This document shows positions 1 through 39,103 of a stretch of DNA of 39,103 bases, piece after piece. Positions within the stretch are counted from its first letter, which is position 1; each line of letters begins with the position of its first letter. Origin of the DNA: Elusimicrobiota bacterium (GTDB taxonomy: Bacteria; Elusimicrobiota; Elusimicrobia; UBA1565); contig JACRDU010000130.1 in NCBI GenBank assembly GCA_016218495.1, positions 1 to 39,103 of the forward strand, written 5' to 3'. The notes beneath the pieces are model-generated. The model worked only from the letters and a program-made list of their open reading frames with translations. It had not been told where the DNA came from and made no database searches. Both the position numbers and the translations under genes were made by a program.

Positions 1-126
1 GATGCCGAGCACGAGTGCGTCGAACTTGATGCTCCAGTTGTAGGGCAGCGCCGGCGCATCAACGAGAAATGAACGGACGACCCGTGGTAGGATTGTCCTA
101 AGGCCCGTCGGGGACGGCTGTGGCAT
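1..126 (-). CDS. Partial CDS, N-terminal 42 codons of an unrecognised protein
   Basis: The minus strand is open from an ATG at 126 to the window edge. The peptide begins MPQPSPTGLRTILPRVVRSF and continues with a plausible natural segment (residues 25-42: APALPYNWSIKFDALVLG) that alternates aromatic and hydrophobic residues, as at the start of a membrane or cell-surface protein. An in-frame GTG lies three codons upstream. No convincing Shine-Dalgarno sequence precedes the ATG; a TAGAAT -10-like box lies about 80 bases upstream. The gene runs out of the window, so no family can be named. The call rests on reading-frame quality only and could be wrong. Confidence 0.45.
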   Translation of the reverse strand, partial: MPQPSPTGLRTILPRVVRSFLVDAPALPYNWSIKFDALVLGI

Positions 127-204
127 GGGATGCACCCCATGCTCGGTTGCCCTCGGCGGGCCCCCTCGTTGCCCCCCTCGGGCTCTGGCAGACCGAGACG
201 CAGG

Positions 205-210
205 ATTCTA
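205..210 (-). promoter_or_regulatory. -10-like box TAGAAT upstream of the partial gene
   Basis: TAGAAT reads on the minus strand, in the same form as the boxes before pyk, the thioesterase and the 1459-2241 gene. Here the distance to the proposed ATG at 126 is about 78 bases, so this transcript would carry a leader. No good -35 is visible. The rest of 127-258 holds nothing I can assign. Confidence 0.3.
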
Positions 211-258
211 CCGGTTCTGCCGTGCCGAGCGATCCGTTGGAGGGGAACAACCACGCCC

Positions 259-1416
259 TTAAAAGTGTGTGAACTTGGAGGCGGGCGGGTCCGGCCGTTT
301 GAGCGTGCCGAGGACGCGGAGGAAGTCGTCGCAGAGCCGGGCGAACTCCTGAGTTTCGGCGAGGGCCTGTTCTGGGGCGGCCATGACGAAGTAGTAGTTC
401 CGGCCTTGGAGGGCGAAAAATCCCTCGCAGACATAGGAGCGGTCGCCCGGGAAGCCGGCGCGGAAATAGGCGTTCGGGAACCGGCTCTTCGAGTAATAGA
501 GCCTGACGCCGTTGTCGAGGCGCAGGTGCGTGGGAGCGACTTTGGGATTCAAGGGGGACTTCTTGCGGTGACTCTCGAGGAGGGCATCCATGCTCTGCTC
601 GGGGGTCTTCGTGGTGGAAACCATCGCCACCTCCGCCCGCGCGGCCCCTCTTCGCAACGCATGCACCACGTCGAGGCCATGACTTTCGAGATAACCCCAG
701 GCGTAATCGAGCTCCCATGGCATTTCGATCACGAGCGTGCTTCCGTCGCGCCCGACGTCGAAGGTGCGCACGACTGAGGGCGCGGCCTTCCGCGGCGGAG
801 CCGTCTTAGCCGGGACCTTGATCCCGGGCCCGCCTCCCTGCGCCATGAGGACCCGGCGGGCCTCCTCTTTTCGACGGCCCCCGGCTATATCGAGCGGCGT
901 CCTGCCCTCGTTGTCTGCGGCGTTCACCTTGGCGCCGTGTTCCAACAGGAGCCGCAGCACTCCCAGATGGCGATCGCCGCAGTCCCGCACGACGGCATGC
1001 AGGGGCGTGAAGCCGAAGGAATCCGCGGCGTTCGCATCGGCGTCACGCTCCAAGAGGATTCGCGCGGCGTCCGCCTGCCCGTTGGAGACGGCGGTATGGA
1101 GCGGAGTAGCGCCGTTATCGCTGCTCTTCGCGTTGACCTTCGCCCCGCGGTCCAGCAGGAGGCCCAGGATTTCCGTCGGTCCGTGGGCGGCGGCCCAGTG
1201 CAGCGGCGTCCACTTTATGACGGCGTCCTCGGCGTTGATGTCCGTCCCTCGGCCGAGGAGATTGACTATGACTCGGGCCTGTCCCTTTTGGACCGCCTCG
1301 ATCAGGGCTGCATTGTCCGCCGTTCGCTTCCGCGGCCGCGCTCCGGCCGCAAACGACGTGGCGGCGCTCATCAGAGCGAGGACTACGAAGACCGACGAAG
1401 CGGCGAATTTCGCCAA
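259..1416 (-). CDS. Exported ankyrin-repeat protein
   Basis: 385 aa. Residues 1-25 form a signal peptide (MAKFAASSVFVVLALMSAA, then SFA-AGA), so the protein is probably periplasmic or surface-exposed. Residues about 33-190 contain roughly five ankyrin repeats with the usual TPLHWAA, GATPLHTAV, FTPLHAVV and GRTPLDIA cores separated by LLLxxGAxVNA turns. Ankyrin stacks bind other proteins; the partner is unknown. Residues about 215-385 form a C-terminal domain I do not recognise. The start is TTG at 1416, chosen because it gives a complete signal peptide; a GGAG lies just upstream, and TATCCT ends 7 bases before the TTG. It lies 42 bases downstream of the Ala/Pro-rich membrane gene and may be co-transcribed. 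No terminator is seen after the stop. Confidence 0.85.
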   Translation of the reverse strand: MAKFAASSVFVVLALMSAATSFAAGARPRKRTADNAALIEAVQKGQARVIVNLLGRGTDINAEDAVIKWTPLHWAAAHGPTEILGLLLDRGAKVNAKSSDNGATPLHTAVSNGQADAARILLERDADANAADSFGFTPLHAVVRDCGDRHLGVLRLLLEHGAKVNAADNEGRTPLDIAGGRRKEEARRVLMAQGGGPGIKVPAKTAPPRKAAPSVVRTFDVGRDGSTLVIEMPWELDYAWGYLESHGLDVVHALRRGAARAEVAMVSTTKTPEQSMDALLESHRKKSPLNPKVAPTHLRLDNGVRLYYSKSRFPNAYFRAGFPGDRSYVCEGFFALQGRNYYFVMAAPEQALAETQEFARLCDDFLRVLGTLKRPDPPASKFTHF

Positions 1417-1458
1417 CGCTCCGAGGATAGACGGGAGGTGAGGTCCGCGCCAGCCCGT

Positions 1459-2241
1459 TCAGTATCCGCGGCGCAGGCCGCCGGCGTAGAGCGCCAGGGC
1501 GGCTCCGAGGGCCATGCCGGCGAGCAGGCCGAGCGGCGACCCTGTGAGGTCCCAGGCCAGCTGGCCCAGGGCGCTGAAGGAGAAGGTCCCCAGCATGGCG
1601 GCCCAGCCGAGGCGGCTGGCCAGGCCCGCCTGCCGGCGGCGCAGGTACCAGGCCAATGCGGCGGCGGCCGGGAGGGCGGCCAGCAGGCCGAAGGGAGCCA
1701 GCTTGGCGAAGGCCAGGGCGTAGGCCACGTCACCGAGCTTCGTCCCTCCCCAGAGCCCGACGAGGACGGATGCCGTCCGTCCGAGAAGCGTCGCGGCCTT
1801 CTTCCAGCCGGGCTGGGGCGCCGGGGGCTCGGCGGGGGCCTCGGCCCGCACGGCGTTGACGCGCACGGCCAGCCGCGCCGGGGACGCGGAAGCGGCTGCC
1901 GCAAAGACAGGAGCGGAGGCGGAGCCGGGGACGGCGCGCGCTTCGTAGAGCCGGTCAAGCACGGGGGCGGCGGCCGCCGGTTCCGCACGGGCCTGGCGGA
2001 TGCTCTCCACGGCGACGGCCAAGGGGCGGGCGGAGGCTGACGCAGATATGGCTCGGGCCGCGGTTGGGACGGGCAGGGCGGCGGGCGCGGGCAAGGCCTG
2101 CAGCGATACCACGGGCAAAGCCGGCGCGGACAGGGCGGAAAGCGGGAGGGCCGGAGCGAGCACGGGCGCGGCGAGCATGGAGGCGGAGAACAGGCTCGGC
2201 GCCAGGGTCGGGGCCTTAATCGCTGCCAGGGCGGCCAACAT
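1459..2241 (-). CDS. Ala/Pro-rich small membrane protein
   Basis: 260 aa, no family recognised. Residues 1-120 are low complexity, dominated by Ala, Pro, Leu and Ser (LAPSLFSASMLAAPVLAPAL), and resemble the N-terminal regions of the MFS protein at 2376 and the cut gene at 38926. Residues about 145-260 contain three or four hydrophobic segments separated by basic loops (YLRRRQAGLASRLG), so the C-terminal half is a compact integral-membrane domain. The first 20 residues could act as a signal or first helix. The ATG at 2241 sits 8 bases after a TAGAAT box. It is divergent from the MFS operon, with about 134 bases between starts. Function unknown. Confidence 0.7.
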   Translation of the reverse strand: MLAALAAIKAPTLAPSLFSASMLAAPVLAPALPLSALSAPALPVVSLQALPAPAALPVPTAARAISASASARPLAVAVESIRQARAEPAAAAPVLDRLYEARAVPGSASAPVFAAAASASPARLAVRVNAVRAEAPAEPPAPQPGWKKAATLLGRTASVLVGLWGGTKLGDVAYALAFAKLAPFGLLAALPAAAALAWYLRRRQAGLASRLGWAAMLGTFSFSALGQLAWDLTGSPLGLLAGMALGAALALYAGGLRRGY

Positions 2242-2249
2242 ATCCCGCT

Positions 2250-2255
2250 ATTCTA
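2250..2255 (-). promoter_or_regulatory. -10-like box TAGAAT for the 1459-2241 gene
   Basis: TAGAAT on the minus strand ends 8 bases before the ATG at 2241, which predicts a transcript with almost no leader. No convincing -35 is visible. The divergent spacer 2242-2375 also contains TTAGGAC (2287-2293) and CTAGGAC (2331-2337), discussed under findings. Confidence 0.5.
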
Positions 2256-2375
2256 GCTCCGGGCGCGCCTGGCCCGGATAGGCCTATTAGGACACGCAAT
2301 GGCCGCATGCGGCCCAGGCCTACTTGGGACCTAGGACACTTCGTTCTCGGAGCCTCCGGCAATAAACTGAACCTG

Positions 2376-4241
2376 ATGGCATCCCTGTCGCGGATATTGG
2401 CGGCGCTGCTGATCGGCGTCTGCGCGCCCGGCTCCCAGGCCTGGGCCCAGCTGGCCGTCCTCAAAACGGCGCCTATTTCCGCGCCCGTCGCTCCCATCCT
2501 CATCCAGCCCGGAAGCTCGTTCAAGCCGTCGCTCTCGAGCGCTCCGTCCCTTTCTGCGCCCCGCTTCGCCTCTCCCCAGCTCACGACCCCCACCCTGCCC
2601 GTTCCGGCGGCTCTCGGCCCAACGGCCTCCGCCGCCGCCGTGGCAGCCGCCGCGGCCCAGCCGGTCACGGCCGCTCAGGCTTCTCCCTCGGCGGAAGCCC
2701 CGAATGCCCGGGCTCTATCAGAACGCATGCGCGAGACGGCGCGGAGCGCGGCGCCGCTCATCGAGGCCGCTTCGGCGCAGGGCGGTACGGCCTCTGAAGC
2801 GCACGGGACCGGCAGCGGCATCGAAGCGCTCATCACGGGGCTACGCCGCATCCCGGAGTCCGCGACCTCCGCGGCTTTAGGGCCTGCCCCCCATCGCAAC
2901 GGCATCGTGCCGGGGGCGGGGGCGGGGCTCCTGCACGCCGCGGAAGAGAGCCTGGCCGAGCAGGCGGCGGTCCAGCCCGCCGTGCCGCAGCCGCTTCCGC
3001 CCGGAGCGGAGCGGCGCTTCAAGTTCTACGCGGCCGGGGTCTCGGGGGTGAAGGTCGGCATCGAGACCCTGAACCTGGTCGTCCCCATCCTGCTGCTGAC
3101 GCAGTACGGGACGGCCGCCGTCCTGGGCAGCCTTTTCGTCTCGGCGCAGGTCGCGGGCCTGGTCTCGGGCGCCGTCGCGGGGCCTATCCTCGACAAGATC
3201 GGCCCGGCACGGGCGCTGGGGTTCTCGGCGGCCCTGCAGATGCTCGCCATCGGGGTGGTCCCGGTCTCGCTGCTGCTCGGGACCCCGGTCTCGCTGCCCG
3301 TCATCTTCGGGCTCTTCATCGTCAACGGCGCCCTCTCCGGGGTCTTCGACATCGCGCGCCGGGCCGCCCTGCCGGGCATCCTGGGCACGGACGAGTCCAC
3401 CCTCAGGCGGTACAACGCGAAGCTCTACATCGTGCGCGAGATCGCCGCCATGGGCGCCGTCTTCGGGGCGGGCTGGCTGCTCCACAACATCGGGGCGCTG
3501 GCCACGTTGACGCTGCATCCCGGCGCCTATATGGTCGCCGCGGCGGCCTTCTTCCTGCTGGCCAAGGGCTTCCGTCCGGCGGCCGGCGGCGGCGCCGCCG
3601 CGCCCCCCGGAGAGGAGCCTTCGCTCTCGCGCTGGTCCGACCTCGTGGCCGGGGCGAAGCTCGTGCTCAAGGACCCCGCGCTGCGGCTGGCCGCGGCGGT
3701 GAACATCCCGGTCATCGCCTTCCACAACCTCTTCCACGCCATGCTGGCCGCCGTCTACGCCACGAGCATCCTCGGTTCTCCCGCCTTGGCCGCCGTGCTC
3801 ATCGGGGCCTGGAACGCCGGCGAGCTCGCCGCCGCGTTCTACATGGACAGGCGCGGTTCGGACGGGGCGTCGGTGAGCTGGATCCGCTACGCGGCGCTGA
3901 CCAGCCTGGTCGGCTGGGCGCTCTGGGCCGTCCCCAGCATCTGGGTGGCGGCGCCTGCGGCTTTCCTCCTGGCCACCGGGACGCTGGGCAACGAAATCGG
4001 CCTGGCCTCCTTCTTCCAGGCCACGGCGCCCAAGGAGCGCGTCGGCGCCGTCACCGGCTTCGTCTATTCGGCCGCCACCGCCGTGGCGATGGCGTTCATC
4101 CTGGCCATCGGCGCCGTCTTCGACGCCTGGGGCGCCGGCGTCGGTATGCTGGCCCTGGCGGGGGTCCTGACCTTGATCAGCGGCTTCTACCTCCTGGCCG
4201 CCAAGAAGCTGTCCGCGCGGATGGCGCGGGGCGCCGATTAA
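2376..4241 (+). CDS. MFS permease with exported Ala/Pro-rich N-terminal extension
   Basis: 621 aa. Residues 1-24 look like a cleavable signal peptide (MASLSRILAALLIG...GSQAWAQ). Residues about 25-205 are Ala/Pro/Ser-rich and without recognisable fold. From about residue 210 to the end there are some 12 hydrophobic segments with MFS features, including the GPILDKIGPARALG loop between helices 2 and 3 (the usual GxxxDRxGRR position) and FDIARRAALPGIL. A signal peptide plus about 180 disordered residues before an MFS core is not the usual MFS layout. An in-frame ATG at 2307 would bury the signal peptide, so the ATG at 2376 is chosen; AATAAA ends 9 bases upstream. Substrate unknown; the operon context (lipid kinase, glycosyltransferase, hydrolase) suggests a lipid or glycolipid. 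Its stop overlaps the next gene. Confidence 0.85.
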   Translation: MASLSRILAALLIGVCAPGSQAWAQLAVLKTAPISAPVAPILIQPGSSFKPSLSSAPSLSAPRFASPQLTTPTLPVPAALGPTASAAAVAAAAAQPVTAAQASPSAEAPNARALSERMRETARSAAPLIEAASAQGGTASEAHGTGSGIEALITGLRRIPESATSAALGPAPHRNGIVPGAGAGLLHAAEESLAEQAAVQPAVPQPLPPGAERRFKFYAAGVSGVKVGIETLNLVVPILLLTQYGTAAVLGSLFVSAQVAGLVSGAVAGPILDKIGPARALGFSAALQMLAIGVVPVSLLLGTPVSLPVIFGLFIVNGALSGVFDIARRAALPGILGTDESTLRRYNAKLYIVREIAAMGAVFGAGWLLHNIGALATLTLHPGAYMVAAAAFFLLAKGFRPAAGGGAAAPPGEEPSLSRWSDLVAGAKLVLKDPALRLAAAVNIPVIAFHNLFHAMLAAVYATSILGSPALAAVLIGAWNAGELAAAFYMDRRGSDGASVSWIRYAALTSLVGWALWAVPSIWVAAPAAFLLATGTLGNEIGLASFFQATAPKERVGAVTGFVYSAATAVAMAFILAIGAVFDAWGAGVGMLALAGVLTLISGFYLLAAKKLSARMARGAD

Positions 4242-5169
4242 GTCCGTCCTGCTGCTCAATCCCGCCGCCGGGAACGGCCGGGCCGCCCGACGCTGGGAGA
4301 CCGCGCGCGCGGCGGTGCAATCCTCCCTGGGAGCCCTGCAAGTGCTGACCACGGCCCGCCGCGGGCACGGCCCCGAGCTGGTCAGGGCCGCTCTGGACGC
4401 CGGCGCCCAGCGTATCTTCGCCTTCGGCGGTGACGGGACCTGGAACGAGGCCGTGGCGGGGTTCTTCGCGGCGGCCCCGTCCGCCCGGGCGGGAGCGGCC
4501 CTGGCTCCCCTGCCCGCCGGCTCCGGCTGCGACTTCGCCCGCCACCTGGGCCTGCCCCTAGACCCCGCGGCGGCCGCCGCGCTGCTGGCCGGAGCCGCGG
4601 TGCGCCGCATCGACGCGCTGCGGGCCGAATTCGCCGGGGCTTCGGGCCGCGAGACGCGCCATCTGACCAACATGGCCGGCGTCGGCCTGGCCGCCGACGC
4701 CGCGGCCCTGGTCGAACGGCACGGCAAGCCGTTGGGCGGGACCCTGTCCTATCTGGCCGCCGTGGTCTGGTCTCTGTGCGCGGGCGGCCCGCGGACCTAC
4801 CGTCTCAGCCTGGACGGCGTCGACGCCTCCGGCCGCTACTACGCCGTCCTCGTGGCGAACACGGAGACGACGGGAGGCGGCATGAGGGCCGCGCCCGGGG
4901 CGGACCTCTTCGACGGCAGGGTCGAAGTCCTGACGGTGGCGGCCCTGCCGAAGCCGGCCCTGCTCTTCCGGCTGGCCAAGCTCTACGACGGCAGCCACCT
5001 GGGAACCCCCGGCGTGAGGATGGTCCAGGCCCGCAAGGTGGAAATCGAGTCGACGGACGGGACGGCCGGGCTCAACATCGACGGCGAGACGGCCGGGACC
5101 CTGCCGGCCCGCTTCGAAGTCCTGCCGGCCGCCCTGCCCGTCCTCGTCCCGGCCGTCCGAAATCCGTAG
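4237..5169 (+). CDS. Diacylglycerol-kinase-family lipid kinase (probable ATT start)
   Basis: 310 aa as annotated here. DAGK-catalytic-fold proteins phosphorylate diacylglycerol, sphingoid or related lipids with ATP at the inner membrane face. Visible motifs are LLLNPAAGNGRAAR (residues 5-18), the nucleotide-binding FGGDGTWNE (about 67-75), GSGCDFARHLGL (the GTxNDFAR position), NMAGVGLAAD, and the C-terminal FDGRVEV and GLNIDGE. The first conventional start is GTG at 4315, but that would remove the conserved NPxxGxG strand-loop. The frame is open upstream to a stop at 4174. ATT at 4237 gives a start exactly where family members begin and overlaps the MFS stop (ATTAAG), which suggests translational coupling. 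CTG at 4249 or 4252 are alternatives. The stop TAG at 5167 is embedded in a TAGAAT box. Confidence 0.85.
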   Translation: MKSVLLLNPAAGNGRAARRWETARAAVQSSLGALQVLTTARRGHGPELVRAALDAGAQRIFAFGGDGTWNEAVAGFFAAAPSARAGAALAPLPAGSGCDFARHLGLPLDPAAAAALLAGAAVRRIDALRAEFAGASGRETRHLTNMAGVGLAADAAALVERHGKPLGGTLSYLAAVVWSLCAGGPRTYRLSLDGVDASGRYYAVLVANTETTGGGMRAAPGADLFDGRVEVLTVAALPKPALLFRLAKLYDGSHLGTPGVRMVQARKVEIESTDGTAGLNIDGETAGTLPARFEVLPAALPVLVPAVRNP

Positions 5170-5179
5170 AATCCCCGCG

Positions 5180-6268
5180 ATGGCAGGCAGCCCCCTCGTC
5201 GTCTACTACGTCACGGCCCACGGCTTCGGCCACGCCACGCGCGCGGCGGCCGTCATCGCCGAGCTCGAGCGGCGGGGCGCGCGCGTCGTGGTGCGGACGG
5301 CCGTCCCGGCCTGGCTGTTCGCCGACGAGGGGCTGGCGGCCCCGGTGCAGCCATTCGACGCCGACGTCGGCCTCCTGATGCTCGACGCGCTGACGGTGGA
5401 CGTGGGCGCGTCGCTGTCGGCCCATGAGGGGTTCCTCGCGCGATGGGAGGATACCGTCCGCCGGGAAGCCGCCGTCCTCGCCTCCCTGAATGCCGCCGTG
5501 GTCGCGTCGGACGCCGGGGCGCTGCCTCTGGAGGCGGCGGCCCGGGCGGGGCGGCCCTCCGTGCTCGTGTCGAACTTCTCCTGGGATTGGATCATGGAAC
5601 CCTGGGCGGCCGCGGATCCGCGTTGGGAGGCGGTGCGCGCGCGGCACGCCGCGGCCTGCGCCGAGGCCAGCCTGTTCGTGCGCCTGCCGCTGGGCGGCGA
5701 CTCACCCGCCTGCCGCCGCCGCGTGGAGTGCCCGCTGGTCGTGCGCTCCCCGCGGCTCTCCAAGGCGGAGGCCTTCGCGGCGTTGGGGCTCGACCCCGCC
5801 GACCCGCGGCCCGTGGTGGCCTTCTCCTTCGGGGGCATCGGTTGGGACGGCTCGGCCCTGCGTTGCGAGGGGGGGCTGGAGGGCTACCGCTTCATCGCCT
5901 ACGTCCCGAAGCCCGCCGGGCTGCGCTGCGGGTGGACCCAGCTCCCCAAGCACAGCCCCATGCGCCATTGCGACGTCCTGGCGGCGGCCGACGTCGTCTT
6001 CACGAAGCCCGGCTACGGGACCTTCTCCGAGTCGCTGGCCGCCCGGGTGCCCGCGCTCGTCGTGCCGCGCACGGACTTCCGGGAATCGGCGCTGCTGACC
6101 GAGAGCCTGGCCCGGCTGGGCCGCATGCGCCTCATCGCGCGCGAGGACTTCGAGGCCGGACGCTGGGAGGCCGGCCTGGCCGCCCTGCGCGCCTCCGGCG
6201 GGTCCTGGGCGCCGTTGGACCGTTCCGGGGCGGCCTTCGCGGCCCGATGCATCCTGGAGGCTCTGTGA
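5180..6268 (+). CDS. Glycosyltransferase, MurG-like / arabinokinase N-domain type
   Basis: 362 aa. The N-terminus carries VYYVTAHGFGHATRAAAVIA (residues 7-26). This is the acceptor-side glycine loop typical of GT-B enzymes related to MurG and to the N-terminal half of plant arabinokinase. The C-terminal half has FTKPGYGTFSESLAARVPAL (about 273-292), matching the KxGYGTVSEAL nucleotide-sugar-binding loop, followed by RTDFRES. It is therefore predicted to transfer a sugar from a nucleotide donor at the cytoplasmic membrane face. The acceptor is unknown; the neighbouring lipid kinase and permease make a lipid acceptor plausible. ATG 5180 lies 10 bases after the lipid-kinase stop, and a TAGAAT (5167-5172) ends 7 bases before it, so a separate promoter is possible. 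The stop overlaps the next gene (GTGA). Confidence 0.85.
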   Translation: MAGSPLVVYYVTAHGFGHATRAAAVIAELERRGARVVVRTAVPAWLFADEGLAAPVQPFDADVGLLMLDALTVDVGASLSAHEGFLARWEDTVRREAAVLASLNAAVVASDAGALPLEAAARAGRPSVLVSNFSWDWIMEPWAAADPRWEAVRARHAAACAEASLFVRLPLGGDSPACRRRVECPLVVRSPRLSKAEAFAALGLDPADPRPVVAFSFGGIGWDGSALRCEGGLEGYRFIAYVPKPAGLRCGWTQLPKHSPMRHCDVLAAADVVFTKPGYGTFSESLAARVPALVVPRTDFRESALLTESLARLGRMRLIAREDFEAGRWEAGLAALRASGGSWAPLDRSGAAFAARCILEAL

Positions 6269-7158
6269 CCCAAGACTCCCCCGCCCCGCTGGTCGTCTGG
6301 GCCGGCCTGGGGCTGTTGGCCCTATGGGTGTTCCTGAGGTGGTTCGAGGCCGTCAACCTCTTCATCCCGGCCCGTGGACATCAGGCGCATCCGGGGACCT
6401 ACGGGCTGGCGTACGAGGACCTCTTCCTGGAGGCCGAGGACGGCGGGCGACCGCATGCCTGGTTCCTCGACGCGGGGGCGCCGTCGAAGGCCGGCCTCCC
6501 CCTCCCCCCTCCCCTGCGGGCGGCGCCGCTGGAGCTGCCGACCGGGCCCCGTCCCGTCGCCGTGATGTTCCACGGCAACGCCGGGAACATCTCCGACCGG
6601 CTCGACAAGGCGCGCGCCCTCCGGGCGATGGGGCTCTCGGTGCTGCTCTTCGACTACCGCGGCTACGGCAAGAGCGCGGGCAGGCCCTCGGAGCGCGGGC
6701 TCTACCGCGACGGGGACGCGGCGGTGAGCGACGCGCTGCGGCGCGCGGGGGGCGACGCGCGCCGCCTCGTCTTCGTCGGAGAATCCCTGGGCTGCGCGGT
6801 GGCGCTGGAGGAGGCGCTGCGGCGGCCTCCGGCCGCCCTCGTCCTAGAGAGCCCCTTCGCCTCGACGGCGGCCATGAGCCGGCTCGTCTATCCGTGGCTG
6901 CCGGCCGACCTGCTCGTGCGCCAGCGCTTCGACAACGTCGGGAAGGCTCCGCGGCTCAGGACGCCGCTGCTGGTGCTGCACAGCCCGCAGGACGACGTCG
7001 TCCCCTACGCGATGGGGCGTCAGGTCTATTTCGCGGCGCCGGAGCCCAAGGCGTTCGTCGAGACGCGCGGCGGGCACAACGACGGGTTCATGGAGACCGC
7101 CTATTGGGCGTCGTCCATCCGCGACTTCCTGCAGCCCCTCCTCAGGCAGAGGATCTAA
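6265..7158 (+). CDS. Membrane-anchored alpha/beta hydrolase (BEM46/ABHD13-like)
   Basis: 297 aa. One N-terminal hydrophobic helix (residues 7-28, PLVVWAGLGLLALWVFLRWF) anchors the protein. The hydrolase core follows: VMFHGNAGN (oxyanion strand), FDYRGYGKSAGRPSE, the nucleophile elbow VGESLGCAVA (Ser of GESLG), LHSPQDDVVP (Asp) and GGHNDGF (His). This is the catalytic triad order of the BEM46/ABHD13 group, serine hydrolases acting on esters, often lipid-related. The start is GTG 6265, overlapping the preceding stop (GTGA) with TGGAGG 4 bases upstream. A longer open frame upstream is an antiframe artefact of the glycosyltransferase. It ends convergently with pyk, the two stop codons overlapping at 7155-7158. 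Confidence 0.88.
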   Translation: MTQDSPAPLVVWAGLGLLALWVFLRWFEAVNLFIPARGHQAHPGTYGLAYEDLFLEAEDGGRPHAWFLDAGAPSKAGLPLPPPLRAAPLELPTGPRPVAVMFHGNAGNISDRLDKARALRAMGLSVLLFDYRGYGKSAGRPSERGLYRDGDAAVSDALRRAGGDARRLVFVGESLGCAVALEEALRRPPAALVLESPFASTAAMSRLVYPWLPADLLVRQRFDNVGKAPRLRTPLLVLHSPQDDVVPYAMGRQVYFAAPEPKAFVETRGGHNDGFMETAYWASSIRDFLQPLLRQRI

Positions 7159-8615
7159 GGCTGGCCGACGGTGTGCAGCTTCATCATGTTCGTGGTGCCG
7201 CGCACCCCCAGCGGGGTGCCGGCCACGATGACGACGAGGTCGCCCTTGTTGCAGAGGCGCTCCTCCAGCAGCCGCTTCTCGGCGGTCTTGGCGAGCTCGT
7301 CGATGTCGCCGACCCCGGAGATCTTGCGGGGCAGGACCCCCCAGTAGAGCGCCATGCGGCGCCGGGTCTCCTGCACCGGGGAGAAGGCGATGATGGGCAC
7401 GGGCGGCCGGTAGTGGGCGATGAGCCTGGCGGTGGTGCCCGTCTCCGTGAAGACGGCGATGACCTTGACGGGCAGGACGTCGGCGGCGTTAGTCGCCGCT
7501 TCGCTGATCGCCTCGGCCACGCTGAGGCGCCAGAGCTTGCGCGAACGCTCGAGGCGGCGCGGCATGGCCTCCGCCTCGCGCACGATGCGGTCCATCATCA
7601 TGACGGACTCGAGCGGGTACTTGCCGGAGGCGGTCTCGTTGGAGAGCATCACGGCGCTGGTGCCGTCGAAGACGGCGTTGGCCACGTCGGACGCCTCGGC
7701 GCGGGTCGGCCGCGGGTTGCGGGTCATCGACTCGAGCATCTGAGTGGCCGTGATGACGGGGAGGCGGAAGTCCGAGGCGCGGGAGATGATGTGCTTCTGG
7801 GCCGGCGGGACCTTCTCGGGGCTCATCTCGACGCCCAGGTCGCCGCGGGCCACCATCACGCCGTCGGAGGCCTGGATGATCTCCTCGAGGTTCTCGATGG
7901 CCTCGGTCTTCTCCAGCTTGGCGATGATGAGCGGCTCCTTGCCGTAGCGCAGGGCCTCGTGGCGCGCCTCGAGCACGTCTTCGGCGGAGCGCACGAAGCT
8001 GACGGCCACCCAGTTGACGCCCTGCTCGAGGACGAAGCGCAGGTCGGCCTTGTCCTTCTCGGTCAGGGCGGGGATGCGCAGCTTGACGCCGGGGAGGTTG
8101 ATGCCCTTATGCTCGTTGAGGGGCCCGCCGTTGACGATCTCCGTGTGGACCGAGCGGCCGTCCACCGAGAGGACCTTCAGCTCGATGAGGCCGTCGTCGA
8201 TGAGGATGCGGTCGCCCTTGCGGACCTCCTCGTGGAGGTGCGTGTAGGTCGTCCCCACCCTCTGGGCCGTGCCCAGGACCTGTTCCGTCGTGATCTCGAA
8301 GGCCGCTCCGGCCTCGAGGGTCACGGGCCTGCCGCCCTCCAGCTTCCCGGTGCGGATCTTGGGCCCCTGCAGGTCCCCGATGATGGACATCGGCTTCTCG
8401 AGGCGGCGCGAGCAGTCGCGCACCATGCGAACCAGCGCGGCGTGGTCGTCGTGCGCGCCGTGGGAGAGGTTCAGGCGCACGACGTCCATCCCGGCCTGGG
8501 CGAGCGCGTCGATGCGCTCCTGGGTGTTGCTCGAAGGGCCGAGCGTGCAGACGATCTTGGCCCGGCGTACGTCCTTGAGCGGCGCGTCTTCCGAAAGCAG
8601 GTTTCCAGAGGTCAT
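7155..8615 (-). CDS. pyk: Pyruvate kinase
   Basis: 486 aa, the normal bacterial length. It converts phosphoenolpyruvate and ADP to pyruvate and ATP, the last step of glycolysis, in the cytoplasm. Diagnostic segments are KIVCTLGPSS near the N-terminus, MDVVRLNLSHG, DLQGPKIRTG, the catalytic-lysine region LIIAKLEKTEAIENL, the metal site GVMVARGDLGVE, and TATQMLESM...PTRAEASDVANAVFDG. The C-terminal domain is complete and ends GVRGTTNMMKLHTV. The start is ATG 8615, 8 bases after a TAGAAT box. An in-frame ATG at 8657 would start upstream of that box and inside the divergent thioesterase gene, so it is rejected. Confidence 0.97.
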   Translation of the reverse strand: MTSGNLLSEDAPLKDVRRAKIVCTLGPSSNTQERIDALAQAGMDVVRLNLSHGAHDDHAALVRMVRDCSRRLEKPMSIIGDLQGPKIRTGKLEGGRPVTLEAGAAFEITTEQVLGTAQRVGTTYTHLHEEVRKGDRILIDDGLIELKVLSVDGRSVHTEIVNGGPLNEHKGINLPGVKLRIPALTEKDKADLRFVLEQGVNWVAVSFVRSAEDVLEARHEALRYGKEPLIIAKLEKTEAIENLEEIIQASDGVMVARGDLGVEMSPEKVPPAQKHIISRASDFRLPVITATQMLESMTRNPRPTRAEASDVANAVFDGTSAVMLSNETASGKYPLESVMMMDRIVREAEAMPRRLERSRKLWRLSVAEAISEAATNAADVLPVKVIAVFTETGTTARLIAHYRPPVPIIAFSPVQETRRRMALYWGVLPRKISGVGDIDELAKTAEKRLLEERLCNKGDLVVIVAGTPLGVRGTTNMMKLHTVGQP

Positions 8616-8623
8616 GGACGGGG

Positions 8624-8629
8624 ATTCTA
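8624..8629 (-). promoter_or_regulatory. -10-like box of pyk
   Basis: TAGAAT on the minus strand ends 8 bases before the pyk ATG. Its -35 region would fall at about 8646-8653, on top of the thioesterase start codon; no strong -35 is seen. It interleaves with the plus-strand box at 8639-8644. Confidence 0.6.
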
Positions 8630-8638
8630 CCATTTCGA

Positions 8639-8644
8639 TAGAAT
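8639..8644 (+). promoter_or_regulatory. -10-like box of the thioesterase gene, leaderless
   Basis: TAGAAT ends exactly 6 bases before the ATG at 8651, so transcription should start at or next to the start codon. TGGACG (8615-8620) lies 18 bases upstream as a possible -35 with 4 of 6 consensus positions; it overlaps the pyk start codon. Confidence 0.6.
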
Positions 8645-8650
8645 GCCCAC

Positions 8651-9106
8651 ATGCCAACCCAGAAGCCCGTTCGCCTCTCCCGGACGATTCTGTCGGACCT
8701 CATGTCCCCCCCCGACGCCAACCTGCACGGGACGGTCTTCGGGGGCAAGGTCCTGGCGATGGTCGACAAGGCGGCGGCGGTGTGCGCGATGCGCCACGCG
8801 GGCTGCCTCTGCGTGACGGTGGCGATGGACCGCGTCGAGTTCCTCGTCCCGATCGAGGTCGGCGACGTCGTCATCGTCGAAGCGCAGGTCAACGGGGTGG
8901 GGCGGACCTCCATGGAGGTCGGCGTGGAGGTCTATGCGGAGCTGCCCGGAGGCGGGGAGCGGCGGCATACGAACTCCTGCCTGGTCACGATGGTGGCGGT
9001 CGACAAGAAGCGCCGCCCGGTGGCGGTGCCGGGCGTCGTCACGGAGACGCCCGACGAAAAACGCCGGGCGAAGGAGGCCGCGGTGCGGCGCGGCGCGCGG
9101 CGCTAG
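8651..9106 (+). CDS. Acyl-CoA thioesterase, hotdog fold (YciA/BFIT type)
   Basis: 151 aa, a single hotdog domain. These cytoplasmic enzymes hydrolyse acyl-CoA to free acid and CoA. The typical segment is PPDANLHGTVFGGKVLAMVD (residues 18-37), matching the NxxGxxxGGxLMxxMD motif. VTVAMDRVEFLVPIEVGDVV and NSCLVTMVAVD follow at the expected positions. The C-terminus (DEKRRAKEAAVRRG) is a short basic tail. It is transcribed divergently from pyk with 35 bases between start codons and is probably leaderless. The next gene starts 15 bases downstream and may be co-transcribed. Chain-length preference cannot be read from the sequence. Confidence 0.92.
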   Translation: MPTQKPVRLSRTILSDLMSPPDANLHGTVFGGKVLAMVDKAAAVCAMRHAGCLCVTVAMDRVEFLVPIEVGDVVIVEAQVNGVGRTSMEVGVEVYAELPGGGERRHTNSCLVTMVAVDKKRRPVAVPGVVTETPDEKRRAKEAAVRRGARR

Positions 9107-9121
9107 GCCATGGGAGGGTTC

Positions 9122-9649
9122 ATGTCCAGATTGAAGACGGCGGCCCTGGCGGTCATGGCGCTGGCCGCGCCGCTGTGCGCGCCTGCTTCGGCGGAGTCCC
9201 CGCCCTGCTTCAGCCACGAGGAGTTCTTCACCATCATCGACAACATGGTCGGCTCGCGGCGGCTGCGGCCCCGGGACGTGAACGCCGTCCTGCCCAAGCC
9301 CGTCAAGTTCGAGCGCGAGCCGGACAACGACTTCTTCCAGATGTACCGGGCCGTCGCGTCCACGGGCTCGTGGCTGACGGCCGTCGACCTGCGGGTGGGC
9401 CGCAAGGACTCGGCGCGCAGCTACCTGGTGTTCGACACCGCCGCCTGCCTCAAGATGGAGGCGAAGATGGTCTTCGAGCGCTACGGCAGCGGCTACAAGA
9501 TCCGCGGCCCGGACCCGTACGACATCAACGAATACTCGGGGTGCTACGAATACCAGGCCGGGAAGATGGGCGAGGCCCAGCTCCGCTTCTGCTTCGGCTC
9601 GGGGCGCAAGCCCCTGCTCGTGCGTGTGACGGTGGACCGGGTGCCTTAG
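9122..9649 (+). CDS. Small secreted protein of unknown function
   Basis: 175 aa. Signal peptide at residues 1-25 (MSRLKTAALAVMALAAPLCA, cleavage near ASA-ES). The mature protein has conserved-looking cysteines (PPCFSHEE, TAACLK, SGCYEY, RFCFGSG), so one or two disulfides are likely in the periplasm. No family recognised. An ATG at 9110 is also in frame, but GGGAGGG lies 3 bases before the ATG at 9122, which decides the start. It sits just downstream of the thioesterase. Its stop overlaps the stop of the convergent dus gene (9646-9649). Confidence 0.8.
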   Translation: MSRLKTAALAVMALAAPLCAPASAESPPCFSHEEFFTIIDNMVGSRRLRPRDVNAVLPKPVKFEREPDNDFFQMYRAVASTGSWLTAVDLRVGRKDSARSYLVFDTAACLKMEAKMVFERYGSGYKIRGPDPYDINEYSGCYEYQAGKMGEAQLRFCFGSGRKPLLVRVTVDRVP

Positions 9650-10638
9650 CCGGCCGCGCCCGCGGGGTCGAAGCCTTCGATGTGGGCGCGAATGGTCGCG
9701 GTGTCCCGGGCGAGGCAGACCTGGTTGCGGAACCGGGCCGAGCCCGGATAGCCCGAGAAGTACCAGGCCGCGATGCGCTTCATGTTGTTGGCGGCGTAGC
9801 GCTCCCCCTCGTAGAGCACCTCGAGGTCGAGGTGGCGCAGCAGGGTCGCCTTCTTCTCCGCGAAATCCGGGACGAAGTCGGGGCTGGACGAACCGGCCAG
9901 CGCGTTGGCGATGTTCCGGTAGAGCCAGGGGTTGCCGAGGGCGCCCCGCCCCAGCATCACGGCGTCGCAGCCGCTCTCGGCGACGAGGCGCTTCGCGTCG
10001 GCGGCGCAGCGCACGTCCCCGTTGCCGATGACCGGAATCCGTACGGCCGCCTTCACCCGGCCGATGGCCGAGTAGTCGGCGTCCCCGGAATACCTCTGCT
10101 CGCGGGTGCGTCCGTGCACGGCGACGGCCTTCACCCCCGCGCCCTCGGCGCGCTTGGCCGCCTCGACGGCCTCCCTGCCGGAGGGGTCGCGGTAGCCGAG
10201 GCGCATCTTGACGGTGACCGGGATGCGCCGGACGGCCCGGACGACGGCTTCGAAGATGGCGCCGGCCTTCTGCGGGTTCTGCAGCAGGGCCGAGCCGGCC
10301 CCGTCGCCCCCCCCCGTCACCTTCGGCACCGGACAGCCCAGGTTCAGGTCCACCAGGTCGAAGCCCATGTCCTCGATGCGGGCGGCCGCCTCGGCCATGA
10401 CGGCCGGGTCGCAGCCAACGAGCTGCGCCCCCAGCGGCCGGTCGGCCTCGGCCGTCTTCATCAGGCCCAGGGTCTTCTTCGAATCCTGCACGAGCGCATG
10501 GGCGGAGACCATCTCGAGATAGGCGAATTCCAGGCCCTTCTCCCGGGCCACGATGCGGAAGGGCAGGTCGGTGCAGGCCGCCATCGGGGACTGGATCACT
10601 CCCGAGGTGAGGCGCAGGGCGCCGAGCTGTAGGGGCAT
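9646..10638 (-). CDS. dusB: tRNA-dihydrouridine synthase (DusB-like)
   Basis: 330 aa. Dus enzymes are FMN proteins that reduce uridines in tRNA with NADPH. The TIM-barrel motifs are present: SPMAACTDLPFR at the N-terminus, DLNLGCPVPKV with the catalytic Cys at residue 102, GAGSALLQNP, KMRLGY, VHGRTREQRYSG, IGNGDV and GRGALGNPWL. The loop after the catalytic Cys (VTGGGDGAGSALL) looks about two residues longer than in familiar DusB proteins. Two ATGs occur in tandem at 10641 and 10638. TATAAT ends 6 bases before the second, which I take as a leaderless start. Assignment to DusB rather than another Dus subgroup is likely but not certain. Confidence 0.93.
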   Translation of the reverse strand: MPLQLGALRLTSGVIQSPMAACTDLPFRIVAREKGLEFAYLEMVSAHALVQDSKKTLGLMKTAEADRPLGAQLVGCDPAVMAEAAARIEDMGFDLVDLNLGCPVPKVTGGGDGAGSALLQNPQKAGAIFEAVVRAVRRIPVTVKMRLGYRDPSGREAVEAAKRAEGAGVKAVAVHGRTREQRYSGDADYSAIGRVKAAVRIPVIGNGDVRCAADAKRLVAESGCDAVMLGRGALGNPWLYRNIANALAGSSSPDFVPDFAEKKATLLRHLDLEVLYEGERYAANNMKRIAAWYFSGYPGSARFRNQVCLARDTATIRAHIEGFDPAGAAG

Positions 10639-10644
10639 CATCGA

Positions 10645-10650
10645 ATTATA
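10645..10650 (-). promoter_or_regulatory. Consensus -10 TATAAT of dus, leaderless
   Basis: TATAAT on the minus strand ends 3 bases before one ATG and 6 bases before the next. A start site 7 bases downstream of the box falls on the second ATG. Its -35 region (about 10668-10673) abuts the pilT-like promoter on the other strand. Confidence 0.7.
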
Positions 10651-10661
10651 CCAGTCCGGCC

Positions 10662-10690
10662 TTGAAAATCCGACGACGAAGGGGTAGGCT
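10662..10690 (+). promoter_or_regulatory. Promoter of the pilT-like operon, leaderless
   Basis: TTGAAA (10662-10667, 5 of 6 positions of the -35 consensus), a 17-base spacer, then TAGGCT (10685-10690), which ends exactly 6 bases before the ATG at 10697. There is no Shine-Dalgarno sequence. Spacing and hexamers make this one of the best-supported promoters in the window. Confidence 0.7.
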
Positions 10691-10696
10691 TAGGGC

Positions 10697-11749
10697 ATGT
10701 CCGACACCGAGCTCCTGGCACTCCTCTCCGACACCATCAACCGCGGCGCCTCAGACCTGCACCTCATCCACGGCTATCCTCCCATCCAGCGCGTGGCCAA
10801 CGAGGTCGTCCCGATGCCCCGTCCGCCGCTGGACTCCTCGACCATATGGGCTCTGGTCAAGCCCTATCTCGAGCAGCACCACGAGGAGCTCTTCAAGAAG
10901 GAGCTCAGGGTCAACGTCTCCTTCACCATCCCCAACGTCGGCCGCTTCCGCATGAACCTGGCCCGGGCCCAAGGGACGGTCAGCGCTTCCATCCGCTCGA
11001 TTCCCAGCCGCATCTATCCCCTTTCGGCGCTGGGGCTCCCCCCCATCGTCGGAACGCTCACCCAGAAGCGCCGCGGCATCGTGTTCATCACTGGGCCCAC
11101 CGGCTCGGGTAAATCCACGACGATGGCGGCGATGCTCGACCACATCAACCGCGAGGGCTGGCCGGGGAAGATCGTCACCATCGAGGACCCCATCGAGACG
11201 CTCTTCGTGCCCGCGAAGTCCTTCTTCCTCCAGCGCGAGGTCGGAGTCGACACGCCTTCCTTCGAGATGGGCATCGAGGACGCCCTGCGCCAGGACCCCG
11301 ACGTGGTCTGCATCGGGGAGCTGCGGACCACCGAGTCCATCCGCGCCGCGATCACCGCCGCCGAGACGGGCCACCTCGTGCTCACGACCCTGCACACCCC
11401 CGACGCCGCGAAGACCGCCCAGCGCGTCATCTCGATGTTCCCGGGCAACGAGCAGGACACCATCCGCGACCAGCTCTCCAACACCTTGGAGGCCGTCATC
11501 TCCCAGGACCTGCTGCCGCGCGCGGACAAGCGCGGCCTGGTGCTGGCCATCGAGGTCATGCTGGCCACGTCGGCCGCCCGGCAGCTGCTGCGCAAGGGCG
11601 ACATCCAGCAGCTCTACGACATCCTGCACACCGGGACGAGCCAGGGGATGATCTCGAAGGACGCCTCGCTCAAATCGCTCTTCCAGCGCCAGGTGATCAG
11701 CCGCGAGGTGGCGATAGCGAACATGCGCGACCCGCGGCTCCTATCGTGA
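10697..11749 (+). CDS. pilT: PilT-like type IV pilus retraction ATPase
   Basis: 350 aa, the usual PilT length. PilT hexamers sit at the cytoplasmic base of type IV pili and power retraction. The N-terminal half has the PAS-like RGASDLHL start of the family. Walker A is GPTGSGKST (about residues 133-141). The Asp box is IVTIEDPIETLF, with QREVGVDT after it. Walker B is DPDVVCIGELRTTESI, followed by the His-box segment AAETGHLVLTTLHTPDAAKT. Classical PilT has GEMRDLETI where this protein has GELRTTESI, so it may be a divergent paralogue. No other pilus gene is in the window. First gene of a five-gene operon; its stop overlaps the next GTG start (GTGA). Confidence 0.88.
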   Translation: MSDTELLALLSDTINRGASDLHLIHGYPPIQRVANEVVPMPRPPLDSSTIWALVKPYLEQHHEELFKKELRVNVSFTIPNVGRFRMNLARAQGTVSASIRSIPSRIYPLSALGLPPIVGTLTQKRRGIVFITGPTGSGKSTTMAAMLDHINREGWPGKIVTIEDPIETLFVPAKSFFLQREVGVDTPSFEMGIEDALRQDPDVVCIGELRTTESIRAAITAAETGHLVLTTLHTPDAAKTAQRVISMFPGNEQDTIRDQLSNTLEAVISQDLLPRADKRGLVLAIEVMLATSAARQLLRKGDIQQLYDILHTGTSQGMISKDASLKSLFQRQVISREVAIANMRDPRLLS

Positions 11750-12795
11750 GGTCCGCCGGCCTCCTGCTGACCGCCGCCGCCGCCGCGGTCTGGGGGGCCG
11801 GCGCCGCCTGGGCCGCCGCGCCGGTGTCCCATTGTCCGGACGGGTCTCGGCCCAGCCGGACGGTCGACGCGCGCAGGCCGTGGGCCTGCGTCCTCACCAG
11901 CGAGCGGTACCGCGACGGCCACGAATGCCCGTCGGGCTCCCATGCCGTGACGACCACCGACGTGAACTCCCCGTTCAAGTGCGGGGTGGACGGGGTCGTG
12001 CTCGCCGTTCCGCGCGGGATCTGCCCCCCCGGGAACCAGGCGGTCCCGTCGACCGACCCTGAGAAGCCCTACGAGTGCGAAGCGGTCGGGAAGGGGTTCA
12101 TGGGCGGGCCGCGCTGTCCGCGCGGGACCAGGCCGGTCCCCACCCCCGGGGCGCTGCAGTCCTTCAAATGCGTCTCCGGGCCGGGGCCGGCCGACCCGCT
12201 CCCCGCCGCCACCCCGTCGTTCGACGCGGAGGCGAAGCCGGTCCGTCCGGCGGCCAAGGAAGCGCCCCCCAAGGGAGGCGCCTGCCCGAAGGGGACCCGG
12301 CGCATCGTCACGGAGAACCCGTTCGAACCCGTGCAATGCGTCCCCGAGGACGACGCGCTGCCGAAGCGCTTCGCCTACAAGGCGTTCAAGCGCTCCGGCG
12401 CGCTGTCGTTCGAATACCCGGTGGGCTGGAACCTGACCGACGGGTGGACCGACGCCGAACCGGCCGTTTACATCATGGCCGACCGGGGGCGCGACGGCCG
12501 TCCGGTGAGCCTGAGCATCATGCGGCACCGCCGGAGCTCGCCCGGCTACGTCGAAATCGAGACCCGGGTCTGGCAGGAAGAGGACTGGCACCAGGCCAAG
12601 GAGCTCGACCGCTCGCGCGAAGGCGGGCTGGTCACCATCCACCTCGAGCTCGGCGGCGAAGGCCGGCTCTCCCTGATCGGCGTCCGCGACGGGTATTTCG
12701 CGCTGGCCTACGGCGCCCCGGCCGACCTGTACAAGGGCTATCTCCCCGCCTACGAGCGCCTGCTCAAGACATTCCGGAACCTGGAGACCCGCTGA
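11746..12795 (+). CDS. Secreted Cys-repeat protein with PsbP-like C-terminal domain
   Basis: 349 aa, GTG start overlapping the PilT stop. Residues 1-24 form a signal peptide (AAAAAVWGAGAAWA). Residues 30 to about 198 contain five degenerate repeats of CPxG...xxC: CPDGSRP, CPSGSHA, CPPGNQA, CPRGTRP and CPKGTRR. Each is followed 15-18 residues later by a second Cys after an aromatic or Val/Gln (PWACV, PFKCG, PYECE, SFKCV, PVQCV). One disulfide per repeat is likely. Residues about 205-349 form a separate domain (SFEYPVGWNLTDGW ... YERLLKTFRNLE) with the pattern of PsbP/DUF1795-like folds. I do not recognise the full protein. Co-transcription with the PilT-like ATPase suggests a surface or pilus-related role, but this is inference. 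Confidence 0.8.
   Translation: MRSAGLLLTAAAAAVWGAGAAWAAAPVSHCPDGSRPSRTVDARRPWACVLTSERYRDGHECPSGSHAVTTTDVNSPFKCGVDGVVLAVPRGICPPGNQAVPSTDPEKPYECEAVGKGFMGGPRCPRGTRPVPTPGALQSFKCVSGPGPADPLPAATPSFDAEAKPVRPAAKEAPPKGGACPKGTRRIVTENPFEPVQCVPEDDALPKRFAYKAFKRSGALSFEYPVGWNLTDGWTDAEPAVYIMADRGRDGRPVSLSIMRHRRSSPGYVEIETRVWQEEDWHQAKELDRSREGGLVTIHLELGGEGRLSLIGVRDGYFALAYGAPADLYKGYLPAYERLLKTFRNLETR
11833..12339 (+). repeat. Five CPxG two-cysteine protein repeats
   Basis: The five units encode CPxG(S/N/T), then about 10 variable residues, then a hydrophobic or aromatic position, one residue and Cys. Spacing between units is about 30-40 residues, with a longer Pro/Ala linker before the last. The DNA has diverged, so the duplication is old or under selection at protein level. 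Confidence 0.75.
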
Positions 12796-12797
12796 GC

Positions 12798-13574
12798 ATG
12801 ATCCGCCGCTCGACCGATTCGGGCGTCCTCGTCCTCGAGCTCGACGCGCCGCCGGACAACGCGCTGACCACGGCTCTCCTCGACGAGCTCGCGCGGGCCG
12901 TCGGGGCCGCCGCCGGCGACCCGGCGGTCAAGGGCCTCGTCCTGGCGTCCGCCCGTCCCAGGGTTTTCTCCTCGGGCCTCAGCGTCCCCGAGCTGGCGCC
13001 CGACGCCGGGCTGGGCACCGCCCCCTTCCGCCGCCTCATCTCGGCGCACCGGGCGCTGGCCGCCTTCCCGAAGCCCAGCACGGCCGCGGTGGGCGGCTTG
13101 GCCGTCCTCGGCGGCTGGATCCTGGCGCTGGGCTGCGACGCGCGCGTCTTCTCGGCCGACGCCAAATGCACGCTCTCCGAGGTCCGGCTGGGCCTCTCGC
13201 CGACCGAGGCGCTGGTCCGGACCTCGCTCAGCCTGGCCCGCGACCCCGGCGCCGTGCGCCGGATGGTCCTCAAGGGCGGGCCCCTGCGCGCCGATGAGGC
13301 GCTGGCGGCGGGCCTGGCCGATGCCGTAGTCCCCGCTTCCGAGCTGCGCGAGGCTGCCGTGCGCGAGGCGCGCTCCCTCGGGCGCGTCCCGCCGGGGGCC
13401 TACGCCGCGGTCAAGCGCGACCTCCGGGCGGCCTGGGGGCTCGACGACCCCGCGCTGTGGGAACGCTCGGTGGGGGCGTTCGAGGCGCTCCACGCCGGCG
13501 CGGAGGCCCGCGCGGGCCTGGCGGCCGCCGCGGGCAAGGCCATGCGCAGGGCGGGAGGCGGCGATGTTCTCTGA
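12798..13574 (+). CDS. Crotonase-family protein, probable enoyl-CoA isomerase (ECI-like)
   Basis: 258 aa, single crotonase domain acting on acyl-CoA thioesters. The oxyanion-hole segments are RVFSSGLSVPEL (about 55-66) and AVGGLAVLGGWILALGCDARVFS (97-119). Enoyl-CoA hydratases use two glutamates. Here the first is replaced (Ile108 at the GGGCE position) and only the second remains (Glu128 in LSEVRLGL). This single-Glu pattern is that of delta3,delta2-enoyl-CoA isomerases, and FSSGL plus the SEVRLGL context also fit that group. It is the third operon gene, 2 bases after the previous stop, and overlaps the SDR gene by 11 bases. Isomerase activity is inferred from residues, so hydratase-related functions remain possible. 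Confidence 0.88.
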   Translation: MIRRSTDSGVLVLELDAPPDNALTTALLDELARAVGAAAGDPAVKGLVLASARPRVFSSGLSVPELAPDAGLGTAPFRRLISAHRALAAFPKPSTAAVGGLAVLGGWILALGCDARVFSADAKCTLSEVRLGLSPTEALVRTSLSLARDPGAVRRMVLKGGPLRADEALAAGLADAVVPASELREAAVREARSLGRVPPGAYAAVKRDLRAAWGLDDPALWERSVGAFEALHAGAEARAGLAAAAGKAMRRAGGGDVL

Positions 13575-14388
13575 GGGGCTGTTCCGCGGGAAGGTGGCCT
13601 GCGTCACCGGGTCGGGCACCGGCATCGGGAAGGCCATCGCGCTGGAGTTCGCCCGCCTCGGCTGCGACGTCGTGCTGGCGGCCCGCAACGCCGAGCGCCT
13701 CGAGGCCGCGGCGGGGCAGGTCCGCGCGCTGGGACGGCGCGCCCTGGTCGTCCCGACCGACGTGGCCGAGCATCCCCAGGTCAAGCGCATGGTCCAGGCG
13801 GCCTTGACGGAGCTGGGAGGCCTCGACTTCCTGGTCAACAACGCCGCGGCCAACTTCATCCGTCCCACGCGGATGATGACGGCCTTGCGCTGGAAGACCG
13901 TCGTCGACATCGTCCTCAACGGGACCTTCTACGGTTGCCTCGAAGCCGGCAAGGCCATGCTGGGACGGGGCGGGGGCAGCATCGTCAACATCGTGGCGGC
14001 CTACGCCTGGACCGGGGCTCCCGGGATAGCCGCCTCCGCTTCGGCCAAGGCCGGGGTCGTCACGCTGACCCGCACCCTCGGCGCGGAATGGGCGTCGGGA
14101 GGGGTCAGGGTCAACGCCATCGCCCCCGGGCTCATCGACACGCCGCAGACGCGCGAGAGGCTCTGGCCCACGCCCGAGATGTCGGCGCGCGTGCTGGCTT
14201 CGGTCCCGATGGGCCGCTTCGGGGAGGAGGCCGACGTGGCGAACCTCGCCGCCTACCTCTGCTCGCCGATGGGACGCTACATCACCGGCGAGACGGTCGT
14301 GGCCGACGGAGGCCAGCACCTCGGCCGGGGGGCCCTGGACATGATGGGAGAGCTCAAGGCCGTGCGCCGTCCCCGGGGGACGGCATGA
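13564..14388 (+). CDS. SDR oxidoreductase, probable 2,4-dienoyl-CoA reductase (DECR1-like)
   Basis: 274 aa. The NADP(H)-binding loop is TGSGTGIGK (residues 15-23), with AARN at the 2'-phosphate position and NNAAANFI in place of the NNAG motif. The classical SDR YxxxK is absent: position K-4 is Ser158, Lys162 is present and Tyr147 lies 15 residues before it. Human mitochondrial DECR1 has the same Ser-4 and Tyr-15 arrangement, and the segments WKTVVDIVLNGT and SASAKAG match it closely. The enzyme should reduce 2,4-dienoyl-CoA during breakdown of unsaturated fatty acids. GGGAGG lies 5 bases before the ATG, inside the end of the isomerase gene. The stop overlaps the DUF502 start (ATGA). Confidence 0.9.
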   Translation: MFSEGLFRGKVACVTGSGTGIGKAIALEFARLGCDVVLAARNAERLEAAAGQVRALGRRALVVPTDVAEHPQVKRMVQAALTELGGLDFLVNNAAANFIRPTRMMTALRWKTVVDIVLNGTFYGCLEAGKAMLGRGGGSIVNIVAAYAWTGAPGIAASASAKAGVVTLTRTLGAEWASGGVRVNAIAPGLIDTPQTRERLWPTPEMSARVLASVPMGRFGEEADVANLAAYLCSPMGRYITGETVVADGGQHLGRGALDMMGELKAVRRPRGTA

Positions 14389-15008
14389 ACGTCGGACGAC
14401 GCCTCAAGCGCTATCTCCTGACGGGCTTCATCGTGCTGGCCCCGCTCTCCATCTCGCTGTTCCTCCTGCTCTGGCTGGTGTCCTGGGTGGACGGGCTGCT
14501 CCTGCCGGTGACGAACGCGCTGGGCGGGCGCGAGGTCCCCGGCCTTGGCCTGGCCACCGCCCTGCTCCTCTCGCTGCTCACCGGCTGGCTGGCCTCGAAC
14601 ATCATCGGCCAGCACGTGCTCGACGCGATCGAGGACCTGATCCTCCATGTCCCCGTCCTGGCCTGGCTCTACCGCACGGCCAAACAGCTGACCGAGGTCT
14701 TCTCCCCCGGCGGCAAGGCCCAGTTCCGCAGCGTGGTGATGGTGGAGTACCCGCGCGACGGGGTCTTTCAGCTCGGCTTCGCGACGGGGAACGTCGTGCG
14801 CGAGGAGGGCGGGGGCAAGCTCCCGCTGACGGCGGTCTACATCCCGATGAACCACATCTATGTCGGCGACATGGTCCTGGTCCCGTCCGAGCGCCTGCGC
14901 GCCACCGACATGACGCTGCAGCAGGGCATCCAGTTCTTCCTGTCCGCCGGCGCATCCATCCCGCCCGCGCTCAAAACCGACCTGCCGGAAAGAAAAGACC
15001 CCGGCTGA
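14385..15008 (+). CDS. DUF502 family membrane protein
   Basis: 207 aa. Two N-terminal transmembrane segments (about 10-34 and 53-72) are followed by a soluble domain with DUF502 signatures: DLILHVPVLAWLYRTAKQ, FRSVVMVEYPRDGVFQLGFATG, and VYIPMNHIYVGDMVLVPSER with a TDMTLQQGIQFFLSAG tail. The family is widespread in bacteria and plants. Its biochemical role is unsettled; it is usually treated as a membrane or trafficking protein. It is the last gene of the operon, with an ATGA overlap with the SDR. Its stop codon lies inside the loop side of the terminator hairpin. Confidence 0.9.
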   Translation: MNVGRRLKRYLLTGFIVLAPLSISLFLLLWLVSWVDGLLLPVTNALGGREVPGLGLATALLLSLLTGWLASNIIGQHVLDAIEDLILHVPVLAWLYRTAKQLTEVFSPGGKAQFRSVVMVEYPRDGVFQLGFATGNVVREEGGGKLPLTAVYIPMNHIYVGDMVLVPSERLRATDMTLQQGIQFFLSAGASIPPALKTDLPERKDPG

Positions 15009-15026
15009 CGGCTCCGGGGTCTTTTC
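14992..15026. terminator. Bidirectional intrinsic terminator
   Basis: A perfect 13-bp inverted repeat (14992-15004 with 15014-15026) has a 9-base loop. The arms are GAAAAGACCCCGG and CCGGGGTCTTTTC, so a U-rich tract follows a GC-rich stem in both directions. It separates the convergent DUF502 operon and the ytxH-like gene and should end transcription from both. Confidence 0.92.
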
Positions 15027-15044
15027 GCGTGCGCGTCGGCCCGA

Positions 15045-15284
15045 TTAGACGGAGACCGGCTCCTTCGCGTCGCGGCCGGCGTTCACATGCTGGCGGTTCT
15101 TCGCCGGGAAGCGGTCCTTCAGCTCGGTGATGAGCTTCTGGCCCTTCTCGCGGCGGATGCGCAGCCACTCGTTGAGGTTCTCGCGGGTCTCCTTCCCGGC
15201 GCGGGGCGCGAACAGCACTCCCAGCGTCGCTCCGGCGGCCACGCCGAAGAGCAGGTAGAGCCACGGCTTGCGGTTCTGGTTCAT
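15045..15284 (-). CDS. YtxH-type small membrane-anchored protein
   Basis: 79 aa. One glycine-rich transmembrane helix (residues 8-26, WLYLLFGVAAGATLGVLFAP) is followed directly by RAGKETRENL, the hallmark of YtxH-domain (general-stress type) proteins. A basic, helical cytoplasmic tail follows. Start ATG 15284 has a clear AGGGAGG 6 bases upstream. Unlike most first genes here it has a consensus promoter far upstream and a structured leader of about 77 bases, so post-transcriptional control is possible. The physiological role of the family is poorly defined. Confidence 0.88.
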   Translation of the reverse strand: MNQNRKPWLYLLFGVAAGATLGVLFAPRAGKETRENLNEWLRIRREKGQKLITELKDRFPAKNRQHVNAGRDAKEPVSV

Positions 15285-15349
15285 TTGACGCCTCCCTGTG
15301 TTCCCTGATCCCTGACCGCCGGGAGGCGCCCGTGTGAGAGAGGGCGCAT
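15281..15349 (-). other. Possible leader-peptide ORF coupled to the ytxH-like gene
   Basis: An AUG inside the leader opens a 22-codon frame (MRPLSHGRLPAVRDQGTQGG then VK). Its UGA overlaps the ytxH start codon as ATGA. GAGG lies 2 bases before the AUG. The AUG is inside the leader hairpin. In GC-rich DNA a frame of this length can arise by chance, so this is only a candidate. Confidence 0.25.
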
Positions 15350-15362
15350 GACCTCGGCGGTC
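15314..15362 (-). promoter_or_regulatory. Two-tier hairpin at the 5' end of the ytxH-like mRNA
   Basis: The outer stem pairs 15314-15321 with 15355-15362 (GACCGCCG / CGGCGGTC, 8 bp). The inner stem pairs 15326-15331 with 15342-15347 (GCGCCC / GGGCGC, 6 bp). The predicted start site (about 15361) falls at the foot of the outer stem, so the RNA would begin almost directly with the hairpin. This may stabilise the message or regulate it. Confidence 0.6.
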
Positions 15363-15367
15363 ACCGC

Positions 15368-15396
15368 TTTATACAAATGGCGGGCGTGGTTGTCAA
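15368..15396 (-). promoter_or_regulatory. Consensus sigma70-type promoter of the ytxH-like gene
   Basis: TTGACA (15396 to 15391), an exact 17-base spacer and TATAAA (15373 to 15368) on the minus strand. This is the closest match to a textbook housekeeping promoter in the window. It is followed by a leader with a Shine-Dalgarno sequence rather than an immediate start codon. Confidence 0.85.
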
Positions 15397-15399
15397 CCG

Positions 15400-15422
15400 A
15401 AAGGCCCAGGACTGGCTGGGCC
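15400..15422 (-). terminator. Intrinsic terminator after the AMIN gene
   Basis: The stem GGCCCAG / CTGGGCC (15416-15422 with 15403-15409) has a 6-base loop and is followed on the minus strand by TTTC. It begins 7 bases after the AMIN stop codon and ends just before the -35 box of the ytxH-like promoter. Confidence 0.7.
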
Positions 15423-15429
15423 GGAAGGC

Positions 15430-16500
15430 CTACCTAGGGACGACGCGCCAGGACACGCCGGGGGGCGGCGCCGCGTCGAGCGGGAACCCCGCGTCGACGG
15501 CGTCCGAGGGGAGCGGGCTGAACCTGCCGAGGATGGCCGAGAACCGGCCGCCCCGCGCGTCGACATAGAGGGATTCCGTCCAGCGCGCGTCGTCGAGCCC
15601 TCCCTCGTCGGGCAGGGAGAACCTCACGAGGAAGACGCCGTCCAGGGGGCGTCCCGCGCCGTCTACGATCCACCCGCGCCATTCGCGCGTCCGGGAGGCG
15701 GAGACCTCCCGCGGGGCGGGGCCGTTGAATTCGACTACGATCTCGGACCCGTTGCGCTCGATGCTGTAGGGCGCCTGGCGGGAGAGGTCGAGGACCACGC
15801 GGGAGACCGGGTTCTGTCCGGTCTTGAACGGAGCCGAGCGCACGGCGCGCAGCACCCCGCCGGGGCGCGGCGCGGGGGCGGCGGCGGCCGCGTGGAAGGT
15901 GCCGGGGAAATCGATGACGAGGCGCGGGGGGTCCTCGGCGAGGAAGACGGCGGGTTCGACGGGGCGGTCCAGGCTGATGACGGCGCGGTCGGGCTCGGAG
16001 CGCACCGCGAGCAGGCTGGCGAACGGGCTGCGGGGAGCGGGCATGCGCAGCACGGGCACGGAGAGCGGCATGGCGAGCGGGGAGAGCGCGTCGCGCATGT
16101 CGGCGGCCTCGGGTTCATGGGGCGGCGGCGCGGGCACGGCGGCGCGCCCGCGGGGAGGGGTGAAATCCACGACCACCGCGCCCGCGGCCTCCCTGGCCGT
16201 CCCTTCCATCGGGGCGGCGAGGTCGAATACCACGCGCAGCACGGAGGGGTCTTCTCCCCAGGGCGCGGCGCGCATGCGGAGGATGGCGCCGGTCCCGGCC
16301 CAGGTCCGCTCGGGGATGGCGATGGCGGTCGCTTCCAGGTCCACCACGAAGCGGTCGGGGTCCCCCAGGCGGAAGGCGCGGAAGCGCGCCGGGGCATCCA
16401 GAGCCAGCCGGCCGCCCGCCGCACCGACGGAGACTCCTGTCAGGTTCGCCGCGCCGGCGACGGGGACGACCGTCAGGAACGCCGCTAGAAGGCAGTTCAT
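15430..16500 (-). CDS. Periplasmic protein with two AMIN-like domains and a shared C-terminal beta domain
   Basis: 356 aa. Signal peptide at 1-18 (MNCLLAAFLTVVPVAGAA). The first AMIN-like unit lies at about 20-115 (RFVVDLEATAI ... VLRVVFDLAAP ... AVVVDF) and the second at about 165-260 (RAVISLDRPVEPAVFLAEDPPRLVIDFPG ... VSRVVLDLSRQAPYSIERNG). AMIN domains bind peptidoglycan and occur in amidases and in type IV pilus/secretin proteins. Residues about 270-356 are a different domain (GWIVDGAGRPLDGVFLVRF ... WTESLYVDARGGRFSAILG). It recurs near the N-terminus of the LysM protein at 18422-19144. TAATAT ends 6 bases before the ATG. Assignment of AMIN domains is by pattern. The specific cell-wall role is unknown. 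Confidence 0.82.
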   Translation of the reverse strand: MNCLLAAFLTVVPVAGAANLTGVSVGAAGGRLALDAPARFRAFRLGDPDRFVVDLEATAIAIPERTWAGTGAILRMRAAPWGEDPSVLRVVFDLAAPMEGTAREAAGAVVVDFTPPRGRAAVPAPPPHEPEAADMRDALSPLAMPLSVPVLRMPAPRSPFASLLAVRSEPDRAVISLDRPVEPAVFLAEDPPRLVIDFPGTFHAAAAAPAPRPGGVLRAVRSAPFKTGQNPVSRVVLDLSRQAPYSIERNGSEIVVEFNGPAPREVSASRTREWRGWIVDGAGRPLDGVFLVRFSLPDEGGLDDARWTESLYVDARGGRFSAILGRFSPLPSDAVDAGFPLDAAPPPGVSWRVVPR

Positions 16501-16506
16501 ACGAAT

Positions 16507-16515
16507 ATATTAGCA
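16507..16515 (-). promoter_or_regulatory. Extended -10 promoter of the AMIN gene, leaderless
   Basis: On the minus strand TGC-TAATAT (16515 to 16507) is followed by exactly 6 bases and the ATG at 16500. The TGn directly before the hexamer is the extended -10 signature, which would explain why no properly spaced -35 is seen. A TTGACA nearby lies only 8 bases from the hexamer and is not positioned to serve. Confidence 0.65.
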
Positions 16516-16541
16516 CAAGATGTCAAGGGATGGACTATCTA

Positions 16542-16556
16542 AATGCCTGACACCGG
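16542..16556. repeat. Half copy of the TGACACCGG element
   Basis: AATGCCTGACACCGG matches 14 of 15 bases of the right arm of the 28828-28898 palindrome (28885-28899). It lies upstream of the AMIN promoter without an inverted partner. The rest of 16501-16618 holds small GC-rich inverted repeats (CCCC/GGGG around 16577-16590) with no clear terminator. Confidence 0.5.
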
Positions 16557-16618
16557 CCCCTTATTAGGGAAGCGGAGAATACCCCTCTCGGGGCCGCAGG
16601 ACGGGGCGGAGCGACCGC

Positions 16619-18391
16619 TCAGAACTGGATTTTGAGGCCGACGCCGGTGCGCGTGTCGGAGTAGTTGAACTGGTCGGCGAACAGGGAGTAGCGCTGCAGG
16701 AGCTGGAAGTTGACGTCGGTGGAGAGCCAAGGGCGGACCTTATACTCGACGCGGGCGCCGTAGCTGTAGAGGTCGTCGCGACGGTTGCCGGAGACGGTGC
16801 CCGCCGTCGTCGATGTGGGATAGCGGTCGGTCTCGAAGGAGGCGTCGCCCGACAAGGCCAGCTTGCGCCAGCTGTGCGCGAGGCCCAGGGAGAGGCCGGT
16901 CGCCACATAATGACGGTTCCCCGCGAAGGTGGTCTCGTTGACGGAGCGGAAGAGCCGGGTGCGGGCGTCGGTCCGGCGCGCGGCCTTGATGCGCAGGTCC
17001 ACCGCGGTCAGCAGGTTCGTGGCCGTGGTCGGGCTCCCCGCGGGCGGATTTTCATAGCGGCGGCGCTGGACGTCGGCTTGGATGCGTCCGCTCACGCGGG
17101 GGCCGAGCACGCCCTCCAGCCCGAGGCCGAAGCGGTCGGAGTGGGAGTGGTCGCGGCGTCCCGCGGAGTAGTGGACGATCTCGCGCGCATAGGCTAGGAA
17201 CGTCTTGGTCTTGGGCGCCAGCTTGATTCCCGCCTCGCCTCCGAATGACGCCTCGTAGCGGTTCAGCGAGGAGGCCATCGTGGGGTCGAGGTACTTGTGC
17301 AGCGCGTGCCTGGCGGCGACGCGGAAGACGAACCGCCGGCTGCGTTCGAAGTCGAGGGCGAAGGAGGATTCCAGCATCGTGCGGCGCTGGCGGGCCACCA
17401 GCTCCGAGAAGGCGGGGTCCTCGGTGTTGAGATAGCTCTCGGAGAGGGTCAGCCCCCCCCCGCGCTGGCCGCGCAGGTCGTAGCCGACCTTTATGTCCTG
17501 GTCGACGGCGTTGTTGGTCTTGGGCTGGTTGGAATAGTTGGTGGCCTTCGCGGAATAGAGGCCGCGCAGCTCGCTGCGCTTGCTCAGAGGGAGCTTCCAC
17601 CCTGTCCCCAGCTCGTTGGTCGTGATCCAGGAGCCAAGGACGCCGCCTCCGGTCCGCCGGCCGTCGGGCTTGTCGGGCGGGACGAGGTAGATGTTCGAAT
17701 CGTAGGTCTGGGAGAGGCGGTAGAAGGGATGCAGCTCCAGCACCAGGCGAAGCTCCGGGCGCCCGACGCGGGAGAGCTTGGAGACCCCGGCGGCCAGCGC
17801 GGCAAGCGGGTCCCACTCGGGCTCGGCCGCGACGGGGGGCAGGGGGGCGGGCGCAGGCTGGGGCGTCTGCGCCGCCGGGGCCGAAGGCACGGAAGGCGGC
17901 GGAGGGGAGGCCGGCGCCGGCGCTTGATCGGGCGCGGCCGGGGCGGCGGGGGACGGAGGCGCGACGGGAGCCGCCGCCCCGGGCAGCAGGCCGGCCTGAG
18001 GACCCGTCAAGGCCAGGAAGCGGCCGCTCTCGACCAGGATCGGGGCCTGTCCCGGTGCGGCCACCTCGACGGCCCCGGCGTTCACGAGCAGCCGGACCTG
18101 TCCGTCCACGGCGGCGGTGGTGAAGTCGTCGCCGGCATCGACCCGGATCAAAGTGTCCGAGACCAGCAGAGTCGCGGCGCCCTGGGCGACCGCCGCGCGG
18201 GCCCCGACCGGCACTTCGTAGGCGGCCGCCCCGGGTTCGAGGGCCATGGCCTTGCCGTCGATGCGAAGCCACAGGTAGTCCCCGAAGGCGACGACGGCCA
18301 GCCCCGCCGGGGGCTGGGCGGAGGCCGGGCACGGGGCGGAGGCCAACAGGAGGGCGGCCGCTACTCCGGCGTTTCTAAATTTCCCGTTCAT
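16619..18391 (-). CDS. Outer-membrane beta-barrel with FecR-like N-terminal domain
   Basis: 590 aa. Signal peptide at about 1-25 (MNGKFRNAGVAAALLLASAP, cleavage after ASA). Residues 26-115 resemble a FecR-type small beta domain (VPVGARAAVAQGAATLLVSD ... VRLLVNAGAVEVAAPGQ). Residues about 118-195 are a Pro/Ala linker. From about 210 to 590 alternating aromatic/hydrophobic strands with charged turns form a beta-barrel of the BBP2/capsule-porin kind (YDSNIYLVPP, LRGLYSAKATNYSNQPKTNN), ending in KIQF, a typical BAM-recognised terminal Phe. It should sit in the outer membrane. An ATG at 18403 overlaps the TACAAT box and would extend the N-terminus by four residues, so the ATG at 18391 is used. Last gene of the kinase cluster, 30 bases after the LysM gene. 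Substrate unknown. Confidence 0.85.
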   Translation of the reverse strand: MNGKFRNAGVAAALLLASAPCPASAQPPAGLAVVAFGDYLWLRIDGKAMALEPGAAAYEVPVGARAAVAQGAATLLVSDTLIRVDAGDDFTTAAVDGQVRLLVNAGAVEVAAPGQAPILVESGRFLALTGPQAGLLPGAAAPVAPPSPAAPAAPDQAPAPASPPPPSVPSAPAAQTPQPAPAPLPPVAAEPEWDPLAALAAGVSKLSRVGRPELRLVLELHPFYRLSQTYDSNIYLVPPDKPDGRRTGGGVLGSWITTNELGTGWKLPLSKRSELRGLYSAKATNYSNQPKTNNAVDQDIKVGYDLRGQRGGGLTLSESYLNTEDPAFSELVARQRRTMLESSFALDFERSRRFVFRVAARHALHKYLDPTMASSLNRYEASFGGEAGIKLAPKTKTFLAYAREIVHYSAGRRDHSHSDRFGLGLEGVLGPRVSGRIQADVQRRRYENPPAGSPTTATNLLTAVDLRIKAARRTDARTRLFRSVNETTFAGNRHYVATGLSLGLAHSWRKLALSGDASFETDRYPTSTTAGTVSGNRRDDLYSYGARVEYKVRPWLSTDVNFQLLQRYSLFADQFNYSDTRTGVGLKIQF

Positions 18392-18401
18392 CGAAGGTGG
18401 C

Positions 18402-18407
18402 ATTGTA
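18402..18407 (-). promoter_or_regulatory. -10-like box TACAAT before the FecR/barrel gene
   Basis: TACAAT on the minus strand ends 10 bases before the ATG at 18391, giving a leader of only a few bases. It overlaps a false upstream ATG at 18403. It could serve as an internal promoter that lets the outer-membrane protein be made independently of the upstream kinase genes. Confidence 0.5.
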
Positions 18408-18421
18408 ACACGAAATCCTAT

Positions 18422-19144
18422 CTATTTCGGAGGCGCCGGGATAACCAGCTTCTGGCCCACGGTGAGCTCTCCGGCGCGCTGGAGGCGGTCGCTGTTGGCC
18501 TGATACACCAGGATCCAATGACGCTCGTCACCCAACGCCTTGAAGGCGACCGTGCGCAGCGTGTCCCCCTTTTGGGCGACGTAGATCCTCGGGCCTTGGG
18601 GCGCGGCGGCGGGAGCGCCGACGGCCCGCTCGAGAGCGTCCAGGCGCCGCTTGTTCTCCTCGTTCTCCTTACGGGCCCGGTCCGCTTCCGAGCGGGCCTG
18701 CTGCAGCTCCCTCTGGACCCCGGCCGGTTCCGCCGGGCGGGCGGACGGCTCGGCGGGCCGGGCTGCCGGGGCCGCCGACGCGGCGCTTCCCGGCCGGTCC
18801 AAGGCCGGCAGGCCGTCCGCGAACGCGGCCCAGCCCATCCCCTTTGGGGCGTCCACCGAAAGCCGATAGGCTCCGCGCAGCACGGAGTCGGGCAGCCGCT
18901 GCGTGCCGCCGAGCAGGGCCGAGAACCGCCCCCCCTGCGCCCGCACATAGCGCGACTCGCTCCAGGCCGGCGCCGGGCCGGAGGCGTCGTCGAAGATGCG
19001 GAAATGCAGCAGATAGGAGCCGTCGAGCGGGCGGCCCTGGGCGTCGAAGAGGGTGCCGGAGTAGCGCAGCGTCGGCACCGGCTCCGCCGCGCTCAAGGCG
19101 GCGGCCTGCAGGCTTGCAAGAAAGACGGCGGCGAAGAGTCTCAT
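18422..19144 (-). CDS. Secreted LysM protein
   Basis: 240 aa. Signal peptide at 1-20 (MRLFAAVFLASLQAAALSAA). Residues about 25-110 are a beta domain (YSGTLFDAQGRPLDGSYLLHF ... WSESRYVRAQGGRFSALLG) also found at the end of the AMIN protein. An Ala/Pro linker and a short coiled coil (QRELQQARSEADRARKENEE) follow. The C-terminal LysM domain (IYVAQKGDTLRTVAFKALG ... YQANSDR ... LTVGQKLVIP) should bind peptidoglycan. TGA-G-ATG junction with the upstream receiver/propeller gene, and a GGGGGGA Shine-Dalgarno lies inside that gene's end, so the two are coupled. It probably acts in the periplasm as a cell-wall-attached part of the signalling cluster. Confidence 0.88.
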   Translation of the reverse strand: MRLFAAVFLASLQAAALSAAEPVPTLRYSGTLFDAQGRPLDGSYLLHFRIFDDASGPAPAWSESRYVRAQGGRFSALLGGTQRLPDSVLRGAYRLSVDAPKGMGWAAFADGLPALDRPGSAASAAPAARPAEPSARPAEPAGVQRELQQARSEADRARKENEENKRRLDALERAVGAPAAAPQGPRIYVAQKGDTLRTVAFKALGDERHWILVYQANSDRLQRAGELTVGQKLVIPAPPK

Positions 19145-19145
19145 C

Positions 19146-20351
19146 TCATCCCCCCTGCGCCCGTTCAGAGAATGCTTTCAGCGGGCGTTCGTAGACGACG
19201 GCCCGTCCATCGCGGGCGAACCAGACCGTCCCGCCCCTGACGGCGAACGCCGAGAGGGGCTCCGGCCCGCGGTCCAGCGCGGGCAGGGCGTATACGGCGA
19301 GCACGGTCAGCGACTTGTCGAGCCGATGACGGTAGATCCTGCGCGTCTCGGAATCCGCGGACCAGAGGTAGGCGTCGTCCTTGTGCAGCCCGGTCGGGGA
19401 TTTCGCCGGGGCCTTGAAGCTCTCCAGCACGACGAGGTCTCCCTCCCCCCCGTGGCGGTAGACGCGCCCGAGCGCCGCGTCCGAGGACCACAGATAGCGG
19501 CCGTCCCAGAACAGGCCCGAGGGGCTCGGACCCGGGGCGGGGTGGCTCCGGACGAGCGAGAGCGAGGCGTCGAGGCGGCGCTCCTCGATGACCTTGCGCG
19601 AGGCGTCGGCGACGAACATCCGCTCCCCGGAGACAGCCAGCGCGGTCAGGGTGGTGTCCGGCAGATGCACCGAGCGCACCGCCTCCAGCTTTCCGCCCGC
19701 CAGCCGGTACTGGTAGACGCTCTGCGAGACCCAGTCCGCCGCCCACAGCGTCTCCCCGGCCCAGACCAGCGCGGTGGAGTGCTGGTGGGATATCGGGTAA
19801 TCGCGCCCGGGCTCGGAGCCGCGCGCGGCCCAGAACCCGGCGACGACGGCGAGCAAGGCGGCGCAGGCCAGGGCCGTCCATAGGCCCCGGTCGCCGCCTT
19901 CCCCGACGGCGGCGTCCTCCGGCCGGAGCGCCGGCGGGGTGCGCAGAGCCGGGGACGGCAGCCGCGGGGCGGAGGCGGGCGCGGGCATCCGGCCACCATT
20001 GAGTATGCGCTCCACGGTCTCGACGAGCTCCTGGTTGCTGAACGGTTTGGACAGATAGTGGCTCGCCCCGAGCCGCATGACCTCGACGGCCGATTCCACG
20101 CTGCCGTAGCCGGTGACCATCACCACCGGCGTGGCCTTGTCGCGCTCGCGCAGCGCCCGCAGGATCTGAGGCCCGTCCATTCCCGGCAGCCGCATGTCGA
20201 GGAGGACCAGGTCGGCTCCGTCCTTAGCCAGGAACTCCAGCGCCCCGGGCCCGTCGCCGGCCTCGAAGACCTGGTGCCCGATGCGGTTCAGGACGTTGGC
20301 CAGGGCCATGCGCATGTCCGGCTCGTCGTCTACCACTAGGATGCGTGCCAT
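19146..20351 (-). CDS. Response-regulator receiver domain fused through a TM helix to a beta-propeller
   Basis: 401 aa. Residues 1-118 are a canonical receiver domain: acidic pair Asp8-Asp9, phosphoacceptor Asp52 in LVLLDMRLPGMDG, Thr80 in MVTGYG and Lys102 in LSKPF. Residues 119-156 are a Pro-rich linker. Residues 157-176 are one transmembrane helix (LWTALACAALLAVVAGFWAA). Residues about 190-400 contain five similar repeats of about 40 residues with the pattern L-x-x-x-G-x-x-L-W-x-x-D-x-x-x-x-x-V/I-Y (GETLWAADWVSQSVYQYRL, GRYLWSSDAALGRVYRHG, DAYLWSADSETRRIYRHRL). They look like beta-propeller blades. With the receiver in the cytoplasm, the propeller would be periplasmic. There is no DNA-binding or enzymatic output domain. 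It starts 10 bases after the giant kinase stop, with AGAGG upstream, so it is its likely phosphorylation partner. Confidence 0.88.
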   Translation of the reverse strand: MARILVVDDEPDMRMALANVLNRIGHQVFEAGDGPGALEFLAKDGADLVLLDMRLPGMDGPQILRALRERDKATPVVMVTGYGSVESAVEVMRLGASHYLSKPFSNQELVETVERILNGGRMPAPASAPRLPSPALRTPPALRPEDAAVGEGGDRGLWTALACAALLAVVAGFWAARGSEPGRDYPISHQHSTALVWAGETLWAADWVSQSVYQYRLAGGKLEAVRSVHLPDTTLTALAVSGERMFVADASRKVIEERRLDASLSLVRSHPAPGPSPSGLFWDGRYLWSSDAALGRVYRHGGEGDLVVLESFKAPAKSPTGLHKDDAYLWSADSETRRIYRHRLDKSLTVLAVYALPALDRGPEPLSAFAVRGGTVWFARDGRAVVYERPLKAFSERAQGG

Positions 20352-20361
20352 GTTGCCTCTT

Positions 20362-23300
20362 CTATCCTTCCTTTGCCGGCAGCGTCAAGGCCGCGGTGCT
20401 CCCGGCCCCTTCCTTGCTGGTGAACTCGAGCGTCCCGCCATGGGCCGCCGCGATGCGCCGCGCCGTCGCCACGCCCAAGCCGATTCCGCCCGGCTTCGTC
20501 GTGAAGAACGGACGGCCGACCTCCTTCAGATGCTCCGGCGCCGTCCCGGCGCCTTCGTCGGAGACCCCGAGGCGGACGGCGCCTTCCGGGGCTCCGGCGG
20601 CGCTCAGGAGCACGCGCCCGCCCTTCTTCGACGCCTCGACGGCGTTGACGACCAGGCGCGCCAGCGCCTCGGCGAGGCGCTCGGGGTCCGCGTCGAGGGC
20701 CGGCAGGCCGGCCCGGCAGTCCACCTCGATGCGCACGCCCTTCTCCTTGGCCGCGGCCGCCGACGAAGCGGCGGCGCGCGACAACGCGGCCTCGGGACGG
20801 ACGGCCGTCCGGTTCAGCGGCAGCGGCCGCGTGAATTCGACCAGGTCCTCCAAGCGCTCGCGCAGGGTCCCGATGGCCCTCAGCATGGCCTCGAGCGACG
20901 AGCGCTCCTTGCCCCGCACCAGCACGCTGGACAGCCGGTCTTCCGCCAGGCTCTGCATGATTCCGAGCGGGTTGCGCACCTGGTGGGCGATGCCGAACAC
21001 CAGGTCCCGCAGCTCGCTCTCGAAGGCTTCGGGCGGGAGCGGGCCCTCAGAAGGCCCCTTGCGCAGGTGCTTGACCATCCGCGCGCGCAGCTCCCGCACC
21101 TCTTCGCGGGACTTGCGCGACTCCTCTTCGGCCGCCGCGAGCCGGGCTTCCCGCTCCTGGAAGCTCCGCTCCCTGGCGGCCAGCTCGGACTCCGCCGCCG
21201 CGATACGGCTGCGGACCTTCTCGTCGGTGCCCTTCAGGGTCGAGTCGAGCTCCCTGCGGCGCGCCTCGAACTCTGCGGCGCGCTTCTCGTCCTCTCGGAC
21301 CCGGCGCGCCGATTCCTCGGATTCCCGCTTCTCCAGCGCGGCCAGCCGCTCGGCGAGGGCGTGCTCGCGTTCCGCCAGCCTCTGCGCGTCGGCCAGGCGC
21401 TCCTTCTCCAGCTCCGCGACCCGCGCCTGCGCCTCGGCCTCGGCCTTGAGCGCCGCAGCCCGCTCGGTCTCCAGGCGCCGGGCCGCGTCGAGGCGCTCGT
21501 CTTCCGCCTGCCGCGCCGCCTCCTCGCGCTCCGCCGCCGCCCGTTCCGCCGCGAGCAGACGCTTCTCGGCGGCGGCCCGCTCCTCGCGGGCCCTGCGGCG
21601 CTCGGCGTCGAGCCGTCCTTCGAGCTCGCGCTCCAGCGCGGCGCGCTCCTCGAACGCGCGCGCTTCCGCCTCCGCCGCCTGCTTGCGGGCCCCCGTCTCG
21701 GCCGCCGCCGCGCGCTCGCGCGCCTCGGCCTCGGCCCGAGCGAGTGCCTTGCGGTGCTCCTCGTCGCGGGACGCCAGTTCCTTGTCCAGGCGGGCCCGTT
21801 CTTCGCGCCGGACGGAGCGCTTGAGCTCCTCTTCGCGCCGCACGAACTCCCGCTCCAGCGCCGAGCGCTCCTCGGAAAGGCGCTCGTCGCGCTTCGTCAG
21901 CTCGTCGCGCAGGGCCTCATGCAGCTCCGAGCTCGAGCGGGTCAGCTCCAGGCGCGCCCGGTCCTGGGACTCGGCCGCCTGGCGGAGCATCTCCTCTTCA
22001 CGCGCCTTGAAGGCGCCCTGCATCTCCTCTTCGCGCCGCAGGTGCTCATGGCGCATCGCGGCCTCGCGCTCGCGCAGGTCGCGCTCCGACTCGGCCCGCC
22101 GGGCTTCCACGGCCTCGAGCGCCCGCCCCGCCTCGTCGCGCTGGAGCTGGGCCTGCTTCTTGAGCTCGAGCTTCTCCGCCTCGAGGGCGGCCTGGCGCCT
22201 GGCGAATTCCTCGCGCTGGACCCGCTCGCGGCGCAGCAGCGCCTCGGCGGCCTCGGACTCCTCGGCGGCGGCCCGCCGGCGCAGTTCCTCGCGCCCCAGC
22301 TCGACCTCGGCCATCGCCGCCGCCCACTCGTCGCGCAGGGCCTTGCGGTCCGCCTCTAGCCGCGCGGCGGCCTCGGCCGCCGCCCGTTCCGAGGCCCGGC
22401 GCAGCTCGGCCTCCCGCTCCGCCGCAGCCTTTTCCAGGGCCGCCTCGCGGTCGCGGAACTCCTTGAGCCAGGCGTCCTTCTCGGCCTCCAGGCCCTTGCG
22501 GCTCTCCGCGTCCTCGGCCTCGCGCTGGACGCGCTCGCGCTCGATGACGGCCAGGCGTTCCTTGGCGGCCGCCTCCAAGGACTCATGGCGCCGGCGGTAG
22601 TCGGCCTCGAGCGATGATTCCTTCTGGCGCAGCAGCTCGTCGGCGCGCTTGCGCGCCGCTTCGGCGTCCCTCACCCGCTTCTCGAGGTCGTCCTGACGCG
22701 ACCGCATGGCCAGCTCGAGCGCTTCGCGCTCGACCGCCAGGGCTTCCAGGTCGGTGCGGCGGGCCTGCTTGAGCTCCTGCTCCTTGCGCGCGAGCTCGGC
22801 GCGCAGCTCCGCCTCGCGCCTGGAGAAGGTCTCTTCGAGCTGCTGTTGGACCAGCTCGGCTTCCCTCTCGCGCCGCTGCACCTCGCCTTGCCTGGCGGTC
22901 TCGGCCTCGGCCGCCGCGGCCCGCTCGGCCCGCAGCGACTCGCGTTCCCGCTCGAGCTGCGCCCGGAGCTGGCGCTCGCGCTCCAGGAAGGCGGAACGGA
23001 GTTCGGCCTCGCGGCCGGAGAAGGCCTGGGTCATGGCCGCTTCGCGCTCGCGCAGGTGGTTCTCGATGTCCGTCCGCCTCTGGTCGGTCTCGCGCATCCG
23101 CCGTACGGCCTCGGCCTCCAGGTCCTGCTGGCGGGCCTTGAACTCCTCTTCGAGCGAGGCCCTCCGGTGGGAGGTCTCCTCGGTGAAGCGGCGCCTCTCG
23201 TCGGCCATCTTGGCGGCGGAGTCCGCCTCGCGCTGGGAAGCAGCCTCCCGCAGCTCGGCCTCGCGCTGCGAGAGGAGCTTTTCCGTGGCGGCGGCGCGTT

Positions 23301-26300
23301 CCCGGGCCCGGGCTTCGAGGGCCTCCCGGGCGCCTTCGAGCTCTCTCTGAGACCTGGACAGCTCCGCCTCGCGGGCGGCGAACACCTCGGCAAAGGCAGC
23401 CTCCCGTTCGGCGACGGCCTTATCCGCCGCGGCACGGGACGCCTCGAGCTCCTGGAGCCGCCGCGCCTTGTCCGTCTCGAGCTGCTGGCGTTCCTTCTGG
23501 AGCTCGGCCTCCCGCCGCTTGACGCCCGCCTCGAGCGTGCGGCGTTCGTTGGCGAAAGCCTTGCGGAGTTCGAGCTCGCGCGCCTTCAGCGACTGCTCGG
23601 CGGCGGCCTCGCGGGCCGCCGTCGACTCGGCCAGGGCGGCCTCGCGTTCGGCGAAGGCCTTCTCGTTCATCGTCTTGACGGCGTCCGCCTCGTGCTGCCG
23701 CCGGGCGGCCTCTTCCTCGAACTGGCGCTGCTCCCGGGCGAGGGCCTCCTCCCGCTGGCGGTGGGCCGCGTCCAACCGGCGCCGGTCCTCCTCGATCGAC
23801 CCGCGCAGCTCCTCCTCCCTGGCCGCGAAGGCCAGGCGCAGGTCGTCGGCGCGCCGCTCGAGCTCGCGCTGCGCGCGCTCTTCCGCGGACTTGAGCTGCC
23901 GGTCCGCCTCGGCCCGAAGGGACTCGGCCTCACGGCGCTTCTGGGAATACTCCTCTTCGAGCCGCGCGCGCTCGGCAGCCAACGCCTCGGCCCGCTCCTT
24001 CTCCAACAGTTCCAGCGAGCGCTGCCGTTCCGCGAAGACCCGCTGCAGCTCGGCCCGCTCGCCTTCCAGCTCCACGCGCCGGCGTTCGAGGCGTTCGAGG
24101 GCCTGCGCCCTCTCCCGCTCGGCGGCGGCTTCCCGGCGCCGGAAGTCCGACTCGAGGTCGGCCTCGCGTTCCCGGACCTCCTCCTGAAGCTGGGCCGCCC
24201 TCTGTTCGAGCTCGCGCAGCTTGCCCGCGTGCGCCGCCTCCAGCAGCCTCTTCTCCTTCTCCATCTCCGCCTGCACGCGCCGCGAGGACTCATCGTTCCA
24301 TGCGGCTTCCTTCTGGGCCATGCGCTCGGTGAAGCCCTTCAGCTCGCCGGCGAGGCGTTCGTCGGACTCTTGCTTGAGGAGGTCGGCCTTGTGCTGCCAT
24401 TCCGCCATCAGGTCGGATTCCATGCGCAGGTAGGTCCGCTGCAGGCCTTCCTCGCGCTGACGGTACATCTGGTCGAGGGCCGTGCGTTCGGCCGCCTGCT
24501 TTTCCTGCAGCGAGCCGATGAGGGCGCTCTCGCGCCGGCGCAGCTCCTCGCGCAGGGCCTCTTCCTTGGCCCGAGCATCTTCTTCGAGCGCGCTGCGGCG
24601 CTGCTCCGACTCGGCGAGGATGCGCTGGCTCTCCGCGGCGGTGTCCGCCATCGACCGGCGATGGGCCTCGCGCAGCGCCTCGCGTTCGACGGCGAGCTTG
24701 CGCTTCTCTTCGGCGAGCCAGGCCGCGCCCCGCGCGTCATGGTCGGCGCGGGCCTCTTCGAGCTTCTTGGCGGCCTCGGCGTCGAGCGCCGACCGGAGCG
24801 AGGCCAGGCGCGCCTCGGCCCGGGCCTGCGCTTCGAGGGCCTCCCCGCGCAGGCGCTCGGTCTCGGCCGCCAGGCGGGCGCGATAGGTCTCGCGCTCCTC
24901 ATCGACCTTGGCCATCAGCTCGCCCTCGCGGGCGCGCCACTGGGTCTCGAGCGACTGTTCGCGGTCGAGGAAGGACTTCTCCAGCCGCGACTCCTTGTCC
25001 CGCAGGGCCGCCAGCATCCGCTGGCGGTCGCTCTCGAGGTCGGCGGCGCGCTTCTCGAGGTCCTCTTCGAGGGCGGCCCGGCGCGACTCGAGCGCGGCCT
25101 GGGCCTCGAGCGCCGATTTCTCGTCGCGCTGGCGCGCGCGTTCGGCGAAGGCGTCGTCGGCCTCCTTCAGGTGGCGCTTGAGCGCCTCCCGCGACTGGTC
25201 CTCCAGGAGGGCCGCGCGGTGCGCCCAGTCGTTCTTCAGCTGGGCCTCGAGGCTGAGGTAGTTCTGGTGCAGCGTCTCTTCGCGCTTGCGGAAGATGTCG
25301 TCGAGCCCCACCCGCTCGCGCCCGAGCGTCTCCTGCACCTCTTCGTTGAGGCGGCGCTCCTTCTGACGCCATTCCTCGTTATGCTCCGTCTCGCGCCGGC
25401 GGTTGTACTGCTCTAGCGCCTCGCGGCGCTGGGCCAGCTCCTTCTCGCGCTGCTCGGCCTCGGCATTGAGCGTCTCGAGGTGCGCCCGGGCCTGGGCCTG
25501 CAGCTGCTCGCGCTCGCGGATGAGCCCGCGGCGCTGGCGCTCCATCCAGTCCTCCTTCTCCTTCTCCGCCTGGGCGGCGATGTCGCGCCGGACCGCTTCG
25601 ACGCGGCCGGAGAGCGTCTCTTCCAGGGCCGCGTTGCGGGCCGCCGCCGCCTCGCGCTCCTTCTGGCGCTCGGCCTCGATGGCCTGGACTGCCGCCGCGA
25701 AGCCCACCGCCTGCTCTTCGAGCGCGGCGCGGTGCCTGTCGGCTTGCTCACGTTCCTTGACGGCGATGAGCTGCTGCAGGGAACGCTCGGCCGCGAGGTG
25801 CTTCGCGTCGCGCTCCGCGGCGCGGCGGCGCTCGGCCTCGTGGAGCTCGACGCGCTCGGACTCCCAACGCCGCTCGCGCGCCTGGAGCTCTCCCCAGAGG
25901 TTCTGCTTCTCGGCTTCGAGTGCGGTCGCCGCGTCCTGCAGCCTTCCGGCTTCGAGCGCCCGCTCTTCGAGCCGGTGCTCCAAGTCGAGGCGCTCGACCT
26001 GAGCGGCCTCCTGCTGCGAGCGCTGGCGCCCCAGCCATTCCGCGTCGCGGCGCTCGGCGTCGAGCTGGACCTGCCGGAGGGCGTCCTGCATGCGGCGGTC
26101 GGCTTCGGCCCGGATGGTCTGGCATTCGAGGCGGTGACCGTCGACGAGCGCCGCTTCGCGCTTCTGCGCCCGCCCTTCGATCTCGGCCTCGAGCTTCGCG
26201 AACTGGCGCTTCATCTCCTGGCTGCGGGCGAGGAGCTCTTCCTCCCCCTGGCGGCGGCGCTGGTCGAACTCGGCCCGGACGCGTTCGAACTCGACCTTCG

Positions 26301-27930
26301 AAGACCGCCGCTCCTGCTCGAGGGCGGTCTCGTAGCGGCGGATGACGTCGGCTTCGCGCTCGTGCCACTCGCTGTCGAGGTTCTTCTCTTTGGCCACGTA
26401 TTCGGTGACGACGCCCTGCTTCCAGGTCCGGAACTGCTCCTCCATGCCCGCCCGGGCCCTTTCCAGCTCGGCGACTCGGGCCTGGTAGGCCTCTTCGAAC
26501 GCGCGCTCCTTCTGGCGGACCTGCTCGGCCAGCGAAGCCCGCTCGGCCTCGACGGCCTTCTCGTGCTCGCTGAGCAGCTGCACCTTCCGGCGGGTCCAAT
26601 CGTCGCGCAGCTCGTTCTCGCGGGCCAGGTGGCTCTCTTGCAGCTCGACGGTCCGCCGGTTGAAGGCCTCCTCGAGGGAAGCCTCGCGCTGCAGCGCGCC
26701 CGACTCGGCCTCGGCGGCCCGGGATGCGGCCTCGGCTTCGAGCGTGCGGCGGGTCTTCTCGACCTCCCGCGCGAAGTCCGACTCCCTGCGGGCGAGCTCG
26801 TTGACGCGCGCGGAATGCTCCTCTTGCAGCACGGCGGCGCGCTTGCGCGCCTCTTCGACGGCGGAGGCTCGCTCCTTCTCGAGGTCCTCTTCGAAGCGGG
26901 CGAGCAGGGTCTGTTCGAGGCGCTTGTGGCGCTCGACCAGGCCGCGCTCGAGCTCGGCGGTCCGGCGCTCGTTCTCCGAGACCCGGGCGGTGAAGTCGGC
27001 GTCGAGCTCCTGGCGGCGGCGCTCGAGGTGGGCCTCGACCTCGGAGGTTCGGTCGGCGAGGGCCCTCGCGCGTTCGTCGAACTGGGCGTTGACGGCCCGG
27101 TCGAGCTTCTCGCGCGCTTCCTTGGCGCGCTCCCAGAGCCCGTTCTCCACGTCGGCCCAAGCCGCCTGCAGCTCGGCCTCGCGCTTCGCGTAGCGCTCCT
27201 GGAGCTCCATCTCCCGGGCCTTGTAGTCGCGGGTGAGGCGCTCTTCGCGCTCACGCAGCTTGAGCTCGGAGTCCTGGGTCTGCGCCGCAAGCACGCGCTG
27301 GAACTCCTCGTTCACGCGCTTGAGGCGGAGGATTTCGGATTCCTTGAGTTCCAGCTCCTTCTCCCGGTTCTTCAGGGTGGAGAGGATTTCCTCATCGCGG
27401 CGGCGGCGCAGCTGGAGCACCATCTCCTGGTCCTTCTGGAACCGGGCCACCAGCGCGGCCTTCTCGGATTGGGACTGGCGGAGCTCGGCTTCGCGCTGCT
27501 CGAGCACCTTGCGGACCTCGCCCCACTGGTGCTCCTTGTGGGCGTGGGTGGCCTTCCAGGTCTCGACCTGGGCGGCCAGGGCGGCCAGCTCGTCTTCGGA
27601 CTGGCGGCGCTCACGCTCGACGCGCGCTCGCTCCTCCTCGCGCACTTCGAGCCTGACCCGGTCCTTCCAGCGTTCTTCCTTCTGGGCGGATTCCCGCCGC
27701 TCGATCTCCCAGCGTTCTGCCTCCTTCTGCCACACCTCGAGCTGCTTGCGGTATTCCGCCGACTGGGTTCGGGCTTCGTGCTCGCGCGCCTGGGCCTCCT
27801 GGAGGGTGCCCTTGAGGCGCGACGAGAGGTCCTGGAGGTCGCGGATCGTGGCCACGGCCCCCCGGATCGCAAGTCGCGCTGCTTCGACGTCGTTTATCTG
27901 CGCGAACGCTTCTTCATCCCAGGGATTCAT
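20362..27930 (-). CDS. Giant coiled-coil histidine kinase
   Basis: About 2,522 aa. Residues about 30-2290 are an almost unbroken, highly charged heptad-type sequence rich in Glu, Arg, Ala and Leu (RREAEL, REEELRR and similar). There is no signal peptide, no membrane helix and very little Pro or Gly, so it is a cytoplasmic coiled coil. The end is a complete histidine kinase: H-box FGIAHQVRNPLGIM with the phospho-accepting His near 2316, N-box LARLVVNAVEAS (Asn about 2429), G1 VSDEGAG (about 2457-2463), F-box RPFFTTKP and G2 GGIGLG. A fully helical rod of that length would be roughly 0.3 micrometre long. Start ATG 27930 has GGAGA at good spacing; ATG 27936 is an alternative. The N-terminus (MNPWDEEAFAQINDVEAARL) is a short non-repetitive cap. 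It lies between the small kinase and the receiver/propeller gene. Confidence 0.9.
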   Translation of the reverse strand: MNPWDEEAFAQINDVEAARLAIRGAVATIRDLQDLSSRLKGTLQEAQAREHEARTQSAEYRKQLEVWQKEAERWEIERRESAQKEERWKDRVRLEVREEERARVERERRQSEDELAALAAQVETWKATHAHKEHQWGEVRKVLEQREAELRQSQSEKAALVARFQKDQEMVLQLRRRRDEEILSTLKNREKELELKESEILRLKRVNEEFQRVLAAQTQDSELKLREREERLTRDYKAREMELQERYAKREAELQAAWADVENGLWERAKEAREKLDRAVNAQFDERARALADRTSEVEAHLERRRQELDADFTARVSENERRTAELERGLVERHKRLEQTLLARFEEDLEKERASAVEEARKRAAVLQEEHSARVNELARRESDFAREVEKTRRTLEAEAASRAAEAESGALQREASLEEAFNRRTVELQESHLARENELRDDWTRRKVQLLSEHEKAVEAERASLAEQVRQKERAFEEAYQARVAELERARAGMEEQFRTWKQGVVTEYVAKEKNLDSEWHEREADVIRRYETALEQERRSSKVEFERVRAEFDQRRRQGEEELLARSQEMKRQFAKLEAEIEGRAQKREAALVDGHRLECQTIRAEADRRMQDALRQVQLDAERRDAEWLGRQRSQQEAAQVERLDLEHRLEERALEAGRLQDAATALEAEKQNLWGELQARERRWESERVELHEAERRRAAERDAKHLAAERSLQQLIAVKEREQADRHRAALEEQAVGFAAAVQAIEAERQKEREAAAARNAALEETLSGRVEAVRRDIAAQAEKEKEDWMERQRRGLIREREQLQAQARAHLETLNAEAEQREKELAQRREALEQYNRRRETEHNEEWRQKERRLNEEVQETLGRERVGLDDIFRKREETLHQNYLSLEAQLKNDWAHRAALLEDQSREALKRHLKEADDAFAERARQRDEKSALEAQAALESRRAALEEDLEKRAADLESDRQRMLAALRDKESRLEKSFLDREQSLETQWRAREGELMAKVDEERETYRARLAAETERLRGEALEAQARAEARLASLRSALDAEAAKKLEEARADHDARGAAWLAEEKRKLAVEREALREAHRRSMADTAAESQRILAESEQRRSALEEDARAKEEALREELRRRESALIGSLQEKQAAERTALDQMYRQREEGLQRTYLRMESDLMAEWQHKADLLKQESDERLAGELKGFTERMAQKEAAWNDESSRRVQAEMEKEKRLLEAAHAGKLRELEQRAAQLQEEVREREADLESDFRRREAAAERERAQALERLERRRVELEGERAELQRVFAERQRSLELLEKERAEALAAERARLEEEYSQKRREAESLRAEADRQLKSAEERAQRELERRADDLRLAFAAREEELRGSIEEDRRRLDAAHRQREEALAREQRQFEEEAARRQHEADAVKTMNEKAFAEREAALAESTAAREAAAEQSLKARELELRKAFANERRTLEAGVKRREAELQKERQQLETDKARRLQELEASRAAADKAVAEREAAFAEVFAAREAELSRSQRELEGAREALEARARERAAATEKLLSQREAELREAASQREADSAAKMADERRRFTEETSHRRASLEEEFKARQQDLEAEAVRRMRETDQRRTDIENHLREREAAMTQAFSGREAELRSAFLERERQLRAQLERERESLRAERAAAAEAETARQGEVQRREREAELVQQQLEETFSRREAELRAELARKEQELKQARRTDLEALAVEREALELAMRSRQDDLEKRVRDAEAARKRADELLRQKESSLEADYRRRHESLEAAAKERLAVIERERVQREAEDAESRKGLEAEKDAWLKEFRDREAALEKAAAEREAELRRASERAAAEAAARLEADRKALRDEWAAAMAEVELGREELRRRAAAEESEAAEALLRRERVQREEFARRQAALEAEKLELKKQAQLQRDEAGRALEAVEARRAESERDLREREAAMRHEHLRREEEMQGAFKAREEEMLRQAAESQDRARLELTRSSSELHEALRDELTKRDERLSEERSALEREFVRREEELKRSVRREERARLDKELASRDEEHRKALARAEAEARERAAAAETGARKQAAEAEARAFEERAALERELEGRLDAERRRAREERAAAEKRLLAAERAAAEREEAARQAEDERLDAARRLETERAAALKAEAEAQARVAELEKERLADAQRLAEREHALAERLAALEKRESEESARRVREDEKRAAEFEARRRELDSTLKGTDEKVRSRIAAAESELAARERSFQEREARLAAAEEESRKSREEVRELRARMVKHLRKGPSEGPLPPEAFESELRDLVFGIAHQVRNPLGIMQSLAEDRLSSVLVRGKERSSLEAMLRAIGTLRERLEDLVEFTRPLPLNRTAVRPEAALSRAAASSAAAAKEKGVRIEVDCRAGLPALDADPERLAEALARLVVNAVEASKKGGRVLLSAAGAPEGAVRLGVSDEGAGTAPEHLKEVGRPFFTTKPGGIGLGVATARRIAAAHGGTLEFTSKEGAGSTAALTLPAKEG

Positions 27931-28058
27931 GTCCATTCTCCAGTCATACGGCCTCCAGGTCGCCCCCCACGATGGGGCGTTGTCGCGGCAAACGGCGACG
28001 GCACGGTCAGGGCGCACGCCCACATAGGGCGCGCCTCGGCGCAATCCCCACAAATATA
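27931..28058 (-). promoter_or_regulatory. Upstream region of the giant kinase gene
   Basis: The stretch contains a candidate -10 TATATT (28058 to 28053) without a good -35. Two GC-rich hairpins follow: 28014-28034 (8 bp with one G-U, 5-base loop) and 27961-27979 (CGCCCC/GGGGCG). If transcription starts near 28046, the leader is about 115 bases and structured. A six-codon frame starting at 27946 (ATGACTGGAGAATGGACATGA) has its UGA overlapping the chosen start codon. Read-through from the small kinase gene is equally possible. Confidence 0.25.
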
Positions 28059-28098
28059 AGAGAAGCCCGTTACAGACCTATTTCGCCAAAACGAAGGG

Positions 28099-28119
28099 AA
28101 ATCCCCTGGAAAGGGGTTT
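28099..28119 (-). terminator. Weak hairpin at the end of the small kinase gene
   Basis: On the minus strand AAACCCCT-TTCC-AGGGG(A)TTT forms an 8-bp stem with one bulged A and a 4-base loop, starting within the stop codon. It is followed by few U residues, so it is at most a partial terminator or an mRNA end-stabilising structure. Confidence 0.35.
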
Positions 28120-28804
28120 ATAAGGGAAGGCGGACCACGGCCGTGGTCCCGTTTCCGGGGGCGCTGGCTAGCTCCAGGGCTCCTCCGCTGTCCTCAAGGA
28201 GGCGGCGGGTCAGATAGAGCCCCAAGCCGGTGCCGTTCGGCTTGCTCGTGAAGAACGCCGTCCCGGCCTTGGCCAAAGTGTCCCCGTCCATGCCGGCGCC
28301 GCTGTCGGAGATGGTGGCCTTCGCCTCCGTCCGGGAGGTCTCCACCCGAACCCTCAGCGTGCCGCCGCGCGGCATCGCCTCCAAGGCGTTGACGAGGAGG
28401 TTGTGCAGCGCCGTTTCCAGGGCCCGTTCGTCGCCGGCCGGAGCGGCGCGGCAGGAGAGTTCGGCCTCGAGGCGCACCCCGTGCGACACGAGCATCTTGT
28501 CGAGGAGCCTGAGCTGGCGCTCCAAGAGGCGCGAAAGGTCGCAGGGGCCCAGCCCGGACGCGGGCGCCGCCGCGAAGTCCAGCAGGGCCTGCGCGGCCTG
28601 AGCGGCCTGGCGTGCGTTGCGCAAGATGGTTTCGAGCCCGTCCTTGAGCTCTCCGGCGGGTTCCATGTGGGAGAGGGCCAGCTCGGCGGTGGAGGAGATG
28701 ACGTGGAGCGGACCCCTGATGTCGTGGGCGAATGAGCCCGCCGCGCGGCCGACGGCGCTCAGGCGTTCCAACCGCGCCAGGGCCTCCTTCGTCGGAGCAT
28801 CCAC
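28118..28804 (-). CDS. Small soluble histidine kinase without sensor domain
   Basis: 228 aa. It consists only of the kinase core. The H-box is GSFAHDIRGPLHVISSTAEL with phospho-accepting His27. The N-box is LHNLLVNALEAMP, G1 ISDSGAGM, F-box TAFFTSKP and G2 GTGLGLYLTRRL. There is no membrane segment or sensor domain, so it acts in the cytoplasm and must receive its signal through a partner. The core is similar in order and motifs to that of the giant kinase just downstream, which suggests a paralogue pair that could form heterodimers. The start is GTG 28804, because TGC-TATACT ends exactly 6 bases upstream. A frame reaching upstream through an ATG in the palindrome is rejected because it would place the promoter inside the gene. 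Confidence 0.88.
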   Translation of the reverse strand: MDAPTKEALARLERLSAVGRAAGSFAHDIRGPLHVISSTAELALSHMEPAGELKDGLETILRNARQAAQAAQALLDFAAAPASGLGPCDLSRLLERQLRLLDKMLVSHGVRLEAELSCRAAPAGDERALETALHNLLVNALEAMPRGGTLRVRVETSRTEAKATISDSGAGMDGDTLAKAGTAFFTSKPNGTGLGLYLTRRLLEDSGGALELASAPGNGTTAVVRLPL

Positions 28805-28810
28805 GCGCCG

Positions 28811-28819
28811 AGTATAGCA
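28811..28819 (-). promoter_or_regulatory. Extended -10 promoter of the small kinase, leaderless
   Basis: On the minus strand TGC-TATACT (28819 to 28811) is followed by exactly 6 bases and GTG. The TGn motif is the extended -10 element. The expected -35 region lies inside the 28828-28898 palindrome, so a protein bound there could control this promoter. Confidence 0.65.
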
Positions 28820-28827
28820 CGCTCGAA

Positions 28828-28898
28828 CGGTGTCAGACATTCGAAAGTTTCGGAAACCGGAGCGCGGAACTTCCAAAACTTTCGAATGTCTGACACCG
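28828..28898. repeat. 71-bp long palindrome with TGTCTGACACCGG ends
   Basis: Perfect 23-bp arms (28828-28850 and 28876-28898). The right arm reads AAACTTTCGAATGTCTGACA then CCG. The hairpin continues inward after one mismatch with GGAA/TTCC. It fills most of the divergent spacer between the small kinase and the gene at 28955. A half copy occurs at 16542-16556. It may be a REP/MITE-like mobile repeat, a bidirectional transcription barrier or a large operator. Confidence 0.85.
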
Positions 28899-28916
28899 GT
28901 GGCACTGGTGGCGGTC

Positions 28917-28945
28917 TTGCGGGGGAGAGGAAACACGGCTACAAT
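28917..28945 (+). promoter_or_regulatory. Promoter of the 28955 gene, nearly leaderless
   Basis: TTGCGG (28917-28922), a 17-base spacer and TACAAT (28940-28945). The ATG at 28955 begins 9 bases after the hexamer, so the leader would be about 0-3 bases. It starts 19 bases outside the palindrome. Confidence 0.65.
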
Positions 28946-28954
28946 CTCTGCGAG

Positions 28955-29848
28955 ATGAAACCGGAATCCACCGCGGCCGTCCCCGATCCCGTCGAGGTCC
29001 GGGAAGGACTTTGGAAGGTGCGTTCGGCGCACCCGCGCGGCCTCTTCCGAGTCGGCATCGGCAAGAAGCACGCCCAGGCGAACTCGCTCTTCCTGGAGGT
29101 GAACGGCAAGCGCCGCTTCGAGGTCGGCAACGACTGCGACACCTGCCACTTCTGGTTCAAGATGCTGCAGGAGCCGAAGGCGCTGGCCCAGAAGAAGATC
29201 GTCAACCTCCCGAAATCGCTGGCCATCCCCCGCCCGATGGGCGTCGAGGTGCTGCGCGACATCCAGCCTATGATCGACCTGATGGACAAGGGCGAGCATT
29301 ACGTCTTCAGCACCCAGCTCAACCTCGTCGGGCCCTATAGCGGCGAGGACGAGAACTCCTATTTCTACAACGCCGAGTTCCAGGAGATCTGGGACGTCGA
29401 GGACCCGGCGGCCGAGGACCTCCTTTCCGGCTGGGAGCACTACGAGGGCCGGACCCCGCGCGTCTTCCGCCAGGGCGAGATTCTCGAAAAGCAGTTCGAC
29501 TTCGTCATCCCCCTGGTCCCCTCCTCGAAGCTCAAGCAGGAGAACATCCGGCTCTATCAGCAGATGATCCAGGGCGGCGACCGCCCCAAGGTCCTGCTGC
29601 TCGGGTTGCTGCAGAGGGCCGTGCCCGAGACCGTCTCCTCGGGGCGCCTGAAGAACCTGCACTCCTTCTTCGCCGGCTTCATCCTGGACGGCCACCACAA
29701 GCTGGCCGCCTATCAGCGCGCCGGGGTCCCGGCCAACTGCATCGTCATCCTGGAGCCCAAGGCCAGCAAGTACTACCTCCTCGAGGGAGAAGGCGCGAAC
29801 TCGCGCGTCCGGCTCGAGGAACGCCTCGCCTCCCTCGCCGCGTCCTGA
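28955..29848 (+). CDS. Unrecognised cytoplasmic protein with CDTC and DGHHKLAAY motifs
   Basis: 297 aa, no signal peptide or membrane segment. I do not recognise the family with confidence. Visible features are a CxxC pair in VGNDCDTCHFWFKML (about 60-74), which could bind metal or be redox-active, and FILDGHHKLAAYQRAG near residue 250. The latter resembles the substrate/nucleotide-binding turn of ParB/sulfiredoxin-like proteins (xDGHHRxxAxxxxG). A central region is rich in Asp/Glu and aromatics (EDENSYFYNAEFQEIW). The start is ATG 28955 after a good promoter; an ATG at 28886 lies inside the palindrome and is rejected. The following gene starts 1 base after the stop, so they form an operon. 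Confidence 0.8.
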   Translation: MKPESTAAVPDPVEVREGLWKVRSAHPRGLFRVGIGKKHAQANSLFLEVNGKRRFEVGNDCDTCHFWFKMLQEPKALAQKKIVNLPKSLAIPRPMGVEVLRDIQPMIDLMDKGEHYVFSTQLNLVGPYSGEDENSYFYNAEFQEIWDVEDPAAEDLLSGWEHYEGRTPRVFRQGEILEKQFDFVIPLVPSSKLKQENIRLYQQMIQGGDRPKVLLLGLLQRAVPETVSSGRLKNLHSFFAGFILDGHHKLAAYQRAGVPANCIVILEPKASKYYLLEGEGANSRVRLEERLASLAAS

Positions 29849-29849
29849 C

Positions 29850-31103
29850 GTGCCGCCCCGCTCCGCGGAGCGTCCCGCCCTCCCCGTCCTGACCGCCTTC
29901 GTCGGCACGGCCCTCATCCTGGCGGGGCAGGCGTCCCGGCTCTCCCCGTTGACGGATGCCGTGGACGCCGGCCCGTTCGAATCGGCCGGGCTGGGCTTTC
30001 CGGCCGGATACGTGCTGAGCGCCCCGTTCTCCGCGCTGGCCGACCTCCTCACTTTCTCGAGCGCTTCACAGGCCGCGGCCTGGCTGGCCTGGATCGCCGC
30101 GTCGTATTGGGTCCTGCGCGCCTTCCGCCCGGCCCGCAGCCTCGGCTCCGCGCTGGCCGGCTGGGCGGCCTGGTCGGCCTCGGCCGCGCTCTTCCTCGCC
30201 TGGGCGCTGCTCTTCCCCAGGCCGATTGCCACGATCGTCTTCGACGACCCGCGCCTTGCGGCGCTCGACTTCCATTCGCATTCCTCCTGCTCCCACGACG
30301 GGAGGGGCTCCTTCTCGCCGATGGAGAACGCCGCCTGGCACGGCGCCGCGGGGTTCCGGGCGGGATTCCTTACCGACCACAACAGCGACGCCTGCTCGCG
30401 CGTTCCGGCGTCGGCCGGCGGCGCGGATTCGCTGCACGGCATCGAGCTCAGCCTGCATGGCGCCCACGTCGTGGCCCTGTCCCCGCACGGGGAGATTCCG
30501 CTGGCGCGCTACCAGGCCGGCCAGGCCGGCCTGGAGGCGTTCCTGCGCGAGGCCTCCCCCGTCTTCGGCGCGGCGCCCATCCTGAGCCTTCCGGAGTATT
30601 GGAGGCATCACCGCGCCGGCCTCGCCGACCTGGCCGGCCACGCATCGCTGCCCGCAGGAATCGAGGTGGCGAACGGGGCGCCGAAGGCCCTGCAGGCCCA
30701 AGACGAGGCGCGCCCCTCCGCCCTCTCCTTCGCCCGCGCGCGCGGGATGTTCCCGGCCTGCGCCACCGACAACCATGGCTGGGCCCAGGCGCCCTACTGC
30801 TGGAACGTAATGTCGCTGCCCGGACACCAGGACATGTCCCCGCCCGACCTCGAGGCGGCCGTGATGGCCTCCCTGCGCTCGGAGGGCTTCGACGCGGTCC
30901 GGGTCGTCGAGCGCCGCCGGGTGCGGACCTCCGCCGGCTGGCGCGCGGCGTTGGACCCGCTCCTGGGCCTTTGGGTCCTGGCCAGGACGCTGAGCCCGCT
31001 GCTCGCGGCGGCCTCCCTGGCCTGGCTCTGGGCGCTGTGCGCCTTCTTCCGCGCCGCGCCCGCCCTGCGCCCGTCAGACAAGCTCCCCGCCTCTAGGCCT
31101 TAG
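29850..31103 (+). CDS. Membrane-anchored PHP-domain protein
   Basis: 417 aa, GTG start 1 base after the previous stop. Two to three N-terminal hydrophobic segments (about 10-27, 45-70, 73-125) come first. The PHP metallohydrolase domain follows: DFHSHSSCSHDGRGSFSP (about 140-157) supplies the first His-x-His and Asp/His ligands, then GFLTDHNS, HGIELSL and CATDNHGW. PHP proteins are polynuclear metal phosphoesterases or related hydrolases. The ligand set here looks largely intact, so activity is plausible. A C-terminal hydrophobic helix (about 370-400) follows. Whether the catalytic part faces cytoplasm or periplasm cannot be decided by eye. The substrate is unknown; pairing with the CxxC gene suggests a shared pathway. 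Confidence 0.82.
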   Translation: MPPRSAERPALPVLTAFVGTALILAGQASRLSPLTDAVDAGPFESAGLGFPAGYVLSAPFSALADLLTFSSASQAAAWLAWIAASYWVLRAFRPARSLGSALAGWAAWSASAALFLAWALLFPRPIATIVFDDPRLAALDFHSHSSCSHDGRGSFSPMENAAWHGAAGFRAGFLTDHNSDACSRVPASAGGADSLHGIELSLHGAHVVALSPHGEIPLARYQAGQAGLEAFLREASPVFGAAPILSLPEYWRHHRAGLADLAGHASLPAGIEVANGAPKALQAQDEARPSALSFARARGMFPACATDNHGWAQAPYCWNVMSLPGHQDMSPPDLEAAVMASLRSEGFDAVRVVERRRVRTSAGWRAALDPLLGLWVLARTLSPLLAAASLAWLWALCAFFRAAPALRPSDKLPASRP

Positions 31104-31155
31104 GACCTAATTTCGGACAGGCCCACGGGGGCTGGCGGAATAGGACTTCGCGCAC

Positions 31156-31161
31156 AATAAT
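31156..31161 (+). promoter_or_regulatory. -10-like box AATAAT before the giant exported protein, leaderless
   Basis: AATAAT ends exactly 6 bases before the ATG at 31168. TGGCGG (31133-31138) lies 17 bases upstream as a weak -35. The spacer 31104-31155 also holds TTAGGAC and ATAGGAC copies (31100-31106 and 31140-31146). Confidence 0.5.
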
Positions 31162-31167
31162 CTGGGC

Positions 31168-34100
31168 ATGAGGCGGACCGAAAGGCCTATCCTCGCCGAG
31201 CGCCTCGCGCTGGCCGCTATCCTTATTGTAGGCGGCTCCCTGCCCCCCGTCGCCTTCGGCCGGACCGCATCCTATAGCGTCCGCGCGGCCGACGCCGACA
31301 TCGCCCTGACGGCCGCTGAGGAGATGGAAATCCTCCTTTCCGGCCTCCAGGAGCAGTTCGCCGCGCAGCGCCAGGAGCTCGACGCCGCCCCTCTGGTCCC
31401 CCTCTCCGCCCCCACCGCCGAACAGAAGCGCAAGATCGCCGCAGCGCACGTGCCCGAGTTCAAGAAGCTGGGCGTCCTCGGATCGCTGGGCGCCCTGCGC
31501 GAACGCTTCTCCGCGCTGCGCCGCCGCGTCGACGCCGAAGACCTGCCGGCGGAGAAGAAGGCGGCGCTGGCCGGCCGCCTCGACAAGCTCGTCGAAATCG
31601 TCGAGCGCCTGAAGGCGGCCGAAGGGAAGACCCCCGGCTCGGTCCCCCCCGCGGCCTTGGCCCGCCTCGCCGAGGCCGCCCGCACGACGGCCCCGGCCGG
31701 CTCGCTCAAGCCCCTGGAGGAGTTCTCCAAGGACGTGGCCAGCGGCCGGCAGGCCCCGCAGGCCGCGCTGGCGCAGCTCTTCGAGAACGGCCGCCTAGCG
31801 GGCAGCGACATCGCCGCCGAGCCCGTCATGGCCGACGCCCCGTCCGGGGGCGCCCAGTCCCTCGTCAACGCCGCTCCGGCGACCGTGCGCATCGACGGCC
31901 AGGTGCCGGACCTCCCCGCCGCGCTGGAGCCCGCGCCGGCCCGGGCCGCGGCCTCCGACGGGCCCAGCGTCTGGGACCGGCTCTCCCAGACCTTCGGCGC
32001 CGCCGTGTCCCCCTTCGAGAAGCTCACGCCCCAGGGGCGCCAGGAGGCCTTCGAGAAGGACCGCGCCGCCTTGCGCAAGGAGCTGCACTCCCTGGCCGTG
32101 CAGGCCTTGGCCGAAGGAGGCGTGGACGCCGCCGGCTTCAAGGACCTCGACAAGGCCGATACCCGCCTGAGCGCGCTGCGCGGCGAGACCCTGCGGGGGC
32201 TGGGCTTCGACAAGCCCGCGGCCGACGCGGCGGGGGCGAAGAAACAGCGCGACGCGCTGACCACGAAGTCCCCCGCGCTGTCGCTCTATATCGCCAAGCG
32301 CGGCCTCTACCAGGACTACGTCAACGAGGCCCTGCACCAGAAGGCCCTCAAGCCCGGGATGCGGCTGCAGCCCTGGGAGGTCGGAGTGGACGGCGGCGCG
32401 GAGACGGCCGTGGCCTACGCCTCCCGAAAGGATGGCGACCGGGAGTTCTGGGGCATCCTGCGCGAGTTCAACGACGGCAGCACGCGCTTCGAGGCCGCCG
32501 AAGGGAACACCACCCTCATCGTGGTGAAGAGCCCCAAAGACCACCGCGAGGTCCGGACCACCGGCGAGTTCGACGATAAGGGGGTCCAGAAGCTGGCCCG
32601 GGCCTCGGTCATCGACACGCGCACCAGCCGCCGCATCAGCGAGGAGCTCACCGACTTCGCCAAGAAGCTGATGGTGCGCACGGACTTCGGGGACGACGGG
32701 ACGCCCGTGCGGGTCACCACGGTGGACGGCGCCGCGCGCCGCCAGAAGGTGGAGGAGCGCGAAGGGACCAAGGTCGTGCGCACCCTGGCGCTCGACGAGG
32801 CCACCGGGCGGCGGACCATCGAAGACCAGAAGGCCCGCACGCGCACGGTCATCGAGAAGGACGGGAAGACCACCGTCACCTCGCTCGACGGCGGCGGCGA
32901 GCAGCGCGGCCGGGTCGGCGAGGACGGGGCCTTCACCCTCGAATCCGTGGTCCAGCGCGACGGCAGCGTGATCGAGTTCGTCGGGAATCGCGTGGCCCGC
33001 GTCAAGAAGGACGGCAAGGTCCAGGTCTACGAGGTGGACTTGAGCCGCCTCACCGGCGGCCTCAAAGGCAAGGCCCGAGAGGACGAGTCCTACGCCGTCG
33101 CGCGCGACATCGTGAAGGCCCTGGGCTGGGACGACAAGGACGGCAACCGTTCGCGCCCCATCCATAACTGGCTCTTCGACACCTGGGACCCGGGGGACCG
33201 CATCGCCTCGGTGTCGCTCAGCATCGCCCCCGACGGCAGCTTCCAGAAGGTCTACCGCAACAAAGACGGCACCATGCGCGTGGAGCGCGCCAACTTCATG
33301 CAGTCGACGAGCTACGGCGGCCGCTCGGAGTGGGCGCTGGTCATGACCCGCCCCATCCAGACCGACCGCGAGGGCCGCGGCGCGGTCGACCCGCGGCGCT
33401 GGCGCGAGTACCTGGCCTCCGGCGGCTACAACCAGTGGCACTCGATGTTCGGCATGGAGGACTCCGGCTGGTTCTCCAACGCCAAGTCCATCGAGACCGT
33501 CTCCCTGCAGCGCTACGGGTGGAAGGGGACGGTGGACGCCGGCGGCTGGTCGAGCAACGGGACCGAACAGAAGGAGCGCATCGTAAACGAGGTGGCGGGC
33601 ACCTCCACCTTCGGCATCATCGGCACCGCCATCCACGAGACCCCGGTCGTGGGCCATGTGCTCAAGTTCGGGGAAGGCACCGCCTCGAGCATCTGGGGCT
33701 CGCTGCAGGCCGCCCCGCAGACCATCGTCTACGCCATCAGCGGCGACGGGCGCTACGGCGCCTCCGCCGCCGCGAACTGGAGCAAGGTCGCCCCGATGAA
33801 CTGGGCGGTGGGCGGCACCGACGGCCAGCTGGACCGGCTCAACAAGGACGCCCTGCAGTACGTGGTCGACGAGGCGTCCGAACGGCGCGTCGCCGGCCTG
33901 CGCCAGGCCGGCTATACCCAGGAGAACACCTCGGCCAGGGAGTGGTCGAAGCTGACCAACCGCTGGGACGGCCAGGGCAAGTTCGCCTCCGAGGCCGACT
34001 GCACCGCCAAGTACCAGGCCTGGTACTGCGAGCGCTTCCGCTACAGCACCGACGAGCTTTCCGGCTCGCTGACCCGGTTCACGATGTCCGGGACGGCGGA

Positions 34101-36876
34101 CCGCATCATCGACAACGCCCAGCAGAAGGAGGGCTTCGCGCGCTACGCCCAGAGCACCGGGGGCTATGCCCTGAAGATCTTCGACAACGTCGGCGAGACG
34201 ATGTTCAACCCGGTCATCTGGGCGACCTGGGGCGCCGGGGCCGGCGTCGGCGTGGCGGCCAAGGGCGGCTCCCTGTTCGGCATGGGGGCGGCCGGCACCG
34301 CCCGCGCGGCCACGGCGCTGAGCTATGTCCACCGCGCCGGCACCGTGCTCCTCTACGGGACCTGGACCGTGGGCGGCATCGACAACCTGGGCCAGACCGT
34401 GGTGGCCATCCAGGAGGGCGATTCGGCGAAGGCCTGGAAGAAGGGCGCGGACCTGTCCACCGACCTCTTCTTCCTCGGCATGATGGCCTATGAGGGGCGC
34501 AGTGCCAAGGCCCGCGAGACGGCTCAGGTGGCCCGTGCCCGCGAGCGCGCCGCCCTGGTCGAGCAGGTGACGGCTGCGGAGGGGGTCCTCAAGGCCCGTA
34601 ATGCGGTGGTGGACGGTCCCCAAGGGCGCGCCGCCAAGCCGGCCGCCATCCTCGGGCCCGACGGCAAGCCGGTGCGCGGCGAGGCCGCCCCCGCCCAGAG
34701 CGCCGCTCTGCTAGGGCCGGACGGCAAGCCGGTGCGCGGCGAAGCCGCCCCGCTGGAGCGCGCCGGGCTGCTCGGACCGGACGGCAAGCCCCTGGCCGTG
34801 GAGGCCGCCCCGGCGCAGAGCCTCTCCTTGCTCGGGCCCGACGGACGGCCGCTGTTCGAGAGCCCCGCGCCGCGCAGCGTCTCCCTGGTCGACGCCGGAG
34901 GCAGGCCCCTGCTCGGCCCCGAGGCCGTCCTGCGCGGCGAGGGCGCGGCGTCCGCCCTGCTCGAGGGCGCCGCGGCCGTCCCTCCGGCCGGACCCGCGAA
35001 GGCCTCCTTCGGGGTGCGGATGCTGTCGGCCCTGCCGGGCGGCGAAGGCCTGATGCGCTACTTCGACGGCGGCAAGACAAACGCCCAGCTCGCCGACGCT
35101 ATGCTGCGCGAGCGGGCCGCCGCCAAAGACGGGCCGGGTCGGGACACGGCGGGGCGGGAAGCCATCGAGAAGGAGGCCCTCAGACGGGGCGTGGACCCCG
35201 AGGCCCTGCGCACGCAGGTCATCAACGAGGTCTTGAAGCCGCAGGACGCCGTCTCCAAGCTGAGCGAGGCGCGTGCCGAGGAGGCGCGCCTGGCGGCGGA
35301 GGCCGAAGCCGCGGCGCGGGCCGCCGAAGCCCGGGAGAAGGCCGCGCTCGAGCTGCGCGACGCCGCGCCGGCGGATGCCCGCTCCCTGACGACGCGCCTC
35401 CTCGAAGGCGGGCGCGACGTGATGCGCGACATGTGGAGCCGCTACGTCAACGGCGAGGCCGCCAGGGCCCGGGAGAAGGCGGGGCCCGAGAAGACCGAGG
35501 GCGAGCGCGGTTCGGAGCCCAAGGCCAAGGAAGACCCGGTCCGCGACCGCGGCGAGCGCAACGGCGTGCGCGAGGAGACCGCCGCCGAGAAGACCGAGCG
35601 CCTGGCGCGCGAGAAGGCCGAGGCCGACCGCCTCGCCAAAGAGCAGGCCGACCTCAGGACCAAGGAAGCCCGCGACCGTGCGGAGCGCGAGGCCAAAGAG
35701 GCGCGCGACAAGGCGGAGCGCGAGGCGAAAGAGGCTCGGGAGAAGGCCGAAGAAGCCCGCAAGGCGGCCGAAGAGGCGAAGCGGCGCCGGATGGAAGAGG
35801 AAGCCAAGGCCAAGGAGCGCCTCAGCGAAGACGAGCTCCGCCGCCGGCTGGCCGAGGAGCAGCGCGTCCGCGGGAAGGACCCGACCAAGCGCTGGGACCA
35901 TGAAGGCAACCCCGTCACGAATCCCCGGGTCGAACCCGACCCCGAATTGGCCAAGGTGGACCCCAAGGTCGACCCGGAGCCGACCGGTCCGCAGCCGCAG
36001 CGCCAGCCCGATCCCGAGCGGACGGCGGGACCCCAGCAGCAGTCCGGCGAGTCTCCGGCGGCCAGCCAGTCGGGTTCTCCTGCCGCGCAGGGGCCGGCCG
36101 GCGGCCCGTCCGGAGGCCCGTCGGGCGGGCCTTCAGGCGGCCCCTCCGGCGGCGGCGGCGAGGGCGGTGGTGGAGGCGGTGGAGGAGGAGGCGGCGGGGG
36201 AGGAGGCGGTGGCGGCGGGGGCGGTGGAGGAGGCGCGGGCGGAGGGCCGGGAGGCGGCGACAGCGGCGGCGCCGGCAATCCGTTCGACGGCACGAAGGCG
36301 GCGCCCACTCAGGAGAAGCTGCTGGCCTTCGCGGCGAAGCCGATGCCCGCCCTGATGCAGGTCGGCGCGGAGAGCATGCCCGGCCATGTCGCCCCTTATG
36401 ACCCGTACCGCAAGGCCGCCGCGGAAGCCATGAAGGGCTCGACGGCCGGCTCGGCGTCCCTGGCCCCCGCGGCCGAGACCGCCCGCGTGACGCCGTCATT
36501 CGCGCAGAGCGGAGGCTCGGCCAGCGGGGCCATCCCGGAGATGTGGCCGTTCGCCCCCCGCAACCCGTATCCGGACGGGAAGAAGGAGCGCATCGTGGAA
36601 TCGGCCGGCGCGACGGCCCCGACCTTCGCTCCGACCGCTCAGGCCCCGGCGCCGGCGGCGAAGCCCGCCGCCGATGAGGAGCCCTACGAGGTCCCGACGC
36701 ACACGCTGCGCCAGGCGAACCACCTCTACGACGGCCACCTCCCCAAGGAGGAGAAGCCGGCCGAGGACAATAGCGCCCTGCCGCTGCTGGCGCAGATCCT
36801 CGGGTTGGGCGCCGTCATCTACCTCTGGAAGTTCTCCCAGCTGCCGTTCGTCCTCGGGCTGCGCCGCCGCCCGTAG
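31168..36876 (+). CDS. Giant exported multidomain protein of unknown function
   Basis: 1,902 aa. N-terminal signal peptide or anchor at about 10-31 (LAERLALAAILIVGGSLPPV). Residues 40-420 are mostly helical. About 420-640 has repeated short beta hairpins built on D/E-G-K/T turns (DFGDDGTPVRVTTVDG, VIEKDGKTTVTSLDG), loosely YD/RHS-like. About 690-1110 is a possibly globular or membrane-interacting region with WGAGAGVGVAAKGGSLFGMG. About 1161-1239 are four 20-residue repeats. About 1430-1570 is a charged coiled coil (AEREAKEARDKAEREAKEAR). About 1640-1705 is Gly/Pro-Ser then polyglycine. The C-terminus has one hydrophobic helix followed by RRRP. It should be secreted and anchored or displayed at the surface. 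I do not recognise it as a whole. It could be an adhesin, toxin carrier or scaffold. Confidence 0.85.
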   Translation: MRRTERPILAERLALAAILIVGGSLPPVAFGRTASYSVRAADADIALTAAEEMEILLSGLQEQFAAQRQELDAAPLVPLSAPTAEQKRKIAAAHVPEFKKLGVLGSLGALRERFSALRRRVDAEDLPAEKKAALAGRLDKLVEIVERLKAAEGKTPGSVPPAALARLAEAARTTAPAGSLKPLEEFSKDVASGRQAPQAALAQLFENGRLAGSDIAAEPVMADAPSGGAQSLVNAAPATVRIDGQVPDLPAALEPAPARAAASDGPSVWDRLSQTFGAAVSPFEKLTPQGRQEAFEKDRAALRKELHSLAVQALAEGGVDAAGFKDLDKADTRLSALRGETLRGLGFDKPAADAAGAKKQRDALTTKSPALSLYIAKRGLYQDYVNEALHQKALKPGMRLQPWEVGVDGGAETAVAYASRKDGDREFWGILREFNDGSTRFEAAEGNTTLIVVKSPKDHREVRTTGEFDDKGVQKLARASVIDTRTSRRISEELTDFAKKLMVRTDFGDDGTPVRVTTVDGAARRQKVEEREGTKVVRTLALDEATGRRTIEDQKARTRTVIEKDGKTTVTSLDGGGEQRGRVGEDGAFTLESVVQRDGSVIEFVGNRVARVKKDGKVQVYEVDLSRLTGGLKGKAREDESYAVARDIVKALGWDDKDGNRSRPIHNWLFDTWDPGDRIASVSLSIAPDGSFQKVYRNKDGTMRVERANFMQSTSYGGRSEWALVMTRPIQTDREGRGAVDPRRWREYLASGGYNQWHSMFGMEDSGWFSNAKSIETVSLQRYGWKGTVDAGGWSSNGTEQKERIVNEVAGTSTFGIIGTAIHETPVVGHVLKFGEGTASSIWGSLQAAPQTIVYAISGDGRYGASAAANWSKVAPMNWAVGGTDGQLDRLNKDALQYVVDEASERRVAGLRQAGYTQENTSAREWSKLTNRWDGQGKFASEADCTAKYQAWYCERFRYSTDELSGSLTRFTMSGTADRIIDNAQQKEGFARYAQSTGGYALKIFDNVGETMFNPVIWATWGAGAGVGVAAKGGSLFGMGAAGTARAATALSYVHRAGTVLLYGTWTVGGIDNLGQTVVAIQEGDSAKAWKKGADLSTDLFFLGMMAYEGRSAKARETAQVARARERAALVEQVTAAEGVLKARNAVVDGPQGRAAKPAAILGPDGKPVRGEAAPAQSAALLGPDGKPVRGEAAPLERAGLLGPDGKPLAVEAAPAQSLSLLGPDGRPLFESPAPRSVSLVDAGGRPLLGPEAVLRGEGAASALLEGAAAVPPAGPAKASFGVRMLSALPGGEGLMRYFDGGKTNAQLADAMLRERAAAKDGPGRDTAGREAIEKEALRRGVDPEALRTQVINEVLKPQDAVSKLSEARAEEARLAAEAEAAARAAEAREKAALELRDAAPADARSLTTRLLEGGRDVMRDMWSRYVNGEAARAREKAGPEKTEGERGSEPKAKEDPVRDRGERNGVREETAAEKTERLAREKAEADRLAKEQADLRTKEARDRAEREAKEARDKAEREAKEAREKAEEARKAAEEAKRRRMEEEAKAKERLSEDELRRRLAEEQRVRGKDPTKRWDHEGNPVTNPRVEPDPELAKVDPKVDPEPTGPQPQRQPDPERTAGPQQQSGESPAASQSGSPAAQGPAGGPSGGPSGGPSGGPSGGGGEGGGGGGGGGGGGGGGGGGGGGGGGAGGGPGGGDSGGAGNPFDGTKAAPTQEKLLAFAAKPMPALMQVGAESMPGHVAPYDPYRKAAAEAMKGSTAGSASLAPAAETARVTPSFAQSGGSASGAIPEMWPFAPRNPYPDGKKERIVESAGATAPTFAPTAQAPAPAAKPAADEEPYEVPTHTLRQANHLYDGHLPKEEKPAEDNSALPLLAQILGLGAVIYLWKFSQLPFVLGLRRRP
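34648..34884 (+). repeat. Tandem 60-bp coding repeat (LGPDGKP units)
   Basis: Four consecutive units of 20, 20, 20 and 19 codons each start (I/L)LGPDG(K/R)P and end in an acidic/Ala-Pro stretch (GEAAPAQSAA, GEAAPLERAG, VEAAPAQSLS, ESPAPRSVS), followed by a decayed fifth (LVDAGGRPLLGPE). The first two share long identical DNA (GACGGCAAGCCGGTGCGCGG), so copy number may still change. Confidence 0.9.
36100..36279 (+). repeat. GGPS repeats followed by a polyglycine tract
   Basis: Four GGPS units are followed by a run of well over 20 glycines broken only by single Glu and Ala, then GPGGGDSGGAG. The DNA is a GGC/GGT/GGA low-complexity tract prone to slippage and assembly error. In the protein it makes a very flexible spacer between the coiled coil and the C-terminal anchor. 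Confidence 0.9.
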
Positions 36877-36912
36877 CCCGCCCCCGCCGTGGCGTGAATG
36901 CGGAAGTTATAT

Positions 36913-36918
36913 TACACT
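36913..36918 (+). promoter_or_regulatory. -10-like box TACACT, leaderless GTG
   Basis: TACACT ends exactly 6 bases before GTG 36925. An overlapping alternative TATATT (36908-36913) would place the start site about 4 bases before the GTG. No clear -35 is seen in the short spacer after the giant gene. Confidence 0.5.
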
Positions 36919-36924
36919 TCCGGA

Positions 36925-37797
36925 GTGAAGTGCCCGAACTGCATGTTCGATGTCCAAGCGGGCACCGAGAATTGCCCGTTCTGCAACTTCGTCATCCCCC
37001 CTCCCCCCGCCTCCGCCGACGACCCCGTAGCGGTCGATGAGCACGGCGTGCCGGTGGAGCCGGCGGCCGCGGTGCCGGTGCCCGACCCGGAATCGATGAT
37101 TCTCGAAGGGACTCTGCCGTCGGCCCCCCCGCCTACCTCCTGCGAAGAGCCGGCGCCCGCTCCCGCGCCCGCCGCGGCCGGCGGCGGGGCGGTGAAGTTC
37201 GTCGTTATCGCGGCCGCGGCATTCCTCGCCTTCAAGCTGGGGCTGCTCGACAACCTCCTGATGCTGGTCGGGCTGGCCTCGCCGCCACACGCGCCGCCCG
37301 CGGCCGTCGCCCCGCCCGCGCAGCCGGCGGCGCGCCAAGAGCCGGCTTCTCCGCCCGCTTACGAGCCGTTGTCGTCGGGCCCCGGAGGCCCCATCGCTCC
37401 GGCCGGGGGCAAGCCGGAGGCCGAGAAGCCCGCGCCGGCCGTGCAATGGACCTTCGAGGGCACCGTGTACGACATGCTGTCGTTCCGTCCCGTCAAAGGC
37501 GTCGTCCTCCTCTTCATGACGCAGAGCGAGGAGGAGACCTTCGAGTCCAGGACCGATGCGCGGGGGCGCTTCAGGATCGTCCTACCCCCGCGCGGCGAGG
37601 GCTACAAGCTCGTCGCAGACCACCCCGAATACATCGGGGAGTACTTCGATGAGACGGCTCCGCCCATCAAGAGCTGGAGCCTGTCCAAGCGCCGGCAGAT
37701 GCGCGCGGCCAAGCCCTCACACCTGCCGTGGGCGGCCAAGGACGCGGCTCCCGTGCGGCGGGACTTCGTCCTCTTCCCCGACATCACGGACCAATAG
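36925..37797 (+). CDS. Zinc-ribbon / single TM / carboxypeptidase-regulatory-like domain protein
   Basis: 290 aa. Residues 1-22 form a four-Cys zinc ribbon (CPNC at 3-6, CPFC at about 18-21). An acidic/Pro linker leads to one transmembrane helix (about 90-118, VKFVVIAAAAFLAFKLGLL and DNLLMLVGLA). A second Pro/Ala linker follows. Residues about 172-285 resemble a carboxypeptidase-regulatory-like beta sandwich (FEGTVYDMLSFRPVKGVVLLF ... ESRTDARGRFRIVLPPRGEGY). The ribbon would be cytoplasmic and the beta domain periplasmic. GTG 36925 is chosen over an ATG at 36898, because TACACT ends 6 bases before it and because the ribbon then starts at the N-terminus as usual. It lies 48 bases after the giant exported protein. 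Function unknown. Confidence 0.82.
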   Translation: MKCPNCMFDVQAGTENCPFCNFVIPPPPASADDPVAVDEHGVPVEPAAAVPVPDPESMILEGTLPSAPPPTSCEEPAPAPAPAAAGGGAVKFVVIAAAAFLAFKLGLLDNLLMLVGLASPPHAPPAAVAPPAQPAARQEPASPPAYEPLSSGPGGPIAPAGGKPEAEKPAPAVQWTFEGTVYDMLSFRPVKGVVLLFMTQSEEETFESRTDARGRFRIVLPPRGEGYKLVADHPEYIGEYFDETAPPIKSWSLSKRRQMRAAKPSHLPWAAKDAAPVRRDFVLFPDITDQ

Positions 37798-37806
37798 AGG
37801 GCCCGT

Positions 37807-38832
37807 TCAAGGTCTTAAGTTACCGAGCCAGGATTGCAGGCGCTCGGCCAGCCCCGGACCGCGCCAGGCGGCGCGGACCTTCTCCAACAGCGGATAGAGG
37901 ACGTCGCCGGGGCAGTCGGTCTGCCCGCGGTCGCGGTGCCCCTTGTAGGTCTCCGGCCCGGCGCCGTAGGACGCCTGCAGCCAGCGGCCGAGCCGGACGG
38001 AGGCGTCGAGCTGTTCGGGAGCGACGGGATGGTTGAAGGGCGGATGGTGGCTGCCCATGAAGCAGATGCCGACGTTGCCGGAATTGTCGTTCTTGACGTG
38101 CGCCCCGACGACGTCCACGGGGCGGCCCTGGAAAATCCGTCCTTGGGAATCCACGAGGAAGTGGTAGCCGATGTCGTTCCAGCCGCGGCCGTTCTGGTGG
38201 AAGTCCTGCAGGAAGCGCATCTCGGCCAAGGACTCTTCGAGCGTGGACGGCCGGCGCCCCTGGGTGTGGTGCTGGGTGACCCGGTCGGGCTTGTGCGGGG
38301 AGAACGGCTCTTTGGGGGGACGGGCGCCCCAGCCGTCGCGGGCGATGAAGGCCGGCGGCTCCGCGGGGGCCGCCGCGGGACGCGGGCCGGGCCGGGAGGC
38401 CTCCTGCGCGCCGGACATGAAGACCTGCATGGAGTAGAGGGTCAGCGGGGACGAAGCCGCCGGGCCGGAGCCGAGGGCGCGGACCATGAGCGCGCCCGTC
38501 CCGGCGCCGTCGAAGCGGACCTTGGCCCAGAACCTGCCGTCCGCGCCCCGATGCAGGTCCGCCTTGCGCCACGCCGACCAGCCGGCCGGCTCTTGTCGCG
38601 CGGCTTCGAAGCCGACGCCCGCCGCCGGGGCTTCCCCCTGGAAGATGACGGAGTCGTAGGGCGCGGGGAAGGGGTCCGAAGGGCCCAGCTCGAGCAGGGC
38701 CGTGCCCGCTCCGGACGGCCTCACCAGGGTATACACGCCGGCGGCCGGGGTTCCCCCGAGCGTGACGGCAGGGTCCCCCTCTTGGGCGGCGGCCGGAAGG
38801 ACGGCGAGGGCCAGCAGGAGCGCCGACAGCAT
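37807..38832 (-). CDS. Secreted PGRP / amidase_2 N-acetylmuramoyl-L-alanine amidase
   Basis: 341 aa. Signal peptide at 1-17 (MLSALLLALAVLPAAAQ). Residues about 20-150 are an N-terminal beta domain I do not recognise. The amidase core runs from FIARDGWGARPPKEPF (a typical PGRP opening) through TQHHTQG (first zinc His), GWNDIGYHFLVDSQGRIFQGRP, GNVGICFMG, and GHRDRGQTDCPGDVLY, which supplies the second His and the Cys. The zinc ligand set is complete, so it should cleave the amide between muramic acid and L-Ala in peptidoglycan. Tandem ATGs occur at 38835 and 38832; TATAAT ends 6 bases before the second. It ends convergently 9 bases from the zinc-ribbon gene. Confidence 0.9.
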   Translation of the reverse strand: MLSALLLALAVLPAAAQEGDPAVTLGGTPAAGVYTLVRPSGAGTALLELGPSDPFPAPYDSVIFQGEAPAAGVGFEAARQEPAGWSAWRKADLHRGADGRFWAKVRFDGAGTGALMVRALGSGPAASSPLTLYSMQVFMSGAQEASRPGPRPAAAPAEPPAFIARDGWGARPPKEPFSPHKPDRVTQHHTQGRRPSTLEESLAEMRFLQDFHQNGRGWNDIGYHFLVDSQGRIFQGRPVDVVGAHVKNDNSGNVGICFMGSHHPPFNHPVAPEQLDASVRLGRWLQASYGAGPETYKGHRDRGQTDCPGDVLYPLLEKVRAAWRGPGLAERLQSWLGNLRP

Positions 38833-38838
38833 CATCCG

Positions 38839-38844
38839 ATTATA
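38839..38844 (-). promoter_or_regulatory. Consensus -10 TATAAT of the amidase gene, leaderless
   Basis: TATAAT on the minus strand is followed by three bases and ATGATG, the same arrangement as at dus (10645-10650). The second ATG begins 6 bases after the box. No strong -35 is seen. Confidence 0.65.
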
Positions 38845-38890
38845 TCCCATCGGCCGCTGGATGGCGCGCCTATCTTGGGCCGAAGGGCCC

Positions 38891-38919
38891 ATAACAGGCC
38901 GCTCCGACTAGGCTACAAT
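38891..38919 (+). promoter_or_regulatory. Promoter of the last, cut gene, leaderless
   Basis: ATAACA (38891-38896, 4 of 6 consensus positions), a 17-base spacer and TACAAT (38914-38919) ending exactly 6 bases before the ATG at 38926. Confidence 0.65.
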
Positions 38920-38925
38920 AGGCGG

Positions 38926-39103
38926 ATGCGCGGCCTCCGGCTCCCCCTTGCGGCCCTTTTGACCCTAACGGCGACGCCTCTGCCGGCCCAGGTCGCGGTG
39001 GGCCGCGCGGTCTTGGCCCCGCTGGCCGCGCCGGGACCGGTGCTGATTCCGGGGTCCGCGGCCCGCCCCAGCGTCGTCTCGCCGGGGGCGCTCTTTACCC
39101 CCA
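38926..39103 (+). CDS. Partial CDS: exported Ala/Pro-rich protein
   Basis: Only the first 59 codons are in the window. Residues 1-22 form a signal peptide (MRGLRLPLAALLTLTATPLP, then AQ). The following residues are Ala/Pro/Val/Ser-rich (GPVLIPGSAARPSVVSPG) and resemble the region just after the signal peptide in the MFS protein at 2376 (PILIQPGSSFKPSLSS). The body may therefore be a membrane enzyme or transporter behind such an extension; it cannot be identified from this fragment. Confidence 0.75.
   Translation, partial: MRGLRLPLAALLTLTATPLPAQVAVGRAVLAPLAAPGPVLIPGSAARPSVVSPGALFTP

What the first reader, a model, noticed from the sequence alone, without database searches (positions are those of the whole stretch)
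8639..38926. Leaderless-mRNA signature: -10 box, exactly 6 bases, start codon
Seen: TAGAAT-N6-ATG (8651), TATAAT-N6-ATG (10638), TAGGCT-N6-ATG (10697), TAATAT-N6-ATG (16500), TATACT-N6-GTG (28804), AATAAT-N6-ATG (31168), TACACT-N6-GTG (36925), TATAAT-N6-ATG (38832) and TACAAT-N6-ATG (38926). Further boxes lie at 7-10 bases (2241, 5180, 8615, 18391, 28955). Known: transcription starts about 7 bases after the -10 hexamer, so the start codon would be the 5' end. Genes inside operons here instead have Shine-Dalgarno motifs or overlaps. Inference: leaderless translation is the default for first genes in this organism.
Basis: partly seen in the sequence, partly recalled or inferred. Interest (0 to 1): 0.75.

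Follow-up and report, generated by a model that had tools for sequence, protein, structure and literature searches.

The report
Leaderless genes in Elusimicrobia bacteria
In this uncultured Elusimicrobia bacterium, and across most of its class, many genes have the promoter's -10 box exactly six bases before the start codon, so their messages probably begin at the start codon with no leader; this mode is known from Deinococcus and Actinobacteria, and I found no earlier report of it for this group.

Summary
All nine listed hexamer-N6-start sites are present, and the signal is genome-wide. In 1 Mb of the same genome, with starts called without any upstream motif, TANNNT ends exactly 6 bases before the start of 39 of 186 divergent first genes (about 1.9 expected per position). 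It lies 5-8 bases away in 74 of 186, against 16 of 355 operon-internal genes (P=1e-24), which have Shine-Dalgarno motifs instead. The box is a promoter -10 element: extended TGn, and TTGAC at a 17-base spacer. Five box-led starts in the window are conserved in a relative 59-89% identical in protein. The organism is an Elusimicrobiota MAG. TATAAT-N6-ATG exceeds TATAAT-N14-ATG in 56/56 genomes of its order and 45/46 of its class (ratio 2.85), but not in other classes of the phylum (0.89; 53 genomes). Best explanation: leaderless transcription and translation as in Deinococcus-Thermus and Actinobacteria. 'Default for first genes' is too strong: about 36% after background by strict box, perhaps 45% with relaxed boxes. 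No RNA 5' ends were available. A new occurrence of a known kind; no report for this phylum was found in the papers searched. Extra: divergent start codons can be only 22-35 bp apart, with facing -10 boxes.

The parts
8639..8653 (+). TAGAAT-N6-ATG before the thioesterase gene (8651-9106); TAGAAT-N6-ATG conserved in L005
8613..8629 (-). TAGAAT-N8-ATG before the divergent pyruvate kinase gene (7155-8615); the two start codons are 35 bp apart with facing -10 boxes; arrangement conserved in L005
10636..10650 (-). TATAAT-N6-ATG before the dihydrouridine synthase gene (9646-10638); TATACT-N6-ATG in L005, TATAAT-N8-ATG in G088
10685..10699 (+). TAGGCT-N6-ATG before the T2SSE-type ATPase gene (10697-11749); TAGGCT-N6 conserved in L005
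16498..16512 (-). TAATAT-N6-ATG before the AMIN-domain gene (15430-16500)
28802..28816 (-). TATACT-N6-GTG before a histidine kinase gene (28118-28804), with TG one base upstream (TGC-TATACT)
31156..31170 (+). AATAAT-N6-ATG before the 1902-aa ORF (31168-36876); weak box, not TANNNT
36913..36927 (+). TACACT-N6-GTG at 36925; in frame with the ORF whose start the caller put at 36943
38830..38844 (-). TATAAT-N6-ATG before the Amidase_2 gene (37807-38832)
38914..38928 (+). TACAAT-N6-ATG; open frame runs off the contig end
5167..5182 (+). TAGAAT-N7-ATG at 5180; TAGAAT-N6-ATG in L005, with the start one codon later
2239..2255 (-). TAGAAT-N8-ATG at 2241, divergent from 2376
2363..2378 (+).
18389..18407 (-). 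TACAAT-N10-ATG at 18391, before the beta-barrel porin gene; would leave a leader of about 4 bases

Best explanation
The boxes are -10 elements of ordinary housekeeping-sigma promoters placed so that transcription, which normally starts about 7 bases after the -10 hexamer, begins at or within 1-2 bases of the start codon. The first genes of many transcription units therefore make leaderless mRNAs that begin with AUG or GUG and are translated without a Shine-Dalgarno contact, while downstream operon genes keep Shine-Dalgarno motifs or overlaps. Shown from sequence: presence and position of the boxes, their promoter character, their restriction to unit-leading genes, their conservation in a close relative, and their spread through the class. 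Inferred: the actual RNA 5' ends and leaderless translation.
For: Positional peak in divergent first genes at spacings 5,6,7,8 = 11,39,17,9 against about 1.9 per position; internal genes 16/355 at 5-8. The peak survives leaving out the window and needs no gene calls. Promoter character: consensus TGnTAtAAT, TG one base before the box in 30/121, TTG at exactly a 17-base spacer in 18/121 and TTGAC in 8. Internal genes instead show SD 4-mers at 39% against 12% background. Method controls: E. coli 4/46 with no peak; Deinococcus deserti plasmid 6/32, Thermus pTT27 2/10. Conservation: five of five box-led starts in the syntenic block keep their box in L005, while no box is seen at the six starts without one in the window. 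Relatives pooled: 32/215 at spacing 6 against 4.9. TATAAT-N6-ATG against TATAAT-N14-ATG: own genome 32 vs 1; order 1406 vs 315, 56/56 genomes; class 2108 vs 739, other classes 2426 vs 2713.
Against: No transcript 5' ends were available. More than half of first genes lack a strict box and their mode is unresolved. A box 8-10 bases away would leave a leader of a few bases. The own genome's 16S is cut before its 3' end, so its anti-SD was not read here. In relatives outside the closest one, orthologues often lack the box (17 of 23 box-led own genes with an orthologue, though some of those comparisons suffer from start calls), so the mode seems to switch gene by gene.
Confidence: 0.93

Rival explanations
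1. The A/T-rich hexamer is a translation signal (unstructured or S1-binding sequence before the start codon) on leadered mRNAs, not a promoter element.
For: Nakagawa 2017 (PMC5397173) notes that A/T bias near -10 could reflect S1 binding; the region before starts is otherwise G+C-rich.
Against: The signal has TAnnnT form at a fixed distance, with an extended TGn and a TTGAC element at exactly 17 bases, and is nearly absent from operon-internal genes, which are also translated.
Confidence: 0.03
2. Short-leader variant: the boxes are promoters, but transcription typically starts far enough from the start codon that most mRNAs keep a leader of 3-10 bases.
For: Boxes at 8-10 bases exist (2241, 8615, 18391), and Dus genes in G071 and G094 have TATAAT 12 bases before ATG.
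Against: The mode is sharply at 6, matching a start at the 7th base; spacings over 9 are much rarer.
Confidence: 0.04
3. Chance or start-calling artefact in a promoter-rich sequence.
Against: Poisson P about 5e-37 at spacing 6; the caller-free scan and control spacings show the same peak; conserved in a relative.
Confidence: 0.001

Closest known systems
Deinococcus-Thermus '-10 motif adjacent to ORFs' (Zhong et al. 2025, PMC12340547; Zheng et al. 2011, PMC3160421)
   Same: TANNNT mostly 6-7 bases before the start codon beside a GGAG ribosome-binding motif in other genes; roughly a third of genes there; shown by reporters and RNA-seq to act as a promoter for leaderless mRNA.
   Different: Different phylum; here about 15% of all starts by strict box, an extended TGn element is visible, and there is no RNA evidence yet.
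Actinobacterial leaderless genes (Zheng et al. 2011, PMC3160421)
   Same: TAnnnT signal about 10-12 bases upstream in about 20% of genes; high G+C genomes.
   Different: Unrelated phylum; in the present class the signal also occurs in genomes of medium G+C.
Bidirectional bacterial promoters (PMC10268837)
   Same: Near-symmetric -10 elements facing opposite ways in a short interval.
   Different: There, divergent start sites are most often 18 bp apart and sharing one -10 region; here each gene has its own box at the leaderless distance and start codons are 22-61 bp or more apart.

Membership tests
Bacterial leaderless genes (TA-led, sigma-70 type) | TANNNT hexamer peaking about 6-7 bases before the start codon, genome-wide | tested here: met
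Bacterial leaderless genes (TA-led, sigma-70 type) | Confined to genes that lead a transcription unit; distal operon genes SD-led | tested here: met
   74/186 divergent against 16/355 internal; SD 4-mers 15% against 39%
Bacterial leaderless genes (TA-led, sigma-70 type) | The hexamer is a promoter element (with -35 or extended -10) | tested here: met
   TGn and TTGAC at 17 bases; transcription itself not measured
Bacterial leaderless genes (TA-led, sigma-70 type) | mRNA 5' end at the start codon | not testable with these tools
   no RNA data for this genome
Bacterial leaderless genes (TA-led, sigma-70 type) | 5'-terminal AUG translated without SD | not testable with these tools
   needs toeprinting or ribosome profiling
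Organisms with SD-independent ribosomes (lost anti-SD) | anti-SD absent from 16S rRNA | not tested
   16S truncated in this assembly; class Elusimicrobia is listed with anti-SD CCUCCUUU in PMC10783764, and internal genes here carry GGAG

The most novel reading that the evidence does not exclude
Leaderless expression is an ancestral, class-wide trait of Elusimicrobia that splits the phylum Elusimicrobiota (present in this class, absent from the other classes sampled), and it has allowed divergent gene pairs to shrink to about 25 bp between start codons, with two facing -10 boxes and each -35 inside the neighbour's coding sequence.
Probability: 0.6. Interest if true: 0.6.

Novelty: new member of a known kind. 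Interest (0 to 1): 0.5.

Why it matters
Leaderless translation is thought to be an old mode kept in a few bacterial phyla. A clean split inside one phylum gives a natural comparison for how it is gained or lost and for what changes in ribosome or sigma factor go with it. It also matters in practice: start codons in Elusimicrobiota genomes should be called with a leaderless model, since tools that expect a Shine-Dalgarno motif may shift starts, and -10 boxes before starts locate promoters directly in uncultured genomes.

Tried and rejected
A three-part motif mixture absorbs background into the motifs and gives only a rough estimate. Re-choosing starts for box-less divergent genes found a box at 15 of 112, against 5-7 at control spacings, so start errors explain only a small part of the box-less genes. 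Orthologue comparison with distant relatives was underpowered (82 pairs). Fold prediction and RNA-family scans were not relevant and not used.

Full report
WHERE THE WINDOW COMES FROM. The window is contig 101 of a 4.15-Mb, 165-contig assembly of about 70% G+C. The best named relative of its dihydrouridine synthase is 'Elusimicrobia bacterium NC_groundwater_827' (75% identity, locus L005). The whole genomes offered as its order, class and phylum fit Elusimicrobiota. One complete genome of order UBA1565 of that phylum has 68.6% G+C and 3.8 Mb (PMC9476967), and a one-contig 3.8-Mb genome lies in the window's order (G121).

THE OBSERVATION. All nine hexamer-N6-start strings are there. Six of the eight starts with a strict TANNNT box, and also 31168, were chosen by a gene caller I wrote (dicodon scores and start-codon type, no upstream signal); one of the other two (38926) runs off the contig. 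On 39 E. coli genes this caller gives the annotated start in 33.

GENOME-WIDE TEST. On 997 kb with 777 usable starts, genes were split by neighbourhood. For 186 starts whose upstream neighbour points the other way (certain first genes), TANNNT ends 5, 6, 7 and 8 bases before the start in 11, 39, 17 and 9 cases, against a mean of 1.9 per position further upstream (Poisson P about 5e-37 at 6). At 5-8 bases 74/186 have it, against 16/355 genes within 25 bases of a co-directional upstream gene (Fisher P 1e-24). The latter show GGAG-type motifs (39% against 12% background), while divergent first genes do not exceed background in the same window (15% against 13%), although a small SD excess at 4-5 bases is visible. 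Leaving the window out changes nothing (35/178). A scan without gene calls gives TANNNT-N6-ATG 109 and N7 76, against about 30 at most other spacings. By strict box, the excess over background is 36% of divergent first genes and 15% of all starts. A motif mixture that allows weaker boxes puts about 47% of divergent first genes at spacing 5-8 before subtracting a few per cent of background.

WHAT THE BOX IS. Aligned on the box, the upstream sequence reads TTGAC - 17 bases - TAtAAT with TG one base before the hexamer. TTG occurs at a spacer of exactly 17 in 18 of 121, and at 0-4 for every other spacer length. These are the -35 and extended -10 elements of a housekeeping-sigma promoter. With transcription starting about 7 bases after the hexamer (general knowledge), the start codon is the 5' end. 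The spread of spacings, 6 > 7 > 5 > 8, resembles the known spread of start-site choice (recalled, not tested).

CONSERVATION. In L005, a syntenic block covers 11 window genes. All five box-led starts keep the box there: TAGAAT at 5180, 8615 and 8651, TATACT for TATAAT at 10638, and TAGGCT at 10697, although the bases between box and start mostly differ; no box appears at the other six. The Dus start keeps TATAAT at N8 in G088 of the same family and at N12 in two members of the order. Further away, orthologues often lack the box, so the mode seems to change gene by gene.

SPREAD. Counting TATAAT-N6-ATG against TATAAT-N14-ATG in whole genomes: own genome 32 against 1; order 1406 against 315, higher in 56 of 56 genomes; class 2108 against 739, higher in 45 of 46; the other classes of the phylum 2426 against 2713, never twofold (0 of 53, against 41 of 46 in the class). 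The exception inside the class is G053 (f6). Direct reading of ten relatives gives 32 of 215 divergent first genes at spacing 6 against 4.9 expected. So the trait belongs to the class, not just to this organism, and high G+C is not its cause: class members of 45-55% G+C show it too.

COMPARISON WITH WHAT IS KNOWN. Zheng et al. 2011 found TANNNT-led genes concentrated in Actinobacteria (about 20%) and Deinococcus-Thermus (about 40%) and listed other phyla, Elusimicrobia not among those named; 8 of 20 genomes under 'Other Bacteria' were positive, so a member could be hidden there. Zhong et al. 2025 showed by reporters and RNA-seq that the -10 motif 6-7 bases before ORFs is a promoter for leaderless mRNA in Deinococcus-Thermus. 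In the library searched, only two papers hold both 'leaderless' and 'Elusimicrobi'; the relevant one lists only the class's anti-SD. The mechanism is therefore known; the occurrence is new to the extent of this library. Subscription papers and gene-finder tables were not searchable.

DIVERGENT PAIRS. Of 93 divergent pairs, 11 have 22-40 bp between start codons and 15 carry a box at 5-8 on both sides, as expected if the two sides are independent. Example: CAT-GTCGAG-ACTCTA-G-TATACT-CGCCCC-ATG (L060). The window has two such pairs, 8615/8651 (35 bp) and 10638/10697 (58 bp). With leaderless promoters the whole control region of two genes can be that short, each -35 lying in the neighbour's coding sequence. 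Facing -10 elements are known as bidirectional promoters; their joint use at leaderless distance was not found described, but was searched for only briefly.

LIMITS. No RNA data; gene starts are predictions; the 3' end of 16S was not recovered; other classes rest on pattern counts; the class and order names are inferred.

Noticed in passing
8616-8650 and 10639-10696; also L060 14080-14104, L044 4849-4871, L061 13699-13733: Divergent genes with start codons only 22-60 bp apart and facing -10 boxes at leaderless distance; the 35-bp pair at 8615/8651 is conserved in L005.
   Followed up: partly
20362-27936 (-): A 2524-aa protein whose only Pfam match is a histidine-kinase ATPase domain at its very C-terminus; AT skew over 22-28 kb is strongly negative (-0.34 to -0.37).
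   Followed up: no
31168-36876 (+): A 1902-aa protein with no Pfam match; its start is preceded by the weak AATAAT box.
   Followed up: no
G053 (family f6 of the class; L175-L179): The one class member sampled without an N6 excess (19 against 26 at N14; 37% G+C): a possible loss of leaderless expression.
   Followed up: partly
10638 and 38832: Both TATAAT boxes are followed by ATGATG, the first ATG at N3 and the second at N6; which one is used is open.
   Followed up: no

Follow-up and report, generated by a model that had tools for sequence, protein, structure and literature searches.

Two-component systems are taught as circuits that run from the environment to the genes through soluble regulators. 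The locus described here raises the question of what a response regulator might do when its receiver is followed by a membrane helix and a beta-propeller. The window (the whole stretch of DNA analysed, 39,103 nucleotides of the Elusimicrobiota contig JACRDU010000130.1) contains, at 19146-20351 on the minus strand, a 401-codon open reading frame with an ATG start, which a first-pass annotation had read as a receiver coupled across the membrane to a periplasmic propeller. It is divided as follows:

19998..20351 (-): receiver domain, residues 1-118, defined by PF00072 (9.4e-32), AlphaFold2 and the key residues D8, D9, D52, T80 and K102
19887..19997 (-): cytoplasmic linker, residues 119-155, Pro/Ala-rich and predicted to be disordered, from pLDDT and the linker lengths in the family
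19824..19886 (-): single transmembrane helix, residues 156-176, from hydropathy and AlphaFold2
19158..19814 (-): five-bladed beta-propeller, residues 180-398, putatively periplasmic, from AlphaFold2 and Z 24 to 3mbr/3nol/2iwa

Architecture and topology of the protein

The Pfam receiver match spans residues 4-113, and inspection revealed a complete active site, in which the acidic pair D8/D9 accompanies the D52, T80 and K102 listed by the first-pass annotation. The best 19-residue segment of the whole protein (residues 157-175) has a Kyte-Doolittle value of 2.03, no other segment exceeding 0.98, and AlphaFold2 placed a helix at 156-176, in agreement with the one membrane helix assigned earlier to 157-176. 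The full-protein AlphaFold2 model, computed with 23 relatives, also contains approximately 20 strands across 183-398, with residues 121-154 forming a disordered linker; pLDDT was mostly 93-97 over the receiver and propeller (∼97 for the receiver domain) and below 50 over this linker.

As structure searches with the full model were swamped by receivers, the propeller was folded separately. The five repeats that had been taken for blades formed a closed, five-bladed propeller (pLDDT 95.9, pTM 0.91), whose best solved relatives were the five-bladed glutaminyl cyclases (3mbr, Z 24.4, 210 residues aligned; Foldseek E 4e-11). Although the fold matches, the glutaminyl cyclase family was absent from the Pfam matches of 36 propellers up to E 0.1. 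Pfam recognises the repeats weakly (SGL at 0.0018 for the isolated domain), and annotation from sequence alone therefore misses the propeller.

The receiver resembles those of NtrC/AtoC-type response regulators in sequence and fold, in its phosphorylation residues and in the adjacent HisKA-type kinase; unlike these regulators, the protein has no DNA-binding, ATPase or enzymatic output, and its receiver is followed by a membrane helix and a propeller predicted to lie outside the cytoplasm. In Reg_prop hybrid systems the propeller is N-terminal and serves as sensor for a kinase on the same polypeptide. The present protein shares with them a periplasmic propeller, a membrane helix and two-component domains, but its propeller is five-bladed and C-terminal to the receiver, the chain contains no kinase, and Pfam found no Reg_prop match in it.

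The receiver and the kinase core are cytoplasmic by function. An excess of K/R on the N-terminal side was found in 27 of 29 propeller proteins without a receiver, mostly coiled-coil paralogs, and in intact-receiver proteins the K/R balance favours N-inside by 15 to 6; in the degenerate-receiver proteins the same counts gave no positive-inside signal. A Calditrichota homologue of the propeller begins with an apparent signal peptide, followed by the propeller and a further domain. By sequence reading, this protein (L255:451-2073) combines a propeller of this type, apparently secreted, with a transglutaminase-like domain.

The predicted topology thus has the receiver inside the cell, one helix, and the propeller outside the inner membrane; we infer the periplasmic placement with good support from the sequences, and the helix, the fold and the K/R counts agree with the earlier proposal of an extracytoplasmic propeller coupled to a membrane-spanning receiver. 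The product of 19146-20351 is best explained as a membrane-anchored response regulator with an output outside the cytoplasm. Its architecture is unusual for a response regulator, real and conserved; a search of the open-licence literature (subscription papers being outside its scope) returned no matching paper on membrane response regulators with periplasmic propellers.

Distribution of the family and exchange of its cytoplasmic part

A search for the receiver-helix-propeller architecture established that the protein is not a one-off. Among 149 propeller proteins surveyed across Elusimicrobiota, 42 have an intact receiver, defined by the presence of the acidic pair, D52 and K102; in the rest, the cytoplasmic part is a degenerate receiver, a coiled coil or TPR repeats. 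The propeller is present in 72 of 97 relatives and, outside the class, in other members of the phylum. Receiver, helix and propeller stay together in other phylum families at identities as low as 31-38%, which excludes chance. A genome scan, with patterns that were derived from the receiver and would miss propellers with other cytoplasmic parts, gave full-length alignments, among the best 80 of 442 matches, only in 16 Elusimicrobia matches. No relative was found in viral contigs, and a propeller search in the genomes behind 48 other loci returned only other architectures and one Endomicrobia member.

A tree of the propellers places the main coiled-coil clade within the proteins with intact receivers, where its sister is the group that contains the window's protein; the clade hence probably descends from a receiver-bearing ancestor. 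In one group D52 has changed to Glu, and the propeller persists even at loci with neither a working receiver nor a working kinase. The propeller therefore looks like a constant envelope effector, and the receiver like one of several interchangeable controls: the membrane helix and propeller are the constant part, which suggests the effector, whereas the cytoplasmic part is interchangeable, which suggests the input.

The window's own genome also encodes a coiled coil-helix-propeller paralog (L034:3774-7088, on G000:C114), which directly follows Poly_export and Wzz-type genes, with a kelch/fn3 protein encoded close by; the clade of this paralog lies within the receiver-bearing one. Proteins in which TPR repeats replace the receiver before the helix and propeller were found at L251:1007-2059, L246:5615-6739, L249:14424-15518 and L232:5653-6825 (Pfam TPR was tested for L251 and L246); beside all four, the kinase homologue has Arg in place of the phospho-acceptor His.

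The adjacent kinase and joint loss of His and Asp

Two kinase genes lie upstream of the regulator:

20362..28053 (-): giant coiled-coil protein with a histidine-kinase core at its C terminus, the putative cognate kinase
20362..21063 (-): its kinase core, with DHp and ATP-binding domains, H-box FGIAHQVRNPLG, and intact N and G boxes
28118..30442 (-): second histidine kinase, 774 aa, with relatives near the locus in the same order

The giant kinase frame opens at a TTG at 28053, an ATG at 27936 being the likelier start, and ends at 20362; the 10-base gap on which the two genes had been paired is thus correct. A kinase is directly upstream in 37 of the 42 intact family members. Within the window's order this partner has a coiled coil that can exceed 2000 residues; in distant families the partner consists of the core alone (217-231 aa), with neither sensor nor membrane helix.

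Where the kinase is such a soluble DHp-CA core, as in several families, it has no sensor of its own and its input must come from elsewhere. Propellers commonly bind ligands, and the propeller could be an outside-in receptor that senses a periplasmic or cell-wall ligand and alters the receiver-kinase interaction or receiver dephosphorylation, the kinase relaying the signal elsewhere. We regard this as quite improbable, since no cytoplasmic output gene consistently adjoins the pair, and since loci whose receiver and kinase have both been lost or inactivated still encode the propeller.

The phospho-acceptor His is conserved in all 36 kinases with a readable H-box that are paired with an intact receiver, whereas 14 of the 17 kinases beside a degenerate or replaced receiver have lost it. 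The resulting contrast (His/no His 36/0 for intact and 3/14 for degenerate or replaced receivers) gives a Fisher value of 2.8e-10, with rows that are not independent owing to shared ancestry; on the tree, this co-loss of His and Asp needs at least two label changes on well-supported branches and four at the simplest. The lost His is Q or N in two related groups of the class, and R, D or N in other groups of the phylum, including the TPR-propellers. Supported at the sequence level, this co-decay is the best computational evidence that kinase and receiver work as a phospho-pair; together with the constant position of the kinase, it supports the earlier suggestion that the giant kinase is the regulator's likely partner. 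Pairs of pseudokinase and pseudo-receiver were observed at L050, L158, L199, L188, L189 and L212, with His changed to Gln or Asn and D52 to Glu or other residues.

The same decayed loci can be read differently. The cytoplasmic part might serve as a docking scaffold, holding the kinase or other proteins near an envelope complex, with the kinase as an ATP-binding partner and phosphorylation secondary. His-less kinases with recognisable N and G boxes do stay beside degenerate receivers and TPR-propellers, the linker is flexible, and the giant coiled coil is itself scaffold-like. A pure scaffold, however, would need neither the His nor the full receiver active site, both of which are kept in 36 of 36 readable intact pairs, and we consider this explanation rather unlikely, though one to be weighed seriously.

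The H-boxes also bear on the activity of the partner. In kinases beside a D52 receiver, the His is followed by Q (29 kinases), R (five) or K (five), and never by an acidic residue; N occupies position +4 in 37. An acidic residue after the His is needed for the kinase, but not the phosphatase, activity of CrdS and NtrB, and the CrdS E372Q and NtrB E140Q mutants are kinase-negative (PMC3510030). As the partner kinases have no acidic residue next to the His, a phosphatase-biased activity is possible by analogy. The adjacent enzyme might then be mainly a phosphatase, another kinase supplying the phosphate, a scenario compatible with the outward-acting model favoured below. The 774-aa kinase would be one candidate: its H-box (AHDIRGPLH) is acidic at +1, though it has Gly and not Asn or Thr at +4, where its positional relatives have Thr. 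Nevertheless, CrdS phosphatase activity needs the His little, yet the His is strictly kept in the pairs with an intact receiver, and in many families the locus has a single kinase. The stricter notion that Q after the His marks a dead kinase was rejected, because natural kinases with Q exist: a solved HQ kinase (9p6i) aligns, and FlrB carries an HQ motif. FlrB autophosphorylates at H135 (PMC12607845). A mainly phosphatase-type partner is, on balance, improbable.

A 460-aa receiver protein was seen directly upstream of the giant kinase at L056:1525-2913 and L060:18588-19961, and is absent from the window; at L056 it sits between the giant kinase and a kinase resembling the 774-aa one.

Possible envelope partners and a proposed model of outward control

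Downstream of the regulator lie three genes:

18422..19144 (-): 240-aa secreted protein with a C-terminal LysM, 1 base downstream (LysM weak at 0.02 in Pfam; 2.2e-06 to NF008399)
16619..18403 (-): outer-membrane beta-barrel protein, BBP2_2/EpsL-like (PF10082 4.1e-13; TIGR03014 1e-08, below its cut-off)
15430..16500 (-): AMIN-domain protein (PF11741 1.7e-13), probably the last gene of the run

A terminator-like hairpin lies past the AMIN gene, at 15422-15403. Most relatives have a PorV-like barrel, from which the window's EpsL/BBP2-like barrel and LysM protein differ; the coil/LysM end of the 18422..19144 protein recurs in the relatives' PorV-LysM partners. A PorV-LysM-like gene was found near 46 of 49 members lacking D52, as against 23 of 50 having it, by a search model that includes the LysM end, so that some matches are to LysM only. 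The PorV_fam match is absent from the window's LysM protein and occurs only in relatives, just below the curated cut-off (the best example scores 81.2 against 90, with E 1e-22).

In the model that we favour, the giant coiled-coil kinase would phosphorylate and/or dephosphorylate D52 in the cytoplasm, and phosphorylation would alter receiver dimerisation or kinase docking, so that the periplasmic propellers are brought together or separated. Such oligomerisation or docking is favoured as the means of coupling because the linker between receiver and helix is predicted to be disordered and the helix is single; a rigid push through the membrane is unlikely with a disordered linker. The propeller would then engage an envelope partner. 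In most relatives this would be the PorV-like outer-membrane barrel with its peptidoglycan-binding LysM tail; in the window its place would be taken by the LysM protein and the EpsL-like barrel, whose genes immediately follow. Secretion, export or anchoring at the outer membrane could thereby be gated from the cytoplasm, with no need for transcription. Phosphotransfer, the direction of signalling, the periplasmic contacts and the process controlled are what we infer from these arrangements, and to the model as a whole, from kinase to gated outer membrane, we give an even chance.

The first-pass annotation had left two directions open, phosphorylation inside changing the propeller or propeller binding tuning the receiver. 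Inside-out control is favoured, with indirect support, since the propeller persists in many lineages that have no working receiver. Such control by a degenerate cytoplasmic domain has a precedent in LapD, which likewise has a cytoplasmic regulatory domain controlling a periplasmic one through the membrane, but LapD uses c-di-GMP and a HAMP relay where the window protein has a phosphorylated receiver and a single helix, and the two are not homologous (PMC3032553). The broader proposal, that transmembrane response regulators throughout the phylum carry phosphorylation-controlled information outward, via the propeller, to a barrel/peptidoglycan complex, with a control domain that was repeatedly swapped or inactivated, is tentative and somewhat short of even.

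A regulator family with its output across the inner membrane would extend two-component systems to direct, non-transcriptional control of the envelope, and its recurrence beside its own histidine kinase suggests that something in the envelope, and not only genes, is under such control. The kinase-receiver pairs, which share one propeller and range from intact through half-decayed to dead, form a natural series for comparing what phosphorylation adds.

Known counterparts come from type IX secretion. PorX/PorY likewise links a two-component pair to a secretion apparatus of the outer membrane, and PorX contacts an inner-membrane subunit (PMC5445135); PorX, however, is soluble and has no propeller, and the Elusimicrobiota relatives have only sub-cut-off PorV-family-like and SprA-like proteins. 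PorE (PG1058) resembles the present system in joining a periplasmic propeller to peptidoglycan binding (PMC5445135), but is a lipoprotein with TPR, propeller, CRD and OmpA domains and has no receiver or kinase. SprA-like matches, all below the cut-off, occur in 112 of 117 genomes of the class, and none in the window's genome, a draft assembly. Taken at the level of sequence, these matches hint at a possible distant type IX-like translocon in Elusimicrobiota. The regulator's neighbours in the window have no PorV match, and to label the window's system a type IX component would be an overreach. The window also contains, at 31168-36876, a 1902-aa reading frame with no Pfam or NCBIfam match. The sub-cut-off SprA proteins are ∼1800-2000 aa long (class genomes G001-G130, for example at L213 and L214), and proteins with fn3 and CHU_C/FlgD-type C-terminal domains are encoded nearby in several loci.

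Follow-up and report, generated by a model that had tools for sequence, protein, structure and literature searches.

A giant coiled-coil histidine kinase and its probable receiver-propeller partner in Elusimicrobiota

Introduction

Two-component systems normally carry signals from the envelope to DNA. In the stretch of DNA analysed here, referred to as the window (39,103 nucleotides of contig JACRDU010000130.1 from an Elusimicrobiota bacterium), a histidine kinase core is found at the end of a coil of about 2,290 residues, which raises the question of what so long a coil does for a kinase and where its signal goes. In the initial annotation it was proposed that the coil might gauge cell dimension, sense tension or curvature, or scaffold a filament. 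Neither such a kinase nor the regulator encoded beside it was described in the literature that was searched, most subscription papers being outside its coverage. A kinase of cytoskeletal size acting on a regulator whose sole output domain appears to be across the membrane would represent signalling in the reverse direction.

The reading frame and its orthologues

The frame on the minus strand is unbroken from an ATG at 27930 (MNPWDEEAF...) to a stop at 20362, encoding 2522 residues within a stop-to-stop frame of 2571 codons, in agreement with the single frame of about 2,520 codons originally reported. The protein is divided as follows.

20362..27930, minus strand: giant coiled-coil histidine kinase, 2522 aa (complete orthologues 2058-2859 aa)
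27796..27930, minus strand: N-terminal cap, residues 1-45 (MNPWDEEAFAQINDVEAARLAIRGAVATIRDLQDL...), the best-conserved part apart from the kinase
21058..27795, minus strand: hendecad coiled-coil rod, approximately residues 46-2291 (periodicity, orthologue alignment)
21016..21057, minus strand: Pro/Gly linker (GPSEGPLPPEAFES), residues 2292-2305, predicted to be flexible (sequence, model)
20968..20997, minus strand: H box FGIAHQVRNP with the phospho-acceptor His 2316 (alignment, HisKA profile)
20371..20688, minus strand: HATPase_c catalytic domain, residues 2415-2520 (profile, model, ZraS as best PDB match)

Among the 72 HATPase matches in the source genome the longest open frame after this one is 1472 aa. 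When 38 relatives were searched a related core was found in eight besides the window, and a phylum-wide search added one more. Five relatives have complete orthologues in a single frame (2548, 2859, 2434, 2058 and 2262 aa), with both the cap and the kinase kept; three of the remaining orthologues run off contig ends and one (G030) is frameshifted. The single-frame orthologues come from independent assemblies of other species, which rules out an assembly or repeat artefact and answers the two faults that had been foreseen for the initial annotation, an assembly error and a frameshift splitting the kinase from the coil; they are also the other long-coil HisKA/HATPase proteins that it had suggested looking for. 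A chance open frame in GC-rich DNA is ruled out by the conservation together with the codon positions, which diverge as in a coding gene, the third fastest, along most of the rod.

The rod and the N-terminal cap

The cap has the consensus MNPWDEEAFxxINDxEAARLALRGAVATIRDLQ, and no known domain or solved structure was found to match it. A scan of 84,980 species with the cap pattern gave no matches outside Elusimicrobiota apart from bins labelled 'bacterium'. Weak matches to the cap profile in other families (E about 1e-9, in frames near 1,000-1,200 aa), which may be unrelated coils such as SMC, were left out.

Proline is absent from residues 4-2292 of the protein, two thirds of which are Glu, Ala, Arg or Leu. 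The highest mean Kyte-Doolittle value of the rod in a 19-residue window is 0.84, and there is therefore no membrane segment, as had been annotated. The hydrophobic lags of the rod peak at 11, 18, 22 and 29, its local period has a median of 3.65, a value shared by five orthologues, with near-zero spectral power at 3.5, and the local amplitude is 2.25 as against 1.38 +/- 0.07 in shuffles. By lags, local period and spectral power the rod is a hendecad coil (11/3), and the heptad-like repeat described at first was rejected. Hendecads give nearly straight coils (PMC9858780). Leucine and the other hydrophobic residues lie on one face of the rod (53% in the core direction against about 5% opposite, the phase having been fitted without the test residues), and opposite charges are enriched at i+3/i+4 while like pairs are depleted. 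If extended as one straight helix the rod would be about 333 nm long, which fits the cytoplasmic rod of ~0.3 micrometre first envisaged. Given the coil pattern, and that HisKA kinases are dimers, the rod is presumably dimeric.

Conservation is uneven along the rod. The proximal part, which extends to approximately residue 1240 in the window protein, is 38-67% identical over approximately 1,200 residues and nearly gap-free, the sole exception being one 258-residue insertion in the orthologue of genome G004. The distal part varies in length, with identities of 0.26-0.44 in many blocks. Rod length differs by about 800 residues between close relatives, and the giants of two genomes of the same genus differ by 376 residues.

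Among known coils, Scy of Actinobacteria has over 1000 residues, nearly all in hendecads, and the coil cores of FilP and Scy are Ala-rich (PMC9858780). The giant resembles these in form only, as an extended hendecad rod, whereas its core is Leu-rich with Ala mostly outside it, a kinase is attached and it belongs to another phylum. It also differs from DivIVA, GpsB, FilP and Scy in having no GYDxxEVD motif at the N-terminus ahead of the coil; membership of the DivIVA/FilP group was rejected on the absence of this motif, and Pfam gave no DivIVA match at E<=1.

The kinase core

A complete histidine kinase core is contained within the C-terminal 230 residues, and the phospho-acceptor suggested in the initial annotation, His 2316, is upheld by the alignment. 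This histidine is invariant in nine aligned orthologues, across which the N, G1, F and G2 motifs are also kept. In the window protein HATPase_c is matched with E=1.9e-18 and HisKA weakly, at 0.00085, which is under the Pfam cut-off; HisKA is present in all nine relatives, with a best value of 1.8e-7. The alignment, the HisKA profile and the helices of the model agree in placing the H-box histidine on a two-helix DHp. In most HisKA kinases Glu or Asp follows the histidine. Here the residue is Gln in all nine aligned cores and in a further fused core (L043), and HQ is also seen in the FleS/FlrB kinases.

The model of the kinase end, built from nine sequences (mean pLDDT 83.5), runs from the last part of the rod helix through a break to the DHp and the catalytic domain, and its closest solved structure is ZraS (9jfj). 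At the break (residues 38-43 of the modelled fragment) the pLDDT falls below 50, and the hinge between rod and DHp is predicted to be flexible. Beyond the kinase core the giant has no Pfam domain; of the features of membrane sensors, neither a transmembrane segment nor a PAS, HAMP or Cache domain was found in it. The cores of the fused form, in which coil and kinase are in one chain, group as one clade with a support of 100. In NCBIfam the core of the giant matches AtoS (1e-37) and ZraS (1e-36), both far below the equivalog cut-offs. With the ZraS/AtoS/NtrB-type HisKA kinases it shares the H, N, G1, F and G2 boxes and the DHp-CA fold. Unlike them it has no membrane span or sensor, 2,290 coil residues precede its core, Gln follows the histidine, and the regulator that partners it is no sigma-54 activator. 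Apart from the Gln, the catalytic core is that of an ordinary HisKA kinase; the architecture is not ordinary.

The receiver-propeller regulator and neighbouring genes

The giant is followed on the same strand by a response regulator and then by three genes for envelope proteins.

19146..20351, minus strand: response regulator with a receiver (1-117), a membrane helix (~156-177) and a beta-propeller (183-398) (profile, model)
18422..19144, minus strand: secreted protein with a short coil and a weak C-terminal LysM match
16619..18403, minus strand: BBP2_2/EpsL-like outer-membrane beta-barrel
15430..16500, minus strand: AMIN-domain protein; it and the LysM protein have a C-terminal domain in common
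28118..28840, minus strand: small soluble histidine kinase encoded upstream of the giant, 240 aa counted from MSDTVRACY
10697-11749: PilT/PilU-family ATPase, 382 bits

The regulator is directly downstream of the kinase in all fused loci in which the downstream gene is covered; using our labels for families (f) and genera (g), it directly follows the kinase in f1, f3, g14 of f2, f8 and f14, and in a paralogous pair of genome G004. It is about 400 aa long and 50-71% identical among the fused loci. The receiver is matched by Response_reg with 9.4e-32 and has an invariant D52 and K102, with T80 nearly so, as in response regulators. The model (mean pLDDT 81.8) shows a receiver, a helix and a propeller, and in Foldseek it matches receivers and propellers such as those of glutaminyl cyclases. 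No DNA-binding output domain was found in the regulator, which has the transmembrane helix and the beta-propeller instead. It is probably the phospho-acceptor partner of the giant kinase. Because one membrane helix parts it from the receiver, the propeller would be expected to be periplasmic. Matches to the propeller at E<=1e-10 were found in 141 of the 341 Elusimicrobiota genomes, and some of these lie in ~1,000-aa frames. In a PADLOC search for defence systems the kinase had no match and the regulator matched weakly, in the receiver region only; with no match for the kinase, a defence-system identity was rejected.

Genes for LysM, AMIN or outer-membrane barrel proteins lie near the kinase-regulator pair in every lineage sampled; at the f8 and f14 loci and at the paralogue locus of G004 the flanking genes include LysM proteins, some of which show barrel-like matches. 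Between the small kinase and the giant, genus g4 has an NtrC-type sigma-54 regulator (L034:15092-16462, minus strand; L035:3526-4911, plus strand). The PilT-family ATPase is syntenic with the fused form and with a kinase-free form of the coil in f1, f3 and f2. In f8, ftsA follows 3-7 kb downstream, on the strand of the kinase, in all 13 genomes in which the kinase and ftsA are on one contig, while in f1, f3, g14, f6 and f14 the two never share a contig. The family to which the window belongs has ftsA on a different contig, away from the giant, so that any link to division rests on f8.

Kinase-free and split forms

The fused form was found in f1, f3 and genus g14 of f2. Most of this sister family f2 has instead, at the same genomic position, a kinase-free coil of approximately 400-935 aa that carries the same cap; this slot is flanked by the conserved gene corresponding to window 28886-29848 and by SDR, PilT and 11746-type genes. 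The retention of the cap-coil in the syntenic slot without a kinase indicates a role for the coil by itself. The kinase may have been gained in some lineages or lost in f2, the trees being unrooted; in the tree of the cap region, also unrooted, a single origin of the fused form was neither shown nor rejected (AU p=0.48).

In f8, which was reached through the phylum-wide core search, cap-coil, coil-kinase and receiver-propeller are separate genes, all upstream of ftsA (L120-L126, L130). The cap-coil and coil-kinase genes overlap, by 16 nt, at six of the six loci measured. The kinase-free upstream protein is 1107-1285 aa long, has the cap at its very N-terminus (profile E ~3e-9 to 1e-8) and shows near-hendecad periods of 3.59-3.66 across most of its first half. 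The coil-kinase, 1021-1574 aa from the start codon at the six loci, has a different coil, heptad-like with a period of 3.53 as against 3.62-3.65 for the rod of the giant. The summed lengths of the two (2128-2839 aa) match those of the fused proteins (2058-2859 aa). Most simply, cap-coil and coil-kinase would constitute one working unit, a single chain in the fused form and two coupled chains in f8.

The kinase is also found without a long coil, with only 291 aa in f14 (L127) and in frames of 218-258 aa in f6. Since these kinases pair with the same regulator, the coil is dispensable for the core reaction. Fused, split and kinase-free versions within one phylum provide a natural series on what the long coil adds.

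Genome G004, which carries a giant, also has at L128:3806-6886 (minus strand) a paralogous coil-kinase of 618 aa whose N-terminus is different, and next to it, downstream, a receiver-propeller regulator of its own. The cap-coil frame is broken at several loci, by the frameshift in G030 (L038), by an in-frame stop near residue 598 on a separate contig in G015 (L042) and, on a complete chromosome with the kinase-free form (CP096137.1, L062), by its division into overlapping frames; these breaks may be sequencing errors or real.

Discussion

On balance the giant would seem to be a scaffold-borne cytoplasmic kinase that signals to an envelope-facing regulator in the membrane. In this account a long dimeric rod, made of the cap and the hendecad coil, would assemble or be anchored at one place in the cell, plausibly the division site or a pole, and the HisKA/HATPase core on its flexible linker would thereby be concentrated there. 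The core would phosphorylate the membrane-anchored response regulator encoded beside it, and phosphorylation of the receiver would alter the state of the propeller, taken as periplasmic. The propeller could then act on peptidoglycan-bound and outer-membrane partners such as the LysM, AMIN and BBP2 proteins, so that an envelope process would be regulated via protein contact and not transcription. The ftsA synteny of f8 suggests a role in division and makes that role directly testable; from it and the PilT neighbours of f1-f3 we favour, with moderate confidence, an envelope function tied to division or the poles, a role in pili being the main rival. A fuller proposal is more tentative: that the locus encodes an inside-to-outside machine specific to Elusimicrobiota, in which a rod of one chain or of two translationally coupled chains delivers the kinase to the pole or the site of division, where, without transcription, a receiver-propeller in contact with peptidoglycan and outer-membrane proteins is switched. 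Counting against the main reading are the second kinase upstream of the giant, the f6 and f14 kinases that have no long coil, and the Gln after the histidine.

There is a precedent in Caulobacter, where the coiled-coil scaffold PodJ positions the histidine kinase PleC and sets its activity; the two are unrelated proteins, a disordered region binding a PAS domain (PMC8980812). A scaffold is likewise joined with a kinase here, but within one chain (f1, f3, g14) or as the products of two overlapping genes (f8), and no PAS domain is present.

The coil might alternatively be a pole-organising scaffold from which the kinase-regulator pair controls type IV pili. AglZ and FrzS of Myxococcus, in which a receiver is attached to a coiled coil, would be a parallel, as two-component domains on long coils, although they have no kinase core and are shorter than the giant. 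The PilT/PilU-family ATPase syntenic in f1, f3 and f2 speaks for this reading. However, the conserved neighbour in f8 is ftsA, the LysM, AMIN and barrel genes are not specific to pili, and f2 keeps the PilT synteny without a kinase, so that proximity to PilT may only mark the slot; a pilus function appears unlikely.

A mechanical or dimensional sensor, in which the rod would gauge length, tension or curvature and strain would set the activity of the kinase, has in its favour the very long predicted rod, the lack of any other input domain in the giant and the almost gap-free proximal rod, and yet it appears more doubtful still. Lengths that differ by hundreds of residues inside a single genus, and a linker that the model shows as flexible, speak against a ruler or strain gauge: total lengths span 2058-2859 aa, and the low-confidence Pro/Gly linker that parts rod from DHp argues against rigid transmission. 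Moreover, the f6 and f14 kinases work without a rod, and the rod of f8 is two proteins. Of the initial annotation there thus stands the kinase joined to a scaffold-like coil with no sensor or membrane domain, while the cell-dimension and tension readings are not supported; the downstream regulator and the split and kinase-free forms had escaped it. A purely passive coil, whether a tail or a nearly neutral extension of an ordinary kinase by repeat expansion, is very improbable, since against the variable C-proximal rod and the coil-free kinases of f6 and f14 stand the conservation of the proximal rod with almost no gaps, the persistence of cap and coil without a kinase in f2, and the long coils on this type of kinase in f1, f3 and g14 and, with another periodicity, in f8.

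Other conserved genes at the locus

Three further genes of the window, all on the plus strand, are conserved across genomes or have relatives beside the same slot. That at 28886-29848 encodes a protein of ~300 aa, 52-72% identical, whose gene stays next to the slot throughout the order; Pfam and NCBIfam gave no match for this protein, and its 'DGHHKLAAY' presumably resembles the ParB/sulfiredoxin motif. The gene at 11746-12795, syntenic with PilT across the order, encodes a secreted protein in which cysteine units of the CPxG type recur and for which Pfam gave no match. At 31168-36876 there is a 1902-aa protein, also without a Pfam match, whose relatives are found beside the same slot in other genomes; its gene contains a 60-bp tandem repeat (34642-34844), and the protein has a long run of Gly and, at the C-terminus, a hydrophobic segment.
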